Source of the DNA: a virus
Reading direction: 5' to 3' (one strand)
DNA: 45,858 bases
IMG/VR virus record: IMGVR_UViG_3300033571_004214
Coordinates: 1 to 45,858 of that record
Shown here: positions 1 through 45,858 of the stretch, piece by piece
Layout of the letters: each line of letters begins with the position of its first letter
Numbering within the stretch: position 1 is the first letter of the stretch
Translations under genes and position numbers: made by a program
The notes under the pieces: generated by a model
Database searches by the model: none
Told to the model about the DNA's origin: nothing
The model's input: the letters and a program-made list of their open reading frames with translations, nothing else

Positions 1-87
1 AACTAAGATTACTCGATGACCCTCTGGCAGAGGGACTCCAGCAGTCCGTTGGCATTGATAACAGATCGTCAAAGAACTCGGCAGAGA
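1..87. repeat. Terminal direct repeat, left copy (circular overlap)
   Basis: These 87 bases recur exactly as 45772-45858 at the other end. A coding frame continues through the join, so this is the overlap of a circular assembly (unit about 45,771 bp) rather than a duplicated gene piece. A real short terminal repeat of the virion DNA is possible, but 87 bp inside a coding sequence fits an assembler overlap better. The physical ends of the packaged DNA cannot be deduced. Confidence 0.95.
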
Positions 88-845
88 GTTCTGTTGATGG
101 TGATAACGATGAGGAAAGTGGAATCCCTTCACATATTCAAAAGCGAATCGATAAGATCACCGCTAAGAGGCGCGAAGCCGAAGCCGAAGCCGAAAGACTC
201 CGTGCTGAATTAGAAGAGGCTAAAGCAAGACGAGATGAACCAGTAGTTCCTAGAAGTAAAAATGCATTCGCTAATATCCTTAACGAGGCAGATTTAAATA
301 AGGCTCTGGATCAAGCGAGAAAAGTTAGAGATTGGTGCGAGGAAAATCCATATGGTGGAGAAGTTCCAAAAGGAAACGGTGAAACGATTGTTGTGGACGA
401 ATCAGAAGTTCGCAAAATGAAAGTCAACGCTCTTAGGGACATTGAAACTAATATTCCAGCCCAGTTCCAACATATTACTGCTCGAAGACATTTCGATCCT
501 ATCGCGGAAAAAGAATATCCGTGGTGGCAGAAGCGCGATTCCAAGGAGTACAATACCGCCATTGCACTCCTTAAAAACTTCCCTGAGTTGGCTCAGTTCC
601 CTGACTATAAACTTGTAATCGGAGATTTCGTCTACGGTATGCAAAATAGGCAGATGCGCCAAGTTAAAGCATCGGTTAACACTACACAACGGAAACCTCA
701 ACTTCAGCCCACTCGCCCCTCAAATGCTCCGAACATTGCGTCAACTAACAGTTCAAACGCACAGGAATTTGAGAAAAGGTTTATTAAGAGTGGTTCCTCA
801 AACGATCTCGCATTCCTTATAGAGGCTAGGTTAAAGTCTCGTTAG
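1..845 (+). CDS. Putative scaffold protein, 3' part (gene crosses the circular join)
   Basis: This is the distal part of a gene whose start is at 45609. In the circle it encodes 335 residues; the codon for Gln55 is split across the join and the frame continues from base 3 to the TAG at 843-845. After an acidic, low-complexity N-terminus there is a coiled-coil-like stretch rich in Glu, Ala and Arg (roughly residues 100-130), then a mixed domain with several Trp (DWCEENPYGG, EYPWWQKR), a Pro/Asn/Gln-rich linker and a helical end (FEKRFIKSG). Position between portal and major capsid genes, acidity and coiled coil all fit a capsid scaffold, which is an inference from context. A head protease is less likely because I see no catalytic motif. 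Viewed linearly the gene looks truncated; it is not. Confidence 0.7.
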   Translation, partial: LRLLDDPLAEGLQQSVGIDNRSSKNSAESSVDGDNDEESGIPSHIQKRIDKITAKRREAEAEAERLRAELEEAKARRDEPVVPRSKNAFANILNEADLNKALDQARKVRDWCEENPYGGEVPKGNGETIVVDESEVRKMKVNALRDIETNIPAQFQHITARRHFDPIAEKEYPWWQKRDSKEYNTAIALLKNFPELAQFPDYKLVIGDFVYGMQNRQMRQVKASVNTTQRKPQLQPTRPSNAPNIASTNSSNAQEFEKRFIKSGSSNDLAFLIEARLKSR

Positions 846-853
846 TTCAAACC

Positions 854-864
854 GCCCTCAGGGC
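854..864 (+). other. Small hairpin in front of the major capsid gene
   Basis: GCCC-TCA-GGGC forms a perfect 4-bp stem with a 3-base loop in the 28 bases between the scaffold stop and the capsid start at 874. No T-run follows, so it is not a terminator. It could shape the capsid leader or mark an RNA processing point; that is speculative. Confidence 0.3.
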
Positions 865-873
865 ATTATCACT

Positions 874-2034
874 ATGGCAAGATTATTTGAAAGAGATCTT
901 GGAAACTATTCCAACGCAACAGAAGCAAACAGAGTCGGCAGACGCGAAGACATCGCGGATATGATCACTCTCGTAGAGGCTAAAGACACCCCATTCACCA
1001 CTATGGCGAGAAAAGGTGCTGAACCCTCCAATACATTGTTCCAATGGCAAGTGGACAAAAACCCCGACCCTCAAGTTCGTCCTGTAATTGACGGTACTGA
1101 CGAATCCACAACTAGTGACACCGCTGGTGGCGCTACTATGGATCAGTACACGATCGGTTACCGCGCTACACTTGCGGCTTACCCCCAAATCTTCAGACGC
1201 AAATTCCGTGTGTCCAAGTTGACCGAATCGAATATGGTTCGTATCGCTGGTACCCCATCGGAACGCTCTCGTCAGATGGCTAAGGCTATGCTCGCGATCA
1301 AACGCGATGTCGAAGTTGCACTTACCTCAAGCCAAACCGCTCAGGCAGACAACGGCTCCGTTGGCTACCGTACGCGCGCGCTTGATTCGTGGACTAAAAC
1401 TAAATGGGAAAAAGATTCGACCCTTCCTGTACCTGATCAATATTGCACCCCTGCTGAAAACATCATCGCGGCTTCTGCCACGAAGACGATCAGCGGTACT
1501 AGCCGTACTGTCGCTAACGCTAACACTTGCGCATCTGCATCCGCTCTTAACGAGTCGCACTGCCAAGATATGCTTACCGCGCTTTACAAGCAAATTGGTC
1601 AAAACAGAACTTGGGACGCTCTCGTTGCAGTAAATCTGAAACGCGCATTCTCTGGTTTAGTTTACACCACTCCTAACGGTGGCGCAGTATCTAACTCACC
1701 GATCCGCACTATGCGCGAAGGTGGCGATACTACTTATAGCCAATACATCGATGTATTCCAAGGCGATTTTGGTCAAATCAACCTTCACACCTCCAACTGG
1801 TTGGGTGATATTGATACCAATCCTGCTTCAGGAACCTACGGTGCATTCACACCTAACCTTAACAAAGGTTTTATTATTCCGTTTGAGCATACCGAAATCC
1901 GCTATGGCGGTAATATCGCAGAAGTAATCGAACTCACCGACAACGGTGGTGGTCCTGCTAATGCGATCGAGATGGTTCTTGGGCTTTGCGTCCATAATCC
2001 TCTTGCATTCGGTAAGTTCGACTTCAGCGCTTAA
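874..2034 (+). CDS. Major capsid protein
   Basis: 386 residues, HK97-like size, directly downstream of the scaffold-like gene. The N-terminal part (about 25-110) has the stretch DMITLVEAKDTPFTTMARKG, then a WQVDKNPDP segment and a YRATLAAYPQIFRRKFRVS segment. This looks to me like the DUF5309 / phage SU10-type major capsid family; that assignment is from memory of the family pattern. The C-terminal part is Gly/Asn-rich beta structure with GDFGQINLHTSNWLGD, which would fit the capsid E-loop/P-domain region. Codon use (ATC, CGC, ACC, CTT) is richer in GC than in the fibre genes downstream, as expected for a highly expressed gene. The stop overlaps the next start (TAATG at 2032-2036), so the two are probably translationally coupled. 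Confidence 0.8.
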   Translation: MARLFERDLGNYSNATEANRVGRREDIADMITLVEAKDTPFTTMARKGAEPSNTLFQWQVDKNPDPQVRPVIDGTDESTTSDTAGGATMDQYTIGYRATLAAYPQIFRRKFRVSKLTESNMVRIAGTPSERSRQMAKAMLAIKRDVEVALTSSQTAQADNGSVGYRTRALDSWTKTKWEKDSTLPVPDQYCTPAENIIAASATKTISGTSRTVANANTCASASALNESHCQDMLTALYKQIGQNRTWDALVAVNLKRAFSGLVYTTPNGGAVSNSPIRTMREGGDTTYSQYIDVFQGDFGQINLHTSNWLGDIDTNPASGTYGAFTPNLNKGFIIPFEHTEIRYGGNIAEVIELTDNGGGPANAIEMVLGLCVHNPLAFGKFDFSA

Positions 2035-2423
2035 TGTCTGACATCTCTCGCCAGTTAGCGGAGGCAGTACCTGAGAAACTCACACAAGAGTTTCATAGGG
2101 AACTCCGTACTGGTTGGGAGTTGCAGAAAGTTAAGGCAAAGCACGACCAAGCGTGGATGGGGAAACTCAATTCCGCTGGTGTGGACAAGAGCGTGGATGG
2201 TATCGGTCAATTAATTGGTCGTATCCATCCCGACTCTTATCACTTTTGGGGTATGAAACTTGGCTATGGTTGCTGGAAAGATCGAGGATTCGTAAGAGAA
2301 TACTTTAGAGATAATCCAGAGTGCGTAGTAAAAACGCAAGCCAAGTCTCAGATCCTCGTTGATACTAAAATCGTAGACACTAGCGGAAAACCGATCGCAG
2401 ATCTGTCCGCAAAGACTGAATGA
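2034..2423 (+). CDS. Conserved-looking head-region protein of unknown function
   Basis: 129 residues starting inside the capsid stop codon (TAATG). It begins with a helical segment (RQLAEAVPEKLTQEFHREL) and has a compact aromatic core (HPDSYHFWGMKLGYGCWKD) followed by a short beta-like tail. I do not recognise the family. Its place between the major capsid and an adaptor-like gene suggests a head completion, decoration or connector-associated role, but nothing in the sequence proves it. Confidence 0.6.
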   Translation: MSDISRQLAEAVPEKLTQEFHRELRTGWELQKVKAKHDQAWMGKLNSAGVDKSVDGIGQLIGRIHPDSYHFWGMKLGYGCWKDRGFVREYFRDNPECVVKTQAKSQILVDTKIVDTSGKPIADLSAKTE

Positions 2424-3181
2424 GATTAGTAGACTTTAGCACAATTCTATTAGATGCCGTCAACCTGTGTGGGTTTGATAGTAGCAATGTATCTGATCAG
2501 AATTTTAGAACGATTAGGCAATTTGCTAATCAAAGATTAAGATTGGCTTGGGAATCTTATCCGTGGTTCTCATTGACAAAATATGCTAGCGCAAGCGTAA
2601 CTAACGATACTGTAACTAATGTTAAAACAGTTCAGATCCCTACAGATTGCGGAGAGGTAGTAGGTGTATACACCAACAACCCATTAGCAACCACTCAGGC
2701 AGTATATGTGTCGTATGTGCTTACTGATTTTAACGGCACGGAAACGATCGTTGTAAACACTAACCTAGAAACCGTTTACATTGAGTATAGAATCAAGCGC
2801 CCAGAGATCACTGGTAACTTGTACAAGTCAATTGCTTACGCTAAAGATTCTGTAGTTTACTTTGATACTGGATCCAACCAAGCATCATACATCCCAGTAG
2901 ATGGTTTTCCTCATACTGGTAATTTTTTTAAAGCCAGCGCAAGTTGTACTACCGCTGAAACTCCAACAAATTCTAACAAATGGGTAAAGGTAGAGATACC
3001 TTACATTTTTGCATCGTATATCTCCAGAGGTATATTTTCTGACTTTTTAAGATCAGAGCAACAATATGAAGATGCTGGTAAGGCTGAAACTGATGCCACT
3101 GGGATCTTAGATCAAGAATACGACAAGGAATTGCGCCAAACTGGTCAAATAAGAAGAATTAACTTTATCGATACATACTAA
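2420..3181 (+). CDS. Putative head-to-tail adaptor / connector protein
   Basis: 253 residues, overlapping the preceding stop by ATGA. The first 50 residues are helical (FSTILLDAVNLCGFDSSNV, then FRTIRQFANQRLRLAWESYP), the middle is beta-rich, and the last 60 return to helix (FSDFLRSEQQYEDAGKAETD). A helix-beta-helix adaptor of about 200-250 residues placed right after the capsid gene is typical of short-tailed phages (the role of T7 gp11 or P22 gp4). This is inferred from position and secondary-structure pattern, not from a recognised motif. GATC sites are frequent here, in contrast to the gene at 3485. Confidence 0.5.
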   Translation: MRLVDFSTILLDAVNLCGFDSSNVSDQNFRTIRQFANQRLRLAWESYPWFSLTKYASASVTNDTVTNVKTVQIPTDCGEVVGVYTNNPLATTQAVYVSYVLTDFNGTETIVVNTNLETVYIEYRIKRPEITGNLYKSIAYAKDSVVYFDTGSNQASYIPVDGFPHTGNFFKASASCTTAETPTNSNKWVKVEIPYIFASYISRGIFSDFLRSEQQYEDAGKAETDATGILDQEYDKELRQTGQIRRINFIDTY

Positions 3182-3182
3182 A

Positions 3183-3485
3183 ATGAGTTCAAACATTCAA
3201 TTCGCAGGTCCTTTTTTAAAAGGGTTTGTACACACAAATTACTCAGCAACTACTACACCAGCAACCGTTGTATCTACCGCGCCTGCTGGCACTCGTAGGG
3301 CTAGCGTCATTATCCAAAATCAATCTACATCTTCAACTATCCAAGTGATCTTAAACGATACTGGATCAGCAGGGATCATTGTAGCGGCATTAGGCACATT
3401 TACTATTGATAACTATAACGGACCAATCCGATTAGTTTCTAGCACAGGCACCGTAACCACGCACATCGCTATAGCGTTATCCTAA
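3183..3485 (+). CDS. Small beta-rich virion protein
   Basis: 100 residues, rich in Ser, Thr, Ile and Val with alternating hydrophobic pattern (RRASVIIQNQSTSSTIQVIL), which predicts a small beta-sandwich. It starts one base after the previous stop and its stop overlaps the next start. It could be a capsid decoration protein or a short tail-surface protein. No motif decides between these. Confidence 0.55.
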   Translation: MSSNIQFAGPFLKGFVHTNYSATTTPATVVSTAPAGTRRASVIIQNQSTSSTIQVILNDTGSAGIIVAALGTFTIDNYNGPIRLVSSTGTVTTHIAIALS

Positions 3486-4204
3486 TGAGCGTATCTATAA
3501 CAAGTAGTGGCTCAATGAGTCCAAAAGAGCAGTTCTCTTTTAATAAGAAAAAATCATTTTCTTGTGAAAAACTTACACTTGGAACTGGTGCAAGTGCAAC
3601 TGGAACTGGTTTTCCAAATGGAGCAACTGCTGAAGTAAATGCACCATTCGATAATGCACTTCAAACTGGTGCTATTGGATACGCATTTATAGAATATTAT
3701 CATATGCTTCAAACTAGGGGTGGTGATGTATCTCAAGGTATTGATTGGACAAAAACTGTTACATTTGGATTTAGAGCGTGTCGTAAAGTTGGTGTTCTTG
3801 CAGATGCAAATTCTGAAATGAGAGCATTTCTTGGAAAAAGTTATGCTACTAGTTTGGCAAGTTCTGCTGAACCTGTTGCTGGCGATAAATGCGTTGGATA
3901 CAAGCAAGTTGGTGCTGGTGCTTTGCAAATTATGTGTGCAAACGGAACTGCAGTTTCAACAACAACAACAAGTTTTGTCCCAACAAAAGATATTGCATAT
4001 GATGTTATATTTGAAGTGTCTGGTGGTGTAGCAAATATGTATGTAAATGATGTTTTAATAGGAACAAATACAACTGCACCAAATGTAGCAACTGGTGTTC
4101 AGACTATGGCATTGTATGTAACTTGCGAAAATAAATCAGCAATAGTATCACCAAACAAAGCACATTCAGTAACAATCGGAGACTATTTCTTAACAGTTCT
4201 TTAA
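3485..4204 (+). CDS. Beta-sandwich (lectin-like) virion surface protein, probably horizontally acquired
   Basis: 239 residues with a pattern resembling concanavalin-like jelly rolls: N-terminal beta strands, YAFIEYYHML, TVTFGFRACRK, a region of CVGYKQVGAGALQIMC, then DVIFEVSGGVANMYVNDVLI and a closing strand TIGDYFLTVL. Such folds in fibre-region genes usually bind carbohydrate or trimerise, so a receptor-binding or decoration role is plausible. The gene is distinctly A/T-rich and I find no GATC in its 720 bp, although neighbours carry many (several just upstream at 3345-3390). That base usage suggests a cassette exchanged between phages. The start overlaps the previous stop (TAATG). Confidence 0.55.
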   Translation: MSVSITSSGSMSPKEQFSFNKKKSFSCEKLTLGTGASATGTGFPNGATAEVNAPFDNALQTGAIGYAFIEYYHMLQTRGGDVSQGIDWTKTVTFGFRACRKVGVLADANSEMRAFLGKSYATSLASSAEPVAGDKCVGYKQVGAGALQIMCANGTAVSTTTTSFVPTKDIAYDVIFEVSGGVANMYVNDVLIGTNTTAPNVATGVQTMALYVTCENKSAIVSPNKAHSVTIGDYFLTVL

Positions 4205-4205
4205 T

Positions 4206-4412
4206 ATGTATACTTATAAAATCACATCGCTACTTGGTGACATCAATACTGATGTTTGCCCACCACCTATTGTTAGTGCAATCTTTCCTAAATTTGACGG
4301 AGAACTTGTTTATACCAATCAAGGAAGCGTCATTGTTGAATTTGAAACCAAGCAAACCCCTGTCAGCCTAGGACCAACTATTAAAGTAGAGTTACAAGAA
4401 ACGGATGCCTAA
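4206..4412 (+). CDS. Small hypothetical protein in the tail region
   Basis: 68 residues with an alternating beta pattern (GSVIVEFETKQTPVSL) and a Pro-rich stretch (DVCPPPIVSAIFP). It overlaps the following gene by 8 bases, which supports it being a real, coupled gene. Function unknown; possibly a chaperone or small partner of the nozzle-like protein that follows. Confidence 0.5.
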   Translation: MYTYKITSLLGDINTDVCPPPIVSAIFPKFDGELVYTNQGSVIVEFETKQTPVSLGPTIKVELQETDA

Positions 4413-6210
4413 CATTGAGTACAAGCAGGACATAGATATTGGATTCGTAGGTTTTGAAAGCCGTACGAATTCTTCTGCTTTAAAGACTCAATTTTTGCAA
4501 AACGCTGAAAATGTTAGGATCGATCGTGGGTACGCTTACACTAGAAAAGGTTTAAAGAACCTTACTACTTTAGATATTAATCAAAGTACGGACACTATAT
4601 ACGCGTCATCCAAGTATGTAGATCAGTCTGGCAATGAATTTGTAGCGCTAGTATTACAAAACAGGTTGCTGATGTTCAATCCAACTACTGGAGCAATAGT
4701 TCAGTATATGTATCCAACTGGTAGAACTGTAGCCGCGACAGACAACGCTAGTTTAGTGCAGGGTATAAATATGTTGTTTATACTCAGGGGAGAGCCGTCC
4801 GCGCTTAAGGCTTGTACGGTTACTGCCACTAACGGATCCTCTATTGTAAATGTAAGTTGTACCGCGCACGGATACATAGCAGGAGATGAAGTAATTGTAT
4901 CTGGATCTACGGACACGAACCTAAACGGAGCGTTCAGAGTAACTACATTAGTTAACGCAAATCAATTTACGGTTACGCTGGTGGCACCATCCGCTAATAA
5001 CCATACAGGATCAGCGTCTGTTCAAAAAGGTAAGCCTGTTCTTACTTTTGATGGATCTAATGTAGCGGTAGTAAATCAGGGAGTGATTTCAGGATCCTCT
5101 TCAAATTTCCCACCTTGCTCGCTAGGCATATTCTTTGGTAACAGATTTATTATTAAAAGAGATCGCGATAAGATCGCTACATCCGACTATTTGGATTACA
5201 ACCAATGGGATCTTACAATGGGTCAATTTACGATAAACCTTGGCGCTTATGATAGCATTGTCGGGTTTACACCTTGGTTAGATAACGAATTTTTAATATT
5301 TGAGAAAAACAGTATATATCGAGCGCGCGTTGAAAATAGCGCTTACGCGGTTAGCGAGTCTCCTGACGCGGCATCGTATATAAGCACGATCACCAACTCA
5401 TTTGGATCAGTAAGCCATAAGTCTATAGTTAATTCTGGACGGTATGTATTCTTTTTAACACAAAATGGTATATACCAATTAGAGCCTCAATTAGATCTAA
5501 AGTTAATTAATTCTATTGAACCTTTATCTTCACCAATTAACGATTACATTCTATCTATTAATAAGGATTATGTAAAAAATGTATGCGGTGCATATTACAA
5601 TAACAGACTATATTTAGCAGTTCCTCTTGGCGCTAGCACAGTAAACAACAAAGTATTAATCTTTAATAACATCAATAAAAGTTGGGAAAGCGTAGATTCA
5701 TACGGTCAATTAGATATTAAAAATTTTATAGAAGTAAGTTATTTAGATCAAAAGCGTCTTATTATTGTAACACCTAAAGGCTTCTACCTTATGGAAGAAA
5801 AAAATGGTGACGAACTTACATTGGGTGTTGGACCAGTATTATCAATAGCGTTGCCATTTTCTTTATCAATTTCTACGGTCAGCCAGTACCCAATTCCTTC
5901 AAAAATTAAAACAAGAAAATACACTTTTGGCACTGGCAATAGTAAAAGATATTCTACCGCGGCTATTGAGGTAGATCTAGAAACTACTAGCGAAATATTG
6001 ACAACTGTATCTGTACAAAATCCTGACTCTACTGAAATATACGATAGATTTGAAGGTGTAGGATCGGAAGATTATATCCGCAGAATGGCTATTGGAAAAC
6101 GAGGCATATCTGCCGAAATAACTGTATCTGCTAATTCAGGTAGACCTATTTATAAAAGCGTATCTATTGACGCTACTGGCGGTGGAAGATACGAAAAATC
6201 AGAACAATAA
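4405..6210 (+). CDS. Tail nozzle / stabilisation-like protein with an FCCH-like insert
   Basis: 601 residues. The opening (DIDIGFVGFESRTNSSALKT, then LQNAENVRIDRGYAYTRKGL) is typical of beta-propeller-like tail hub proteins of podoviruses that cap the portal channel. Blocks such as NRFIIKRDRDKIATSDYLDY and GAYDSIVGFTPWLDNEFLIF recur in such proteins. Around residues 135-207 there is an inserted module (VSCTAHGYIAGDEVIVSGS, then NLNGAFRVTTLVNANQFTV) that resembles the FCCH domain known from ubiquitin-activating enzymes and often found in phage tail proteins; the next gene carries a second copy. A nozzle or stabilisation role is inferred from length, fold pattern and order of genes. Confidence 0.6.
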   Translation: MPNIEYKQDIDIGFVGFESRTNSSALKTQFLQNAENVRIDRGYAYTRKGLKNLTTLDINQSTDTIYASSKYVDQSGNEFVALVLQNRLLMFNPTTGAIVQYMYPTGRTVAATDNASLVQGINMLFILRGEPSALKACTVTATNGSSIVNVSCTAHGYIAGDEVIVSGSTDTNLNGAFRVTTLVNANQFTVTLVAPSANNHTGSASVQKGKPVLTFDGSNVAVVNQGVISGSSSNFPPCSLGIFFGNRFIIKRDRDKIATSDYLDYNQWDLTMGQFTINLGAYDSIVGFTPWLDNEFLIFEKNSIYRARVENSAYAVSESPDAASYISTITNSFGSVSHKSIVNSGRYVFFLTQNGIYQLEPQLDLKLINSIEPLSSPINDYILSINKDYVKNVCGAYYNNRLYLAVPLGASTVNNKVLIFNNINKSWESVDSYGQLDIKNFIEVSYLDQKRLIIVTPKGFYLMEEKNGDELTLGVGPVLSIALPFSLSISTVSQYPIPSKIKTRKYTFGTGNSKRYSTAAIEVDLETTSEILTTVSVQNPDSTEIYDRFEGVGSEDYIRRMAIGKRGISAEITVSANSGRPIYKSVSIDATGGGRYEKSEQ

Positions 6211-6213
6211 TTT

Positions 6214-7503
6214 ATGGCACAAGAAATACAAAACATTACTCAGGTATTCAATACCAACGATACTGTAACGGCAACATCGTTAAACGACCTTGTATCTAAA
6301 GCATCGCTATTGCCTGCGGTGATCTCTAACCAGCCCGACAAACCAATCCCTGTCGCTGACGATACTTTATTATGTTTAAATTCAGTAGGATCTCAATTTG
6401 CTTCAGTTAAGGTAGGAAACCTTAATTTGTCTGGTGTAATATCTACTAAAATTGATTCAGAGGCAACTAAGGATATTACTATTACACCAAAAGACGCTAC
6501 AATTGTAACTGGGAAAATTTGTACAACAAATGCTGGTGGTTTAGTAAATGTAGTATCATCTACCGCGCACGGATTGGTAGTCGATCAAATTGTTTTAATT
6601 AGCGCATCTACAAATGCCGATCTTAATGGATTACAAAGAATTACTGCGGTAACTACAGATTCGTTTACATTTGTAAGAGATACTGCAACGACAGTTGGAA
6701 CATCTTCCGTATCATACACGAAAAAGGGGCTTACAAAAAATGTAGGAAATATGATCTCAAGCGGTAATGTGTACACTGATGGCAATTCCATTATTAATGG
6801 AACATCAAAAGTTGTAGGAAATTCTACTGTTAATGGAAACTTATCTGTTACTGGTACATCAACAATTACTGGAACTACATTGCAAAAGGGAAATTTAAAC
6901 TCTGTAGGATCTATTAATAATGTAACGCTTGATCCAACTACTGGCGCTATTCTTAAAACATTTAAAGTTAATCCAAGTTTTCATTATTTTGTACAAACAA
7001 GAACTCCAGCAATTTATACAATTACTTGGGGTGGTATTCAAAATTCAACAAATTTATGGGGAACTGAAATTGTTCCACTAAGACTTCAATTTACACCTAA
7101 AAAGGCAGGAAACAAAATAATTCTTCAATGGAATGTTTCTGCTGAAGTTACCGATGGGCAAAATTGCATATATCTAGTTACAAGAACTATTGTAAGTACT
7201 GGTGTTGAAGAACCAATTAAATTAAATGGAGTAAATTTATCAGTTGATGATTCTAACAATACTTGGTCTGGAGTAGCACCAGTTGGCTATGATACAGATG
7301 GATCTACTACTCCAACATTTAATACAATTAAAATTGTTGATGAAAGTTCATTAGATGTAGAATGTATTTACAAATTAAGAGTAAGAAAATCACAAAATTC
7401 TTCTTCTAATTTTAATCTTAATAGAAGTGGTTATACATCCAGCGGTCTAGATAGTGAAATAGGTATGTCGATGGGACACGCTCACGAAATCTGCGAAATC
7501 TAA
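6214..7503 (+). CDS. Tail fibre / receptor-binding protein
   Basis: 429 residues. The N-terminal 100 residues probably attach to the tail. Residues about 97-169 hold an FCCH-like module (NVVSSTAHGLVVDQIVLISA, LNGLQRITAVTTDSFTFV) parallel to that in the preceding protein. Residues about 185-235 are a short-period beta repeat (SIINGTSKVVGNSTVNGNLS), as in trimeric fibre shafts. The C-terminal 190 residues form a beta-rich head ending in SMGHAHEICEI. The DNA for this head is A/T-rich with almost no GATC (one seen near 7300), which fits a swapped host-recognition domain. Receptor binding is an inference. Confidence 0.6.
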   Translation: MAQEIQNITQVFNTNDTVTATSLNDLVSKASLLPAVISNQPDKPIPVADDTLLCLNSVGSQFASVKVGNLNLSGVISTKIDSEATKDITITPKDATIVTGKICTTNAGGLVNVVSSTAHGLVVDQIVLISASTNADLNGLQRITAVTTDSFTFVRDTATTVGTSSVSYTKKGLTKNVGNMISSGNVYTDGNSIINGTSKVVGNSTVNGNLSVTGTSTITGTTLQKGNLNSVGSINNVTLDPTTGAILKTFKVNPSFHYFVQTRTPAIYTITWGGIQNSTNLWGTEIVPLRLQFTPKKAGNKIILQWNVSAEVTDGQNCIYLVTRTIVSTGVEEPIKLNGVNLSVDDSNNTWSGVAPVGYDTDGSTTPTFNTIKIVDESSLDVECIYKLRVRKSQNSSSNFNLNRSGYTSSGLDSEIGMSMGHAHEICEI

Positions 7504-7506
7504 TAT

Positions 7507-7932
7507 ATGCTGATTGTAGATAGCGTAATTCAATTTGCCATTGATTACATTGGCTGGGATCGTCTTGGAGATGCTGGCTTTAGAGATAAGGAAACGCTTA
7601 CCCAGTACCTAGCGTACCAGTTGTTATACGGTAACTTACAATGGGTGCTTAACGATAAGATGGAGGTAACTGGGATCCTGATCGCGTATGAATGCGATGA
7701 GGAAGAAGCATATAAAAGATTCGATTGGAAAGAACCTATTGGTAAAAACTGTATCTTTGTTGCACAAGTTGCCGCGAAAGACTCAGAAAGCGCCAAAGTA
7801 CTTGCTTATGGATTTTTAGATCGTTTTAAGGATAAGAAAACAACTATCTGCGTAAGACGCGGATCGTATACTACAATGCAAGCACACGATATCGCAAAGC
7901 GTATGGCTTCCACACTTGGAGGATCTAACTAA
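7507..7932 (+). CDS. Small alpha/beta protein, possibly GNAT-like, in the virion block
   Basis: 141 residues. The order of segments (LTQYLAYQLLYGNLQWVLND, then GILIAYECDEEEAYKRF, then NCIFVAQVAAKDSESAKVLA) resembles a small acyltransferase-type fold: central strand, acidic loop, strand, then a helix. Genes of this kind sit between tail and internal-core genes in several podoviruses. No catalytic residues can be assigned with confidence. The stop overlaps the next start (TAATG). Confidence 0.5.
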   Translation: MLIVDSVIQFAIDYIGWDRLGDAGFRDKETLTQYLAYQLLYGNLQWVLNDKMEVTGILIAYECDEEEAYKRFDWKEPIGKNCIFVAQVAAKDSESAKVLAYGFLDRFKDKKTTICVRRGSYTTMQAHDIAKRMASTLGGSN

Positions 7933-9017
7933 TGGGAGGAGGAAAAGGTCCAGAAACCCCTCCACCAAGGGATTACTACAAAGAGACTATGGATACGCTT
8001 ACCGCGCAGGTAAGAATGGCTCCTAGTTTATATGCGGCTGAAGCGGCTTATTCCCCTAAAATGGAGAGGTTAGCGCTAGGCGGTTACAGAAATACTTTAT
8101 TAGGCAGAGTATCTTATGATCAGTTATCTAATACATCTAAATCAGAGTACAATGTGGCTAAGGCTGAATATGATCAGGCTCCTGCTAAATTAGCGGATAT
8201 TGAAGCGCAATTAAATCAGAAAACTAGAAGAGGCTATGCAATTTCTGGTGCCTCTAGAGAAGAATTAACTAGAGAGCGTGATCGGCTTAAACTTATTTCT
8301 CAGTCTCCTCCAGACCCAGCCGCTTATAGCGATCGCGGTCTTATGGATATTTTAGAGCAAGATATTATGCCTGCTATGGCTAGATCAGAACGAGCCACTA
8401 ATACCGCTCAAAGAACTCAGGACATAGCAGATGTAGAGAACCTAGGTCAAAGAGCCTCAGAAGCCTATTTAAATGCTGATCCAAGATCTAAGGCGCTTAT
8501 TGAAACACTTAATGCTCAGGCTATGGAACAGTTAAATGCTAATGGTGCGTTGACTGATCCGCAAAGAAGATATGCTGAGCAGACTGCAAGAGCAGGGATC
8601 GCTACCAGAGGTCTTGGGCTTAGCGCTCAGGGTGTAGCCGCTGATGTACTTGGAACATACCAACTAAGTGAGGCTAGAAGAACCGCGGCTATGACTAACG
8701 CAGGCGCGGTGCTTGGATACAACAAACAATTTACGGCTGATCCTTTCCAAGCGATCCTTGGTAGACAAGGTCAAGCATTTAGCGCTGGTAATAACCAGCA
8801 ACAATTTGCTAGCGGATTTGCTAACAACATTGGTCCTAAAACATTTAGTCCAGAAAGCCAATATGCGGCTGATATGGCTAACTCTAATCAACAAACTGCG
8901 GCTTCATATGCCGCGGCTCGCGCTCAAGTTCAATCGGCTACTATAGGTGCAATTGGATCTGCAATCGGTGGAGTTGGTCAAGGATTTGGCGCAGGAATGG
9001 CTAAAAAATATTTATAA
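7932..9017 (+). CDS. Internal virion (ejection) protein, small core type
   Basis: 361 residues, Ala/Gln-rich, preceded by a good Shine-Dalgarno (GGAGGA at 7918-7923). It begins MGGGKGPETPPP, followed by a long helical, charged region (KSEYNVAKAEYDQAPAKLAD), a Q/N-rich middle, and a C-terminal Gly-rich hydrophobic helix (TIGAIGSAIGGVGQGFGAGM). This organisation is common to the small internal core proteins of short-tailed phages (the role of T7 gp14), which leave the capsid and insert in the cell envelope. That role is inferred from composition and place ahead of two larger internal proteins. Confidence 0.6.
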   Translation: MGGGKGPETPPPRDYYKETMDTLTAQVRMAPSLYAAEAAYSPKMERLALGGYRNTLLGRVSYDQLSNTSKSEYNVAKAEYDQAPAKLADIEAQLNQKTRRGYAISGASREELTRERDRLKLISQSPPDPAAYSDRGLMDILEQDIMPAMARSERATNTAQRTQDIADVENLGQRASEAYLNADPRSKALIETLNAQAMEQLNANGALTDPQRRYAEQTARAGIATRGLGLSAQGVAADVLGTYQLSEARRTAAMTNAGAVLGYNKQFTADPFQAILGRQGQAFSAGNNQQQFASGFANNIGPKTFSPESQYAADMANSNQQTAASYAAARAQVQSATIGAIGSAIGGVGQGFGAGMAKKYL

Positions 9018-9023
9018 TAATCT

Positions 9024-11399
9024 ATGGCTGAAGGATCTCGCAAAGCATTTGGTGAGTATACTGGTCAGCGCGTTAATGCAGTGCCTGAAGGATTCTTACA
9101 GGCTTACGCACAGGTAGGAGCAAATATCCAAAACCTTGGAAAAGGTTTAGGAGAGGGCATTGGAGCCGCGGTTGCAATGTACCAAGAGAATGCGGCTAAG
9201 CACGAAACTGCTGACGCTACAATGCAAGCGGCTAGTGTTCATCTTCCTCAGATCGTTGGTTACTTTGATAAATCTATTAAAGGAACAAAAGCAGAAGTAG
9301 TTAAAGAGTCTACAGAAAATCCAGATAGCACTAATCCACAAGTATTAGCGTATAGAGCAATTGTAAGGGCTAAAGATGATTTAACAAATAATTTATCTAA
9401 ATGGACTGATCTTAGTGCTACCAAAAAAACTGCTACTATTGGTCAATTAGCACAGTACGCTAAAGCCGCTCAAGACGATGCAGAACTTGAAGCAAAGGCA
9501 GAAGCGGCTAGAGTTGCACAAGCAAATTTTAATAGAGGTATGGAGGTTAAAGAAGCAACCGCTCGCAATACAATTGAAGATTCTAGAATTAAGAAATTAC
9601 CTACAACATCTGCTAATATTCTTGCTGACGCTATTAGTCAAAAACCATACGCTCCAGATACAACTGAGACATACGGTGATTTCTTAAATGCAGACGGATC
9701 TGGTGAATATACTGTGTTTCACGAAAACACAGGTGTTAAGGTAGATCCTAATTTTGAAGCGCAATATAAATCGGCACTTGTAGATATAAATTCTCAAATT
9801 TTACAAGCAGGTGGAGATAAAGAAAAAATTGATTCATTGTTAAACAAAAGAGCGGTTTTAAATGCAGAATTTAATCAAACAGTATCTACTGCGGTAGAGT
9901 ATTCTTCTGGTGTTAATTCAGCCGTTGAAAATTATAAAACATTAGTTTCTGATCCTAAAAAGGCTCAAGAAGTAGTTGCTGGAATTGATAATGAAATTAA
10001 ATCGCTTACTGAGGGTAGAGGAAGAATACCAGATACAATTCAGAAAAAAGTAGATGCTTTAGCCGCTCAAAGAGATGAATTAACTAAATCTATTAAAGAT
10101 GCAAAAAAGAATGGAGGTTTAGTTGAAGTAACTGGAAACCATATTAGAGAAGGATTTGCTAGATCGCTTAATGCTACAACTGCTGGAGCAGTGTTCGCTT
10201 CAAATGCTAGAGCGAACGGAATTGCGGTTACACCAGAAACTCAACAAGCAGTTACTGATCTGGCTTTTGCAGACGGTCATACAACTGAAAACGGATACAA
10301 TGTTTCTGTAGATAAGAAAACTGGAGCAATAGTTTTAAAGGAAGACGAAATTTGGACAAAGTGGTGGAAAGCAGATCCTAAAAATTTAACACCTCAAGAA
10401 AAACTTAAATTTGATACAGATCAAGAAGCGTATAATCAAACTATGTTAGCCAAAAACCAAGGTACATTTGGTACAATGGGATTAGATGGAAAAATAATCC
10501 CTTCAATTGTCGTAAGAGATTCATTTAGAGGAACTGGATCGCTTTATGTTACTGGAAAAGTTGCGCTTCCAAATAAGGAAATTGCTAAATTAAGAGAAGA
10601 AGTATATGACGCAAGTAACCATATAAATGAATTAAATAGTTTAAAATCTATTATAGTTAAAAGAGACGATAAAGGAAATATAGTTTATAAAAAAGATAAA
10701 GAAGGTAATATACTATATGATGCTGACGGATTTCCACAAGAAGAATATATTGATTTTAAAAAAATATCAGATAAAGATAAAAGATATTTTACAACCAGAG
10801 TTAGTTCATATCTTAGGAGCGTAGCAAAAGGGTTAGGTGTACTTTCAAAGGAAGATTGGAATTGGTTAAATACTCAGGCTCAAGCGTTTGGTGCGCAGGC
10901 TAAAGAGCAATGGTCGTTTGCAGACGCTTCAGTATTTGAAAAATTAGCAGACAGTTGGATGAATGAAAAATTTTTAAATGCTGATGTACTAGTTCCTAAA
11001 TTTGATGCGTCTCGCGATGCTACTGTGCGAAATATAAGAGATCGTCTTTCAAAAATTCCAGCAGTAGAAGGTGAATATTTAGTTGTAACTTCTGGATCAG
11101 CAAGAGATATTGATAACAAGAGGTATGGAGGTGCTAATTTAATTAATTGGTACGACAGAGCAACAAGTGCTGGTACAACTAATGATGAATTAACATTCTC
11201 AAATGAATTTAAAGAATCTGATCAAAGTATGATCTTAGCATATTTAGGACATAACAAACCTAATCCAAGCGTTACAAAAGAAGAATACAAAGCGGCTGAA
11301 GATAGATGGACCGCGTTTTTAAGATCTAAGGGTCTTTCTCCTGCACAGATTATTGAAATTAAGAACAAAAAATTCCCATTTGCTAAGCCAAATCAATAA
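9024..11399 (+). CDS. Internal virion protein, medium size
   Basis: 791 residues. It opens with a segment rich in Gly and hydrophobic residues (NIQNLGKGLGEGIGAAVAMY), then a long charged helical region with coiled-coil character (DDAELEAKAEAARVAQANFN; VAGIDNEIKSLTEGRGRIPD) and a Trp-containing C-terminal part (EDEIWTKWWKADPKNLTPQE). It lies between the small core protein and the giant polyvalent protein, the arrangement of T7-type internal cores (gp14-gp15-gp16). No enzymatic motif is visible. The role in the ejection apparatus is inferred. Confidence 0.55.
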   Translation: MAEGSRKAFGEYTGQRVNAVPEGFLQAYAQVGANIQNLGKGLGEGIGAAVAMYQENAAKHETADATMQAASVHLPQIVGYFDKSIKGTKAEVVKESTENPDSTNPQVLAYRAIVRAKDDLTNNLSKWTDLSATKKTATIGQLAQYAKAAQDDAELEAKAEAARVAQANFNRGMEVKEATARNTIEDSRIKKLPTTSANILADAISQKPYAPDTTETYGDFLNADGSGEYTVFHENTGVKVDPNFEAQYKSALVDINSQILQAGGDKEKIDSLLNKRAVLNAEFNQTVSTAVEYSSGVNSAVENYKTLVSDPKKAQEVVAGIDNEIKSLTEGRGRIPDTIQKKVDALAAQRDELTKSIKDAKKNGGLVEVTGNHIREGFARSLNATTAGAVFASNARANGIAVTPETQQAVTDLAFADGHTTENGYNVSVDKKTGAIVLKEDEIWTKWWKADPKNLTPQEKLKFDTDQEAYNQTMLAKNQGTFGTMGLDGKIIPSIVVRDSFRGTGSLYVTGKVALPNKEIAKLREEVYDASNHINELNSLKSIIVKRDDKGNIVYKKDKEGNILYDADGFPQEEYIDFKKISDKDKRYFTTRVSSYLRSVAKGLGVLSKEDWNWLNTQAQAFGAQAKEQWSFADASVFEKLADSWMNEKFLNADVLVPKFDASRDATVRNIRDRLSKIPAVEGEYLVVTSGSARDIDNKRYGGANLINWYDRATSAGTTNDELTFSNEFKESDQSMILAYLGHNKPNPSVTKEEYKAAEDRWTAFLRSKGLSPAQIIEIKNKKFPFAKPNQ

Positions 11400-11404
11400 T
11401 TTAA

Positions 11405-14400
11405 ATGCCTGAATTACCACCTAACGAGCGCCCAACATTAAGATCGGATCAGCCTGAAAATTACGATCCTAATCCACGCGGTCGTGCTATTAATGCACTT
11501 GGTAGTCCTTTAAAAGAAGTACCAAAAGAGGTACCTGAAACAGATGGATTACCTCCTTCATATGGATCAGAAGAAGAAGTAGCAAAGGCAAGGGCTAGTG
11601 CATTTGAAAAGGTAATGGGTCCTCTTCCAAATGCTGAAGGTGATCAGCCAACTAAAAATGATGTTCACATCAATAAAGTAGTTAGTGATATATACGATGA
11701 ACATTATAAAGCGATGAAAGATAGACCATACGATGCAAGCCAAGATACGCATCCTATGGCAATTGATACTACAGATAAAATTAAATTTGTAACGGCATTA
11801 TCCAAACTTTCTGGAAGAGAAATTTTAGACAATTATCCAGAGCCTATTGTAAAAGAATATTTAAGATGGATGAGGGACAATGAAGATCTTGGAAGAAAAA
11901 TATTAAAGGAAAACCATCCTGATGGACCTTCTTGGTACGAACAATTAGGTCACGGTGCTTGGGATATGGCTATGACTTTATCTGCTGGAGATATAGCAAA
12001 AGGTATTGTTCTTGTTGGATCAAAAGGAAAAGCATCACCAAGACTTGCTACTAGTTTAGAAGTACTTGATAAATATACATTAGGTATGTCTATTGGTCAG
12101 GCTAAAGGAGCAATTAAACATATTGGAAGTTTGAGTGAAATTCAGGCTAGAGAAGAAAAAGATAAAAAAGAAAATTTAAGAAACTTTGCTAAATTAGTAG
12201 CAAATAATAAAAAGCATCCAGAACTTCTTAGAGAAGATGTATTGCAAGAATTATACGACTGGTATGCTACAAAAGGTGTTAACCTGAGTCTTCAAAGTTT
12301 AAAAATTAATGATCCTGAAAAATATTCTTTAATTAAATCATTAAATATTGGTGAAAGATTTGAATTATCTTTAATGATTAATCACGAGGATCCTAGCGTT
12401 AAATCAAATTTAGTTGGATCTAAAAGACCAAGATTAAGATCTAGGAATATATCACTAGATGGATCTGAAGAATATAAAAGAAATCTTTCTTTTGCAGGAT
12501 CTATAGATCAAGAAAAAAAAGGACAAGGACAATTTTTAGATTTAATAAAAGATATCGATGTTGGTGAAAGCGGTAATGTTAAAATTGACGATTTTTATAT
12601 TAAAAATTTAGGTAAAAAAGGTATATTTGAAAATATGCCTAACTCTACTGGGGCTGAGGCACTTAAACATACTGCTGGTTTATTTTATTCGTTAACACCA
12701 ATTGCAAGGCGCGAAGCACAATTACAAGGTGGAGTTTCTTTATGGGGAGCATTTACAGGAAAATCAGATAGTCCGTTGCCTCCAATTAGAGAATCTTGGG
12801 CTGGTATTTTATTTCAACAAAGTGCTAAAAGTGATCAGGAATTATATAATAATTTTGCGGCTGGTGTAAAAACTCAGGAAGATCTTAATGCTAAAGCAGA
12901 AGGAAGAGACTCTTTAATTTTATCTAGAGTTATGGCTGGCATAACAGGTATGTCAAAAGATGAAGTAGATGAGAAATTATCATACTACGGAGCAAATAAT
13001 CAAGATCTTGCATCATCAGGCGCATTAAGATTTTCGTTGGCTGGAATGGCTGGACGAGCAGGTACTCTTACAAGGGCAGGTGTAATGGCTGGTGAAGGTA
13101 TTGCTGGTGGAACATACGCTACTGCAAAATACTTAGCATCAAAAGGGATACTTACGCTTTCACAAGCAAGCGCAGTAAGAAGCGGAGTAATGGCAAGTGT
13201 CGGTGCAGTACACGCGGTAGAGGCTTATACATTTGGTCTTCCAGTTAAACTTGTAGGGTATACAGTTGGAACTGGTGGAAGAATAATTTTAGCAGGCTAT
13301 GGATTAGCGGCACAAAAAGTTGCTGGATTAGCCGCTAAGAGCGCAAGCGCAATTGTTGGGCAAGAATTAAGCCCAAAATATTTTAGGCACACATTGATGA
13401 CACTTGGTGTAACCGATGCATTCTTTGGATTTAGCGGTGGTACAAAATTAGCCGCGATCCTTGGATTTGGAAAAGGCGCTGAAGCGTTTGGTAATATACT
13501 TTCAAAGTATGGCTATGCAGGTAAGGGAATCAACGGTTACGGATTTTCAGGAGCGATCGAACAAGCCGCTTTAGATAAAGAGATCGGATGGATGGCAGGC
13601 AGAATAGCATCTGTAGGCGCTAAATTAACTCCGCTTACTACGCTAGGACACGATGTCGTTAAAGGCGCGTGGCACGGAGCAGGTGTAGGATACGGATTAG
13701 GTTATATGCACAACGGTCACGATGGAGGTGTAGATGGAATTTGGGGTGGCGCTGGTATGGGTGGATTCGGTGGATTCCACGGATCAGCAGTAGCAATTAG
13801 ACAAGGTTATTATAGCCATAATGGAGCAACTGAGGCTCTAAGACAAATGGGTAAAAATGATCCTACAGGTGTTAATGCAAGGCACATAGAAGAGATCATT
13901 GCTAATGCTGAAGCAGATCAGGATTGGGTAAGAATACCAATGTTGGCTGGAGCGTTAAAGCAGGCTGGCAATAATAACATAACTACAATTTTACATAGAG
14001 ATGCTGACATTAGCCATATAAACGGAAGAAATGTAAATTTAAATGGTGTTCCAGATGCAGATTACAAGGTTGGAACTAAACAATTCAGAGTAAAAGAATT
14101 ACAAGCGGAAGTAGATCGTTTAAGAAAAGAATCTATTGATCATAGTAAAAATAATAGAGTAAAAGAGGCTGAAGCATCTGCTAAACTTGCTGGCGAAAAA
14201 AATGCTGAATTAAATAAAGAAATTAATGAATGGCTTACAGAAATAAGAACTAATGGAACTCAAGGACAAAGAGAAAGAGTAAATAGTAGGCAAAATGTGT
14301 ATAAAGGTGTGTGGATGGATGGTACAGTTGGTAATGGAACTATTTATATTAATTTAGATGAAACTGGATTAGTAGGATCTTCAGCAGATGGTATAGCAAG

Positions 14401-17400
14401 TAACGCTACCGCCGCTCACGAACTGGCACACGGAATTCAAAATTTAATATTAAGAGAACAAGCAATATCTCACTTTAGAACAACTATATTTGGTATTGGA
14501 ACTGCAAACGCAGATCTGGTTATGCAAAAAGGTGCATTAGATAAAGAACTGCTTTCAGAGTTTGCAGGTCTGTATACTGAAGTTTTACACGGAAACGATG
14601 TAGTTGCTGGTGACAGAGCAAAGCAAAGCATTTTAGACGCGTACGCGGTGATAGAAAATGGTAATGCTAGTGGCGCTCAAATTGAAGCCGCTAGAGATAT
14701 TTTAACTAAACACGCTGAAGAATTTGGTGTAACATATTTTGAAGGTTATCTTAGAAGAAATAAACCAGACTATTTATTCAGAGGTGGTAAATATTCAGCG
14801 TTCCAAAGAATTTTAAATAAAACAGAAAACTGGATAGATTTTAGAACTAAATTAGATCTAAATGGACAAGGTATTGCAGTTCGGATCAGAGATGTTAGAG
14901 ATGCTAGACAGAGCCAAGACATCATTAATATCAGAAATAAAGTTAATGATATAGTTAAGAAAATGAATGAAATTAATGAACAGGCTAGCAAGTTAACTAA
15001 AAAAGATGGATCTGTTCCTAGAGAAAACCAAAAAGAATATCTTAAACTTCAGGAGGAATATCTTAAACTTAAAAGAGATAAGCAAAATCTAGATAAGTCA
15101 TTAAGAAAAACAGATATAGGTGCGATATTAACAACTGCCGATGGAAGGCATATAATCATACCTCAGGCTGAACAGGCTATGGCTGATCTTGTTAGAAGAA
15201 TGGATTCTAAAGGAGATTCAACTGGAAGATTTTCATCTACTTTAGATTTAACTAGGATTAAAGATCCAGCAGAACTAGAAAGAGTTTTAAGAGAGGCTGG
15301 ATTAGAGCATTGGTTAAAAGAAGACGGAACTTTAAAATCTCAGGAACAAATAGCAGAAGAACAGGCTGAGCGCGGTGGTAAGATTATGGATTTCTTAGAA
15401 GCGCAACCTCCAGCAGTAACTGGTATTGTTATTACAACTGACGAAAAGGGTAATAAGCGTGGTGTAGGTGTATTGACAGATGAGGCTATCAATGCGCTTA
15501 AAGATGCTGGGTTGTTGTTACCATCGGAAGTAATTAAAGTAACAACGCTACGCGGTATAATTGATTTTGTTAATGGAAGATCTCCTTTAGGTGGTGGAGA
15601 ATGTAATATTACATATAATGCTTTATCAGTAGAAGTTGACGGATCTGGAAGAAGATCAAAACCAAAGCATCAGATCGAACAAACTAACCGAAACATTGTA
15701 CCTTACAAGATGGAGTTTATAATGACATCTAAGGACGCAAATGGTAATAAGATCGAACCTAGATTTGAACTTATGATCACCGCGATAGATATGGGAAATG
15801 TATTAGAGAGAGCCGCGGATGAGTTTCCTAAATCATATACGCTTCCAAGTGGTAAAGTAATTAAAGTATCTGATATGTTCTCTGGTGACTTTAATGTATT
15901 TAAAGATCATCTTGCTAACTATATGAAGAATCTTGCAGAGGGTGGGGTACCTTCTGCTGATTTATTTGGTGGAGGCGAAATGGGCGAGGCTATGAGAGAT
16001 ATTTTGCATAGAACTCTTGGTGGTATTCCAAAGGGTGGTTTCGATTCAAACGGATCCCCATTACTTTATAACAATCCAATCATCAGACCTTGGCATCCGT
16101 GGGAACGCGGTCCTAAGTTCCCATTCACTACTTTTAGATTAGATCTAATCCAAGACATATCTGTAACTGATGGTAAATTCAAATTCAACGAACAAACTGC
16201 ATATCCAAGACATCTTGGAAATTATAGCCCTGTGAACTTCTCAGCACAAACAGAATTTACTCTTAACGGAGAAAAGGTAAAAGGTATTAAAGGCGAACAC
16301 GAATTTGAAGTTATTGATAAGAAAACTGGAGATGCAAAAACAGTTAAGGTTAGATACACTGTTATTAGTAAAAATGGTAAGTTCTATGTTGGTGGATCTG
16401 ACTTTAAAGATAAGAAGTATTCATTCTCAACGATTGAACAAGCAAAGGACTTTATCGGTCTAGATTCACAAAGAAGACAATTAATAGTACAGAATTTAAT
16501 GCCAACTGCATTAGTTGGTGGAGACTCTGGTATTTTAGTAACTAACATTGATGGAAATTATATGTTAGTTGATTCAAAAAATAAATATAGATTAATTGAT
16601 GGAAAGGTATTCAGAAATGAAACTGAAGCAGTTAGAACTGCGGCTAAAATGCATAACGATGAAGCGCTTAGAATTATTAGATCTCAGAAGGATCCATCTA
16701 CTCGTTTATTTGAAGATCAAGTTGCTGAGATAACTAGAATTAATGATGAGATGCCAGATTTGCTTCCTTTAAGAATTTCTTTAAATAGAGAAGGTAAGCC
16801 TAAACTTGAAACACTTAAAGATGGAGAAGGAAAGGATCGTACATACACGGCTAAAGATCCAGCAGTTATTGCTGGTAAAGCAAAAGCAGGAGATAAAATT
16901 AAAAAATTATCGTTCCAGAAAGTAAGTTATTCTTTACAGGCAAGTATGCACGGATCAGATAAAAACAGAATGCAAGATCCAGCAGTAGAAGCATCTACTA
17001 GCCATTTAGCAGAACTTTTAAAACAAGAGGCTTTAGAGGCTAACAAAGATCCTAATAAGCGTAAAGGAATTACTTGGTACAGGGATATGGTAAAATCTGG
17101 ATATTCATTATTCGGATCTATGTACGGTATGTTCTCTGAAAGCCTTGGCGCTACCTCCGCTCGTACACCAGTAGCAACTAACTTTGTTCAGGCAGATGAG
17201 GCTTTGTCATTATTTTCCAGAGGACTTTACAACGAACAGTTAAATAGAATACACCAAGCATTTACTGAACTTGAGGCAAAAGTTTCACAAAAGAATCCTG
17301 ATGGATCAAGCGCTTTTGAAAGAGAAGCGATTGAGTTTTTAATTAGAAAAAAAAGTGCAGTAGAGGCTATTGAAGAGTTAGGTCTTAAAGGAGATGTCGA

Positions 17401-20400
17401 TTGGGTTGATCTTATGGGATGGCAAACAGATAAGTCGGCAGAAACTGGAATAACTGAAAAACTTGTTCAAAAATATGAAGAGTTATATGCAGAAAATAAC
17501 AATGGTAAGAAAAACAAATTAACTCCTACTCAATTCTCAGAAGCACTTGATACTGCAAAGAAGATGATATTTAAGCGCCCAGAGAATTTGATGCTCAGGG
17601 AAAACGGAAAGAAGTATAATGCAAACACGATCAAAGTTGGTCAGGTTATGTATAATGTATGGCACCAATTAACTGAAGGTCCTAAAACAGGAAACTTCTC
17701 AAATAATTTAGCAGGATTAAGCACAGAAGCCACAATTGATGTATGGGCGGCTAGAACATTACACAGATTAATTAATAGCAAAATTAAAGGCAGATCTAAA
17801 TGGAGACTTAGCGCTGGTCAGGAAATGGGTGTAGATTATGTATGGCATAATTACGGAACTGAGCAAATTGCCCAATGGGAAGGTGGAGGAGATTTCTTCT
17901 ACGGTCAAAAAGCATTTAGTAAAGCCGCAGAATTACTTAGAGCAGAAGGTGGAGAATTTAAAGATATTACACCTGCTGATCTACAAGCACTTCTTTGGTT
18001 CCACGAAAAAGATATATGGGCTAAGGCAGATGCTACTAATAGCATTGGCGCTGAGATGTCATCGTACGATGGTCCAATGGAAGCACTTAGCGGTGGGAGA
18101 GATCCAGCAGGAATTGATGGATGGAATAATGTCAGACGAATTATTGTTGGTTTGTCAGGATCATATGATGGTAGTTTAAATACTAAAATTAATGGTCAAC
18201 CTGTTGCAATCAATACTACTGCGCGTACATACGCGTACGATAGCGGAAAAGTTTCACAGTTTAAGAAACTTGTAACTAATATATTTGGATCATCATTAAG
18301 AGGTGCTAACATAAATCAAACTTATGGTGGATACGGTGGAGTAACTGAACACTCTTTAGCAGTAGATATTATCTCTTATAGGGGAAATAGAACTGTTACT
18401 GCATTGGCTCAACAAGCGGCTTTGCTTAAGCATAATGAAACAATTAATAAGATTGAGGCTCTTACTGATAAAATATCTAAAGAAACTGATCCTAAAGAGC
18501 GCAAAAAATTAACTACTAAGTTAAAAACTCAGCAAAACAATTTAAAGAAAAGAAGTGCTGAATTGCAAACTAAATCAGAACTAGCAAGGCAGGAACAATC
18601 ATCTCCATCACAAGGAAATCACTTGGGATCAGTAGCAGACTACATTGTACAACAAGGTAAAAACTATTCACAAAAAGATGTGTTTGTTGCTGAAGTAGTA
18701 GGTGAAAACCATCCTAATGCTCGTCCAGCAGGTGATGTTAGATTTAATAAACCATTAACAATATCTGAAGCGCTTGATATTGCTCAGGCTTTGATTGCTG
18801 ATAAAGCATTCATTGGTAACTTTACATTAATTCCAGAGCCAAGAAATCCAAATGCAGAAAAGTTAGATAAATTAACTAAAAGACTTAATGAGGTTACTAA
18901 TGGAGGAGATGAATGGAAACAGATAAAAGAAGAAATTGAAAGCCTAGGAAAATTTATTGGTGTACAAATGTCTTGTAGCCCAGAAATGAGTCATCGCTAT
19001 AGAGAATTTAGCAAGAGTCCTGAAGTAAAAGATGGTAGTTTAGATCTTATGAGCGTATCAGGCGCTAAAAAATTTATGGCTGGATGGCAGGCAGAATTTA
19101 GTCAACTTTCACAAACAATAACAACATACAATGGAACAGGAATCGAATATCAACCGTATCACATCAGCGCTGAAGTCATCCCTCAAGGATCCTACGACAC
19201 CTTCAACAGTGCAGACATCGGATCAAACATATCGCTCGGTGAGAGACTCGATAAGTACAGAATCGGACTCGAACGCGAGAATGCCCTCAGAGCCGAAAAT
19301 GAACGAGAAGGGGATCTCTTCCCAGCCGAATCCACAGTCTTCTCGAATAATCGCACAGTTTGGAATCCCACTGAGTCCCAATCAGCAGATGGATACAAAC
19401 TCAACGATGCTCTGGTACCTGATGCACAAGGGCAGGGTAAGCCCGATTCCACCAAGCAGGACAAAGTAAGATCCGCTGAGGAGGCTCAGGAATGGATCAA
19501 TAAGAATATGGCTACTCCGATCCTCAAGTCTGAGGGTGGAGTTAAATGGGGAGATAAAGAATTTACCATTACCCAGAAGCGCCTGCCTGATGGCACATTA
19601 AGTAACCAATTTGAGGTTATGGGCGCATTTGATAGAAGACCTAGCGTAGTACAAGGCAAAGAAGCCGCGATGGCTCTGATCAAAGGAAGGCTTGAAGGAA
19701 CCATTGGCGCTAAAGAAGGCGAACGGATCCTGACCATAGGCGGTGAAGAATTTAAAGTTAACGAGGCTACCCAGCCAGTAAAGGCAACTGATGAACAGGC
19801 TAAGCAATCGATCGGGATCTATCCTACAGATTCTAACATCTTTAAATATTCGCCTGTAGATACCCCTACAGTTGAATTGCACCCTTGGATGTCTAAAGGT
19901 ATCGAGGAAACATTCCCAAAAGCAGATGGCACCGTAAGAGAGATTACACCATATTCGCATAGAACACAAAAAGTTTTAGAAAGAATTAACGCTTTATTTA
20001 ATTCTGAACTGTTCCAAGGCACTGGTTTAAAAATGGTATTGAGACAGAATTCTGAAGGCACTTATGGTAGCCATAACGATAGAAGAACAAGAATATCTTT
20101 TATTTTAAAACAAAACGGAAGAGAGTCACAAGTTGGAGCGCAAAGCCTTACCATTAAATTAAGAGGAAGAACAAGAGGATCTGACGGAAAATTGAATATA
20201 GATAGAATTCCTAATGCACTTGATGAAGGAGTTATTGGATCAGCGTTTGCATTTAATGGAAGCGTATATGGTGCGAATAAAGGATTGGCATTGTTGAAAG
20301 CAAATTATCCAGATGCATACGAATACATTAAACGAATTAGTGCAGAAACTGTAAAACAAAATGGTGGAAAAATAATAGTAGAAAATAACGATTATCGAAA

Positions 20401-23400
20401 AGCATTAATTCAATATTTTAAATCTAGGGGTATTGAAGTTGAACAAAACTATAATAGCAGATACGAAGAAACTAAACAATTAACAAATGAAGGAGAAACT
20501 TTGCGAGTAGCAATTAAAGATTTATTTGGTAGTGATCTTGCTCAAACATTTTTAGATTCAAATATTGCAAGTCGCATATTATCTTTTGATCAGTATGAAA
20601 AAGTAGTATATGAAATGCAAGGCATTGGTACCGCGTTAAATTCTGAAATGGGCGCTAGATTAAAAGCAACTGGTTTACTTGGAAAAGGAACTAAGGGCAT
20701 ATCAAGTGAAGTTGTTAATCAAACAGGTGCCGTAGTTAAAACTAGAGAAACCGCATACGGTGCTGGAAATACAGAATATAAATTTCAATATGTTGGAGGA
20801 AGATTTCCAAATGGAGATCCTGCCGATAATATGAGAGAGTACTACACAAGAGACGGAAAAGAAGCAGTTGAAATAAATATTGGTAACAAAGATCTGCCAG
20901 AAGAATTTGCAACAGGTCAATCTAAACATATAGATGTAACTACTTGGGTAGATCAAAACCAAAAGTTTTCACCTGCCGAAAGACAAAATTTAGACATTAC
21001 AAGAGCGTTCCCTGAAGGTGGAGAGAACGCAACTGAGGCTCCTTATTCAAACAGAGCAAAATCTTTGATTGGCAATGGCTATAGAGTAATTGTTTCTGGA
21101 GATGGTCAAAGCAGATTTGAAACTAGCCTAAAGGATAAACAAGGCGAGGAAGTTGCTCGATTAGATTTATCTATTGAAACTAAAGATGGTAAAATGAAGA
21201 TTGGAAAAAAACAGGGTCCATTCCCTAAAGGTGGAATAGTTCATATCACTGGATATAACGATGGCAAAAAAGTAGATACGCACGATAACGCGTTTATCGG
21301 AATGTGGGCTGAAACAATTGAAAGACTTAGACAGTCTGGTGTAACTAAAATATTCTTTGATACGCTAGATCACGGAACAAGGGAAATATCTGACTTACAA
21401 ATTGGTCGCAAAATAAATATAGCAATGGGCGGTGATCCATCATCTTTAGAGCCAACAATTGATAATGTTAAACCCAATGGAAATTTATTTACTGCATTAC
21501 AAATAGCGATTGGAAAAGATAAAGCAGATGGATATAAAGATTATCACGGTGGATCTTGGATGGATGCTCTATACAGTGTTGATCCTAATAAGCGCTATTC
21601 ACCTTCAGAAAACTACGATCCTAAATTTACAGATTTTAACAAAGGCGGTGAACAACCATTCATTGGAAGATATGCTGAAAAGAATAGAAAATCAATTGAA
21701 GGTTTAACTCTATCGTTTGGAGATCGCGATGAAGGATCATTTATCCAGTTTAACGAAACTAAAAAACCACAAACATTAAAATTAGAAAAAGACGGTGAAA
21801 CAATTGGTGAAGTGAAATTTGATTTTAGGTACGAACCAACCACTAGCGATCCTGCCGTAAATAAGAAAATTGGTGTACTTAAAATGTACATTAATAGTAC
21901 TGACATTGCTCCAGAATACAGAAGAGCAGGCTTACACGATCTATTATACTCGGAACTATTTGAACGCGCTAGACAAAGCGATGTACACTCATTTGAAATT
22001 AAATACCAGCAGGAAGATGATCTTGGCTGGGGTATGAGATCTATGAATAAACTTACTGGAGGTTCAGATATAGACTCATATTTAAATGAGGGAACACCAT
22101 TAAAGGGTACCATCGATAACTATATGGAATTGCTAAACGATTCTACTATGGAAACAGAAAGATTTGGAGTTCAGGGATTAGGTAATATCGAATCAGATAG
22201 AAGATATTCACCTTCTGATTTTAGAACCATTAATAGTGGAACACCTGAAGCAAATTTTGAAAGTATATCCTTTAGAAAAGGAGAAGTTCCTGATCCAGCA
22301 AAACACTCATTGTGGCAGTTCTTAGATTATCATAAAAGATTAAAGAGTTCACGCGGATTTTCTGTAAAAGTTGGCGGTGTACTTGTTGGATCTAGAGATT
22401 CTTATGTTACATTTGAAGAGGCTTTAACATTCTTATCAAAAAAAGAAGATATACAAAGTTCATCTATGGCTAAATGGATATTGGGTATGCTTGAAAAGCA
22501 ACCTAATATAAAATCATTGCCATTGATTTTAACTGGCGCAAATGAAGGATCTTATTCAAAAGGTTCTGGTCAAAGAACTACTGTAGAAGTTAATCCAATA
22601 CCTAGGGGTCGTAATAGCGGAAGTTATTATCAATTTTATAATGAACCAAGGGCTAATAAATTATCTGAGATCCTTGACGAATATTCAAAAGCAAAAGCAG
22701 AAGAATTAAGATTAAAAAATAATCCTCCTGTATTGCACGGACCTGATTGGGCTAAGTATGAATCAGAGCGTACTGCCGCTGAACAAAAAGTTAGAGGCAT
22801 AGAATATTATTTACACGGAAATTCTATTGAAGGTGTTATGCTTGAAGAAATTATGCATAGTGTTCAGGCAAAAGCATTAGACACTCATATTAAAGGAAGT
22901 AGCAGACTAAAGAAAATATTTTATAGGGGCAAATTTACTACTCAAACGACTAATGGTCCGACAATAGCAGAATTTACAAATACTGGAAGACAATGGTTAG
23001 AGGCTACTGATACTTTTGTTAAAGAAGTAGAAACAGAAATAAGCAAAGGAAATGAAGTTAATCAAAACGATCTTACTCTTGCAAAATTATTTAAATTACA
23101 TCGTCACATAACAGATACAACAATAGTTTCTAAAGATCCAAATCTTCCTGATACTTATAAACAGTGGGATCCAAATGCAGGATCTTTTGGAGAATATGTT
23201 GATAAAAAAGTTCCAGATAAAACTCAATCTGTAACAAAAGAAATTCAAAGATCATTTAATGCAAATGATGCTACAGTACATTTAGGTACAGGAAGAGTTA
23301 TAAAAGGATTAGAAAAACCATTTTCTAATAAGAGCGTATATAGATATCAAAACCTTATGGAGTTTCTTATATCTCCATTTAACGATCCAACATTTATGAA

Positions 23401-23695
23401 GTCTTTATCAGAGTTGGGTCCTGTAGATATGAGTTCATTAGAAAAAGGAACAAAAGAATATCGTAATTTTGATAAGATGCCTAATTTCAAAAATCTATTT
23501 GAACAATTTATTGATGTAGTTGCTGAATTTATTGGATTTAAAAAGACAGATAAAAACGCGGCTACTCAATTAATTGAGTTGGTTCAAGAACTTCAAGGTT
23601 GGAATCAAAAGGAAACTGGAGGTAATGGTTTTGATATACCACCTACTGGACGAGAAGACATTAATCCAACAAATATGAGGAGACGGCAACCGTGA
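11405..23695 (+). CDS. Giant polyvalent internal virion protein (4096 residues) with a zinc metalloprotease-like motif
   Basis: One uninterrupted 4096-residue protein filling over a quarter of the genome. A hydrophobic/Gly-rich region lies at about residues 590-810. A zincin-type motif AAHELAHGIQ has H1005, E1006 and H1009 (HExxH). Coiled coils lie near 896-945, 1176-1236 and 2344-2399. A block around 2040-2330 (ATNFVQADEALSLFSRGLYN; ATIDVWAARTLHRL) resembles conserved blocks of other phage polyvalent proteins. The C-terminal third has beta modules joined by short linkers of the type K/R-Y/F-SP (about 2815, 3187, 3396, 3598), one with a GNAT-like APEYRRAGLHDLLYSEL (about 3500), and a second zincin-like EEIMHSVQ near 3815 whose first His is Glu. 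I infer injection with the DNA, with enzymatic modules acting on the envelope or host. Base composition changes abruptly at about 19136-19870. Confidence 0.7.
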   Translation: MPELPPNERPTLRSDQPENYDPNPRGRAINALGSPLKEVPKEVPETDGLPPSYGSEEEVAKARASAFEKVMGPLPNAEGDQPTKNDVHINKVVSDIYDEHYKAMKDRPYDASQDTHPMAIDTTDKIKFVTALSKLSGREILDNYPEPIVKEYLRWMRDNEDLGRKILKENHPDGPSWYEQLGHGAWDMAMTLSAGDIAKGIVLVGSKGKASPRLATSLEVLDKYTLGMSIGQAKGAIKHIGSLSEIQAREEKDKKENLRNFAKLVANNKKHPELLREDVLQELYDWYATKGVNLSLQSLKINDPEKYSLIKSLNIGERFELSLMINHEDPSVKSNLVGSKRPRLRSRNISLDGSEEYKRNLSFAGSIDQEKKGQGQFLDLIKDIDVGESGNVKIDDFYIKNLGKKGIFENMPNSTGAEALKHTAGLFYSLTPIARREAQLQGGVSLWGAFTGKSDSPLPPIRESWAGILFQQSAKSDQELYNNFAAGVKTQEDLNAKAEGRDSLILSRVMAGITGMSKDEVDEKLSYYGANNQDLASSGALRFSLAGMAGRAGTLTRAGVMAGEGIAGGTYATAKYLASKGILTLSQASAVRSGVMASVGAVHAVEAYTFGLPVKLVGYTVGTGGRIILAGYGLAAQKVAGLAAKSASAIVGQELSPKYFRHTLMTLGVTDAFFGFSGGTKLAAILGFGKGAEAFGNILSKYGYAGKGINGYGFSGAIEQAALDKEIGWMAGRIASVGAKLTPLTTLGHDVVKGAWHGAGVGYGLGYMHNGHDGGVDGIWGGAGMGGFGGFHGSAVAIRQGYYSHNGATEALRQMGKNDPTGVNARHIEEIIANAEADQDWVRIPMLAGALKQAGNNNITTILHRDADISHINGRNVNLNGVPDADYKVGTKQFRVKELQAEVDRLRKESIDHSKNNRVKEAEASAKLAGEKNAELNKEINEWLTEIRTNGTQGQRERVNSRQNVYKGVWMDGTVGNGTIYINLDETGLVGSSADGIASNATAAHELAHGIQNLILREQAISHFRTTIFGIGTANADLVMQKGALDKELLSEFAGLYTEVLHGNDVVAGDRAKQSILDAYAVIENGNASGAQIEAARDILTKHAEEFGVTYFEGYLRRNKPDYLFRGGKYSAFQRILNKTENWIDFRTKLDLNGQGIAVRIRDVRDARQSQDIINIRNKVNDIVKKMNEINEQASKLTKKDGSVPRENQKEYLKLQEEYLKLKRDKQNLDKSLRKTDIGAILTTADGRHIIIPQAEQAMADLVRRMDSKGDSTGRFSSTLDLTRIKDPAELERVLREAGLEHWLKEDGTLKSQEQIAEEQAERGGKIMDFLEAQPPAVTGIVITTDEKGNKRGVGVLTDEAINALKDAGLLLPSEVIKVTTLRGIIDFVNGRSPLGGGECNITYNALSVEVDGSGRRSKPKHQIEQTNRNIVPYKMEFIMTSKDANGNKIEPRFELMITAIDMGNVLERAADEFPKSYTLPSGKVIKVSDMFSGDFNVFKDHLANYMKNLAEGGVPSADLFGGGEMGEAMRDILHRTLGGIPKGGFDSNGSPLLYNNPIIRPWHPWERGPKFPFTTFRLDLIQDISVTDGKFKFNEQTAYPRHLGNYSPVNFSAQTEFTLNGEKVKGIKGEHEFEVIDKKTGDAKTVKVRYTVISKNGKFYVGGSDFKDKKYSFSTIEQAKDFIGLDSQRRQLIVQNLMPTALVGGDSGILVTNIDGNYMLVDSKNKYRLIDGKVFRNETEAVRTAAKMHNDEALRIIRSQKDPSTRLFEDQVAEITRINDEMPDLLPLRISLNREGKPKLETLKDGEGKDRTYTAKDPAVIAGKAKAGDKIKKLSFQKVSYSLQASMHGSDKNRMQDPAVEASTSHLAELLKQEALEANKDPNKRKGITWYRDMVKSGYSLFGSMYGMFSESLGATSARTPVATNFVQADEALSLFSRGLYNEQLNRIHQAFTELEAKVSQKNPDGSSAFEREAIEFLIRKKSAVEAIEELGLKGDVDWVDLMGWQTDKSAETGITEKLVQKYEELYAENNNGKKNKLTPTQFSEALDTAKKMIFKRPENLMLRENGKKYNANTIKVGQVMYNVWHQLTEGPKTGNFSNNLAGLSTEATIDVWAARTLHRLINSKIKGRSKWRLSAGQEMGVDYVWHNYGTEQIAQWEGGGDFFYGQKAFSKAAELLRAEGGEFKDITPADLQALLWFHEKDIWAKADATNSIGAEMSSYDGPMEALSGGRDPAGIDGWNNVRRIIVGLSGSYDGSLNTKINGQPVAINTTARTYAYDSGKVSQFKKLVTNIFGSSLRGANINQTYGGYGGVTEHSLAVDIISYRGNRTVTALAQQAALLKHNETINKIEALTDKISKETDPKERKKLTTKLKTQQNNLKKRSAELQTKSELARQEQSSPSQGNHLGSVADYIVQQGKNYSQKDVFVAEVVGENHPNARPAGDVRFNKPLTISEALDIAQALIADKAFIGNFTLIPEPRNPNAEKLDKLTKRLNEVTNGGDEWKQIKEEIESLGKFIGVQMSCSPEMSHRYREFSKSPEVKDGSLDLMSVSGAKKFMAGWQAEFSQLSQTITTYNGTGIEYQPYHISAEVIPQGSYDTFNSADIGSNISLGERLDKYRIGLERENALRAENEREGDLFPAESTVFSNNRTVWNPTESQSADGYKLNDALVPDAQGQGKPDSTKQDKVRSAEEAQEWINKNMATPILKSEGGVKWGDKEFTITQKRLPDGTLSNQFEVMGAFDRRPSVVQGKEAAMALIKGRLEGTIGAKEGERILTIGGEEFKVNEATQPVKATDEQAKQSIGIYPTDSNIFKYSPVDTPTVELHPWMSKGIEETFPKADGTVREITPYSHRTQKVLERINALFNSELFQGTGLKMVLRQNSEGTYGSHNDRRTRISFILKQNGRESQVGAQSLTIKLRGRTRGSDGKLNIDRIPNALDEGVIGSAFAFNGSVYGANKGLALLKANYPDAYEYIKRISAETVKQNGGKIIVENNDYRKALIQYFKSRGIEVEQNYNSRYEETKQLTNEGETLRVAIKDLFGSDLAQTFLDSNIASRILSFDQYEKVVYEMQGIGTALNSEMGARLKATGLLGKGTKGISSEVVNQTGAVVKTRETAYGAGNTEYKFQYVGGRFPNGDPADNMREYYTRDGKEAVEINIGNKDLPEEFATGQSKHIDVTTWVDQNQKFSPAERQNLDITRAFPEGGENATEAPYSNRAKSLIGNGYRVIVSGDGQSRFETSLKDKQGEEVARLDLSIETKDGKMKIGKKQGPFPKGGIVHITGYNDGKKVDTHDNAFIGMWAETIERLRQSGVTKIFFDTLDHGTREISDLQIGRKINIAMGGDPSSLEPTIDNVKPNGNLFTALQIAIGKDKADGYKDYHGGSWMDALYSVDPNKRYSPSENYDPKFTDFNKGGEQPFIGRYAEKNRKSIEGLTLSFGDRDEGSFIQFNETKKPQTLKLEKDGETIGEVKFDFRYEPTTSDPAVNKKIGVLKMYINSTDIAPEYRRAGLHDLLYSELFERARQSDVHSFEIKYQQEDDLGWGMRSMNKLTGGSDIDSYLNEGTPLKGTIDNYMELLNDSTMETERFGVQGLGNIESDRRYSPSDFRTINSGTPEANFESISFRKGEVPDPAKHSLWQFLDYHKRLKSSRGFSVKVGGVLVGSRDSYVTFEEALTFLSKKEDIQSSSMAKWILGMLEKQPNIKSLPLILTGANEGSYSKGSGQRTTVEVNPIPRGRNSGSYYQFYNEPRANKLSEILDEYSKAKAEELRLKNNPPVLHGPDWAKYESERTAAEQKVRGIEYYLHGNSIEGVMLEEIMHSVQAKALDTHIKGSSRLKKIFYRGKFTTQTTNGPTIAEFTNTGRQWLEATDTFVKEVETEISKGNEVNQNDLTLAKLFKLHRHITDTTIVSKDPNLPDTYKQWDPNAGSFGEYVDKKVPDKTQSVTKEIQRSFNANDATVHLGTGRVIKGLEKPFSNKSVYRYQNLMEFLISPFNDPTFMKSLSELGPVDMSSLEKGTKEYRNFDKMPNFKNLFEQFIDVVAEFIGFKKTDKNAATQLIELVQELQGWNQKETGGNGFDIPPTGREDINPTNMRRRQP

Positions 23696-24030
23696 ACCAA
23701 ACAGATCCAGATCTAGTAGGCGCTATGCAAGACTTTAAAAAAGGTGGATGGGTTGTTAGTCTATTTGGTGGCGCTGGTATGTTAGCCAGAATGCTATTAA
23801 CCGATAAGGCTAGCCCTATTATGGTTTGGATCAGGCGCACACTTGCTGGATCTATTATCGGTGTACTTGCTTACTTTGCAATATGGGGTCAACCGATCAG
23901 CGGTATTTATAAGGCTATTATACTTTCTGTGTCTGGTGCTATTGCACCTGAATTACTTGAACACTTTATTCTAAGAGCGAAAGGAGCCAACGAAAATGTC
24001 AAAAGTAAGAACAAGAGAAAGCGTAAGTGA
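23692..24030 (+). CDS. Putative holin (GTG start)
   Basis: 112 residues starting with GTG, overlapping the giant gene's stop (GTGA) and preceded by AGGAG at 23678-23682. The pattern is a short cytoplasmic helix (MQDFKKGGWVVSLFGGAGML), two to three hydrophobic stretches (TLAGSIIGVLAYFAIWG; GIYKAIILSVSGAIAPELLE) and a very basic tail (SKNKRKRK). This matches small holins of the LydA-like or lambda-like type and the lysis position after the virion genes. Holin identity is inferred from size, membrane topology and the charged tail. Confidence 0.6.
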   Translation: MNQTDPDLVGAMQDFKKGGWVVSLFGGAGMLARMLLTDKASPIMVWIRRTLAGSIIGVLAYFAIWGQPISGIYKAIILSVSGAIAPELLEHFILRAKGANENVKSKNKRKRK

Positions 24031-24304
24031 AGTAATCATACTTTTACAGAGTTCATTGCTAATGCTATTAGCAGTGGCAGGTATGGCATCTACCGATGCA
24101 GTAACCAGAGGATTTAATGCATTAACTAATGCAGACTCCTGCGCATATATAATTACTGATGGAGCGATCGTGACCGAAACAGAAAATATTTCTGTAGAAC
24201 GAGTTCAGGCTATAATACAAAACTATGAATTGATTAACACATCGATCCTAGCAATTGGTATTATTATATTTGTCGCTACTTTAATAAGACTAATAAAAAA
24301 ATAA
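23996..24304 (+). CDS. Two-helix membrane protein of the lysis-type cluster
   Basis: 102 residues, overlapping the putative holin by 35 bases, with its own GGAG upstream (23984-23990 region). Hydrophobic helices lie near residues 14-32 (VIILLQSSLLMLLAVAGMA) and 80-99 (TSILAIGIIIFVATLIRLIK), separated by a polar loop of about 45 residues. It could be an antiholin, a second holin or an inner-membrane spanin-like partner. The loop is too short and lacks the coiled coil of a standard Rz, so I leave it unnamed. Confidence 0.5.
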   Translation: MSKVRTRESVSEVIILLQSSLLMLLAVAGMASTDAVTRGFNALTNADSCAYIITDGAIVTETENISVERVQAIIQNYELINTSILAIGIIIFVATLIRLIKK

Positions 24305-24305
24305 T

Positions 24306-24716
24306 ATGTACTACATTGTATTACTCACATTACTCCTGACTGGTTGTACTACACCCAGCGACCGCGCGTTTGATTATGATCCTGAGATCCCTAGCGATGT
24401 TTACTTAGAACGGATCCAGTTAGAACTGGACGCTGAGAACACGGCTAGCCAAAACGATATCCTAAACTATACGGCAGTAGCCTTAATTGTGCTAGGATCG
24501 GTGTCACTAGCGTTTGGTCATTTAGTGGGTGTATCCAAGGTAGGGTCACTCAGTCTAATCGCCTCTGGAGCCATTTGTGCAAGTCTTCCAAGACTGTTCC
24601 AGAGCGAATATTTCATATATCTAGCGTTTTTTGTTATTTCTGTGGGTTGCATTGTATTGTCCGTGTTTCTCTGGAAACGGTACCAAGATAGGGTTGACAA
24701 AGACGATCTGATCTAA
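24306..24716 (+). CDS. Predicted lipoprotein with three further membrane segments
   Basis: 136 residues. The N-terminus is a lipoprotein signal with lipobox LLTGC (Cys14), followed by a charged region and three hydrophobic segments (VALIVLGSVSLAFGHLVG; LSLIASGAICASLP; YLAFFVISVGCIVLSVFLW). A lipobox in a lysis cluster suggests an outer-membrane spanin (Rz1-like), but the extra membrane helices are not typical of Rz1. It starts directly after the previous stop and is the last gene before a terminator. The lipobox would fit a Gram-negative host. Confidence 0.5.
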   Translation: MYYIVLLTLLLTGCTTPSDRAFDYDPEIPSDVYLERIQLELDAENTASQNDILNYTAVALIVLGSVSLAFGHLVGVSKVGSLSLIASGAICASLPRLFQSEYFIYLAFFVISVGCIVLSVFLWKRYQDRVDKDDLI

Positions 24717-24798
24717 ACTATAGGAACCCTATTGTGGTCCTCGCCCTAAAGCGCTGGATGATCAGTAGGTGTATATCATACAAAAACGGCTTCCGTTA

Positions 24799-24833
24799 CC
24801 CCCTTCTAGAATTGTGGGAAGTTCTAGGAGGGG
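24799..24833 (+). terminator. Terminator between convergent transcripts
   Basis: The arms are ccccttctagaa (24800-24811) and ttctaggagggg (24822-24833), a 12-bp stem with one G-T wobble and a 10-base loop; TTTC follows on the plus strand. It sits 82 bases after the last rightward late gene and just ahead of the tRNA that ends the leftward operon, so it may stop both transcripts. A second small hairpin (aacgg-ctt-ccgtt, 24785-24797) lies directly upstream. The rest of 24717-24798 shows nothing I recognise. Confidence 0.65.
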
Positions 24834-24840
24834 TTTCGGC

Positions 24841-24915
24841 TGGCGCGGATACTAGGAATCGAACCTAGATTCTCTGCTTAGAAGGCAGATGTTCTATCCG
24901 TTGAACTATATCCAC
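24841..24915 (-). tRNA. tRNA-Arg, anticodon UCU
   Basis: 75 bases on the minus strand. It folds as: acceptor GTGGATA/TATCCGC (one T-G wobble), D stem GTTC/GAAC, anticodon stem TCTGC/GCAGA with loop CTTCTAA (anticodon TCT), variable GAAT, T stem CTAGG/CCTAG with loop TTCGATT, discriminator G and an encoded CCA. It would read AGA (and AGG), which is the usual Arg codon in the A/T-rich virion genes but rarer in the GATC-rich early genes that use CGC. The 5' base is shared with the stop codon of the leftward gene upstream, so it is presumably cut from that operon's transcript. Confidence 0.95.
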
Positions 24916-25382
24916 TACTTAGCAGGATCCTCAGGAGTGATATCAATGATCTCACCCTTAAGCATCTTATCCAAATCTTCGTGACTGATTCTGAGCCGTT
25001 GCTCTGTAATAGTTGTGGGCTGATCGTTCAGCGCTAAAGCCTTATCTGTAATGATCGCGATGGCTAATGGCAATTGATTAGGAGACAGGTTAGGTATCTC
25101 ATTGATCAGGCGCTCTCCCATCATCTGGGCGGCTACCATTAAATTTGTACGGTGACCAGCCTTCCAAGCGTTTAACTCTACACCTTTGGACAGATCGTTT
25201 CTGATCGCGCTGACGGTATGCTCGGAAGACTTAACTTCTCTGGCGATCGATACTATGCCTTCCCCTGCCTTAAGTTTTTCCTCAATGGCTTTGCGCTTCT
25301 CTTCAGGGATCTGGGTACCTTTGTGCCGTGACTTAACATCGGTCTTAATTCTTTCTGGGTTTGGTTTAAATTCTTCGCTCAT
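24915..25382 (-). CDS. Helix-turn-helix protein; candidate small terminase
   Basis: 155 residues. Residues about 25-65 read as a homeodomain-like helix-turn-helix (GEGIVSIAREVKSSEHTVSA). The rest is helical, with LPLAIAIITDKALALNDQPT and an acidic C-terminus with EDLDKMLKGEI. Proteins with this layout occur as small terminases or regulators in phages; no small terminase gene is obvious next to the large one, so this is one candidate. The start overlaps the upstream gene (ATGA), and the TAG stop shares one base with the tRNA. A transcriptional regulator is the main alternative. Confidence 0.5.
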   Translation of the reverse strand: MSEEFKPNPERIKTDVKSRHKGTQIPEEKRKAIEEKLKAGEGIVSIAREVKSSEHTVSAIRNDLSKGVELNAWKAGHRTNLMVAAQMMGERLINEIPNLSPNQLPLAIAIITDKALALNDQPTTITEQRLRISHEDLDKMLKGEIIDITPEDPAK

Positions 25383-25618
25383 TTTATTTTATAATGTTGT
25401 ATTGGTTGAACCCTACCAGAGTTATCAACGATTCTAAATTTCTTAACTTTGATCCGTGTAGGGTAATTGTTTATAAGGTTGTTAACTGTGGTCTTAGTAG
25501 ATGTCAAAGATCTATCTAACTGTTTAGATAATTGGACCATTGTGTACCAGCCTTTTGGTATGGTATCCGCTTTGTTCCTTAAAATATTTTGTAACTCAGT
25601 AATAAGTTTCCTATTCAT
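25379..25618 (-). CDS. Small winged-helix-like protein
   Basis: 79 residues with a pattern that fits a helix-turn-helix: WYTMVQLSKQLDRSLTSTKT, then TVNNLINNYPTRIKVKKFRI, which reads as helix-turn-helix followed by a wing. It is joined to both neighbours by ATGA overlaps. Probably a DNA-binding regulator of the leftward operon; its target is unknown. Confidence 0.5.
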   Translation of the reverse strand: MNRKLITELQNILRNKADTIPKGWYTMVQLSKQLDRSLTSTKTTVNNLINNYPTRIKVKKFRIVDNSGRVQPIQHYKIK

Positions 25619-25812
25619 TTGTTTTTAATATCGTGAGTTGGGTTTTCTAGGAATGTAAATTGTGTGCTATCAAAATGGCGCAATTCACCAGTGCTACACA
25701 GTACGATCGCAAATGTATCATTTGAGAAAACACCACCGTCTCTTACATAGACTAACATACCATCACCAAGCGGTGTATGCACTGGCATAGGATTGCGGAA
25801 TTCGTAAATCAT
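25615..25812 (-). CDS. Small hypothetical protein
   Basis: 65 residues, beta-rich, with TPLGDGMLVYVRDGGVFSND and a Thr/Phe-rich end. It has ATGA overlaps on both sides (25615-25618 and 25809-25812), which is the strongest evidence that it is translated. The layout suggests a small SH3-like beta barrel, but I do not recognise a family. Confidence 0.5.
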   Translation of the reverse strand: MIYEFRNPMPVHTPLGDGMLVYVRDGGVFSNDTFAIVLCSTGELRHFDSTQFTFLENPTHDIKNK

Positions 25813-26558
25813 AGCCCTTCAACGGAATAGATAAAGTCTTTTCCAACCTTGTGCGCTTGCCATACTTTCCAGTCTGATCCTTGCACAAAACCATAGAGCC
25901 AGCCGTGACCCCATTTGCTAGTCGCGAGCCTATTTTTACTGTAGCCCATATCTTCTTTTCGACACAAGCAACCTCCGCTAAAGCCAACGGCACCACCGTG
26001 TTTCTTTGCGTTAGTTTGTTGAATCGAATGCAAGTGACCCATAATTAAAGCGCCACCACGATCAGCATAATGGATCGCGTGTTCTTCTACGGCTCTGGTG
26101 CCACAGGTATAACCGTGTACAAATTTCACTGGACCGATAGAATGCACTCCGTTGTCCGCGTGGTAATCGTAGATCTTACGGCAACCAACTGACTTTAAAG
26201 TATTCTTAATACTGTTATCCAGATCCTGACAGTAATCGACAATAAGCCCATTGCTATTGTTGTTAATAATCTGTGAAAGACGATCCTCGTGGTTTCCATA
26301 TAAAAATGCGTTCAAATTATATTCACCGATCCGTTTAATAAATTCTGTTCCTGCTTTGATATCATCGGCTAAACTTTCGTTTTCTTCTTTGCCTGACGCT
26401 CCCCTGCGGATAGATCTCATATCATAATTATCGCCCAAGTGTACGACCGAATCAGCGCGGTACCATTTAAGGAATTTTAGCAGTTCCTTAGAAACTGATC
26501 CATCGATGAGGTCACCGTGGTTATCCCCAAACGCGACAAATTTATGTATCTTGCTCAC
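25809..26558 (-). CDS. Calcineurin-like metallophosphoesterase
   Basis: 249 residues with the metal-binding motifs of the family in order: GDNHGD (D12, H14), GDNYD (D43), GNHED (N89, H90), a His at 148 (FVHGY) and GHLHS (H175, H177). This is close to the usual length for phage phosphoesterases. Activities in the family include nucleotide, nucleic-acid and protein phosphoester cleavage; the substrate cannot be read from the sequence. It is the first gene of a four-gene leftward operon with ATGA overlaps, and its 5' region contains the palindrome at 26581-26593. Confidence 0.8.
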   Translation of the reverse strand: MSKIHKFVAFGDNHGDLIDGSVSKELLKFLKWYRADSVVHLGDNYDMRSIRRGASGKEENESLADDIKAGTEFIKRIGEYNLNAFLYGNHEDRLSQIINNNSNGLIVDYCQDLDNSIKNTLKSVGCRKIYDYHADNGVHSIGPVKFVHGYTCGTRAVEEHAIHYADRGGALIMGHLHSIQQTNAKKHGGAVGFSGGCLCRKEDMGYSKNRLATSKWGHGWLYGFVQGSDWKVWQAHKVGKDFIYSVEGL

Positions 26559-26577
26559 AATTTAGAACTTGCTAACT

Positions 26578-26593
26578 TTATGACATAATGTCA
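26578..26593. promoter_or_regulatory. Palindromic operator-like site between divergent genes
   Basis: The 36 bases between the phosphoesterase and rusA starts contain TGACAT-A-ATGTCA, a perfect 6+1+6 palindrome (26581-26593). It includes TTATGACA (26578-26585), the reverse complement of the TGTCATAA repeat found at 39894-40091. I infer a binding site for the same protein, controlling one or both divergent genes. Confidence 0.5.
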
Positions 26594-26594
26594 A

Positions 26595-27065
26595 ATGTTA
26601 ATAACTTATATGAAAGTATATCATTTTGACATCGATCCACCAGCCACCACGCACCAGTCCGCGCTCAGAATTATGAGGCGCAAGGACGGCACATCTTTTG
26701 TAGGAAAGATGAAAAAGTCGGATGCCAAGGTCTGGGAAACTAAATTTGAACTCGCGCTTAAATCCCAGAAGCCTGAACAATTTCTTTGTGAAGGTAAGCC
26801 GATCAAGATCACGGTTGGACTGTTTTATAAGCCACCAGCATCTAGACCCTGTCGGGACATTGAGTGGAAGGTAACTAAGCCTGACGCTGACAATGTAGTT
26901 AAGATCATACTAGATCAGTTAGTTAAGTCTGGATACATTGAAGCAGATCAAAAGATCGCCCACCTCAACATTATGAAATTAGAGTGGGACGCTGGAGGTT
27001 TTATTGAACTGATCATCGATGAGTGCAAGCCATTCAGCAGGGTCACTATTGAGCCTCTCCGCTGA
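26595..27065 (+). CDS. rusA: RusA-type Holliday junction resolvase
   Basis: 156 residues (or 151 from the second ATG at 26610, which fits the family N-terminus better). The signature is TKPDADNVVKIILDQLV (K95, D97, D99, N100, K103, D107) followed by SGYIEADQKIAHL (D118), the metal and DNA-cleavage motif of RusA. It cuts four-way junctions made by recombination and by replication before packaging. It lies alone on the plus strand amid leftward genes. Its last 20 bases overlap the 3' end of the dnaC-like gene tail to tail. Confidence 0.85.
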   Translation: MLITYMKVYHFDIDPPATTHQSALRIMRRKDGTSFVGKMKKSDAKVWETKFELALKSQKPEQFLCEGKPIKITVGLFYKPPASRPCRDIEWKVTKPDADNVVKIILDQLVKSGYIEADQKIAHLNIMKLEWDAGGFIELIIDECKPFSRVTIEPLR

Positions 27066-27717
27066 AGTCAAAGAACTCTCTCAGTCTCGCCACAAATGCG
27101 AGTCCAGTTTCCTGATCTGGGAATTTTTGAGCCAGCGTATTGCCGTTGTAATTAGTGGTTATAATCGTTGGTCGCTTGTACGCGGTGCGCTCGTCTAGGA
27201 TCTGGAACAGGCACGACTGAGTACGGTCCGTGAGTTTCTCTTTGCCGAGATCATCGATGAACAGGAACTTAGCGCCTGCCCATCCATCCACGACCTTGTG
27301 CCAGTTACCGCGCTGGAACCCTTCCTGAAGCGCGTATTCAATATCGCGCATCGTTAGCGTGGTGATCTTGATCTTAGCATCGTTAAGCCTACGGCAGATC
27401 TCCCAAGCGGTTCGACTCTTTCCAAGTCGCGTGGTACCGTGGATTAGCAAATGACCTTTGCCGATCATAGGTGTCCAAGTTCTGGATAGGTTAGCCAAGC
27501 GCGCTGGCAATCTATCTGGATCGGTGTCCGCGTAGATCGGAGGCACAAAGAATGATTGAGCAACTGATCTCTCAGATTCTTCTTTGGCGAACTGCGCGTT
27601 AGCCCAGTCGATACATTCCTTGTTCTGACAGATCTTGGCTATTGGAAACACGATCCCATTAAACTCAAGCGCGCGGATCTCAGATCCACAACACTCGCAA
27701 GCGCCTTTAGAATCCAC
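27046..27717 (-). CDS. DnaC-like helicase loader (AAA+ ATPase)
   Basis: 223 residues. The N-terminus carries a zinc-knuckle-like set of Cys (C7, C10, C30, C35). Walker A is GTTRLGKS (94-101) and Walker B FLFIDDLG (151-158); TIITTNYNG is the sensor-1 region. This is the arrangement of DnaC / IstB-type ATPases, which in phages load the host replicative helicase. The start lies inside the end of the upstream initiator-like gene (11-base overlap), the classic initiator plus loader pair. With no phage polymerase seen, this module probably recruits host replication proteins. Confidence 0.8.
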   Translation of the reverse strand: MDSKGACECCGSEIRALEFNGIVFPIAKICQNKECIDWANAQFAKEESERSVAQSFFVPPIYADTDPDRLPARLANLSRTWTPMIGKGHLLIHGTTRLGKSRTAWEICRRLNDAKIKITTLTMRDIEYALQEGFQRGNWHKVVDGWAGAKFLFIDDLGKEKLTDRTQSCLFQILDERTAYKRPTIITTNYNGNTLAQKFPDQETGLAFVARLREFFDFSGEAQ

Positions 27718-28390
27718 CTTTGTGATCCTCCGATGTTAATGGTTTCTTGGTAGCGCCTGCTTTTCTAGTCGGGAACAATCCATACCAGCCCGATCGGATC
27801 GATGCGTCTACCATCTCCTTAGCCATAGCGCCAAAACTTAATCCGTGTTTAATCGCTTCGTTCTTAACCGTTTCAATATTACCCTCTAAGGCTCGTTGGG
27901 TTAATGGGCGCTTGATCTCTTTTCTATGGTCCAAGAATTCCTTAAATGCTTTCTCTGCTACCGCATCTAGATCCACTTTTAATTTAACAAATCCAATTGA
28001 TAACGATGCATCTCCCCTGTTGTTAATATACTTTATATTATCTCCTATACTATTGGTGGCAGTATTCTGCCTAGGGGGTAGGATCTTTTCCTCCACCCTA
28101 GTAGGATCTTTCCTGCCTGTCGAATAGACCGTTGAGATCATACGCTGACCATCGGTAGACCATCTACGGACAACATTAGCCTGCTCAAGCCGACCTAGGT
28201 ACTCGCGGATCTGGCGCTCTCCTACCCCCAAGGTGTCAGCCAAGTAAGAGTTTGAAGCCCAGCACCCAGTGCCACGATCCAAAGCGTCTATAACCCCAGC
28301 CAGAACCTTTTCCGTTATGGTAAGATCCTCGCGGAGCCAGAGTTCACGCGGTATGAATATACCGACAAATCCTAAAGAAGGGTTATCCAT
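27707..28390 (-). CDS. Replication initiator-like protein with helix-turn-helix
   Basis: 227 residues. Residues about 20-90 form a winged helix (LTITEKVLAGVIDALDRG; NSYLADTLGVGERQIREYLG; LEQANVVRRW), a middle linker is low-complexity, and the C-terminal 80 residues are helical (FKEFLDHRKEIKRPLTQRAL). An HTH_36-like N-terminus followed by a small helical domain and a downstream helicase loader is the pattern of phage O-type or DnaD/DnaA-like initiators. If so it should bind the origin; the repeat array at 39894-40091 is a candidate. Confidence 0.65.
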   Translation of the reverse strand: MDNPSLGFVGIFIPRELWLREDLTITEKVLAGVIDALDRGTGCWASNSYLADTLGVGERQIREYLGRLEQANVVRRWSTDGQRMISTVYSTGRKDPTRVEEKILPPRQNTATNSIGDNIKYINNRGDASLSIGFVKLKVDLDAVAEKAFKEFLDHRKEIKRPLTQRALEGNIETVKNEAIKHGLSFGAMAKEMVDASIRSGWYGLFPTRKAGATKKPLTSEDHKGGF

Positions 28391-28391
28391 A

Positions 28392-28670
28392 TTATTTTGT
28401 AAGTTTGATTACGCGGTTACGACCATCGTATTGATGGTACTCGATCAGCCCAGCCTTCCTGAGCGCGGTGATCGATGCGGTGATATAGCGAGGGGTAACA
28501 CCAAATAATTCAGATGCCTCCCGATTAGATACCTTGACGATATCGTCCTTAGCCTTGGTCTTCAAGTAAGCGTGGACTAAGGCAAAGAAGTATTTGCCAT
28601 TGAGCGCGCGGATCGTGGACAGGCTAACAGGGAATACTGGATCCCACTTGTACATAAGGTTCTCTTTCAT
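28392..28670 (-). CDS. Winged-helix DNA-binding protein
   Basis: 92 residues: MYKWDPVFPVSLSTIRALNG, then a helix-turn-helix (VSNREASELFGVTPRYITAS) and a wing (LRKAGLIEYHQYDGRNRVIK). It is similar in plan to the first domain of the downstream initiator-like protein, so the two may be related or interact. The start overlaps the exonuclease stop (TAATG) and the stop is one base from the next start. Likely a regulator or replication accessory. Confidence 0.6.
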   Translation of the reverse strand: MKENLMYKWDPVFPVSLSTIRALNGKYFFALVHAYLKTKAKDDIVKVSNREASELFGVTPRYITASITALRKAGLIEYHQYDGRNRVIKLTK

Positions 28671-29473
28671 TACGCTTCAAGAATTAGAATTTCGTTAGCG
28701 GAGTACGCTGGGTATACTCCAGTTTCAGTGGCTTCTTTCCACTGGGCAAACGCGTTAGCGCGGATCATATCCCACTTGTTAAGGGTATGTGAATCAAGTG
28801 AATAACATCCAATCGCCCAAGGTGTTTCTTTCTCTACGGCTATAAAAACAAACTTAGTTTGATCGTTACCAATCCCTGCTTTTCTAGCCAGATCTAAATA
28901 ATGGCTAGCCTGTAGGGCATATGAGTACTTAAAGATCTCTCTGCGGAACCCAAATGGGTCAGCCGTCAAAGTTGACTTGATATCCCAGATCGTGTTAGTC
29001 TCAGGGTCAAACAGATCAAAGCGCGCCTTGATGTTCAGTCCGTTGTCAGACTTGGCAAATAGGCTGACCTCTGGAGATCCATTGCGTAGAGCCTGACTGA
29101 ACAGTGGGTTGGCTCTGAGCGCCTGAGAGATCGCGAGCGTGGCGCTTGCATCGTCAGCGCTAATCAGGGTCTTGCCTGCGTTAGCCTGTTGGAAGTCGGC
29201 ATAGATCGCTTTGCCTTGGGTGGTTCTACGATCAACGACTGGCGCTACAACGAACTGAGCCTTGTACTTTTCAGGCTCAAGCGTGGCGGTATGGATCGCG
29301 GTACCTAGTACCTGTTCCTTAGAAGGCTCAGGCTTGGGCGCGGATAAATACGCGTGTAAGTGCGCTGGTGATTTTAATAGGTGAGAGATCAACGATTTTG
29401 AAAGCGCGGATCTGCGGTGGTATTCGTCAGCGTCCATTGTGTAGGACACCTCGATCGGATTGGGATTAATCAT
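28670..29473 (-). CDS. RecE / exonuclease VIII-like PD-(D/E)XK nuclease
   Basis: 267 residues. Family features are LSKSLISHLLKSPAHLHAYL (N-terminal helix), GTAIHTATLEP (G57, H61), E135, RFDLFD (D153), WDIKST (D164, K166) and YALQASHYLDLA (Q188, Y192). This is the DUF3799 / RecE-type fold that digests one strand of double-stranded DNA to give tails for annealing. Its natural partner is the Rad52-like protein encoded at 31157 on the other strand. It is the first gene of the leftward operon, nine bases from the predicted start of its transcript. Confidence 0.8.
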   Translation of the reverse strand: MINPNPIEVSYTMDADEYHRRSALSKSLISHLLKSPAHLHAYLSAPKPEPSKEQVLGTAIHTATLEPEKYKAQFVVAPVVDRRTTQGKAIYADFQQANAGKTLISADDASATLAISQALRANPLFSQALRNGSPEVSLFAKSDNGLNIKARFDLFDPETNTIWDIKSTLTADPFGFRREIFKYSYALQASHYLDLARKAGIGNDQTKFVFIAVEKETPWAIGCYSLDSHTLNKWDMIRANAFAQWKEATETGVYPAYSANEILILEA

Positions 29474-29488
29474 TAGGAAGGACTGCGG

Positions 29489-29516
29489 ATTAGAACGAGT
29501 ATTCCTATCCTGTCAA
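29489..29516 (-). promoter_or_regulatory. Promoter for the leftward replication operon
   Basis: On the minus strand, TTGACA (29516-29511), a 16-base spacer and TCTAAT (29494-29489) make a near-consensus sigma-70-type promoter. The exonuclease ATG at 29473 would lie about nine bases from the transcript start. It is back to back with the rightward promoter at 29545. Confidence 0.6.
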
Positions 29517-29544
29517 CAGTGTAATGCAAAATAATGAATCACGC

Positions 29545-29573
29545 TTGACACATCGTGCAACATATGATCTTAT
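29545..29573 (+). promoter_or_regulatory. Phage promoter 1 of the repeated early family
   Basis: TTGACA, a 17-base spacer ending in CATATGA, then TCTTAT. It belongs to a set of six sites that share even spacer bases (see 32490, 34101, 36688, 37858, 38890). It would drive the coupled operon 29595-32454. Confidence 0.7.
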
Positions 29574-29594
29574 GCCAGAGTATCCAATATACTT

Positions 29595-30020
29595 ATGGCT
29601 AATAAATTGTTTCCCACAACCACAATTCTCGTCCCGATCGAGGGCGAGATCACATCGATAGATGGCTCTAAACGAAAGTTTATTGTCGAGTCGGAGTACA
29701 CCGTTACTCTGGACGATCATAAAAATTCTGCTGAGCCTAGATACTCAGGAAATTTATTTCATATTTCCAGAGTGCGCTTTATCGTAACCTGCAATTCATC
29801 CTTAGATTACAGGGATGTTAAGTTCATCGACTCATCTGAGTTCTCTGCTAAGCGCGCGTTCGACATTGCGTCCGATTCGATTTCAGCAATGGCTCAGGAT
29901 CATCAAGACGATCAGGATGCAAAATCAGTGATCGGAATTGTTTTAACAAAACGATTAAACAAAACCCACCGCAAGATCGCGATCAACCAACTTCTAAAAA
30001 AATGCGGATTCTCCTTCTAA
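29595..30020 (+). CDS. Hypothetical early protein
   Basis: 141 residues, first gene after promoter 29545. It has a beta-rich N-terminal half (TTTILVPIEGEITSIDGSKR; FIVESEYTVTLDDHKN; HISRVRFIVTCNSSLDYRDV) and a helical C-terminal half (FDIASDSISAMAQDHQDD). I do not recognise it. It overlaps the lysozyme-like gene by 19 bases. No Shine-Dalgarno precedes it. Confidence 0.6.
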   Translation: MANKLFPTTTILVPIEGEITSIDGSKRKFIVESEYTVTLDDHKNSAEPRYSGNLFHISRVRFIVTCNSSLDYRDVKFIDSSEFSAKRAFDIASDSISAMAQDHQDDQDAKSVIGIVLTKRLNKTHRKIAINQLLKKCGFSF

Positions 30021-30439
30021 CATTCCTGTTAGCGATCAGCGCTAAAGCATCCATAGTAACCGATGAATTCGTTACTAATGTAGGCATTATAGAATCCAAT
30101 TTAAATTATAATGCGGTTGGGGACAAAGGATTTGCAAAGGGCGCGTGGCAGATGTGGCGCATATCGTGGAACGAGATCAGTCGGATCAGAAAGACTCGCG
30201 GAGATATGGCATATGACTATGACCTTTACGCGACCGATCCAACCGTATCTAGGGTCTACGCTACAGAATACCTTAAGTGGTGCGAATCTCAGTTTGCTAG
30301 AAAATCGGGAAGACAACCTAGTTTTCAGGAAATTTATTTTGTATTTAATGCTGGGATAGGTCGGGTAGCCAAACTAAATTTCGATCTAAATAACGCGCCA
30401 ACCGTAACCAAACGCGCCTGCGCTAAATTAAACAAATGA
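30002..30439 (+). CDS. Secreted lysozyme / transglycosylase-like protein (candidate endolysin)
   Basis: 145 residues with an N-terminal signal sequence (MRILLLTFLLAISAKA, about 17 residues). The mature part begins with the GH23-like motif VGIIESNLNYNAVGDKG, with E31 as likely catalytic acid, then GAWQMWRISWNEI, YATEYLKWCE and FNAGIGRVA, matching the lytic transglycosylase core. It would be exported to the periplasm to cut peptidoglycan. It lies in the early DNA-metabolism operon rather than beside the holin-like genes at 23692-24716, which is odd for an endolysin. Confidence 0.65.
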   Translation: MRILLLTFLLAISAKASIVTDEFVTNVGIIESNLNYNAVGDKGFAKGAWQMWRISWNEISRIRKTRGDMAYDYDLYATDPTVSRVYATEYLKWCESQFARKSGRQPSFQEIYFVFNAGIGRVAKLNFDLNNAPTVTKRACAKLNK

Positions 30440-30888
30440 AGCGCCCAACCTACGAGACGGACGGTCACCTAGAGGACGAGGAAAAGACGATCGAGGTGAT
30501 CGAGACTTGCTGGGGAGTGATCGCCAAGAAGACCCCTAAGTACTACAAGATCGACTACGCGATCTGCGATATGTCCAACGAGATCGTGGGCTGGATCGAG
30601 ATCCGCGGAAAGACTTTTCCTAGGAGCCAGTACGCGACTTTCTACACATCGCTAGAAAAGTATATGAGCATCTGCCGATTCCAGTACGCGACTGGCAAGC
30701 CTGCTTACTTGGTGGTCAAGTGGACCGATGGGATCTTCATCTACCGCGTAAGCCCACGCGATCCGTCCACGCGCAAGATCACGATCGGTGGGCGCACCGT
30801 GGTATCGCGCGGTGACGATCAGGACATCGAGCCTGTGATCCACATCCCAGTAAATGAATTCACTCCGATCGGATCCACCGAACTATGA
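30436..30888 (+). CDS. Possible PD-(D/E)XK-type nuclease
   Basis: 150 residues, ATGA overlap with both neighbours. The pattern KIDYAICDMSNEIVGWIEIR (D then E with a following K), a long helix (FYTSLEKYMSICRFQYATG) and AYLVVKWTDGIFIYRV resembles the core of restriction-enzyme-like nucleases, where D and E-x-K bind metal. The exact E-x-K spacing is off (EIRGK), so this is a suggestion. Its DNA is packed with GATC (16 by hand in 453 bp). Confidence 0.5.
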   Translation: MKRPTYETDGHLEDEEKTIEVIETCWGVIAKKTPKYYKIDYAICDMSNEIVGWIEIRGKTFPRSQYATFYTSLEKYMSICRFQYATGKPAYLVVKWTDGIFIYRVSPRDPSTRKITIGGRTVVSRGDDQDIEPVIHIPVNEFTPIGSTEL

Positions 30889-31160
30889 AGCCTGAGCAAT
30901 ACGATAGCCCTACGCGCTGGATCCTGCAATCGTCCAAGCCCGATCAAGTACATTTGGTCGATGTCTCGTCCTTTAATTTTAATGGCGAGTGTTCCTGCGA
31001 GGATTTCTCTTGCGTTAAGATCAAAGCAATCGAGCGCAATGAAAAGCGCGGACCAAAGACTCAGTGTAAACATATTCTCTATGTGCGCGAGTACCTTGCC
31101 GACATATTTATCCAAGCGCTTAACGCGACAAAAGAAATTTCCAATCCCGAAAACAAATGA
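30885..31160 (+). CDS. SWIM zinc-finger protein
   Basis: 91 residues with the SWIM pattern CxC...CxH: C36-S-C38 in NGECSCEDFSC and C61-K-H63 in TQCKHILYVREYL. SWIM modules bind DNA or mediate protein contacts and occur in Rad51-partner and transposase proteins. The gene directly precedes, and is coupled by ATGA to, the Rad52-like annealing protein, so it may assist recombination. Confidence 0.7.
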   Translation: MKPEQYDSPTRWILQSSKPDQVHLVDVSSFNFNGECSCEDFSCVKIKAIERNEKRGPKTQCKHILYVREYLADIFIQALNATKEISNPENK

Positions 31161-31969
31161 GCAATACAAAACTACAACAACTGCGCGCACCGTTCCCACC
31201 TGATCGGATCGAGTGGCGCATTCAATCCTGCGGTACTAAGTCTGACGGATCCGTCTGGGCAAAGTGCTTAGCCTACATCGATAACCGATCCGCTATGGAA
31301 CGACTCGATGAAGTCTACGGAGAAGAGTGGAGCCACAAAGAAGAATTCAAGCAGATCGGATCGGGCGCGGTTTGCACCGTGACGATCTCGATCGCTGGAT
31401 CTAGATCCGTGTGCGGATCCTGCGAGGTCGAACTCAACAAATCCGATGACATCGATCCATTTAAGTCAGGCGCGTCAGGCGCGATGAAGCGCGCGGTCGT
31501 TAACCTAGGCATAGGTCGATATCTATACTCGTTGCCTGAGGCTTGGGCGGTGATCTCCGATGATGGGATCTACGCAGGCAAGACTAAGGACGGCACTAGA
31601 TTTAAGTGGAACCCTCCAGTGTTATCGGGTGTGCCTGTCTACGGCACCGCGCTGGATCAGATCCCTGAGCCTGTTAAGCGCACCGTCAAGAAAGCGATCG
31701 AGCAGGCTCCAGCCGAGTCACCTGATCTAGCGCCAGCAGGATCCGACTGGAAGTCTGTCGTGATCCCTTTTGGGAAGATGGCAGGAAAGACCTTAGGGTC
31801 ATTGCCAGAAAACAGTTTAAAGTGGTGGCAGGATAACTACCAGCCAAAGCCTTACCGTGGCGCGATCAGCGACAAGGATCGTACATTCCGCGAGGCACTC
31901 GATGCATCGATGGGTGGATCTACTCAGTCAACCGCTCAACCTGAGGATACTGAAGATGTCCCCTTCTAA
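31157..31969 (+). CDS. Rad52/22-like single-strand annealing protein
   Basis: 270 residues. The N-terminus LQQLRAPFPPDRIEWRIQSC and AYIDNRSAMERLDEVYGEEW, followed by TVSIA-type strands and FKSGASGAMKRAVVNLGIGR, is the hallmark of phage Rad52-like annealing proteins. The C-terminal 80 residues form a second module after a Pro/Ala linker (VIPFGKMAGKTLGSLPENSL; WWQDNYQPKP) that resembles the small tail domain found on some exonucleases (DUF3820-like). Its exonuclease partner is transcribed in the opposite direction from 29473. The pair gives the phage its own recombination pathway. Confidence 0.8.
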   Translation: MSNTKLQQLRAPFPPDRIEWRIQSCGTKSDGSVWAKCLAYIDNRSAMERLDEVYGEEWSHKEEFKQIGSGAVCTVTISIAGSRSVCGSCEVELNKSDDIDPFKSGASGAMKRAVVNLGIGRYLYSLPEAWAVISDDGIYAGKTKDGTRFKWNPPVLSGVPVYGTALDQIPEPVKRTVKKAIEQAPAESPDLAPAGSDWKSVVIPFGKMAGKTLGSLPENSLKWWQDNYQPKPYRGAISDKDRTFREALDASMGGSTQSTAQPEDTEDVPF

Positions 31970-32291
31970 GAAAAAAGTTAAGCGCGCGGTTAAGAAAAAA
32001 GTTAGATCTAAAAAAGCGGATCCAGTTTCTGCGTACCGTAAGTTCGTTGCCGAGGATAATCCTGACGCGTTGTTTTTAGATCCTGCTTCTACTTACGACT
32101 GGGCGATCATCGGTAAGACTCACGGATCTAACGCGGTCGCGGTGTACGATTACCAATTGATCGTGTACCAACTTTGCTCACAAGAAAAGATGAGCGAGGA
32201 AGAAGCGATCGATCACATCGAGTACAACATTCTTGGATCCATCGGATCGGAAAACTATCCGATCATAACCTCTCACGATTATGTCCAGTAA
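31956..32291 (+). CDS. Basic-tailed hypothetical protein
   Basis: 111 residues starting at the ATG at 31956, inside the end of the annealing gene (14-base overlap). An earlier in-frame ATG at 31857 would add residues read from that gene's other frame and is unlikely. A Lys/Arg-rich N-terminus (SPSKKKVKRAVKKKVRSKK) precedes a compact alpha/beta domain (STYDWAIIGKTHGSNAVAVY; LIVYQLCSQEKMSEEEAIDH). The basic tail suggests nucleic-acid binding. It belongs to the recombination operon. Confidence 0.6.
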   Translation: MSPSKKKVKRAVKKKVRSKKADPVSAYRKFVAEDNPDALFLDPASTYDWAIIGKTHGSNAVAVYDYQLIVYQLCSQEKMSEEEAIDHIEYNILGSIGSENYPIITSHDYVQ

Positions 32292-32454
32292 CAAAAAGAT
32301 TCCTGCGCGTAAATGGAAACAGATCCGACTCCATCCAGAGGAAGAACGCGCGGTCCGTGAGTTTGCCGAGCAGTCTGGGCTTTCCTACCCTAGCGCGATC
32401 CGTCAGATCATCCGCGCTGGGCTGGGCAAGGGCAATATATACCGAAAACCCTAG
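32281..32454 (+). CDS. Ribbon-helix-helix (CopG-like) regulator, 57 residues
   Basis: 57 residues, overlapping the previous stop by 11 bases. It reads WKQIRLHPEEERAVREFAEQ, then SGLSYPSAIRQIIRAGLG: one strand, two helices, with the spacing of ribbon-helix-helix DNA-binding proteins such as CopG/Arc. It is the last gene of the operon and the next phage promoter (32490) follows within 40 bases, so it could repress that family of promoters. This target is speculation. Confidence 0.65.
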   Translation: MSSNKKIPARKWKQIRLHPEEERAVREFAEQSGLSYPSAIRQIIRAGLGKGNIYRKP

Positions 32455-32489
32455 CAAATACCCCAATTGCTAGTTTTTAAAAAAAGATG

Positions 32490-32517
32490 TTGCATATCGT
32501 TGCACATATGATCTACT
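32490..32517 (+). promoter_or_regulatory. Phage promoter 2 of the repeated early family
   Basis: TTGCAT, a 16-base spacer ending CATATGA, then TCTACT. It lies in the 84-base gap before 32539, which otherwise holds an A/T-rich run (32473-32485) that might act as an UP-like element. Confidence 0.6.
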
Positions 32518-32538
32518 GGAGATCTTCCCATCACACCT

Positions 32539-32964
32539 ATGATTAAATCCATAAGCAGAGATTCACAGATCACGATCGTTGGCATATCTACTATTGCCGA
32601 CAAAGACTCGACCGCTCCACGCGTTTGGGTTGACGGATCTAAATACACCTACGAGTTCTACATCGCTGGTCACATCACCGATGATAAAGATCTCACATTC
32701 GGTGCGCTCGCTACCGCTCAGGTTCAAACCTTCAGCGATATCGAAAACACTCAAGTGGTAATGACCACATCCGTCACCGTTATCGGGATCCGTGGGATCA
32801 CCGACATCAATGACGGATCCGAATTAGAGAACGAAAATTCCTCTAGCGCTCGTAACCGTGCGCGCCTTGACGAATTGCTTCACGATCAGATCCGCGATCC
32901 TAAAGTCCAAAAGCAAATCACGATCGCGCTAGTCGCTCGTCACCTCCGCGCTCGCGGTCTGTAA
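32539..32964 (+). CDS. Hypothetical early protein
   Basis: 141 residues, first gene after promoter 32490. The N-terminal 90 residues are beta-rich (ITIVGISTIADKDSTAPRVW; GSKYTYEFYIAGHITDDKDL; VVMTTSVTVIGIRGITDI) and the C-terminus is helical and charged (RNRARLDELLHDQIRDPKVQ). A GSKYTYEF segment recalls GSEYTYKF near the end of the protein at 35628, possibly a shared module. No Shine-Dalgarno; the leader is A/C/T-rich. Confidence 0.6.
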   Translation: MIKSISRDSQITIVGISTIADKDSTAPRVWVDGSKYTYEFYIAGHITDDKDLTFGALATAQVQTFSDIENTQVVMTTSVTVIGIRGITDINDGSELENENSSSARNRARLDELLHDQIRDPKVQKQITIALVARHLRARGL

Positions 32965-32989
32965 TTTCCACCCAGCACCTACGCATATG
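32962..32989 (+). repeat. 28-bp stop-to-start leader repeat, copy A
   Basis: The bases from the TAA of one gene through the ATG of the next (TAATTTCCACCC...CATATG) are identical to 38317-38344. A shorter relative lies at 39231-39254, and 34587-34594 starts the same way. It contains no Shine-Dalgarno sequence. Confidence 0.85.
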
Positions 32990-33337
32990 CTATCCAAGAA
33001 GAAATTAACTCCAGCCTTCCGCATTGACGGTCGCACTGGATCCGTAACTGAGATCGCGATCGGTGAGTACACCACGATCTACAAGCACCTAGGACCCGAT
33101 GTGGACACCTTCACCTGTGTCCAGTTCAACGACAAGGGCGATACCCTTTTCTTGGACGATAACGGTCTGCTCCAAGAGGATCTACACCACTGGTTCTTCC
33201 TCACTGAAGGCGGTCTAATGCAATTCGTTGGCAACGCGGTTGTACTTGGATCCAATTCTAAAACTGGTCACAGTGTTGCTCCAAAGATCTCACTAGCCGA
33301 TCTCAAGAAACTTGTGATCGTAAACGAACTTAACTAA
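32987..33337 (+). CDS. Small protein, possibly DUF3846-like
   Basis: 116 residues. The layout EYTTIYKHLGPDVDTFTCVQ, then DTLFLDDNGLLQEDLHHWFF, then FVGNAVVLGSNSKTGHS resembles the DUF3846 family of phage and plasmid proteins (strand, loop, aspartate/asparagine-rich segment, then a Gly-Asn-x-Val turn). That match is from memory and tentative. The start is set by the 28-bp leader repeat. Confidence 0.55.
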   Translation: MLSKKKLTPAFRIDGRTGSVTEIAIGEYTTIYKHLGPDVDTFTCVQFNDKGDTLFLDDNGLLQEDLHHWFFLTEGGLMQFVGNAVVLGSNSKTGHSVAPKISLADLKKLVIVNELN

Positions 33338-33344
33338 TACACCT

Positions 33345-33713
33345 ATGGACAAACTAACACAACTCACACAACGCGCTCGCGCGCTCGCCAACATCCTCAG
33401 CGCTCCGATCGGATCCGCTGGCGATGATTACCTAACACCAGCCCAGCGATCCAAAGCCGAGGCTGAACTCACCGCGATCCACATCGAGATCGTGTCGATC
33501 GAAAATGAATTCGAGCCTGAGATCTATCTCAGCCCGACCGAGGTCGCTCAGTTCGTTTACGGTATGCACGGTGATCCGTCCTACGCGCAAGCGCAGGCGA
33601 TCGTCAAAGAGGTGAAGTCTAACCCTCACCTGTACCTGACCACTGGATCCGCTGGCGCTAACTTTGGTCGCATCCTTGCGATCGCAGGCGAAAGCCCTGA
33701 CATCGATGAATAA
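33345..33713 (+). CDS. Hypothetical early protein, helical
   Basis: 122 residues. It starts 8 bases after the previous stop with leader acacctATG. The first 60 residues are helical and Ala/Arg-rich (LTQRARALANILSAPIG; EAELTAIHIEIVSIENEF), followed by YLSPTEVAQFVYGMHGDP and a Gly/Ala-rich end. GATC is extremely frequent in this gene and the next (about 29 in 33345-34030 by hand). Function unknown. Confidence 0.6.
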   Translation: MDKLTQLTQRARALANILSAPIGSAGDDYLTPAQRSKAEAELTAIHIEIVSIENEFEPEIYLSPTEVAQFVYGMHGDPSYAQAQAIVKEVKSNPHLYLTTGSAGANFGRILAIAGESPDIDE

Positions 33714-34089
33714 CTGGTACGCACAGTCTCCAGAGGACACCGCGATCTGGGATCTACTCGCTAGATCTAGACGCAAGATCGAGGCGCTGGGTGGATCCCT
33801 AGCGCTTACGATCCCCGACTGGTACATCGGTGTTACCCAGCGCGCTGACGGTCCGATCTATCTCCTGATCAGCCCCGACAAGACGATCGTGGCGCGCGGA
33901 TCGGGCAAGACATTCCAAGACTCGTTCGGATCTCAGATCTGGATCGCGTTCGAGCGGATCACCAAGATCCGTCCAACCGTGCCTAGTAGCCTGATGCCTC
34001 AGATCGATGGGATCGATCTAGCCAAGGACCATTTAACCCCTCCAGTCTACGGTGTATTGCTCCGCGATATCACCCAGTGGATCGACTAA
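33706..34089 (+). CDS. Hypothetical early protein
   Basis: 127 residues from the ATG at 33706, which overlaps the previous stop (ATGAATAA). An in-frame ATG at 33664 exists but lies inside the previous gene. The protein is alpha/beta (SRRKIEALGGSLALTIPDWY; DGPIYLLISPDKTIVARGSG; GSQIWIAFERITKIRP). Every Gly-Ser and most X-Ile pairs I looked at are coded to contain GATC. Function unknown; early takeover or anti-host roles are possible. Confidence 0.6.
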   Translation: MNNWYAQSPEDTAIWDLLARSRRKIEALGGSLALTIPDWYIGVTQRADGPIYLLISPDKTIVARGSGKTFQDSFGSQIWIAFERITKIRPTVPSSLMPQIDGIDLAKDHLTPPVYGVLLRDITQWID

Positions 34090-34100
34090 TTTCTCAGTGC

Positions 34101-34129
34101 TTGACATTCACTGGAACATATGATCTACT
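34101..34129 (+). promoter_or_regulatory. Phage promoter 3 of the repeated early family
   Basis: TTGACA, a 17-base spacer (GGAACATATGA at its end), then TCTACT. Its position inside the upstream extension of the next reading frame fixes that gene's start at 34152. Confidence 0.75.
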
Positions 34130-34151
34130 GTCCTCCTTCCCTACTACAACA

Positions 34152-34589
34152 ATGATTAACACTACTGATATCACTATCAAACTCACCGATCGCCAATTCA
34201 GCCAATTGATCGATCTCTTCATCGACTCCGCGTTTGTATCGACCGCTAATTACACTAGCGTCCCGACTGGCGCTGACGGTAAGCGATCACTCTTGCTGAT
34301 CCCATCCTACGCGCGGATCTGGGCGCTCTACGATTCCGCGTTCAAAGGTTCGCTCCGTCAGAACCTCACGGTCAAGAATTTACTCGCGTGGGAATCCGAG
34401 ATCCAAGAGATCCTCTCCGCGACCGTTGCCGATCTTGCTAAGCGCATCACCGATCAGAATGAAAATTCTTTCGAGGGTCGCTACAGTACTCAGGAGATCA
34501 TCAAGATCATCGGTCAGCGCAATCGCAATGTCGCGCTTGTGATCGACATCCTCCAGTCCCATAACATCGCGATCCCTGATGTCCGCTAA
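34152..34589 (+). CDS. Hypothetical early protein
   Basis: 145 residues. An upstream in-frame ATG (34077) would put the promoter inside the gene, so 34152 is preferred. It is mostly helical (DRQFSQLIDLFIDSAFVST; LLAWESEIQEILSATVADLA; YSTQEIIKIIGQRNRNVALV). No family recognised. The leader is pyrimidine- and A-rich (ctactacaacaATG) with no Shine-Dalgarno. Confidence 0.6.
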   Translation: MINTTDITIKLTDRQFSQLIDLFIDSAFVSTANYTSVPTGADGKRSLLLIPSYARIWALYDSAFKGSLRQNLTVKNLLAWESEIQEILSATVADLAKRITDQNENSFEGRYSTQEIIKIIGQRNRNVALVIDILQSHNIAIPDVR

Positions 34590-34619
34590 TTTCCCTAAAC
34601 CCAATACACATACACTACT

Positions 34620-35498
34620 ATGAAAACCATCCAGTTAGATAAAAAGTTACTCCCTGCGATCAAGTCGATCGCTCAAGGATCCAGCGGTCCTGATCTTAAG
34701 ATCGCTGAGGATCAGATCATCCAGTCCGTACTCGATCACGCTAAGCAGATCGGCATCGCTGACGCGATCGTGTTTACACGATCCTTTGCGGTCCTCTATG
34801 TTGAGCCTCAGTCGCGTTTAAAGATCACGATCGATCCAGAAAAGATTCCCCAGTACATCGAGTTCCTCAAGATCAACACCGAGATCTTTAGACTCGCTGA
34901 CGATCGTGCCGAGATCCTTGAGAACTACTGGCGCTCACCTGAGCGGATCAAGAACGAACACTTCTGGTTACGCGCCTCACGGATCGCGACTCTCAATCGC
35001 TGGGCTAGTTACAGACCATTAGATTGGAAGCACCCTGAATCAGTTTCATCCGAGGGCAAAGTTTACACCGATGAGGACATTCGCAATTACCAAGCGCAAA
35101 TTAAAACCGATCAAGTTTTATTCGATGCGAATGCCAACCGATTCAATGCCTACTTAGAAACTGGCAGATCCGCGGATAGCAGAGATCGTAACCTCGCGGT
35201 TAAGACTATAATCGAGAAGATCATCGAGGCTATTAATGAAGTCCTTGAAGGCATCGATCGCAGACTTGAATGGACCAAGGAGTACCGCGCTCAACTCACC
35301 CCTGAGTACATCGCGCAATACATTCATACTAAGAAAACTAACGCGTTGCAAAGCGCGCAAGTGCAGGCGCTCGTTAAAGAGATCGGCTACCCGATCGCGC
35401 GCGATTCCAATAGCCTAGCGCTGGATCAGATCCCCCACGACCTGAAGGTTCAGATCCTGAATCTGATCATCGCCAACAAGCAGGAGGCTAAGATCTAA
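34620..35498 (+). CDS. Hypothetical early protein, 292 residues
   Basis: One of the largest unrecognised early proteins. It is helical throughout, with a first domain (KLLPAIKSIAQGSSGPDLKI; FTRSFAVLYVEPQSRLKITI), a Trp-containing middle (LENYWRSPERIKNEHFWLRA) and a long charged C-terminal helix (IIEKIIEAINEVLEGIDRRL). It starts 30 bases after a stop whose leader begins TAATTTCC, like the repeat at 32962. Its stop overlaps the next start (TAATG). Function unknown. Confidence 0.6.
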   Translation: MKTIQLDKKLLPAIKSIAQGSSGPDLKIAEDQIIQSVLDHAKQIGIADAIVFTRSFAVLYVEPQSRLKITIDPEKIPQYIEFLKINTEIFRLADDRAEILENYWRSPERIKNEHFWLRASRIATLNRWASYRPLDWKHPESVSSEGKVYTDEDIRNYQAQIKTDQVLFDANANRFNAYLETGRSADSRDRNLAVKTIIEKIIEAINEVLEGIDRRLEWTKEYRAQLTPEYIAQYIHTKKTNALQSAQVQALVKEIGYPIARDSNSLALDQIPHDLKVQILNLIIANKQEAKI

Positions 35499-35635
35499 TG
35501 GAGATCTTATTCCTCCTCGCGCTTTGGATCTTTGTTGAAGTCATTCCTATCACACTAAAATTAATCTATAAGATTGCGATCGTAACCGCACTCGCTTGGA
35601 TCCTCGCTAAATTCTACACCCACGAAAATGAGTAA
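35498..35635 (+). CDS. 45-residue membrane protein
   Basis: A short gene squeezed between two others by overlaps (TAATG at its start, ATGAGTAA at its end). It is almost entirely hydrophobic (FLLALWIFVEVIPITLKLIY, then IAIVTALAWILAKFY) with an acidic tail THENE, so one long or two short membrane helices. Double translational coupling supports it being real. Small early membrane peptides in phages often inhibit host envelope functions or superinfection; no specific role can be assigned. Confidence 0.6.
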   Translation: MEILFLLALWIFVEVIPITLKLIYKIAIVTALAWILAKFYTHENE

Positions 35636-36608
35636 CACACCCATCAACATCCACGATCTCGTTAAGTTGAATCTCACCGCGTTCCGCGCGTTGAGCGATG
35701 AGATCCTCACTGAAGCGGTTCCCTTGCTCCGCGCTGAAGCCAAGCGCCTGCACCAAGTAGCCGAGTCTACGCAGACTACCGCCAAGTATATTTGGGACGA
35801 TCAGCGCGCCAAGGCATATGCCGAATACAACCTCTACGCGGATCGTACGGAGATCGCTGAGCGCATACCCAAGAAGCGTAAGGCTGAGCGCGAGAAGCAA
35901 GCGCGCAAGGCTTTGCGTGAAGGCAAGAAAGTCGCGACCGAGGAGAAAGAGATCCTGATCGCGCCCTCGATCGAGATCATTTACACCGTGCTTGAGGTTG
36001 CTCGCGATCGGATCGCTGAGCGGATCCTAGATCGTTATCAGGCATCGTTCACCGATCTGCTCGATCGCTACAACAAAGTGCTTGCAGAAGGTCGCGTGGA
36101 TCGCGCCACTGGCGAACGCAAAGAAGCGACCCTGAGAAATTTCTACGATGCCTGCTCGTACATCGTAAAGGGATCACCAGTGTACGAACATTTCTTTGAG
36201 CCATCGCCTGAGTACCGATCGAGATCATCGCACGATCCGCTGATCGAATCTCCTGCACGATCCTTGTCCGCGATCACGATGGTGCTAAAGCCTTTGGCTA
36301 AGCGCGAGGCTGATCACTTTGTGAAGTCGTACTCGTACCGCGTGGTCGAGCGCACGATCGAGCGCCACTACGCATCGACCAAGCACACGACTTGCGAGAT
36401 CACAAAAGCGATCAGCAACAACAGGATCTGGGACGGTGCCACGATCGATGTCACCGTGATCTCCGAGGGATCCGAGTACACCTACAAGTTCGAGACTAAG
36501 TGCATCTTGAACTTCTCCAAGTTCGGCAGACCCTTCAACCAGTTCCCTACGCGTGAGATCCGATCCACTTGGGAGCCTGAGGATCAGGAGTCCAACTGGA
36601 AGGGCTAG
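35628..36608 (+). CDS. Hypothetical early protein, 326 residues
   Basis: A charged helical N-terminal half (AVPLLRAEAKRLHQVAESTQ; RKAEREKQARKALREGKKVA; VARDRIAERILDRYQASFTD) precedes a more globular C-terminal half (EADHFVKSYSYRVVERTIER; IDVTVISEGSEYTYKFETKC). The first half reads like a long coiled coil. A YTYKF segment resembles one in the protein at 32539. It is rich in GATC. Function unknown. Confidence 0.6.
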   Translation: MSNTPINIHDLVKLNLTAFRALSDEILTEAVPLLRAEAKRLHQVAESTQTTAKYIWDDQRAKAYAEYNLYADRTEIAERIPKKRKAEREKQARKALREGKKVATEEKEILIAPSIEIIYTVLEVARDRIAERILDRYQASFTDLLDRYNKVLAEGRVDRATGERKEATLRNFYDACSYIVKGSPVYEHFFEPSPEYRSRSSHDPLIESPARSLSAITMVLKPLAKREADHFVKSYSYRVVERTIERHYASTKHTTCEITKAISNNRIWDGATIDVTVISEGSEYTYKFETKCILNFSKFGRPFNQFPTREIRSTWEPEDQESNWKG

Positions 36609-36687
36609 GATCCGATCCTAGGCGGTTTGCTAGCCTAGTCCTTAATCGGGCTGGGCTAGCCTGTTTTAGGGGGTCTAAATCCAGCGC
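36609..36687 (+). other. Short intergenic region with a weak hairpin
   Basis: CTAGGC (36618-36623) and GCCTAG (36633-36638) can pair as a 6-bp stem with a 9-base loop; GGGCTAGCCTGTTTT follows at 36653-36667. It may be a weak terminator ahead of promoter 36688, but the T-run is not directly after the stem. Confidence 0.3.
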
Positions 36688-36716
36688 TTGACATCCAGTG
36701 GAAGATCTGATCTAGT
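36688..36716 (+). promoter_or_regulatory. Phage promoter 4 of the repeated early family
   Basis: GCGCTTGACA, a 17-base spacer (GTGGAAGATCTGA at its end), then TCTAGT, 15 bases ahead of the ATG at 36732. The spacer carries AGATCTGATCT, matching the copy at 38890. Confidence 0.75.
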
Positions 36717-36731
36717 CCTGATCCTACACCT

Positions 36732-37853
36732 ATGAGCAACATCCATAAGCCCTCCCAGTTCATCCCTGAAGACTACACCGTGATCGATTACATCGATGCG
36801 AACGAGCCTGCGAATATTTCCAGCGCGTTCAAGTATCTCTCCGATCAAGGTCACGATGGCGCGCGCCTTCAAGTCCAGTCCGAGATCACCGCGTTCTACG
36901 ATCTCTGCGAAAAGTATTTCGGTGTGCGATCCGCGCCTTGCGTATGCGATCACTGCGGAAAGTACGCGCGCTACTTTGCGGTCGCGTTCCATAAGCCAAC
37001 CAACAAGCACATCGCGGTCGGTCACATTTGCGCGGACAATCGCTTGGGCATTAGCACGGATCAGTTCCGCTGGAATCGCCTCGCTGAGCGCGCCAAGGCT
37101 ACTGCAACCGAGATCGCGCGATCCACTGCGCTGATCGAACTCGAAACTAAGGATCCTGAGTTACACCGCGCGTGGTTACAAGCACACGCTGATGATAAGG
37201 ATCGTGCAGGCGCGATCGCTCGCGAATCTGCGATCCTGAATGTCGTTGACGATCGCGATGTTAAATCGATCAGCGATATCTTCAACCGTGGGATCTATTT
37301 CCTTTCATCCGTTGCCGATCGCGTTCGCAAAGAAAATTTCCGCGCCAGCGAAAAGCAACGCGCAGTCCTGATCAGCGGACTCGCCAAGTCGCGTGAGTTC
37401 GCGATCCAAGCGCTTAGCCGTAACACTGGCTACCGCGCACACGCGATCGCCAAGGCTGAGTTAGGCGCTAACGCTCCAGTCCTGAGCGGTCGGATCCTGA
37501 TCCGCGGAAAGATCGCGTCCTTCAAGTACATCGAGTCCGAGGAATGGGGATCCACGCTGAAGTTCACGATCCACCTGCCCAGCGGTCAAACCGTGTTCGC
37601 TTCAGTGCCTAGCCTGCTCTTGGTATGGACAGGCACCAGCGCTGACCGTGAAGCCCCTTGGCGCGCCACTGTAGGCGATACCGTAGAGTTCACCGCCACG
37701 GTCGAGCAGTCGAACCGCGATCCCCTCTTCTACTTTGGATCTAGACCTACCGTTACCAAAGCCTACAAGGCTTGGCTTAACACGATCCCCGACACCTCCG
37801 AGGCTGAGGCGATCAAGATCGGTGTAAAGCCCTACGAGGTGCCTAGCGCTTAG
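36732..37853 (+). CDS. Zinc-finger plus OB-fold-like protein, possibly single-strand DNA or RNA binding
   Basis: 373 residues. Residues about 68-105 hold a probable zinc site (APCVCDHCGKYAR, then AVGHICADNRLG, with C, C, C and H-x-C). A charged helical middle follows (about 110-215). The C-terminal 125 residues have an OB-like beta barrel pattern (VLSGRILIRGKIASFKYIES; STLKFTIHLPSGQTVFASVP; GDTVEFTATVEQSNRDPLFY). Proteins of this plan occur in phages and plasmids of diverse bacteria without a settled function. Nucleic-acid binding is the best inference. It has its own promoter, so it is probably made early and in quantity. Confidence 0.6.
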   Translation: MSNIHKPSQFIPEDYTVIDYIDANEPANISSAFKYLSDQGHDGARLQVQSEITAFYDLCEKYFGVRSAPCVCDHCGKYARYFAVAFHKPTNKHIAVGHICADNRLGISTDQFRWNRLAERAKATATEIARSTALIELETKDPELHRAWLQAHADDKDRAGAIARESAILNVVDDRDVKSISDIFNRGIYFLSSVADRVRKENFRASEKQRAVLISGLAKSREFAIQALSRNTGYRAHAIAKAELGANAPVLSGRILIRGKIASFKYIESEEWGSTLKFTIHLPSGQTVFASVPSLLLVWTGTSADREAPWRATVGDTVEFTATVEQSNRDPLFYFGSRPTVTKAYKAWLNTIPDTSEAEAIKIGVKPYEVPSA

Positions 37854-37857
37854 GCGC

Positions 37858-37886
37858 TTGACATCCAGTCGAACATATGATCCACT
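37858..37886 (+). promoter_or_regulatory. Phage promoter 5 of the repeated early family
   Basis: GCGCTTGACA, a 17-base spacer ending GAACATATGA, then TCCACT, 13 bases before the ATG at 37900. It begins four bases after the previous stop, so the genes are packed around promoters. Confidence 0.75.
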
Positions 37887-37899
37887 GTCTCCCTTCCCT

Positions 37900-38319
37900 A
37901 TGAATACTACATCCATCATCCCTGCCCAGAAACAACAAGATCTCGCGCTCGCTAAGCGCGCGGTCCTCATCGCTCAGCGTGATCTCGCTCGCGTTGAACA
38001 CGATATTAAACACATCGAGTTGAACGCTGAAGTCGATCGCCTCAGCAAAGCGCACGATGCGATCCGCGCGACATATCTCGCGCAGTACGCTGAGTACGAT
38101 ATCGCTTTTAATTTAGCAACGAACCCATCCACGCGCACGGCTGAGAATAGCGCCAAGTACCAAGAATTATATAGCGCGCACAAAGAACTTGATGCCCAAG
38201 TCGCGATCGCGTGGAGCGCGTGGGAAACTGTAGCCAAGGCTCGCTCACGCTCTTGGACCACATATCGCAGATCGCAAGCGCAGTACCGCGCCAAGATCGA
38301 TGCGTTAGATCCTAAATAA
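37900..38319 (+). CDS. Coiled-coil hypothetical protein
   Basis: 139 residues starting at 37900, after the promoter; an in-frame ATG at 37858-side sequence overlaps the promoter and is rejected. The protein is almost wholly helical (QQDLALAKRAVLIAQRDLAR; DIKHIELNAEVDRLSKAHDA; AWETVAKARSRSWTTYRRSQ) with heptad-like spacing. Ala and Arg dominate, partly because GCG-ATC and CGC/GAT words are favoured in this DNA. Function unknown. Confidence 0.55.
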   Translation: MNTTSIIPAQKQQDLALAKRAVLIAQRDLARVEHDIKHIELNAEVDRLSKAHDAIRATYLAQYAEYDIAFNLATNPSTRTAENSAKYQELYSAHKELDAQVAIAWSAWETVAKARSRSWTTYRRSQAQYRAKIDALDPK

Positions 38320-38344
38320 TTTCCACCCAGCACCTACGCATATG
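38317..38344 (+). repeat. 28-bp stop-to-start leader repeat, copy B
   Basis: Identical to 32962-32989, spanning the TAA of the preceding gene and the ATG of the next. The flanking genes of the two copies are not alike, so the leader itself appears to be the conserved unit. Confidence 0.85.
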
Positions 38345-38557
38345 ACCCCAGAACAAATCCATAACGGTAACAAGAAGGATCTCGCCAAGGCTCGCAAAGT
38401 CTTGCGGATCCTTTCGCACAAGTACATCGATGGCGATCCACGCGTGACCGAATCAATGCTCGCCACGGCATCGATCGCGGTCGCGCACGGTGAGCGCGCT
38501 GAGAACGCGTCACGATCCGCGTTGCTCGCTTCACTTAACATCCTCAACATCAAATGA
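38342..38557 (+). CDS. Small hypothetical protein
   Basis: 71 residues, helical and basic at first (DLAKARKVLRILSHKYIDGD), then Ala/Ser-rich (ESMLATASIAVAHGERAENA). Start set by the leader repeat; ATGA overlap with the next gene. Unknown function. Confidence 0.5.
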   Translation: MTPEQIHNGNKKDLAKARKVLRILSHKYIDGDPRVTESMLATASIAVAHGERAENASRSALLASLNILNIK

Positions 38558-38820
38558 AAAAAGTCCTCCCAAGCGATTACCACGCTCACCTGATCACGAT
38601 CGCTGAGAACGACCTCAGGATCGCTCGCAAGGCGGTCCTAGAGTTCGTTGGCGCTCATCCTGAGTTGATCCCAGTCGATGAGGATCAGATCACCGATGAG
38701 GTCATCGATCCAGCCGATCAGGTCCACTTGGATCTGCTCCGATCCGAGGCTAACGATTGCCTTGAGATCCTCGAATGGCTCAGGCTCGTAGCGCCCAACG
38801 ATCAGTTCGAGATCCGATGA
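38554..38820 (+). CDS. Small acidic hypothetical protein
   Basis: 88 residues, acidic in the middle and end (VGAHPELIPVDEDQITDEVI; LLRSEANDCLEILEWLRLVA). Coupled upstream and downstream by ATGA. Small acidic early phage proteins are often inhibitors or DNA mimics, but nothing here proves it. Confidence 0.5.
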   Translation: MKKVLPSDYHAHLITIAENDLRIARKAVLEFVGAHPELIPVDEDQITDEVIDPADQVHLDLLRSEANDCLEILEWLRLVAPNDQFEIR

Positions 38821-38885
38821 CCCCTGAGGATATCACCGCGCTCGCGATCGCGATCCTGATCGCCCTGTTCCTGCCCTTTGACTAG
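38817..38885 (+). CDS. Possible 22-residue membrane peptide
   Basis: MTPEDITALAIAILIALFLP followed by two residues and a stop. It overlaps the previous stop (ATGA) and is one membrane helix. It ends immediately before the promoter at 38890, with no spare bases, which argues that the frame is used. Such short frames arise by chance, so the call is tentative. Confidence 0.35.
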   Translation: MTPEDITALAIAILIALFLPFD

Positions 38886-38889
38886 GCGC

Positions 38890-38918
38890 TTGACAGATCC
38901 TAGAAGATCTGATCTACT
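38890..38918 (+). promoter_or_regulatory. Phage promoter 6 of the repeated early family
   Basis: GCGCTTGACA, a 17-base spacer (TAGAAGATCTGA at its end), then TCTACT. The start codon at 38925 begins six bases after the -10 box, so the transcript may start at the ATG itself. Confidence 0.75.
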
Positions 38919-38924
38919 CCCAGT

Positions 38925-39233
38925 ATGACCACCAAGATCGACCTCCTAATCGCTGAGCGCACTCGCACTCGCGATCGTTTAATCTTCTGCTACCGCGCGC
39001 TTGAATCGTGCGATCGCTTACGCGTTAAGTATCGCGCGCTTAAGAAGTCCGCGATCGATGCAGAGCGCTGGAGCGCTGAGACTCGCTTAGAGTCGATCAC
39101 GATCCAAGTCGCGCAGTTCAAGGCTGAGATCGCCAAGATCAAAGCGTCCGTGCCTAACACCGACTTCTTCAAGGTCAACGCGCAGAGCGAGTACAAGTCA
39201 GTCGCTACAGGCGCTGAGTTCGCGCGGATCTAA
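38925..39233 (+). CDS. Hypothetical helical protein, probably from a leaderless mRNA
   Basis: 102 residues, helical and basic (LLIAERTRTRDRLIFCYRAL; IDAERWSAETRLESITIQVA; FKAEIAKIKASVPNTDFFKV). With a -10 box at 38913-38918, transcription would begin on or next to the ATG, leaving no room for a ribosome-binding site. Function unknown; similar in texture to the coiled-coil protein at 37900. Confidence 0.5.
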   Translation: MTTKIDLLIAERTRTRDRLIFCYRALESCDRLRVKYRALKKSAIDAERWSAETRLESITIQVAQFKAEIAKIKASVPNTDFFKVNAQSEYKSVATGAEFARI

Positions 39234-39254
39234 TTTCCACCCACACACAATATG
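39231..39254 (+). repeat. Shortened variant of the stop-to-start leader repeat
   Basis: TAATTTCCACCC followed by an A/C-rich run and ATATG; it shares its first 12 bases and its end with the 28-bp repeats at 32962 and 38317. It carries no Shine-Dalgarno. Confidence 0.65.
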
Positions 39255-39539
39255 CACCCATCCATCCAATCCGCGATCAAGGCACTCAGCCTCGCGCAGT
39301 TAGTCGAGCGCCAAGCGCACCGCTACGGTACGATCCAAGATCAGATCGAGGCTCGCACCAACAAGTTGATCTGCGCCAGCCTCGTAGAGTTAGCGCGCCT
39401 TGAGAATGTCGTACTGCCCAAGCGCCTCCAAGCATCGATCCAGCCGAACGCGACCACAATGGAAGCGGACGATCTGCACGACACCGAGCAACGGATCGCC
39501 AGCCTCAGGCACGACATCGCGCGACTCACCCAGTCCTGA
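39252..39539 (+). CDS. Hypothetical protein, last gene of the early block
   Basis: 95 residues, helical (SIQSAIKALSLAQLVERQAH; KLICASLVELARLENVVLPK; EQRIASLRHDIARLTQS). The C-terminal helix has heptad spacing. A terminator follows 30 bases after the stop. Function unknown. Confidence 0.5.
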   Translation: MHPSIQSAIKALSLAQLVERQAHRYGTIQDQIEARTNKLICASLVELARLENVVLPKRLQASIQPNATTMEADDLHDTEQRIASLRHDIARLTQS

Positions 39540-39568
39540 TCCATTCAGATCCGATCCCGATCCAACCC

Positions 39569-39594
39569 AAGGTCACTGTAAGGTGACCTTTTTT
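39569..39594 (+). terminator. Strong rho-independent terminator of the early block
   Basis: AAGGTCAC (39569-39576), loop TGTAAG, GTGACCTT (39583-39590), then TTTT: a perfect 8-bp stem with a run of six T counting the stem end. It closes the rightward early genes. Confidence 0.9.
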
Positions 39595-39893
39595 GTACCC
39601 CGATCAAACCAGCCCAGCCAGCCCACCAAAGCCTTGCAACCCGATCAGGCTAGCCCAGCACCCGATCAGCCCCTCCAATCCCTCCTAAGCAATTCCTATA
39701 CGGTCCAACACTTGGCGATAGCCAATCCCACCCATCCTTCGGATGATCCAATACGCGTGGCAATACCCCAAAAGAAGCGCGCTATAGCCCCTCAGGCTGA
39801 GGATCCTGATCGGCACGGCTCCTTGGATACCCCAGCCCAGCCCAAGCCCTCAGATCGCCTGCGCTATAACCGTGCCAAGTCACCGTACAGTTA
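39595..39893. other. C-rich non-coding region
   Basis: About 300 bases with no credible gene. The plus strand is strongly C-rich and G-poor, with many repeats of CAGCCC and CCCGATC (for example around 39613-39630 and 39836-39850). Small hairpins include catcc-ttc-ggatg near 39748 and ccgta-cagt-tacgg near 39883. Strand asymmetry of this kind is seen near replication or packaging sites, but no function can be assigned. Confidence 0.5.
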
Positions 39894-40091
39894 CGGCATA
39901 ACTTTGTCATAGTATGGCATAGTGGCACCTAAATATATCCGTGTCATAGCCCCGATCTTCCGTGTCATACAAATTTCAAAACTGTCATAGTTTGTCATAG
40001 GGTCGGGGGGATCAGGAAATTTTCTGTCATAAATTACGCTTTACGCATTTCAACAGAAGAAATTTTTTTGCAAAAGACTTGCTTTATGACA
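39894..40091. repeat. Array of TGTCATAG iteron-like repeats
   Basis: Eight direct copies of (T/C)G(T/G)CATA(G/A/C) start at 39894, 39905, 39915, 39942, 39963, 39983, 39993 and 40025, followed by one inverted copy TTATGACA at 40084-40091 just before the next gene. The steps are 11, 10, 27, 21, 20, 10 and 32 bases, mostly near multiples of a helical turn. This pattern fits a multi-site protein-binding region: a replication origin with iterons, or an operator for the gene at 40105. A G-run lies at 40005-40010. Related sites occur at 26578 and 40590. Confidence 0.75.
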
Positions 40092-40104
40092 AAGAGGTGA
40101 ACAT

Positions 40105-40569
40105 ATGAGCAGTATGGACATTAAAATTGAGGAATGTAGAGAAAGTGATCTGGCTAAAGCACTTAGCGTAACGCGTAAGGCTATGGTCGAGATCCGTAAG
40201 AATGTACTAAAGCCCGAAATTGATTGGTACAAAGAACAGACCAAAGCGCCCGATAGCCTCAAACCTGTCTGGTACACCAAGGCAGGTATGTTGAAGATCG
40301 CGCAACATTTTGGCATTCCGACAGAAGAAGTGTCAGAAAAAAAAATTTCTGCCGCTAACGCGGCACCTAGTACTTTGGTTTCAGTGAAAACAATCTTCCA
40401 AAGAAATACTAGAATGATCGAGGTTATCCACAATGGGGAACCCAAAAAAATGCGTGTGAAGGATGCGACTAAATGGATGGTAGGTATGGTAGTTGAAGCC
40501 AGATCAGAAGGTAACAACAGTGCGTTTCTGGTACCGCTTAAGAACCCTAGGTACAGGGGTAAATTTTAA
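40105..40569 (+). CDS. DNA-binding-like protein next to the iteron array
   Basis: 154 residues, with GAGGTG at 40094-40099 as a fair ribosome-binding site. The N-terminal half looks like a helix-turn-helix or MerR/phage-regulator domain (RESDLAKALSVTRKAMVEIR; KPVWYTKAGMLKIAQHFGI), and the C-terminal half is a small beta domain (STLVSVKTIFQRNTRMIEVI; MRVKDATKWMVGMVVEARSE). Adjacent repeats suggest it binds TGTCATA sites and regulates late genes or replication. A small terminase role is an alternative given the position upstream of the large subunit. Confidence 0.55.
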   Translation: MSSMDIKIEECRESDLAKALSVTRKAMVEIRKNVLKPEIDWYKEQTKAPDSLKPVWYTKAGMLKIAQHFGIPTEEVSEKKISAANAAPSTLVSVKTIFQRNTRMIEVIHNGEPKKMRVKDATKWMVGMVVEARSEGNNSAFLVPLKNPRYRGKF

Positions 40570-40573
40570 AAGT

Positions 40574-40601
40574 TTGACAACGGATCATTTTATGACACTA
40601 G
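40574..40601 (+). promoter_or_regulatory. Candidate promoter with an embedded TATGACA site
   Basis: TTGACA (40574-40579), 16 bases ending TTTATGA, then CACTAG. It resembles the early promoter family in layout, and TTATGACA (40590-40597) is the same word as in the iteron array, so the promoter could be controlled by the array-binding protein. Confidence 0.45.
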
Positions 40602-40609
40602 GATCCTTG

Positions 40610-40723
40610 ATGGAACAAATTATTAAATTACTTAAAGGTTTCTTAAAATCTTTTATTAACCCAAAAAATAATATGGCTAAAACAAAAATGAACAAACCTA
40701 AGCGAGGCGGTAAACGATGCTAG
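40610..40723 (+). CDS. Small cationic amphipathic peptide
   Basis: 37 residues (43 if the ATG at 40592, inside the candidate promoter, is used). The N-terminal stretch MEQIIKLLKGFLKSFINP is a textbook amphipathic cationic helix, and the tail KTKMNKPKRGGKRC is very basic. Its stop overlaps the next start (ATGCTAG). Such a peptide could bind membranes or nucleic acid. The role is unknown. Confidence 0.45.
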   Translation: MEQIIKLLKGFLKSFINPKNNMAKTKMNKPKRGGKRC

Positions 40724-40833
40724 TCATTGGCGCATTCGTGGTCGGTGTAATTGTTGGACTTATTGGATCTTATTTCATTTTTAGAAATAACAAAGATAAG
40801 GTTAACAAATATTCAGACTACTTGGGAAAGTAA
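40717..40833 (+). CDS. 38-residue single-helix membrane protein
   Basis: MLVIGAFVVGVIVGLIGSYF followed by a basic, polar tail (IFRNNKDKVNKYSDYLGK). One transmembrane helix with positive residues just after it, so probably N-out, C-in. It overlaps the preceding gene by 7 bases and abuts the next (TAA-ATG), supporting expression. It could be a holin-like or regulatory membrane peptide. Confidence 0.55.
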   Translation: MLVIGAFVVGVIVGLIGSYFIFRNNKDKVNKYSDYLGK

Positions 40834-41022
40834 ATGAAAGAGGCTAGCAATAGCAACCGATCGGCAACAAGGCGCTACCAGAAGGCATCGTCCTATTACC
40901 AATCTGCCGTTAAGTTCCAACTTAGACGCAAAGGAACTACGCTAGCCTCATCTCCTCAATTGTCTAAGAATAAGGAATACCACAAGAATTATAGCAGGAA
41001 GGCTAGACGGAGTGGCGGTTAA
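40834..41022 (+). CDS. Small basic protein upstream of terminase
   Basis: 62 residues, strongly basic and Ser/Tyr-rich (SNSNRSATRRYQKASSYYQS; NKEYHKNYSRKARRSGG). It starts right after the previous stop and its own stop shares a base with the terminase ATG. It is probably nucleic-acid binding. It could take part in packaging, but is too short and disordered for a classical small terminase. Confidence 0.5.
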   Translation: MKEASNSNRSATRRYQKASSYYQSAVKFQLRRKGTTLASSPQLSKNKEYHKNYSRKARRSGG

Positions 41023-42629
41023 TGTCTAAAATTGTATTAACACCACACCCAGTCCTACACGCTCCAAACGAGGATCAGATCAAAGAACTCGTAAAGAAAT
41101 ACGGTCAGGACAAAACGCTTGAAATATTACAAATACGAGAAGATAAAATTGAGGCTGAGAAGCGCGATCCGTATAGACACGGATACGAACCTTGGTTTTG
41201 GAAAGACGCTGATAAGTTACTCAACGAAAATGACGAGTTGTTATTATCTGGCGGTAACAGAGCAGGCAAAACCGAATACGCGGCTAAACGCGTTGTTCAC
41301 ACGCTGATCAACAAACCGAATTCGCGCGTATGGTGCCTTCACACAACAAATCAATCAAGCATTCAAATGCAACAAAGCGTTGTGTGGAAGTATCTTCCAA
41401 GCGAATTAAAGCAGGCAAAAAAAACAAAGGTAACAAATATCTCCTATACGCAAAAGAATGGCTTTTCGGAAAACTCATTCGTTTTGCCGAATGGAAGCCA
41501 GTGTTTCTTTATGAACTACGCTCAGGAGCGCACGGTGATCGAGGGTGGAGAAACCGATATGATCTGGGCAGACGAGTTAGTGCCTCTCGATTGGGTCGAA
41601 ACGCTGAGGTTCCGAAACATAACAAGAAAAGGGAAAATGGTTGTAACCTTCACACCAGTAACTGGTTACACACCTGTTGTAAAAGACTATTTGGCTGGAT
41701 CAAGATTAATTGAAAGCAAACCTGCAAAATTATTACAAAACTCAAACACAGTAATCGGATGCAAACACGGAGAGATGCCTTACATAGCAAAATGTGTACG
41801 GAGGGGGGCATACGCGATGTGGTTTTTCTCCGAGTTCAACCCATACAATCCTTTCGACCACCTAGCAAAGAGTCTACAAGGGCGCTCAAGTTACGAAATA
41901 AAGATCAGAGCGTACGGATGGGCAGAATCTTTGGCTGGCAATCAGTTTCCACGGTTCGGGGATGCGAACATCATACCAGCCGACAAAATACCCACTGGTG
42001 GTACTAATTATCAAGGGATCGACCCTGCTGGCGCAAGAAACTGGTTTATGATCTGGATGCGCGTGGCTGAAGACGGTACAAAATTTATTTACAGAGAGTT
42101 CCCAGATGCCACGGTTGGCGAATGGGCGCTAGCATCCGATAAGGCTGACGGCAAGGTAGGTCCAGCCCAGACTACCAACGCTGGCAGAGGCATAGACGAG
42201 TACAAGGAACTCATTATGCATTTGGAAAATGGAGAGCCGATCGCAGAACGATACATCGATCCTCGCGCAGGCGCTCAGCAGGCTTACGGTCGTGACGGTG
42301 GAACATCGATCATAGATCTATTCCAGCAAGGAGAGAATCCTATGTTTCTTCAACAGGCGGCTGGTATATCAATTGAAGAAGGAATTGGAATGATAAACAA
42401 CTGGTTGTCGTATGATATGAGTATGCCCATTACTTCAACAAACCAACCCAAATTGTACATTTCTGAAAATTGCCAGAATTTGATCTTCTGTTTAAAAGAG
42501 TGGACTGGACAAGACGGACAAAAAGGTGCAAGTAAAGATCCTATCGACTGCTTAAGATACTTAGCGGTTATGAATCCAGAATTTGAAAACGACAAAACTT
42601 ATAAATCATCTTTACCATTTTCTTATTAA
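41022..42629 (+). CDS. terL: Large terminase subunit
   Basis: 535 residues. Walker A is SGGNRAGKTEY (G77 to T84), Walker B DMIWADELVP (D184, E185), and the coupling motif region TFTPVTGYTP follows at about 210-218. The nuclease domain begins at GIDPAG (D334) and includes YIDPRAG and DPIDCLRYLAVMNPEF near the C-terminus, the RNase H-like arrangement. It pumps DNA into the prohead through the portal and cuts it. Length and motif order are normal. It is preceded by tiny basic proteins, with no obvious standard small subunit next to it. Confidence 0.9.
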   Translation: MSKIVLTPHPVLHAPNEDQIKELVKKYGQDKTLEILQIREDKIEAEKRDPYRHGYEPWFWKDADKLLNENDELLLSGGNRAGKTEYAAKRVVHTLINKPNSRVWCLHTTNQSSIQMQQSVVWKYLPSELKQAKKTKVTNISYTQKNGFSENSFVLPNGSQCFFMNYAQERTVIEGGETDMIWADELVPLDWVETLRFRNITRKGKMVVTFTPVTGYTPVVKDYLAGSRLIESKPAKLLQNSNTVIGCKHGEMPYIAKCVRRGAYAMWFFSEFNPYNPFDHLAKSLQGRSSYEIKIRAYGWAESLAGNQFPRFGDANIIPADKIPTGGTNYQGIDPAGARNWFMIWMRVAEDGTKFIYREFPDATVGEWALASDKADGKVGPAQTTNAGRGIDEYKELIMHLENGEPIAERYIDPRAGAQQAYGRDGGTSIIDLFQQGENPMFLQQAAGISIEEGIGMINNWLSYDMSMPITSTNQPKLYISENCQNLIFCLKEWTGQDGQKGASKDPIDCLRYLAVMNPEFENDKTYKSSLPFSY

Positions 42630-42631
42630 TA

Positions 42632-42859
42632 ATGACCTACCCACCACTACTATCCAGAAAACTAGCGTCAGAAATGACAGGATTATCAGCGAGATACTTT
42701 GATCGTTTAAGAAAAGACGGTGTTCTTAACACTTATCAAACATTAGGCGGTCAACACAGATTTAGACGAGACGAAATTTTAAAACACATCAATGGCACAC
42801 ACACAACCTTGGAACCAACCGACAACGGACAAGTTAGCGGAAGCATCAAAAACTCCTAA
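42632..42859 (+). CDS. MerR / excisionase-like helix-turn-helix protein inside the packaging block
   Basis: 75 residues. LLSRKLASEMTGLSARYFDR, LRKDGVLNTYQTLGGQHRFR and RDEILKHING match the winged-helix DNA-binding domain of MerR and excisionases (helix-turn-helix, then a GGxxRF wing). It starts two bases after the terminase stop and its last 68 bases overlap the portal start. Position suggests a DNA-recognition part in packaging, perhaps replacing a small terminase, but a regulator is also possible. Confidence 0.6.
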   Translation: MTYPPLLSRKLASEMTGLSARYFDRLRKDGVLNTYQTLGGQHRFRRDEILKHINGTHTTLEPTDNGQVSGSIKNS

Positions 42860-45197
42860 TATCAAGGTACTCCTCAGGGAGTATAACGAATCGTTATACA
42901 ACGGATCGTCACTTGATAGATTAGCGGCATTAGACGATATTCGTTACTGCCGATGGGAAGGTCAGTCCGATGATGGTAAGAAGCATAGCGATATGCGCAG
43001 AGATGGTAACCCTGCTATGCCTTGGGAAGGCGCGTCAGATGTAAGAGTAAGATTAGTCGATCGCACAATCAATGATCTAACCGCGCTTATGATGACCGCG
43101 TTCCATAGATCTACGCTCAGAGTGAGCGGAGTAACTTTAGAAGACGGTGGAGCCGCGTCTGCATCTAGCACACTGATGCGATGGATCCTAGAAAATAGAC
43201 AGACTAGAGAAATGTCTAATGAGGCTCACCTAGCCGCGCAATACGCGTTAACATACGGATGGACAATTTTCCATATCACTTGGGATCAGGACTCAGCGAT
43301 CAGAAGACAAAAAATTACGATGGACGATCTTACTGCGATCCAAGAGCAATACAAAGAGCAAGCGCCCGATTCTTTATTGGCTAACATCGTTGAGATGATC
43401 CAGTCAGAATCTAACGATGATTACTTAGCCGCAAATTTATCTCAGTTCCTAAATGGTGTGCCTCCTCACAAGTGCAAAAAATTAATTAGCGATCTTAGAA
43501 AAAAAGGAGAAGCAGAGATTGAAGAACCTTATATTCATAAAAACCTTCCGTGCGTAACTGCATTAAAGCCTTATGATGAAGTTACATTCCCACACGAAAC
43601 TACTGATCTCCAGCGCGCGCGTGTGATCTTTAGAAGAACATTTTTAACTGAAGTAGAGTTAAGATCTATGGAAGTTAATGATGGTTGGGATCCAGAATTT
43701 ATTGAAGCCGCCGCCGCCCAACTTGGTAAGGCTTCTATGTATAACGATCCAGCAATGACTCCAGTTACAAATGTGCTAAGCACAAATGTTTGGCGCGGTA
43801 GGCATATGGTGGAGATCGTGTACGCGTACGCGCGCCAGATCGGTCCTGATGGCATTCCAGCAATTTACTACACCGTATTTAGTCCACAAGTAAGTTCCGA
43901 CATTTACGCTAAGCACGAAATTTTAGATTACTACCACGGTAAATATCCTTTTGTTGGATACGCTAGGGAAATTACCAGAAGACCACTTATGGAGTCGCGC
44001 GGTATTCCTGAGATCTCAAGAACGGATCAAGATGAGATTAAGGCTCAACACGATTCGCTAAGAGATAGAACTGCTATTGAAACTTTACCACCAATCAAGG
44101 TAGCAAAGAGAATCGGAGCATTAAACAGAATCGGTCCTGCGGTGCAACTCCCTGTAACTACAAAAGACGATTACACATTCTTGGAACCGCCTGCTGGCAA
44201 CCCACAGATTGCATTTTCTATGATTGAGCGCGTAGAGGCTCAACACGCTCAGTACTACGGATTAACATCCAAGTATGTTGAGGATGTAAGATCGCAACTT
44301 TTACAACAAAATTTAATTACTAATTGGCTCGGTGCGTGGACTGAGATTTATCAGCAAGTATTTACTCTTGCTTTACAATATCTCACCCCAGAAGAAAAAA
44401 TCAGAATCACTGGCATTGATCTTCCAGCGCGCGCTACAGACATCCACGGTGGATTTGATTTCATCGTTAAGTTTGATGTTAGAGAAGTAGACACTAATCT
44501 GGTTATGGAGAAATTAGATGCTATCAACAAGTTCGCAGTTCCTCTAGACACATCTGGTGTAATTGACAGAACTAAACTTGTTAAGGCAGTCGTTGAGGCT
44601 ATCTCTCCTGATTCCGCGCGCGAATTAATCGTGGCTAACGAACAAGCATCTCAAAAGATGTTTAGAGATGTACAAACCGATATTGGCTTAATGCTATTAG
44701 GTAACGCTCCACAATTAGTTGAGAACGATCCATCAGCGCAAAGCAAATTACAATTGGCGCAACAGATCTTACAACAAAATCCAAAGGCTCAGCAAGCGTT
44801 ACAAGGCGATCAGATCTTCCAAGAAATGTTCCAGCAATATGTGCAGAATCTACAGATGTCTGTTCAACAGGAACAAAATAAACAAGTTGGTAGAACTGGT
44901 GTCGCTCCACAGGGTCCGTCAATGGCAGATCAAGTTAAGAGTGTTATTGATCAAGCCAAAGAAGCAGGCAAAGCAAAAGCAAGCGGTCAATCCAGCGCGC
45001 GCGATGATATGTCAGCGCAGGTAATGCAAGGCAGACAACAACAACAAGAAGGCGCAATGCAAGCCGATGCACAAAATGCACAAATGCAACAAGCAGTTAT
45101 GCAGTTAATGGAACAAGGCGCTTCAGAAGAAGAAGCGATCGCCACGATCCAACAACAAATGGCTCAGGCTCAACAAGGTCAGCAACAACAAATGTAA
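42792..45197 (+). CDS. Portal protein
   Basis: 801 residues, of the large P22-like portal type. Typical features: an N-terminal MPWEGASDVRVRLVDR (portals of this group have W-E-G-A/S-D), NDLTALMMTAFHRSTLRVSG, middle ESRGIPEISRTDQDEIKAQH, FSMIERVEAQHAQYYGL, and a C-terminal helical barrel ending in a long Gln/Ala/Met-rich tail (QQAVMQLMEQGASEEEAIAT). The start at 42792 gives MAHTQPWNQ and overlaps the MerR-like gene. It forms the dodecameric channel for DNA entry and exit. The A/T-rich code and AGA Arg codons are like those of the other virion genes. Confidence 0.85.
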   Translation: MAHTQPWNQPTTDKLAEASKTPNIKVLLREYNESLYNGSSLDRLAALDDIRYCRWEGQSDDGKKHSDMRRDGNPAMPWEGASDVRVRLVDRTINDLTALMMTAFHRSTLRVSGVTLEDGGAASASSTLMRWILENRQTREMSNEAHLAAQYALTYGWTIFHITWDQDSAIRRQKITMDDLTAIQEQYKEQAPDSLLANIVEMIQSESNDDYLAANLSQFLNGVPPHKCKKLISDLRKKGEAEIEEPYIHKNLPCVTALKPYDEVTFPHETTDLQRARVIFRRTFLTEVELRSMEVNDGWDPEFIEAAAAQLGKASMYNDPAMTPVTNVLSTNVWRGRHMVEIVYAYARQIGPDGIPAIYYTVFSPQVSSDIYAKHEILDYYHGKYPFVGYAREITRRPLMESRGIPEISRTDQDEIKAQHDSLRDRTAIETLPPIKVAKRIGALNRIGPAVQLPVTTKDDYTFLEPPAGNPQIAFSMIERVEAQHAQYYGLTSKYVEDVRSQLLQQNLITNWLGAWTEIYQQVFTLALQYLTPEEKIRITGIDLPARATDIHGGFDFIVKFDVREVDTNLVMEKLDAINKFAVPLDTSGVIDRTKLVKAVVEAISPDSARELIVANEQASQKMFRDVQTDIGLMLLGNAPQLVENDPSAQSKLQLAQQILQQNPKAQQALQGDQIFQEMFQQYVQNLQMSVQQEQNKQVGRTGVAPQGPSMADQVKSVIDQAKEAGKAKASGQSSARDDMSAQVMQGRQQQQEGAMQADAQNAQMQQAVMQLMEQGASEEEAIATIQQQMAQAQQGQQQQM

Positions 45198-45200
45198 TTT

Positions 45201-45464
45201 ATGAGCGACTACCAAGAATTTAAAGCGACCGAAGAAACACTAAGAAAATTAGGATTCAAAGGAAACAACGAAGCATTTGAAGCCGTAATGGCGCTACTGG
45301 ACACATTCATTTCTATCGAAACTGTTTCAGCCATCGGCTCTGATTTAACTAGTGAAAAGCGTCACCACGCTTGCGGTCGCGCGGAAGGTCTTGTCGATTT
45401 CAAATCTTATTTGACAGATGCAAGAACAACCGCTCAGAGAAAGAACGCTCCTGATATTGTATGA
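45201..45464 (+). CDS. Small protein between portal and scaffold
   Basis: 87 residues, helical (FKATEETLRKLGFKGNNEAF; VMALLDTFISIETVSAIGSD; EKRHHACGRAEGLVDFKSYL). Small helical proteins with a His/Cys/Arg segment of this sort commonly follow the portal in podoviruses. Function unknown; possibly an assembly chaperone. Confidence 0.55.
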   Translation: MSDYQEFKATEETLRKLGFKGNNEAFEAVMALLDTFISIETVSAIGSDLTSEKRHHACGRAEGLVDFKSYLTDARTTAQRKNAPDIV

Positions 45465-45487
45465 TCTGGAGAAATAATTGCACAACA

Positions 45488-45515
45488 TTGCAGATCCTTA
45501 CAAATCGGATCTGAT
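45488..45515 (+). promoter_or_regulatory. Weak candidate promoter for scaffold and capsid genes
   Basis: TTGCAG, a 16-base spacer, then TCTGAT, in the 144-base gap 45465-45608. It resembles the early promoter family (TTGCAT at 32490, TCTGATC in the spacers). Besides this, the gap holds TTACAA twice (45498 and 45589 area) and an imperfect GGGGC/GCCTC stem near 45540. None is decisive. Confidence 0.35.
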
Positions 45516-45608
45516 CGTATTGACCTATAACAAATTTGGGGCTTTATCGCCTCTGGTTCTGGAATCCATAAAATCCTGTCTGACTACTTACAAGTCGTAA
45601 AACATAGT

Positions 45609-45858
45609 ATGACCAACCAAGAAAATAATGATAACGCTGAACAAGCGAATCCGCAAGTGGATACTAGTCCGCTTTCGTTAGATAGACTCGCGTCTATGAT
45701 CGAGACTTCCTCGCTTACTAGTGGGCAAGGAACGGATGCTACCGAATCCGATATGCAGTCGGCAGAAGACCAACTAAGATTACTCGATGACCCTCTGGCA
45801 GAGGGACTCCAGCAGTCCGTTGGCATTGATAACAGATCGTCAAAGAACTCGGCAGAGA
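45609..45858 (+). CDS. Putative scaffold protein, 5' part (continues at base 1)
   Basis: The ATG at 45609 starts MTNQENNDNAEQANPQVDTS, an acidic, Asn/Gln-rich, probably disordered N-terminus. The frame stays open through 45771 and continues from the circular join into the gene ending at 845, for a total of 335 residues. The last 87 bases here are the same as bases 1-87. The acidic disordered N-terminus and position after the portal support a scaffold. Confidence 0.7.
   Translation, partial: MTNQENNDNAEQANPQVDTSPLSLDRLASMIETSSLTSGQGTDATESDMQSAEDQLRLLDDPLAEGLQQSVGIDNRSSKNSAE
45772..45858. repeat. Terminal direct repeat, right copy (circular overlap)
   Basis: Identical to bases 1-87. See the left copy for the reasoning that the genome is circular in assembly, about 45,771 bp. 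Confidence 0.95.

Follow-up and report, generated by a model that had tools for sequence, protein, structure and literature searches.

We propose that the phage genome analysed here has very probably been cleared of type II restriction sites, over its whole length, by natural selection. The proposal starts from three observations: an exact absence of many short words, amino-acid changes that go with these absences, and a mosaic of losses among related phages. Throughout, the window is the entire stretch of DNA under study, 45,858 bases (positions 1-45858 of IMG/VR record IMGVR_UViG_3300033571_004214).

RESULTS

A complete genome of a probable podovirus

The first 87 bp of the window (1-87) are repeated exactly at its end (45772-45858). 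Such an overlap of a circular assembly indicates that the genome is circularly closed and complete at 45,771 bp. A major capsid protein of the SU10_MCP family (874-2034, + strand; Pfam E 4.9e-38), a large terminase (41022-42629, +), which served to find and order relatives, and a portal protein (42792-45197, +; PHROG 1216) are all encoded, as in phages of the SU10/phiEco32 type, and the phage is probably a podovirus, its morphology being judged from the capsid relatives. Recombination is represented by RusA, Rad52 and two PDDEXK-type nucleases (DUF3799 and PDDEXK_14), and there is a single tRNA gene, for tRNA-Arg. No NPPY- or PCQ-type methyltransferase motif was present in any open reading frame of at least 60 aa, and no methyltransferase Pfam match was obtained among the 20 window proteins scanned. 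The largest gene (11405-23695, +) specifies a giant protein of 4096 aa and contains none of the absent words. This protein carries a zinc-peptidase-like HELAH motif, with only a sub-threshold Pfam match, and its counterparts in relatives reach 5831 aa (G024). GC content is 35% in the giant gene and climbs to 55% at 36-39 kb; among relatives it ranges from 36 to 61%, despite terminases that are at least 60% identical.

At least thirteen words are missing

An earlier note, drawn from the sequence alone, described five palindromic tetramers as apparently absent altogether, and counting bears this out: ACGT, AGCT, CATG, CCGG and GGCC each occur exactly 0 times in 45,858 bases, against 84, 177, 107, 63 and 69 expected from a trinucleotide Markov model and 95-170 from base composition. 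The zeros persist across the circular junction. As a null we used plain synonymous codon shuffles within genes, which preserve both protein and codon usage, and which gave means of 61, 200, 71, 50 and 60 for the same tetramers. Five words were nevertheless too few. Also at zero are CCWGG (85 expected), GCWGC (60), ACGCC (36) and CGWCG (31); ACAGC (44), which with the equally absent GCAGC makes up RCAGC; CCCGC (13) and ACGGG (11), together CCCGY; and GDGCHC and CYCGRG. In total at least 13 words, amounting to some 10-13 independent ones, have been lost from positions 1-45858, and 13 of them stand at 0 against 15-200 in the shuffles, far below what composition and codon usage predict. The note had spoken of several restriction systems; the plural holds and the number was an underestimate.

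Other palindromes are common, as the note had also stated. TCGA, TGCA, GTAC and CTAG lie at 0.85-1.32 of the shuffle means, GATC, GCGC and CGCG exceed them, and TCGA, TGCA and TTAA, among others, occur at ordinary frequency. Most of the missing words correspond to palindromes that type II enzymes are known to recognise; for RCAGC, ACGCC, CCCGY and GDCGHC we know of no matching palindromic type II site.

Dipeptides are lost with the words

Some of these words cannot be avoided by silent change. Every spelling of Pro-Gly (CCN GGN) creates CCNGG, His-Val requires CATG or ACGT, Trp-Pro requires GGCC, and Gly-Pro requires GGNCC. A genome with zero CCNGG must by logic have zero Pro-Gly, and the window has none where 41 would be expected; Pro-Gly is also absent from its nine nearest long relatives (G001-G009). 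His-Val (0 against 13 expected) and Trp-Pro (0 against 7) are likewise missing from the window, and Gly-Pro is missing in phages that also lack GGNCC (G023, L064). Family-wide, with open reading frames taken from a simple caller, 9 forbidden pairs are present where 928 would be expected, whereas the same pairs in phages able to encode them number 1436 against 2353. The loss of Pro-Gly further means that about forty positions in the proteins had to differ, and no explanation limited to silent sites can produce that.

The capsid protein illustrates the point. Outside the window's clade the relevant site mostly reads KPGNT, and many of these relatives keep a single CCWGG exactly there. The window's clade has PSNT (EPSNT in the window, with Pro-Ser codons CCC TCC at 1024-1029, +), G007 and G023 have PNNT, and L074 has PANT. 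Replacement of the glycine by Ser, Asn (twice) or Ala is found only in phages with zero CCNGG, and phages that retain the capsid Pro-Gly still contain CCWGG or CCSGG. EcoRII is an enzyme that needs two sites, and a lone retained CCWGG would be tolerable to an enzyme of this kind. In the portal, G017, G020 and G021 have GPGI(H/Q)LPV, among the few retained Pro-Gly pairs, where the window reads GPAVQLPV (IGPAVQLPV, 44130-44156, +). When orthologs in G002 and G003 were compared at sites absent from the window, silent and amino-acid changes were mixed and inseparable from general divergence (51-54% identity).

The forbidden set turns over among relatives

Close relatives of the terminase are encoded on 176 IMG/VR stretches, of which 80 were fetched; words were deconvoluted on 28 longer contigs (the listed words overlap), and 28 words were tested against a terminase tree built from 58 sequences. 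The relatives display the same phenomenon with different words. Most of the 28 contigs have many zero words, among them, in various relatives, GATC, CGCG, GCGC, GTAC, GGWCC, CASTG and ACSGT, and the set forbidden to a single phage reaches about 14 of the 28 tested words. Each common word changes state 3-10 times on the tree, and TCGA, TGCA and TTAA are never lost. Among near relatives, GGCC, RCAGC, ACGCC and CCCGY are missing in the window alone; relatives with terminases 84-86% identical lack GGWCC, which the window keeps. G025 (L150, L151) has AATT, CTAG, ATAT and TATA all at 0, and also lacks AGCT, CGCG, GCGC, GATC and CCWGG. No restriction enzyme that recognises ATAT or TATA is known to us, and their absence may point to unknown specificities. 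CGACG is retained in L002-L005 and L018; a hairpin was rejected as its basis, the site lying in a coding stretch (LDDPLAEG) that has a silent variant in the window.

Almost no avoidance is seen in L027, L060, L063, L065 and L082. The only two C5-methyltransferases found in the family are encoded by the low avoider L065 (G022) and by the distant L084, which show little or no avoidance, and the hyper-avoiding relatives yielded none. These two cases hint that family members either methylate or avoid.

GATC is in excess, unevenly

The earlier note had also pointed to an excess of GATC. The excess is real (643 against 170 expected) but it is not spread evenly along the genome: the first 24 kb contain 22-27 copies in each 3 kb, the interval 33-39 kb contains 96-99 in each, and the surplus is concentrated at 27-39 kb, where there are up to 33 copies per kb and every reading frame is affected. 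Compared with the shuffles, GATC within genes stands at a ratio of 1.96. Isoleucine is ATC after a G-ending codon in 83% of cases and elsewhere in 25%, and Gly and Arg codons have A as their last base in 82% of cases when TC follows, against 28%, although the GC-richness of the GATC-dense region may account for part of this codon contrast. The excess is weaker in the window's clade and in G022, and there is hardly any in G012, G019, G027 and G028. A repair process of the very-short-patch kind was ruled out: GATA/TATC and GATT/AATC are both depleted, and A, T and C are all replaced at the third base before ATC. As several neighbours of GATC are depleted through different base changes, which misfits a C-to-T repair bias, we suspect selection for GATC, and the excess looks like its product. 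The GATC-dense early region (29543-38932, +) contains six similar promoter-like repeats of 45 nt, at 29543, 32487, 34099, 36686, 37856 and 38888 (+). Most have TTGACA and a TATGAT or TCTGAT -10 box, and GATC overlaps the -10 box in all six. They could be methylation-sensitive early promoters.

Leads to a host

The note had suggested that the signature could identify the host, a hope that was disappointed: searches by terminase, CRISPR spacer and tRNA-Arg gave no proven host, and neither these nor the sampled Verrucomicrobiota genomes contained a host with the window's exact specificities. A pattern-based terminase scan of 84,980 species returned seven contigs, from six Verrucomicrobiota MAGs and one Flavobacteriaceae MAG. 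In a profile search, 18 of 388 Verrucomicrobiota genomes had terminase matches, about a dozen of them substantial and one sitting in a 3.75-Mb contig. At 26-57% identity these relatives are distant, and among those measured the majority avoid one word at most. Two prophage-like loci in Opitutae MAGs, L083 and L087, each lack one palindrome (ACGT 0/44 and GTAC 0/11, respectively), so mild avoidance exists in distant relatives too. No CRISPR spacer across the 388 genomes matched the 19.9 kb of the window that were searched; the sole 40-bp match (L179) lies outside any repeat array and was rejected as a spacer. The best matches to the window's tRNA-Arg reach 78-84%, which does not decide on a host. 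C5-methyltransferases were found in 50 of 96 Verrucomicrobiota genomes, with at most 10 matches each, and the sampled genomes held restriction enzymes of the MvaI/BcnI type (5), HpaII type (4) and HaeIII type (1), none of which marks a proven host. Verrucomicrobiota are the best lead to a possible host. Verrucomicrobia of Lake Biwa have few methyltransferases (PMC6329791); bloom-forming cyanobacteria are rich in restriction systems (PMC8262939) and are possible hosts.

DISCUSSION

How could a genome arrive at so many exact zeros? The lineage would grow in a host population carrying many restriction-modification systems, whose restriction enzymes would be the selecting agent. Each leftover site would expose unmethylated incoming DNA to cutting, so that sites would be removed until none remained, mostly through silent changes. 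Where no silent option exists, as for Pro-Gly under loss of CCNGG, His-Val under loss of CATG and ACGT, and Trp-Pro under loss of GGCC, the protein itself would change. A phage in which no methyltransferase was detected would depend on the absence of sites. Any change in the host repertoire would alter the forbidden set, leaving sister phages without different words, and this turnover would drive the mosaic on the tree. Type II restriction, the cause favoured by the note, is supported because most of the words are known type II palindromes, because unavoidable sites altered amino acids and because sisters lose different words; restriction in the host population accounts at once for the exact zeros, the palindromic words, the altered amino acids and the turnover. 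Counting against it are that a host with these specificities was not found, that the numbers of C5-methyltransferases in Verrucomicrobiota are modest (and methyltransferases few in those of Lake Biwa) and that some zero words match no known palindromic type II site.

A variant of this explanation, which our confidence in it does not include, takes the forbidden set as a sum over strains or species, none of which holds all the systems. The long sets, the differences between close relatives and the small number of C5-methyltransferases in each sampled Verrucomicrobiota genome speak for this version; genome data, however, cannot tell it apart from a single restriction-rich host, and we consider it unlikely. 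Very unlikely is self-avoidance, in which the phage would have purged its own sites because its nucleases cut the DNA of hosts or rivals there: it does encode DUF3799, PDDEXK_14 and RusA, but three recombination-type nucleases cannot cover about 13 specificities, nor the differing sets of relatives. Less credible still is a mutational or repair bias, by which methylated cytosines deaminate or are converted and words decay without selection. All five tetramers contain C and G and decay of methylated words is known in some genomes, yet a bias would leave residues rather than exact zeros over 13 words; AGCC and GGCT, among the strongly enriched neighbours of AGCT in the window, are not products of C deamination, the glycines of Pro-Gly were replaced, and the words AATT, ATAT and TATA missing from G025 contain no C. 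A library artefact, in which a digest preceded sequencing and the assembly drew on intact molecules alone, would yield exact zeros but is scarcely conceivable: chance does not let a 46-kb genome of ordinary composition avoid 13 frequent cutters, the relatives come from dozens of separate metagenomes and show sets of their own, and the altered proteins already refute it.

What are the implications of selection by type II restriction? It can drive a viral genome beyond silent changes to altered proteins, so that identifiable dipeptides are lost and a capsid glycine is replaced independently in several lineages. We think it likely that restriction in this way edits viral proteomes, with PG, GP, HV and WP extinct in whole phage proteomes, and that the genomes can be read as records of host repertoires, possibly including undescribed specificities (RCAGC, ACGCC, CCCGY, ACSGT and GDCGHC). 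The differing word sets of relatives probably record the bacterial defences met by each lineage, and zero words in a metagenomic phage could read out the restriction specificities of its host. The family thus offers a natural experiment on the speed of phage adaptation to restriction, on the choice between methylation and avoidance and on the defences of uncultured bacteria.

Site avoidance is already known; its extent here, the turnover of the forbidden set and the loss of dipeptides appear to be unreported, as we found no account of dipeptide loss by restriction or of multi-word elimination in the searchable literature. The host of Helicobacter phage KHP30 is known for many restriction systems, and in this phage ACGT, GTAC, TCGA and GGWCC are near-eliminated, a likeness to the window, although fewer words are affected and no tested palindromic tetramer stands at zero. 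T7, like KHP30, shows a milder form of avoidance: it is low in GATC (6 observed, 155 expected) and CCWGG (2 and 70), but this concerns two words, neither at zero, and T7 has an anti-restriction protein (gene 0.3). Rusinov et al. (2018) found that avoidance is most marked among non-temperate phages and towards orthodox type II systems; elimination (ratio below 0.1) affected about 7.5% of the phage-site pairs they tested (PMC6286503). The window resembles their cases as a dsDNA phage that has lost orthodox type II sites; they counted pair by pair, whereas here at least 13 words are at zero at once, dipeptides are lost and sets turn over. C75C1 (OQ984151), the nearest named phage by terminase (31.5%), lacks fewer words and has an annotated DNA methyltransferase, but like the window it encodes giant proteins, and the 30 kb examined have words at zero (GATC 0/107, CASTG 0/41 and CGWCG 0/26).

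What the first reader, a model, noticed from the sequence alone, without database searches (positions are those of the whole stretch)
11405..23695. A 4096-residue polyvalent virion protein with a metalloprotease-like centre
The protein has HELAHG at 1005-1009, an HExxH zinc-protease signature, and several other modules joined by recurring K/R-Y/F-SP linkers (about 2815, 3187, 3396, 3598). A GNAT-like block (APEYRRAGLHDLL) lies between two linkers. Giant injected proteins carrying several enzymes are known in phages, but this combination in a 46-kb genome takes over a quarter of coding space. The YSP linkers may be processing sites that release the modules.
Basis: partly seen in the sequence, partly recalled or inferred. 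Interest (0 to 1): 0.75.

Follow-up and report, generated by a model that had tools for sequence, protein, structure and literature searches.

The report
Giant multi-enzyme phage injection protein
One phage spends about a quarter of its genome on a single 4,096-residue protein that is probably packed in the virus particle and injected into the host; it joins a zinc-protease-like domain, a conserved domain with the fold of DNA-repair glycosylases, and exchangeable end modules.

Summary
The ORF and motifs are real. The window is a complete podovirus-like genome (exact 87-bp direct terminal repeat); the gene lies between virion genes and a putative lysis cassette. Six related contigs encode the same protein (intact ORFs 4,413-4,897 aa in four). 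HExxH is invariant, with a downstream AEEFG whose Glu fits a third zinc ligand; this pairing recurs in 17 of 28 distinct giant proteins (1.4 expected). GNAT is weakly supported (E 0.003). Three SP motifs start modules that are repeated or shared between phages; they mark boundaries, but cleavage is not shown and their K/R-Y part is not conserved. The protein belongs with the known polyvalent proteins (Iyer 2017), for which metallopeptidase processing was already proposed. A glycosylase-fold domain in that class was not found in the papers searched. Virion location, injection and all activities remain inferred. New variant of a known kind.

The parts
11405..23695 (+). Giant ORF, 4,096 aa
   Evidence: Single ATG-started frame; homologous ORFs of 4,413-4,897 aa in four related contigs, truncated ones in two more
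13022..13804 (+). Residues 540-800, Gly/Ala-rich, the only region of positive mean hydropathy; candidate packaging/ejection region
   Evidence: Composition; homologous in L096, L101, L103, L104; function inferred
14282..14854 (+). Residues 960-1150, zincin-like metallopeptidase domain
   Evidence: Conserved in seven proteins and in L096
14417..14431 (+). HExxH (HELAH, residues 1005-1009)
   Evidence: His, Glu, His invariant; on a predicted helix, low confidence
14714..14728 (+). AEEFG (residues 1104-1108); E1106 candidate third zinc ligand
   Evidence: Invariant in seven; similar Glu motif 17/28 vs 1.4 expected; on a predicted helix
14942..16924 (+). Residues 1180-1840, conserved core with no assigned fold
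   Evidence: Conserved in seven, partly in L096 and L103
16967..18124 (+). Residues 1855-2240, DUF7178 domain with DNA-glycosylase (HhH-GPD) fold
   Evidence: Pfam 28.7 bits, cut-off 27; AF2 pLDDT 86.6 pTM 0.82; VIA-align 3knt Z 9.7
17684..17686 (+). Lys2094, candidate catalytic Lys of the glycosylase fold
   Evidence: Invariant in 47 sequences
17738..17740 (+). Asp2112, candidate catalytic Asp, 18 residues after Lys2094
   Evidence: Invariant in 47 sequences
18587..19849 (+). Residues 2395-2815, conserved region with QKDV and HPNARP motifs, no assigned fold
19844..19855 (+). KYSP at 2814; KYRP in relatives, probably not a module start
20963..21592 (+). Residues 3187-3396, module R1, begins with KFSP
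   Evidence: Homologous to R1, R2 and R3 modules of relatives
21593..22201 (+). Residues 3397-3599, module R2, begins with RYSP, contains the GNAT-like block
   Evidence: Pfam Acetyltransf_1 E 0.0029, below cut-off; 30-residue match to L096
22202..23692 (+). Residues 3600-4096, C-terminal module, begins with RYSP
   Evidence: Homologous to C-terminal modules of L096 (E 4e-11) and L101/L103/L104
22844..22858 (+). EExxH (EEIMH, residues 3814-3818); possibly an altered HExxH
   Evidence: EExxH in four relatives and in L096, L101-L104
9024..11399 (+). 791-aa ORF just upstream, candidate second internal/ejection protein
   Evidence: Position and conservation in relatives; no family hit of note; inferred
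23692..24716 (+). Three small ORFs downstream, putative lysis cassette (membrane proteins, one with a lipoprotein-like start)
   Evidence: Read from the sequence; conserved in relatives; no family hit

Best explanation
A phage polyvalent protein, probably carried in the virion and ejected into the host with the DNA. The N-terminal quarter, with its Gly/Ala-rich block, probably serves packaging and ejection. Then come a zincin-like metallopeptidase domain, a conserved core, a DNA-glycosylase-fold domain (DUF7178) with a Lys/Asp pair like that of glycosylase/AP lyases, and variable C-terminal modules: a GNAT-like block and an EExxH module. Most likely the glycosylase-fold domain acts on DNA (incoming, host or rival) early in infection and the C-terminal modules are exchangeable effectors. 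Shown: the ORF, conservation, a predicted glycosylase fold, repeated and shared modules. Inferred: virion location, injection, all catalytic activities and targets.
For: HExxH and AEEFG invariant in seven and present in distant L096; HExxH plus Glu motif 17/28 vs 1.4 expected. DUF7178 model pLDDT 86.6 with glycosylases as the top VIA-align rows, clear of the rest; K2094/D2112 invariant in 47; a solo mycobacteriophage DUF7178 protein is annotated glycosylase. HExxH far upstream of DUF7178 in 34 of 49 further ORFs. C-terminus 24-29% identical over under half its length while core is 42-50% and capsid 89-92%. Gene position beside virion genes, as described for polyvalent proteins (PMC5512222).
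Against: No experiment; no virion proteomics. Foldseek alone gave no significant PDB match for DUF7178 and no PDB sequence match. HExxH region of the model has pLDDT about 50. GNAT below Pfam cut-off. 15 of 49 ORFs show no HExxH, several of them truncated.
Confidence: 0.7

Rival explanations
1. Self-processing polyprotein: the zincin cuts the chain at the [KR][YF]SP boundaries, before packaging or after injection, and frees the modules.
For: SP motifs sit at module starts and are enriched in giant ORFs; P1 DdrB is cut before packaging and autoproteolysis was proposed for such domains (PMC5512222).
Against: K/R-Y is not kept at homologous starts: LFSP, AYSP, AYKP, NFAAS, NLSP. Shared module ancestry explains the motif. 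Many giants with HExxH have no such motif. N4 virion RNA polymerase is packaged uncut.
Confidence: 0.2
2. The DUF7178 domain is a glycosylase of nucleosides or RNA (queuosine-salvage-like) and not of DNA.
For: The queuine salvage enzyme DUF2419 is the second-best fold match: Z 7.6, 210 aligned, rmsd 5.1.
Against: The 8-oxoG DNA glycosylase scores higher with lower rmsd; Lys/Asp spacing of 18 is that of endonuclease III K120/D138 (own knowledge).
Confidence: 0.12
3. The domains are structural: the fold bodies serve packaging, DNA binding or ejection and the enzymes are inactive relics.
For: The C-terminal module has EExxH in place of HExxH in all relatives seen; GNAT motifs are degenerate in the near relatives' modules.
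Against: HExxH, the Glu motif and the Lys/Asp pair are invariant while surrounding sequence drifts.
Confidence: 0.15

Closest known systems
Phage polyvalent proteins (Iyer et al. 2017, PMC5512222)
   Same: Many unrelated domains in one chain, zincin-like metallopeptidase as hub, GNAT among known partners, gene beside virion genes
   Different: Glycosylase-fold DUF7178 domain not mentioned in that paper; 4,096 aa in a 46-kb genome; SP-started modules
Coliphage N4 virion RNA polymerase gp50 (PMC12633501)
   Same: Giant ejected podovirus protein (about 3,500 residues) with an HExxH domain
   Different: No RNA polymerase family detected here; order and partner domains differ
HhH-GPD DNA glycosylases (MjaOgg 3knt, Pa-AGOG 1xqp)
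   Same: Predicted fold; Lys/Asp pair 18 apart
   Different: Embedded in a giant chain with a long helical insertion; no sequence-level match to solved glycosylases; activity untested
Pfam DUF7178, e.g. mycobacteriophage Popcicle gp87
   Same: Same family (window fragment 28.7 bits, cut-off 27; gp87 245.6 bits), same GPKT/APKT...VDVWAAR motif
   Different: gp87 is a solo 191-aa protein, annotated 'glycosylase' without evidence cited
L096 and L101/L103/L104 giants (IMG/VR, 2,283-2,461 aa)
   Same: Gly/Ala-rich block, zincin, core and C-terminal EExxH module
   Different: No DUF7178 found in L101, L103 or L104 and no match to it in L096; far shorter

Membership tests
Phage polyvalent proteins | Several unrelated domains in one chain | tested here: met
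   Zincin motif pair, DUF7178 fold, GNAT-like block, C-terminal module
Phage polyvalent proteins | Gene among virion genes | tested here: met
   Same strand, after capsid and tail-type genes, before putative lysis genes
Phage polyvalent proteins | Packaged in the virion and injected | not testable with these tools
   Needs proteomics
Zincin-like metallopeptidase of polyvalent proteins | HExxH on one helix | tested here: met
   Invariant motif; helix in the model, low confidence
Zincin-like metallopeptidase of polyvalent proteins | Glu on a following helix as third ligand | tested here: inconclusive
   Sequence pattern strong, helix predicted, distance not measurable
Zincin-like metallopeptidase of polyvalent proteins | Fold match to solved zincins | tested here: inconclusive
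   1,200-residue model did not test this part
Pfam DUF7178 | Score above gathering cut-off | tested here: met
   28.7 bits vs 27 for the fragment; whole protein 21.8, below cut-off; relative L033 38.7
HhH-GPD DNA glycosylase | Fold | tested here: met
   3knt Z 9.7, 180 aligned, rmsd 3.8; 1xqp Z 6.2, 172 aligned, rmsd 4.8; unrelated rows at most Z 3.7; predicted model, Foldseek alone not significant
HhH-GPD DNA glycosylase | Catalytic Lys and Asp about 18 apart | tested here: met
   K2094 and D2112 invariant in 47; reference spacing from own knowledge
HhH-GPD DNA glycosylase | Base excision activity | not testable with these tools
   Needs assay
GNAT acetyltransferase | Score above Pfam cut-off | tested here: not met
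   18.4 bits vs 20.7, E 0.0027
GNAT acetyltransferase | R/Q-x-x-G-x-G/A loop | tested here: inconclusive
   RRAGLH in the window, last position differs; TGKGFG in L096
N4-type virion RNA polymerase | RNA polymerase core | tested here: inconclusive
   No polymerase family hit; residues 1180-1840 have no assigned fold

The most novel reading that the evidence does not exclude
A widespread group of uncultivated phages injects a DNA glycosylase/AP lyase fused to a metalloprotease in one giant chain, so that base excision on incoming, host or rival DNA is among the first enzymatic acts of infection, with exchangeable C-terminal modules as further effectors.
Probability: 0.4. Interest if true: 0.7.

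Novelty: new variant of a known kind. Interest (0 to 1): 0.52.

Why it matters
It gives a likely fold and candidate catalytic residues to a Pfam family of unknown function (DUF7178), and makes it testable whether phages deliver base-excision enzymes at entry. The mosaic of modules offers a natural set for asking whether giant polyvalent proteins are cut and, if so, where.

Tried and rejected
A relative search with the whole protein found nothing, its patterns being exact 8-mers; going through the capsid protein worked. No relative in 50,697 phage records with the window protein in two pieces or with two distant relatives; a more distant DUF7178 query reached actinophages. PDB sequence searches with zincin and DUF7178 profiles gave no meaningful hit. 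The 1,200-residue model was too mixed for fold search, and the L096/L099 fragments were misplaced in its alignment. The C-terminal EExxH module did not match the zincin profile by hhalign, so 'altered zincin' stays a guess from motif resemblance. The window's R2 taken alone does not match R1 or the relatives' R2 by hhalign (0.2-2.7%), so that it is a copy of the same repeat is not shown. Modules R1-R4 did not match L085, which has three [KR][YF]SP of its own. Phage C75C1 shares terminase and capsid, but its giant ORFs lack HExxH and show no homology.

Full report
OBSERVATION. The ORF at 11405-23695 is one ATG-started frame of 4,096 residues. HELAH at 1005-1009 is its only HExxH (0.08 expected from composition). 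[KR][YF]SP occurs at 2814, 3187, 3397 and 3600 (4 seen, 0.09 expected). The window carries an exact 87-bp direct terminal repeat, so it is a complete genome and the gene takes about 27% of it. Capsid, terminase and portal genes match families of podovirus-type phages.

RELATIVES. A capsid-protein scan found 17 IMG/VR loci, capsid 73-92% identical. Six of these records carry the giant protein: intact ORFs of about 4,888, 4,413, 4,626 and 4,897 aa, and two cut at contig ends. Against these six, capsid is 89-92% identical, the giant's core (961-2815) 42-50%, and its C-terminal region 24-29% over less than half its length. The C-terminus is therefore the most variable large part. Searching 50,697 phage records with the window protein gave nothing.

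METALLOPEPTIDASE. HExxH and a downstream AEEFG are invariant in the seven proteins and present in L096, a 2,283-aa giant of a more distant phage. Among 28 non-redundant giants with HExxH, 17 have a matching Glu motif downstream, against 1.4 expected by shuffling and 2.0 in random windows of the same proteins. The pattern was chosen after looking at these sequences, and in the window protein it caught a different stretch than AEEFG, so the ratio is indicative. HExxH on one helix and a Glu on a following helix is the layout described for the metallopeptidases of polyvalent proteins (PMC5512222). The AF2 model puts both motifs on helices, but with pLDDT near 50 at HExxH.

THE MISSED DOMAIN. Residues 1855-2240 include the best-conserved stretches. 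A profile of this region found 54 IMG/VR loci and one contig of a Verrucomicrobiales MAG. In 49 ORFs examined it mostly lies towards the C-terminus, and 34 of them have HExxH upstream. It belongs to Pfam DUF7178: all 47 aligned members match, the window fragment with 28.7 bits against a cut-off of 27. From the sequence I suspected the HhH-GPD glycosylase pattern: Lys2094 in GPKT and Asp2112 in TIDVWAAR, 18 apart, both invariant in 47 sequences. The domain was then modelled alone (pLDDT 86.6, pTM 0.82). VIA-align ranked first 3knt, an 8-oxoguanine glycosylase/lyase (Z 9.7, 180 of 205 residues, rmsd 3.8), then the queuine-salvage enzyme DUF2419 (Z 6.3-7.6), then the glycosylase Pa-AGOG 1xqp (Z 6.2, 172 aligned, rmsd 4.8); the next row, unrelated, has Z 3.7. 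Foldseek alone had no significant PDB match. Among viral models the domain matches uncharacterised proteins of uncultured phages, and more weakly one named 'Large polyvalent protein associated domain-containing protein'. A solo mycobacteriophage relative scores 245.6 bits for DUF7178 and is annotated 'glycosylase'. The fold is likely; activity is inferred.

MODULES AND SP MOTIFS. In the relatives, modules R1, R2 and R3 are homologous to each other (hhalign 73-97% for the family profiles, against at most 15% for unrelated pairings). They begin with [YF]SP followed by a shared stretch. The window's R1 (3187-3396) belongs to this set; its R2 (3397-3599) starts with RYSP in the same place but taken alone shows no significant match to the others. 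R2 matches three GNAT models weakly, the best at E 0.0027, below cut-off, and a 30-residue piece matches a GNAT-like block with TGKGFG in L096. The last module (3600-4096) recurs in L096 (E 4e-11) and in L101/L103/L104, whose proteins share the Gly/Ala-rich block, zincin and core. DUF7178 was not found in L101/L103/L104 and no match to it appeared in L096. All these C-terminal modules carry EExxH. SP motifs therefore mark starts of repeated or shared modules. At homologous positions they read LFSP, AYSP, AYKP, NFAAS or NLSP, and the 2814 site is KYRP in relatives. This favours shared ancestry of module starts over a strict protease site, without excluding cleavage.

MECHANISM. The gene follows virion genes and precedes a putative lysis cassette, the usual place of podovirus internal proteins (own knowledge). 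Polyvalent proteins of phages are typically encoded near late genes, in keeping with inclusion in the virion (PMC5512222). N4 gp50, about 3,500 residues with an HExxH domain, is ejected and is proposed to travel as beads on a string (PMC12633501). By analogy the window protein is probably ejected, its glycosylase-fold domain acts on DNA early in infection, and its C-terminal modules are exchangeable effectors. Virion location, injection, catalysis and targets are all untested.

NOVELTY. The class, the metallopeptidase hub, GNAT partners and the processing idea were published in 2017. A glycosylase domain was not found in that paper, nor a description of it in polyvalent proteins in the searches made. 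The library holds open-licence papers only, so this absence is weak evidence. Verdict: new variant of a known kind.

Noticed in passing
window 1-87 and 45772-45858: Exact 87-bp direct terminal repeat, so the record is a complete, circularly closed or permuted genome; one reading frame runs across the junction into the scaffold-like gene.
   Followed up: partly
window 3485-4204: This gene has no tblastn match in any of the nine related contigs tested while its neighbours do; possibly an exchanged gene.
   Followed up: no
window 24841-24915 (-): tRNA-Arg (tct) in the gap between the late (+) and the early (-) gene blocks.
   Followed up: no
L089 4991-11050: A 2,020-aa ORF with HExxH and DUF7178 on a 40-kb contig binned with a Verrucomicrobiales MAG: a possible host hint for part of the family.
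   Followed up: no
L085 3241-10458: A 2,406-aa giant of another lineage with three [KR][YF]SP of its own at 1305, 1586 and 1771 before its DUF7178 domain; its modules do not match those of the window.
   Followed up: partly
L082/L083 1099-9957: A 2,953-aa giant with two HExxH motifs, at 929 and 2341.
   Followed up: no
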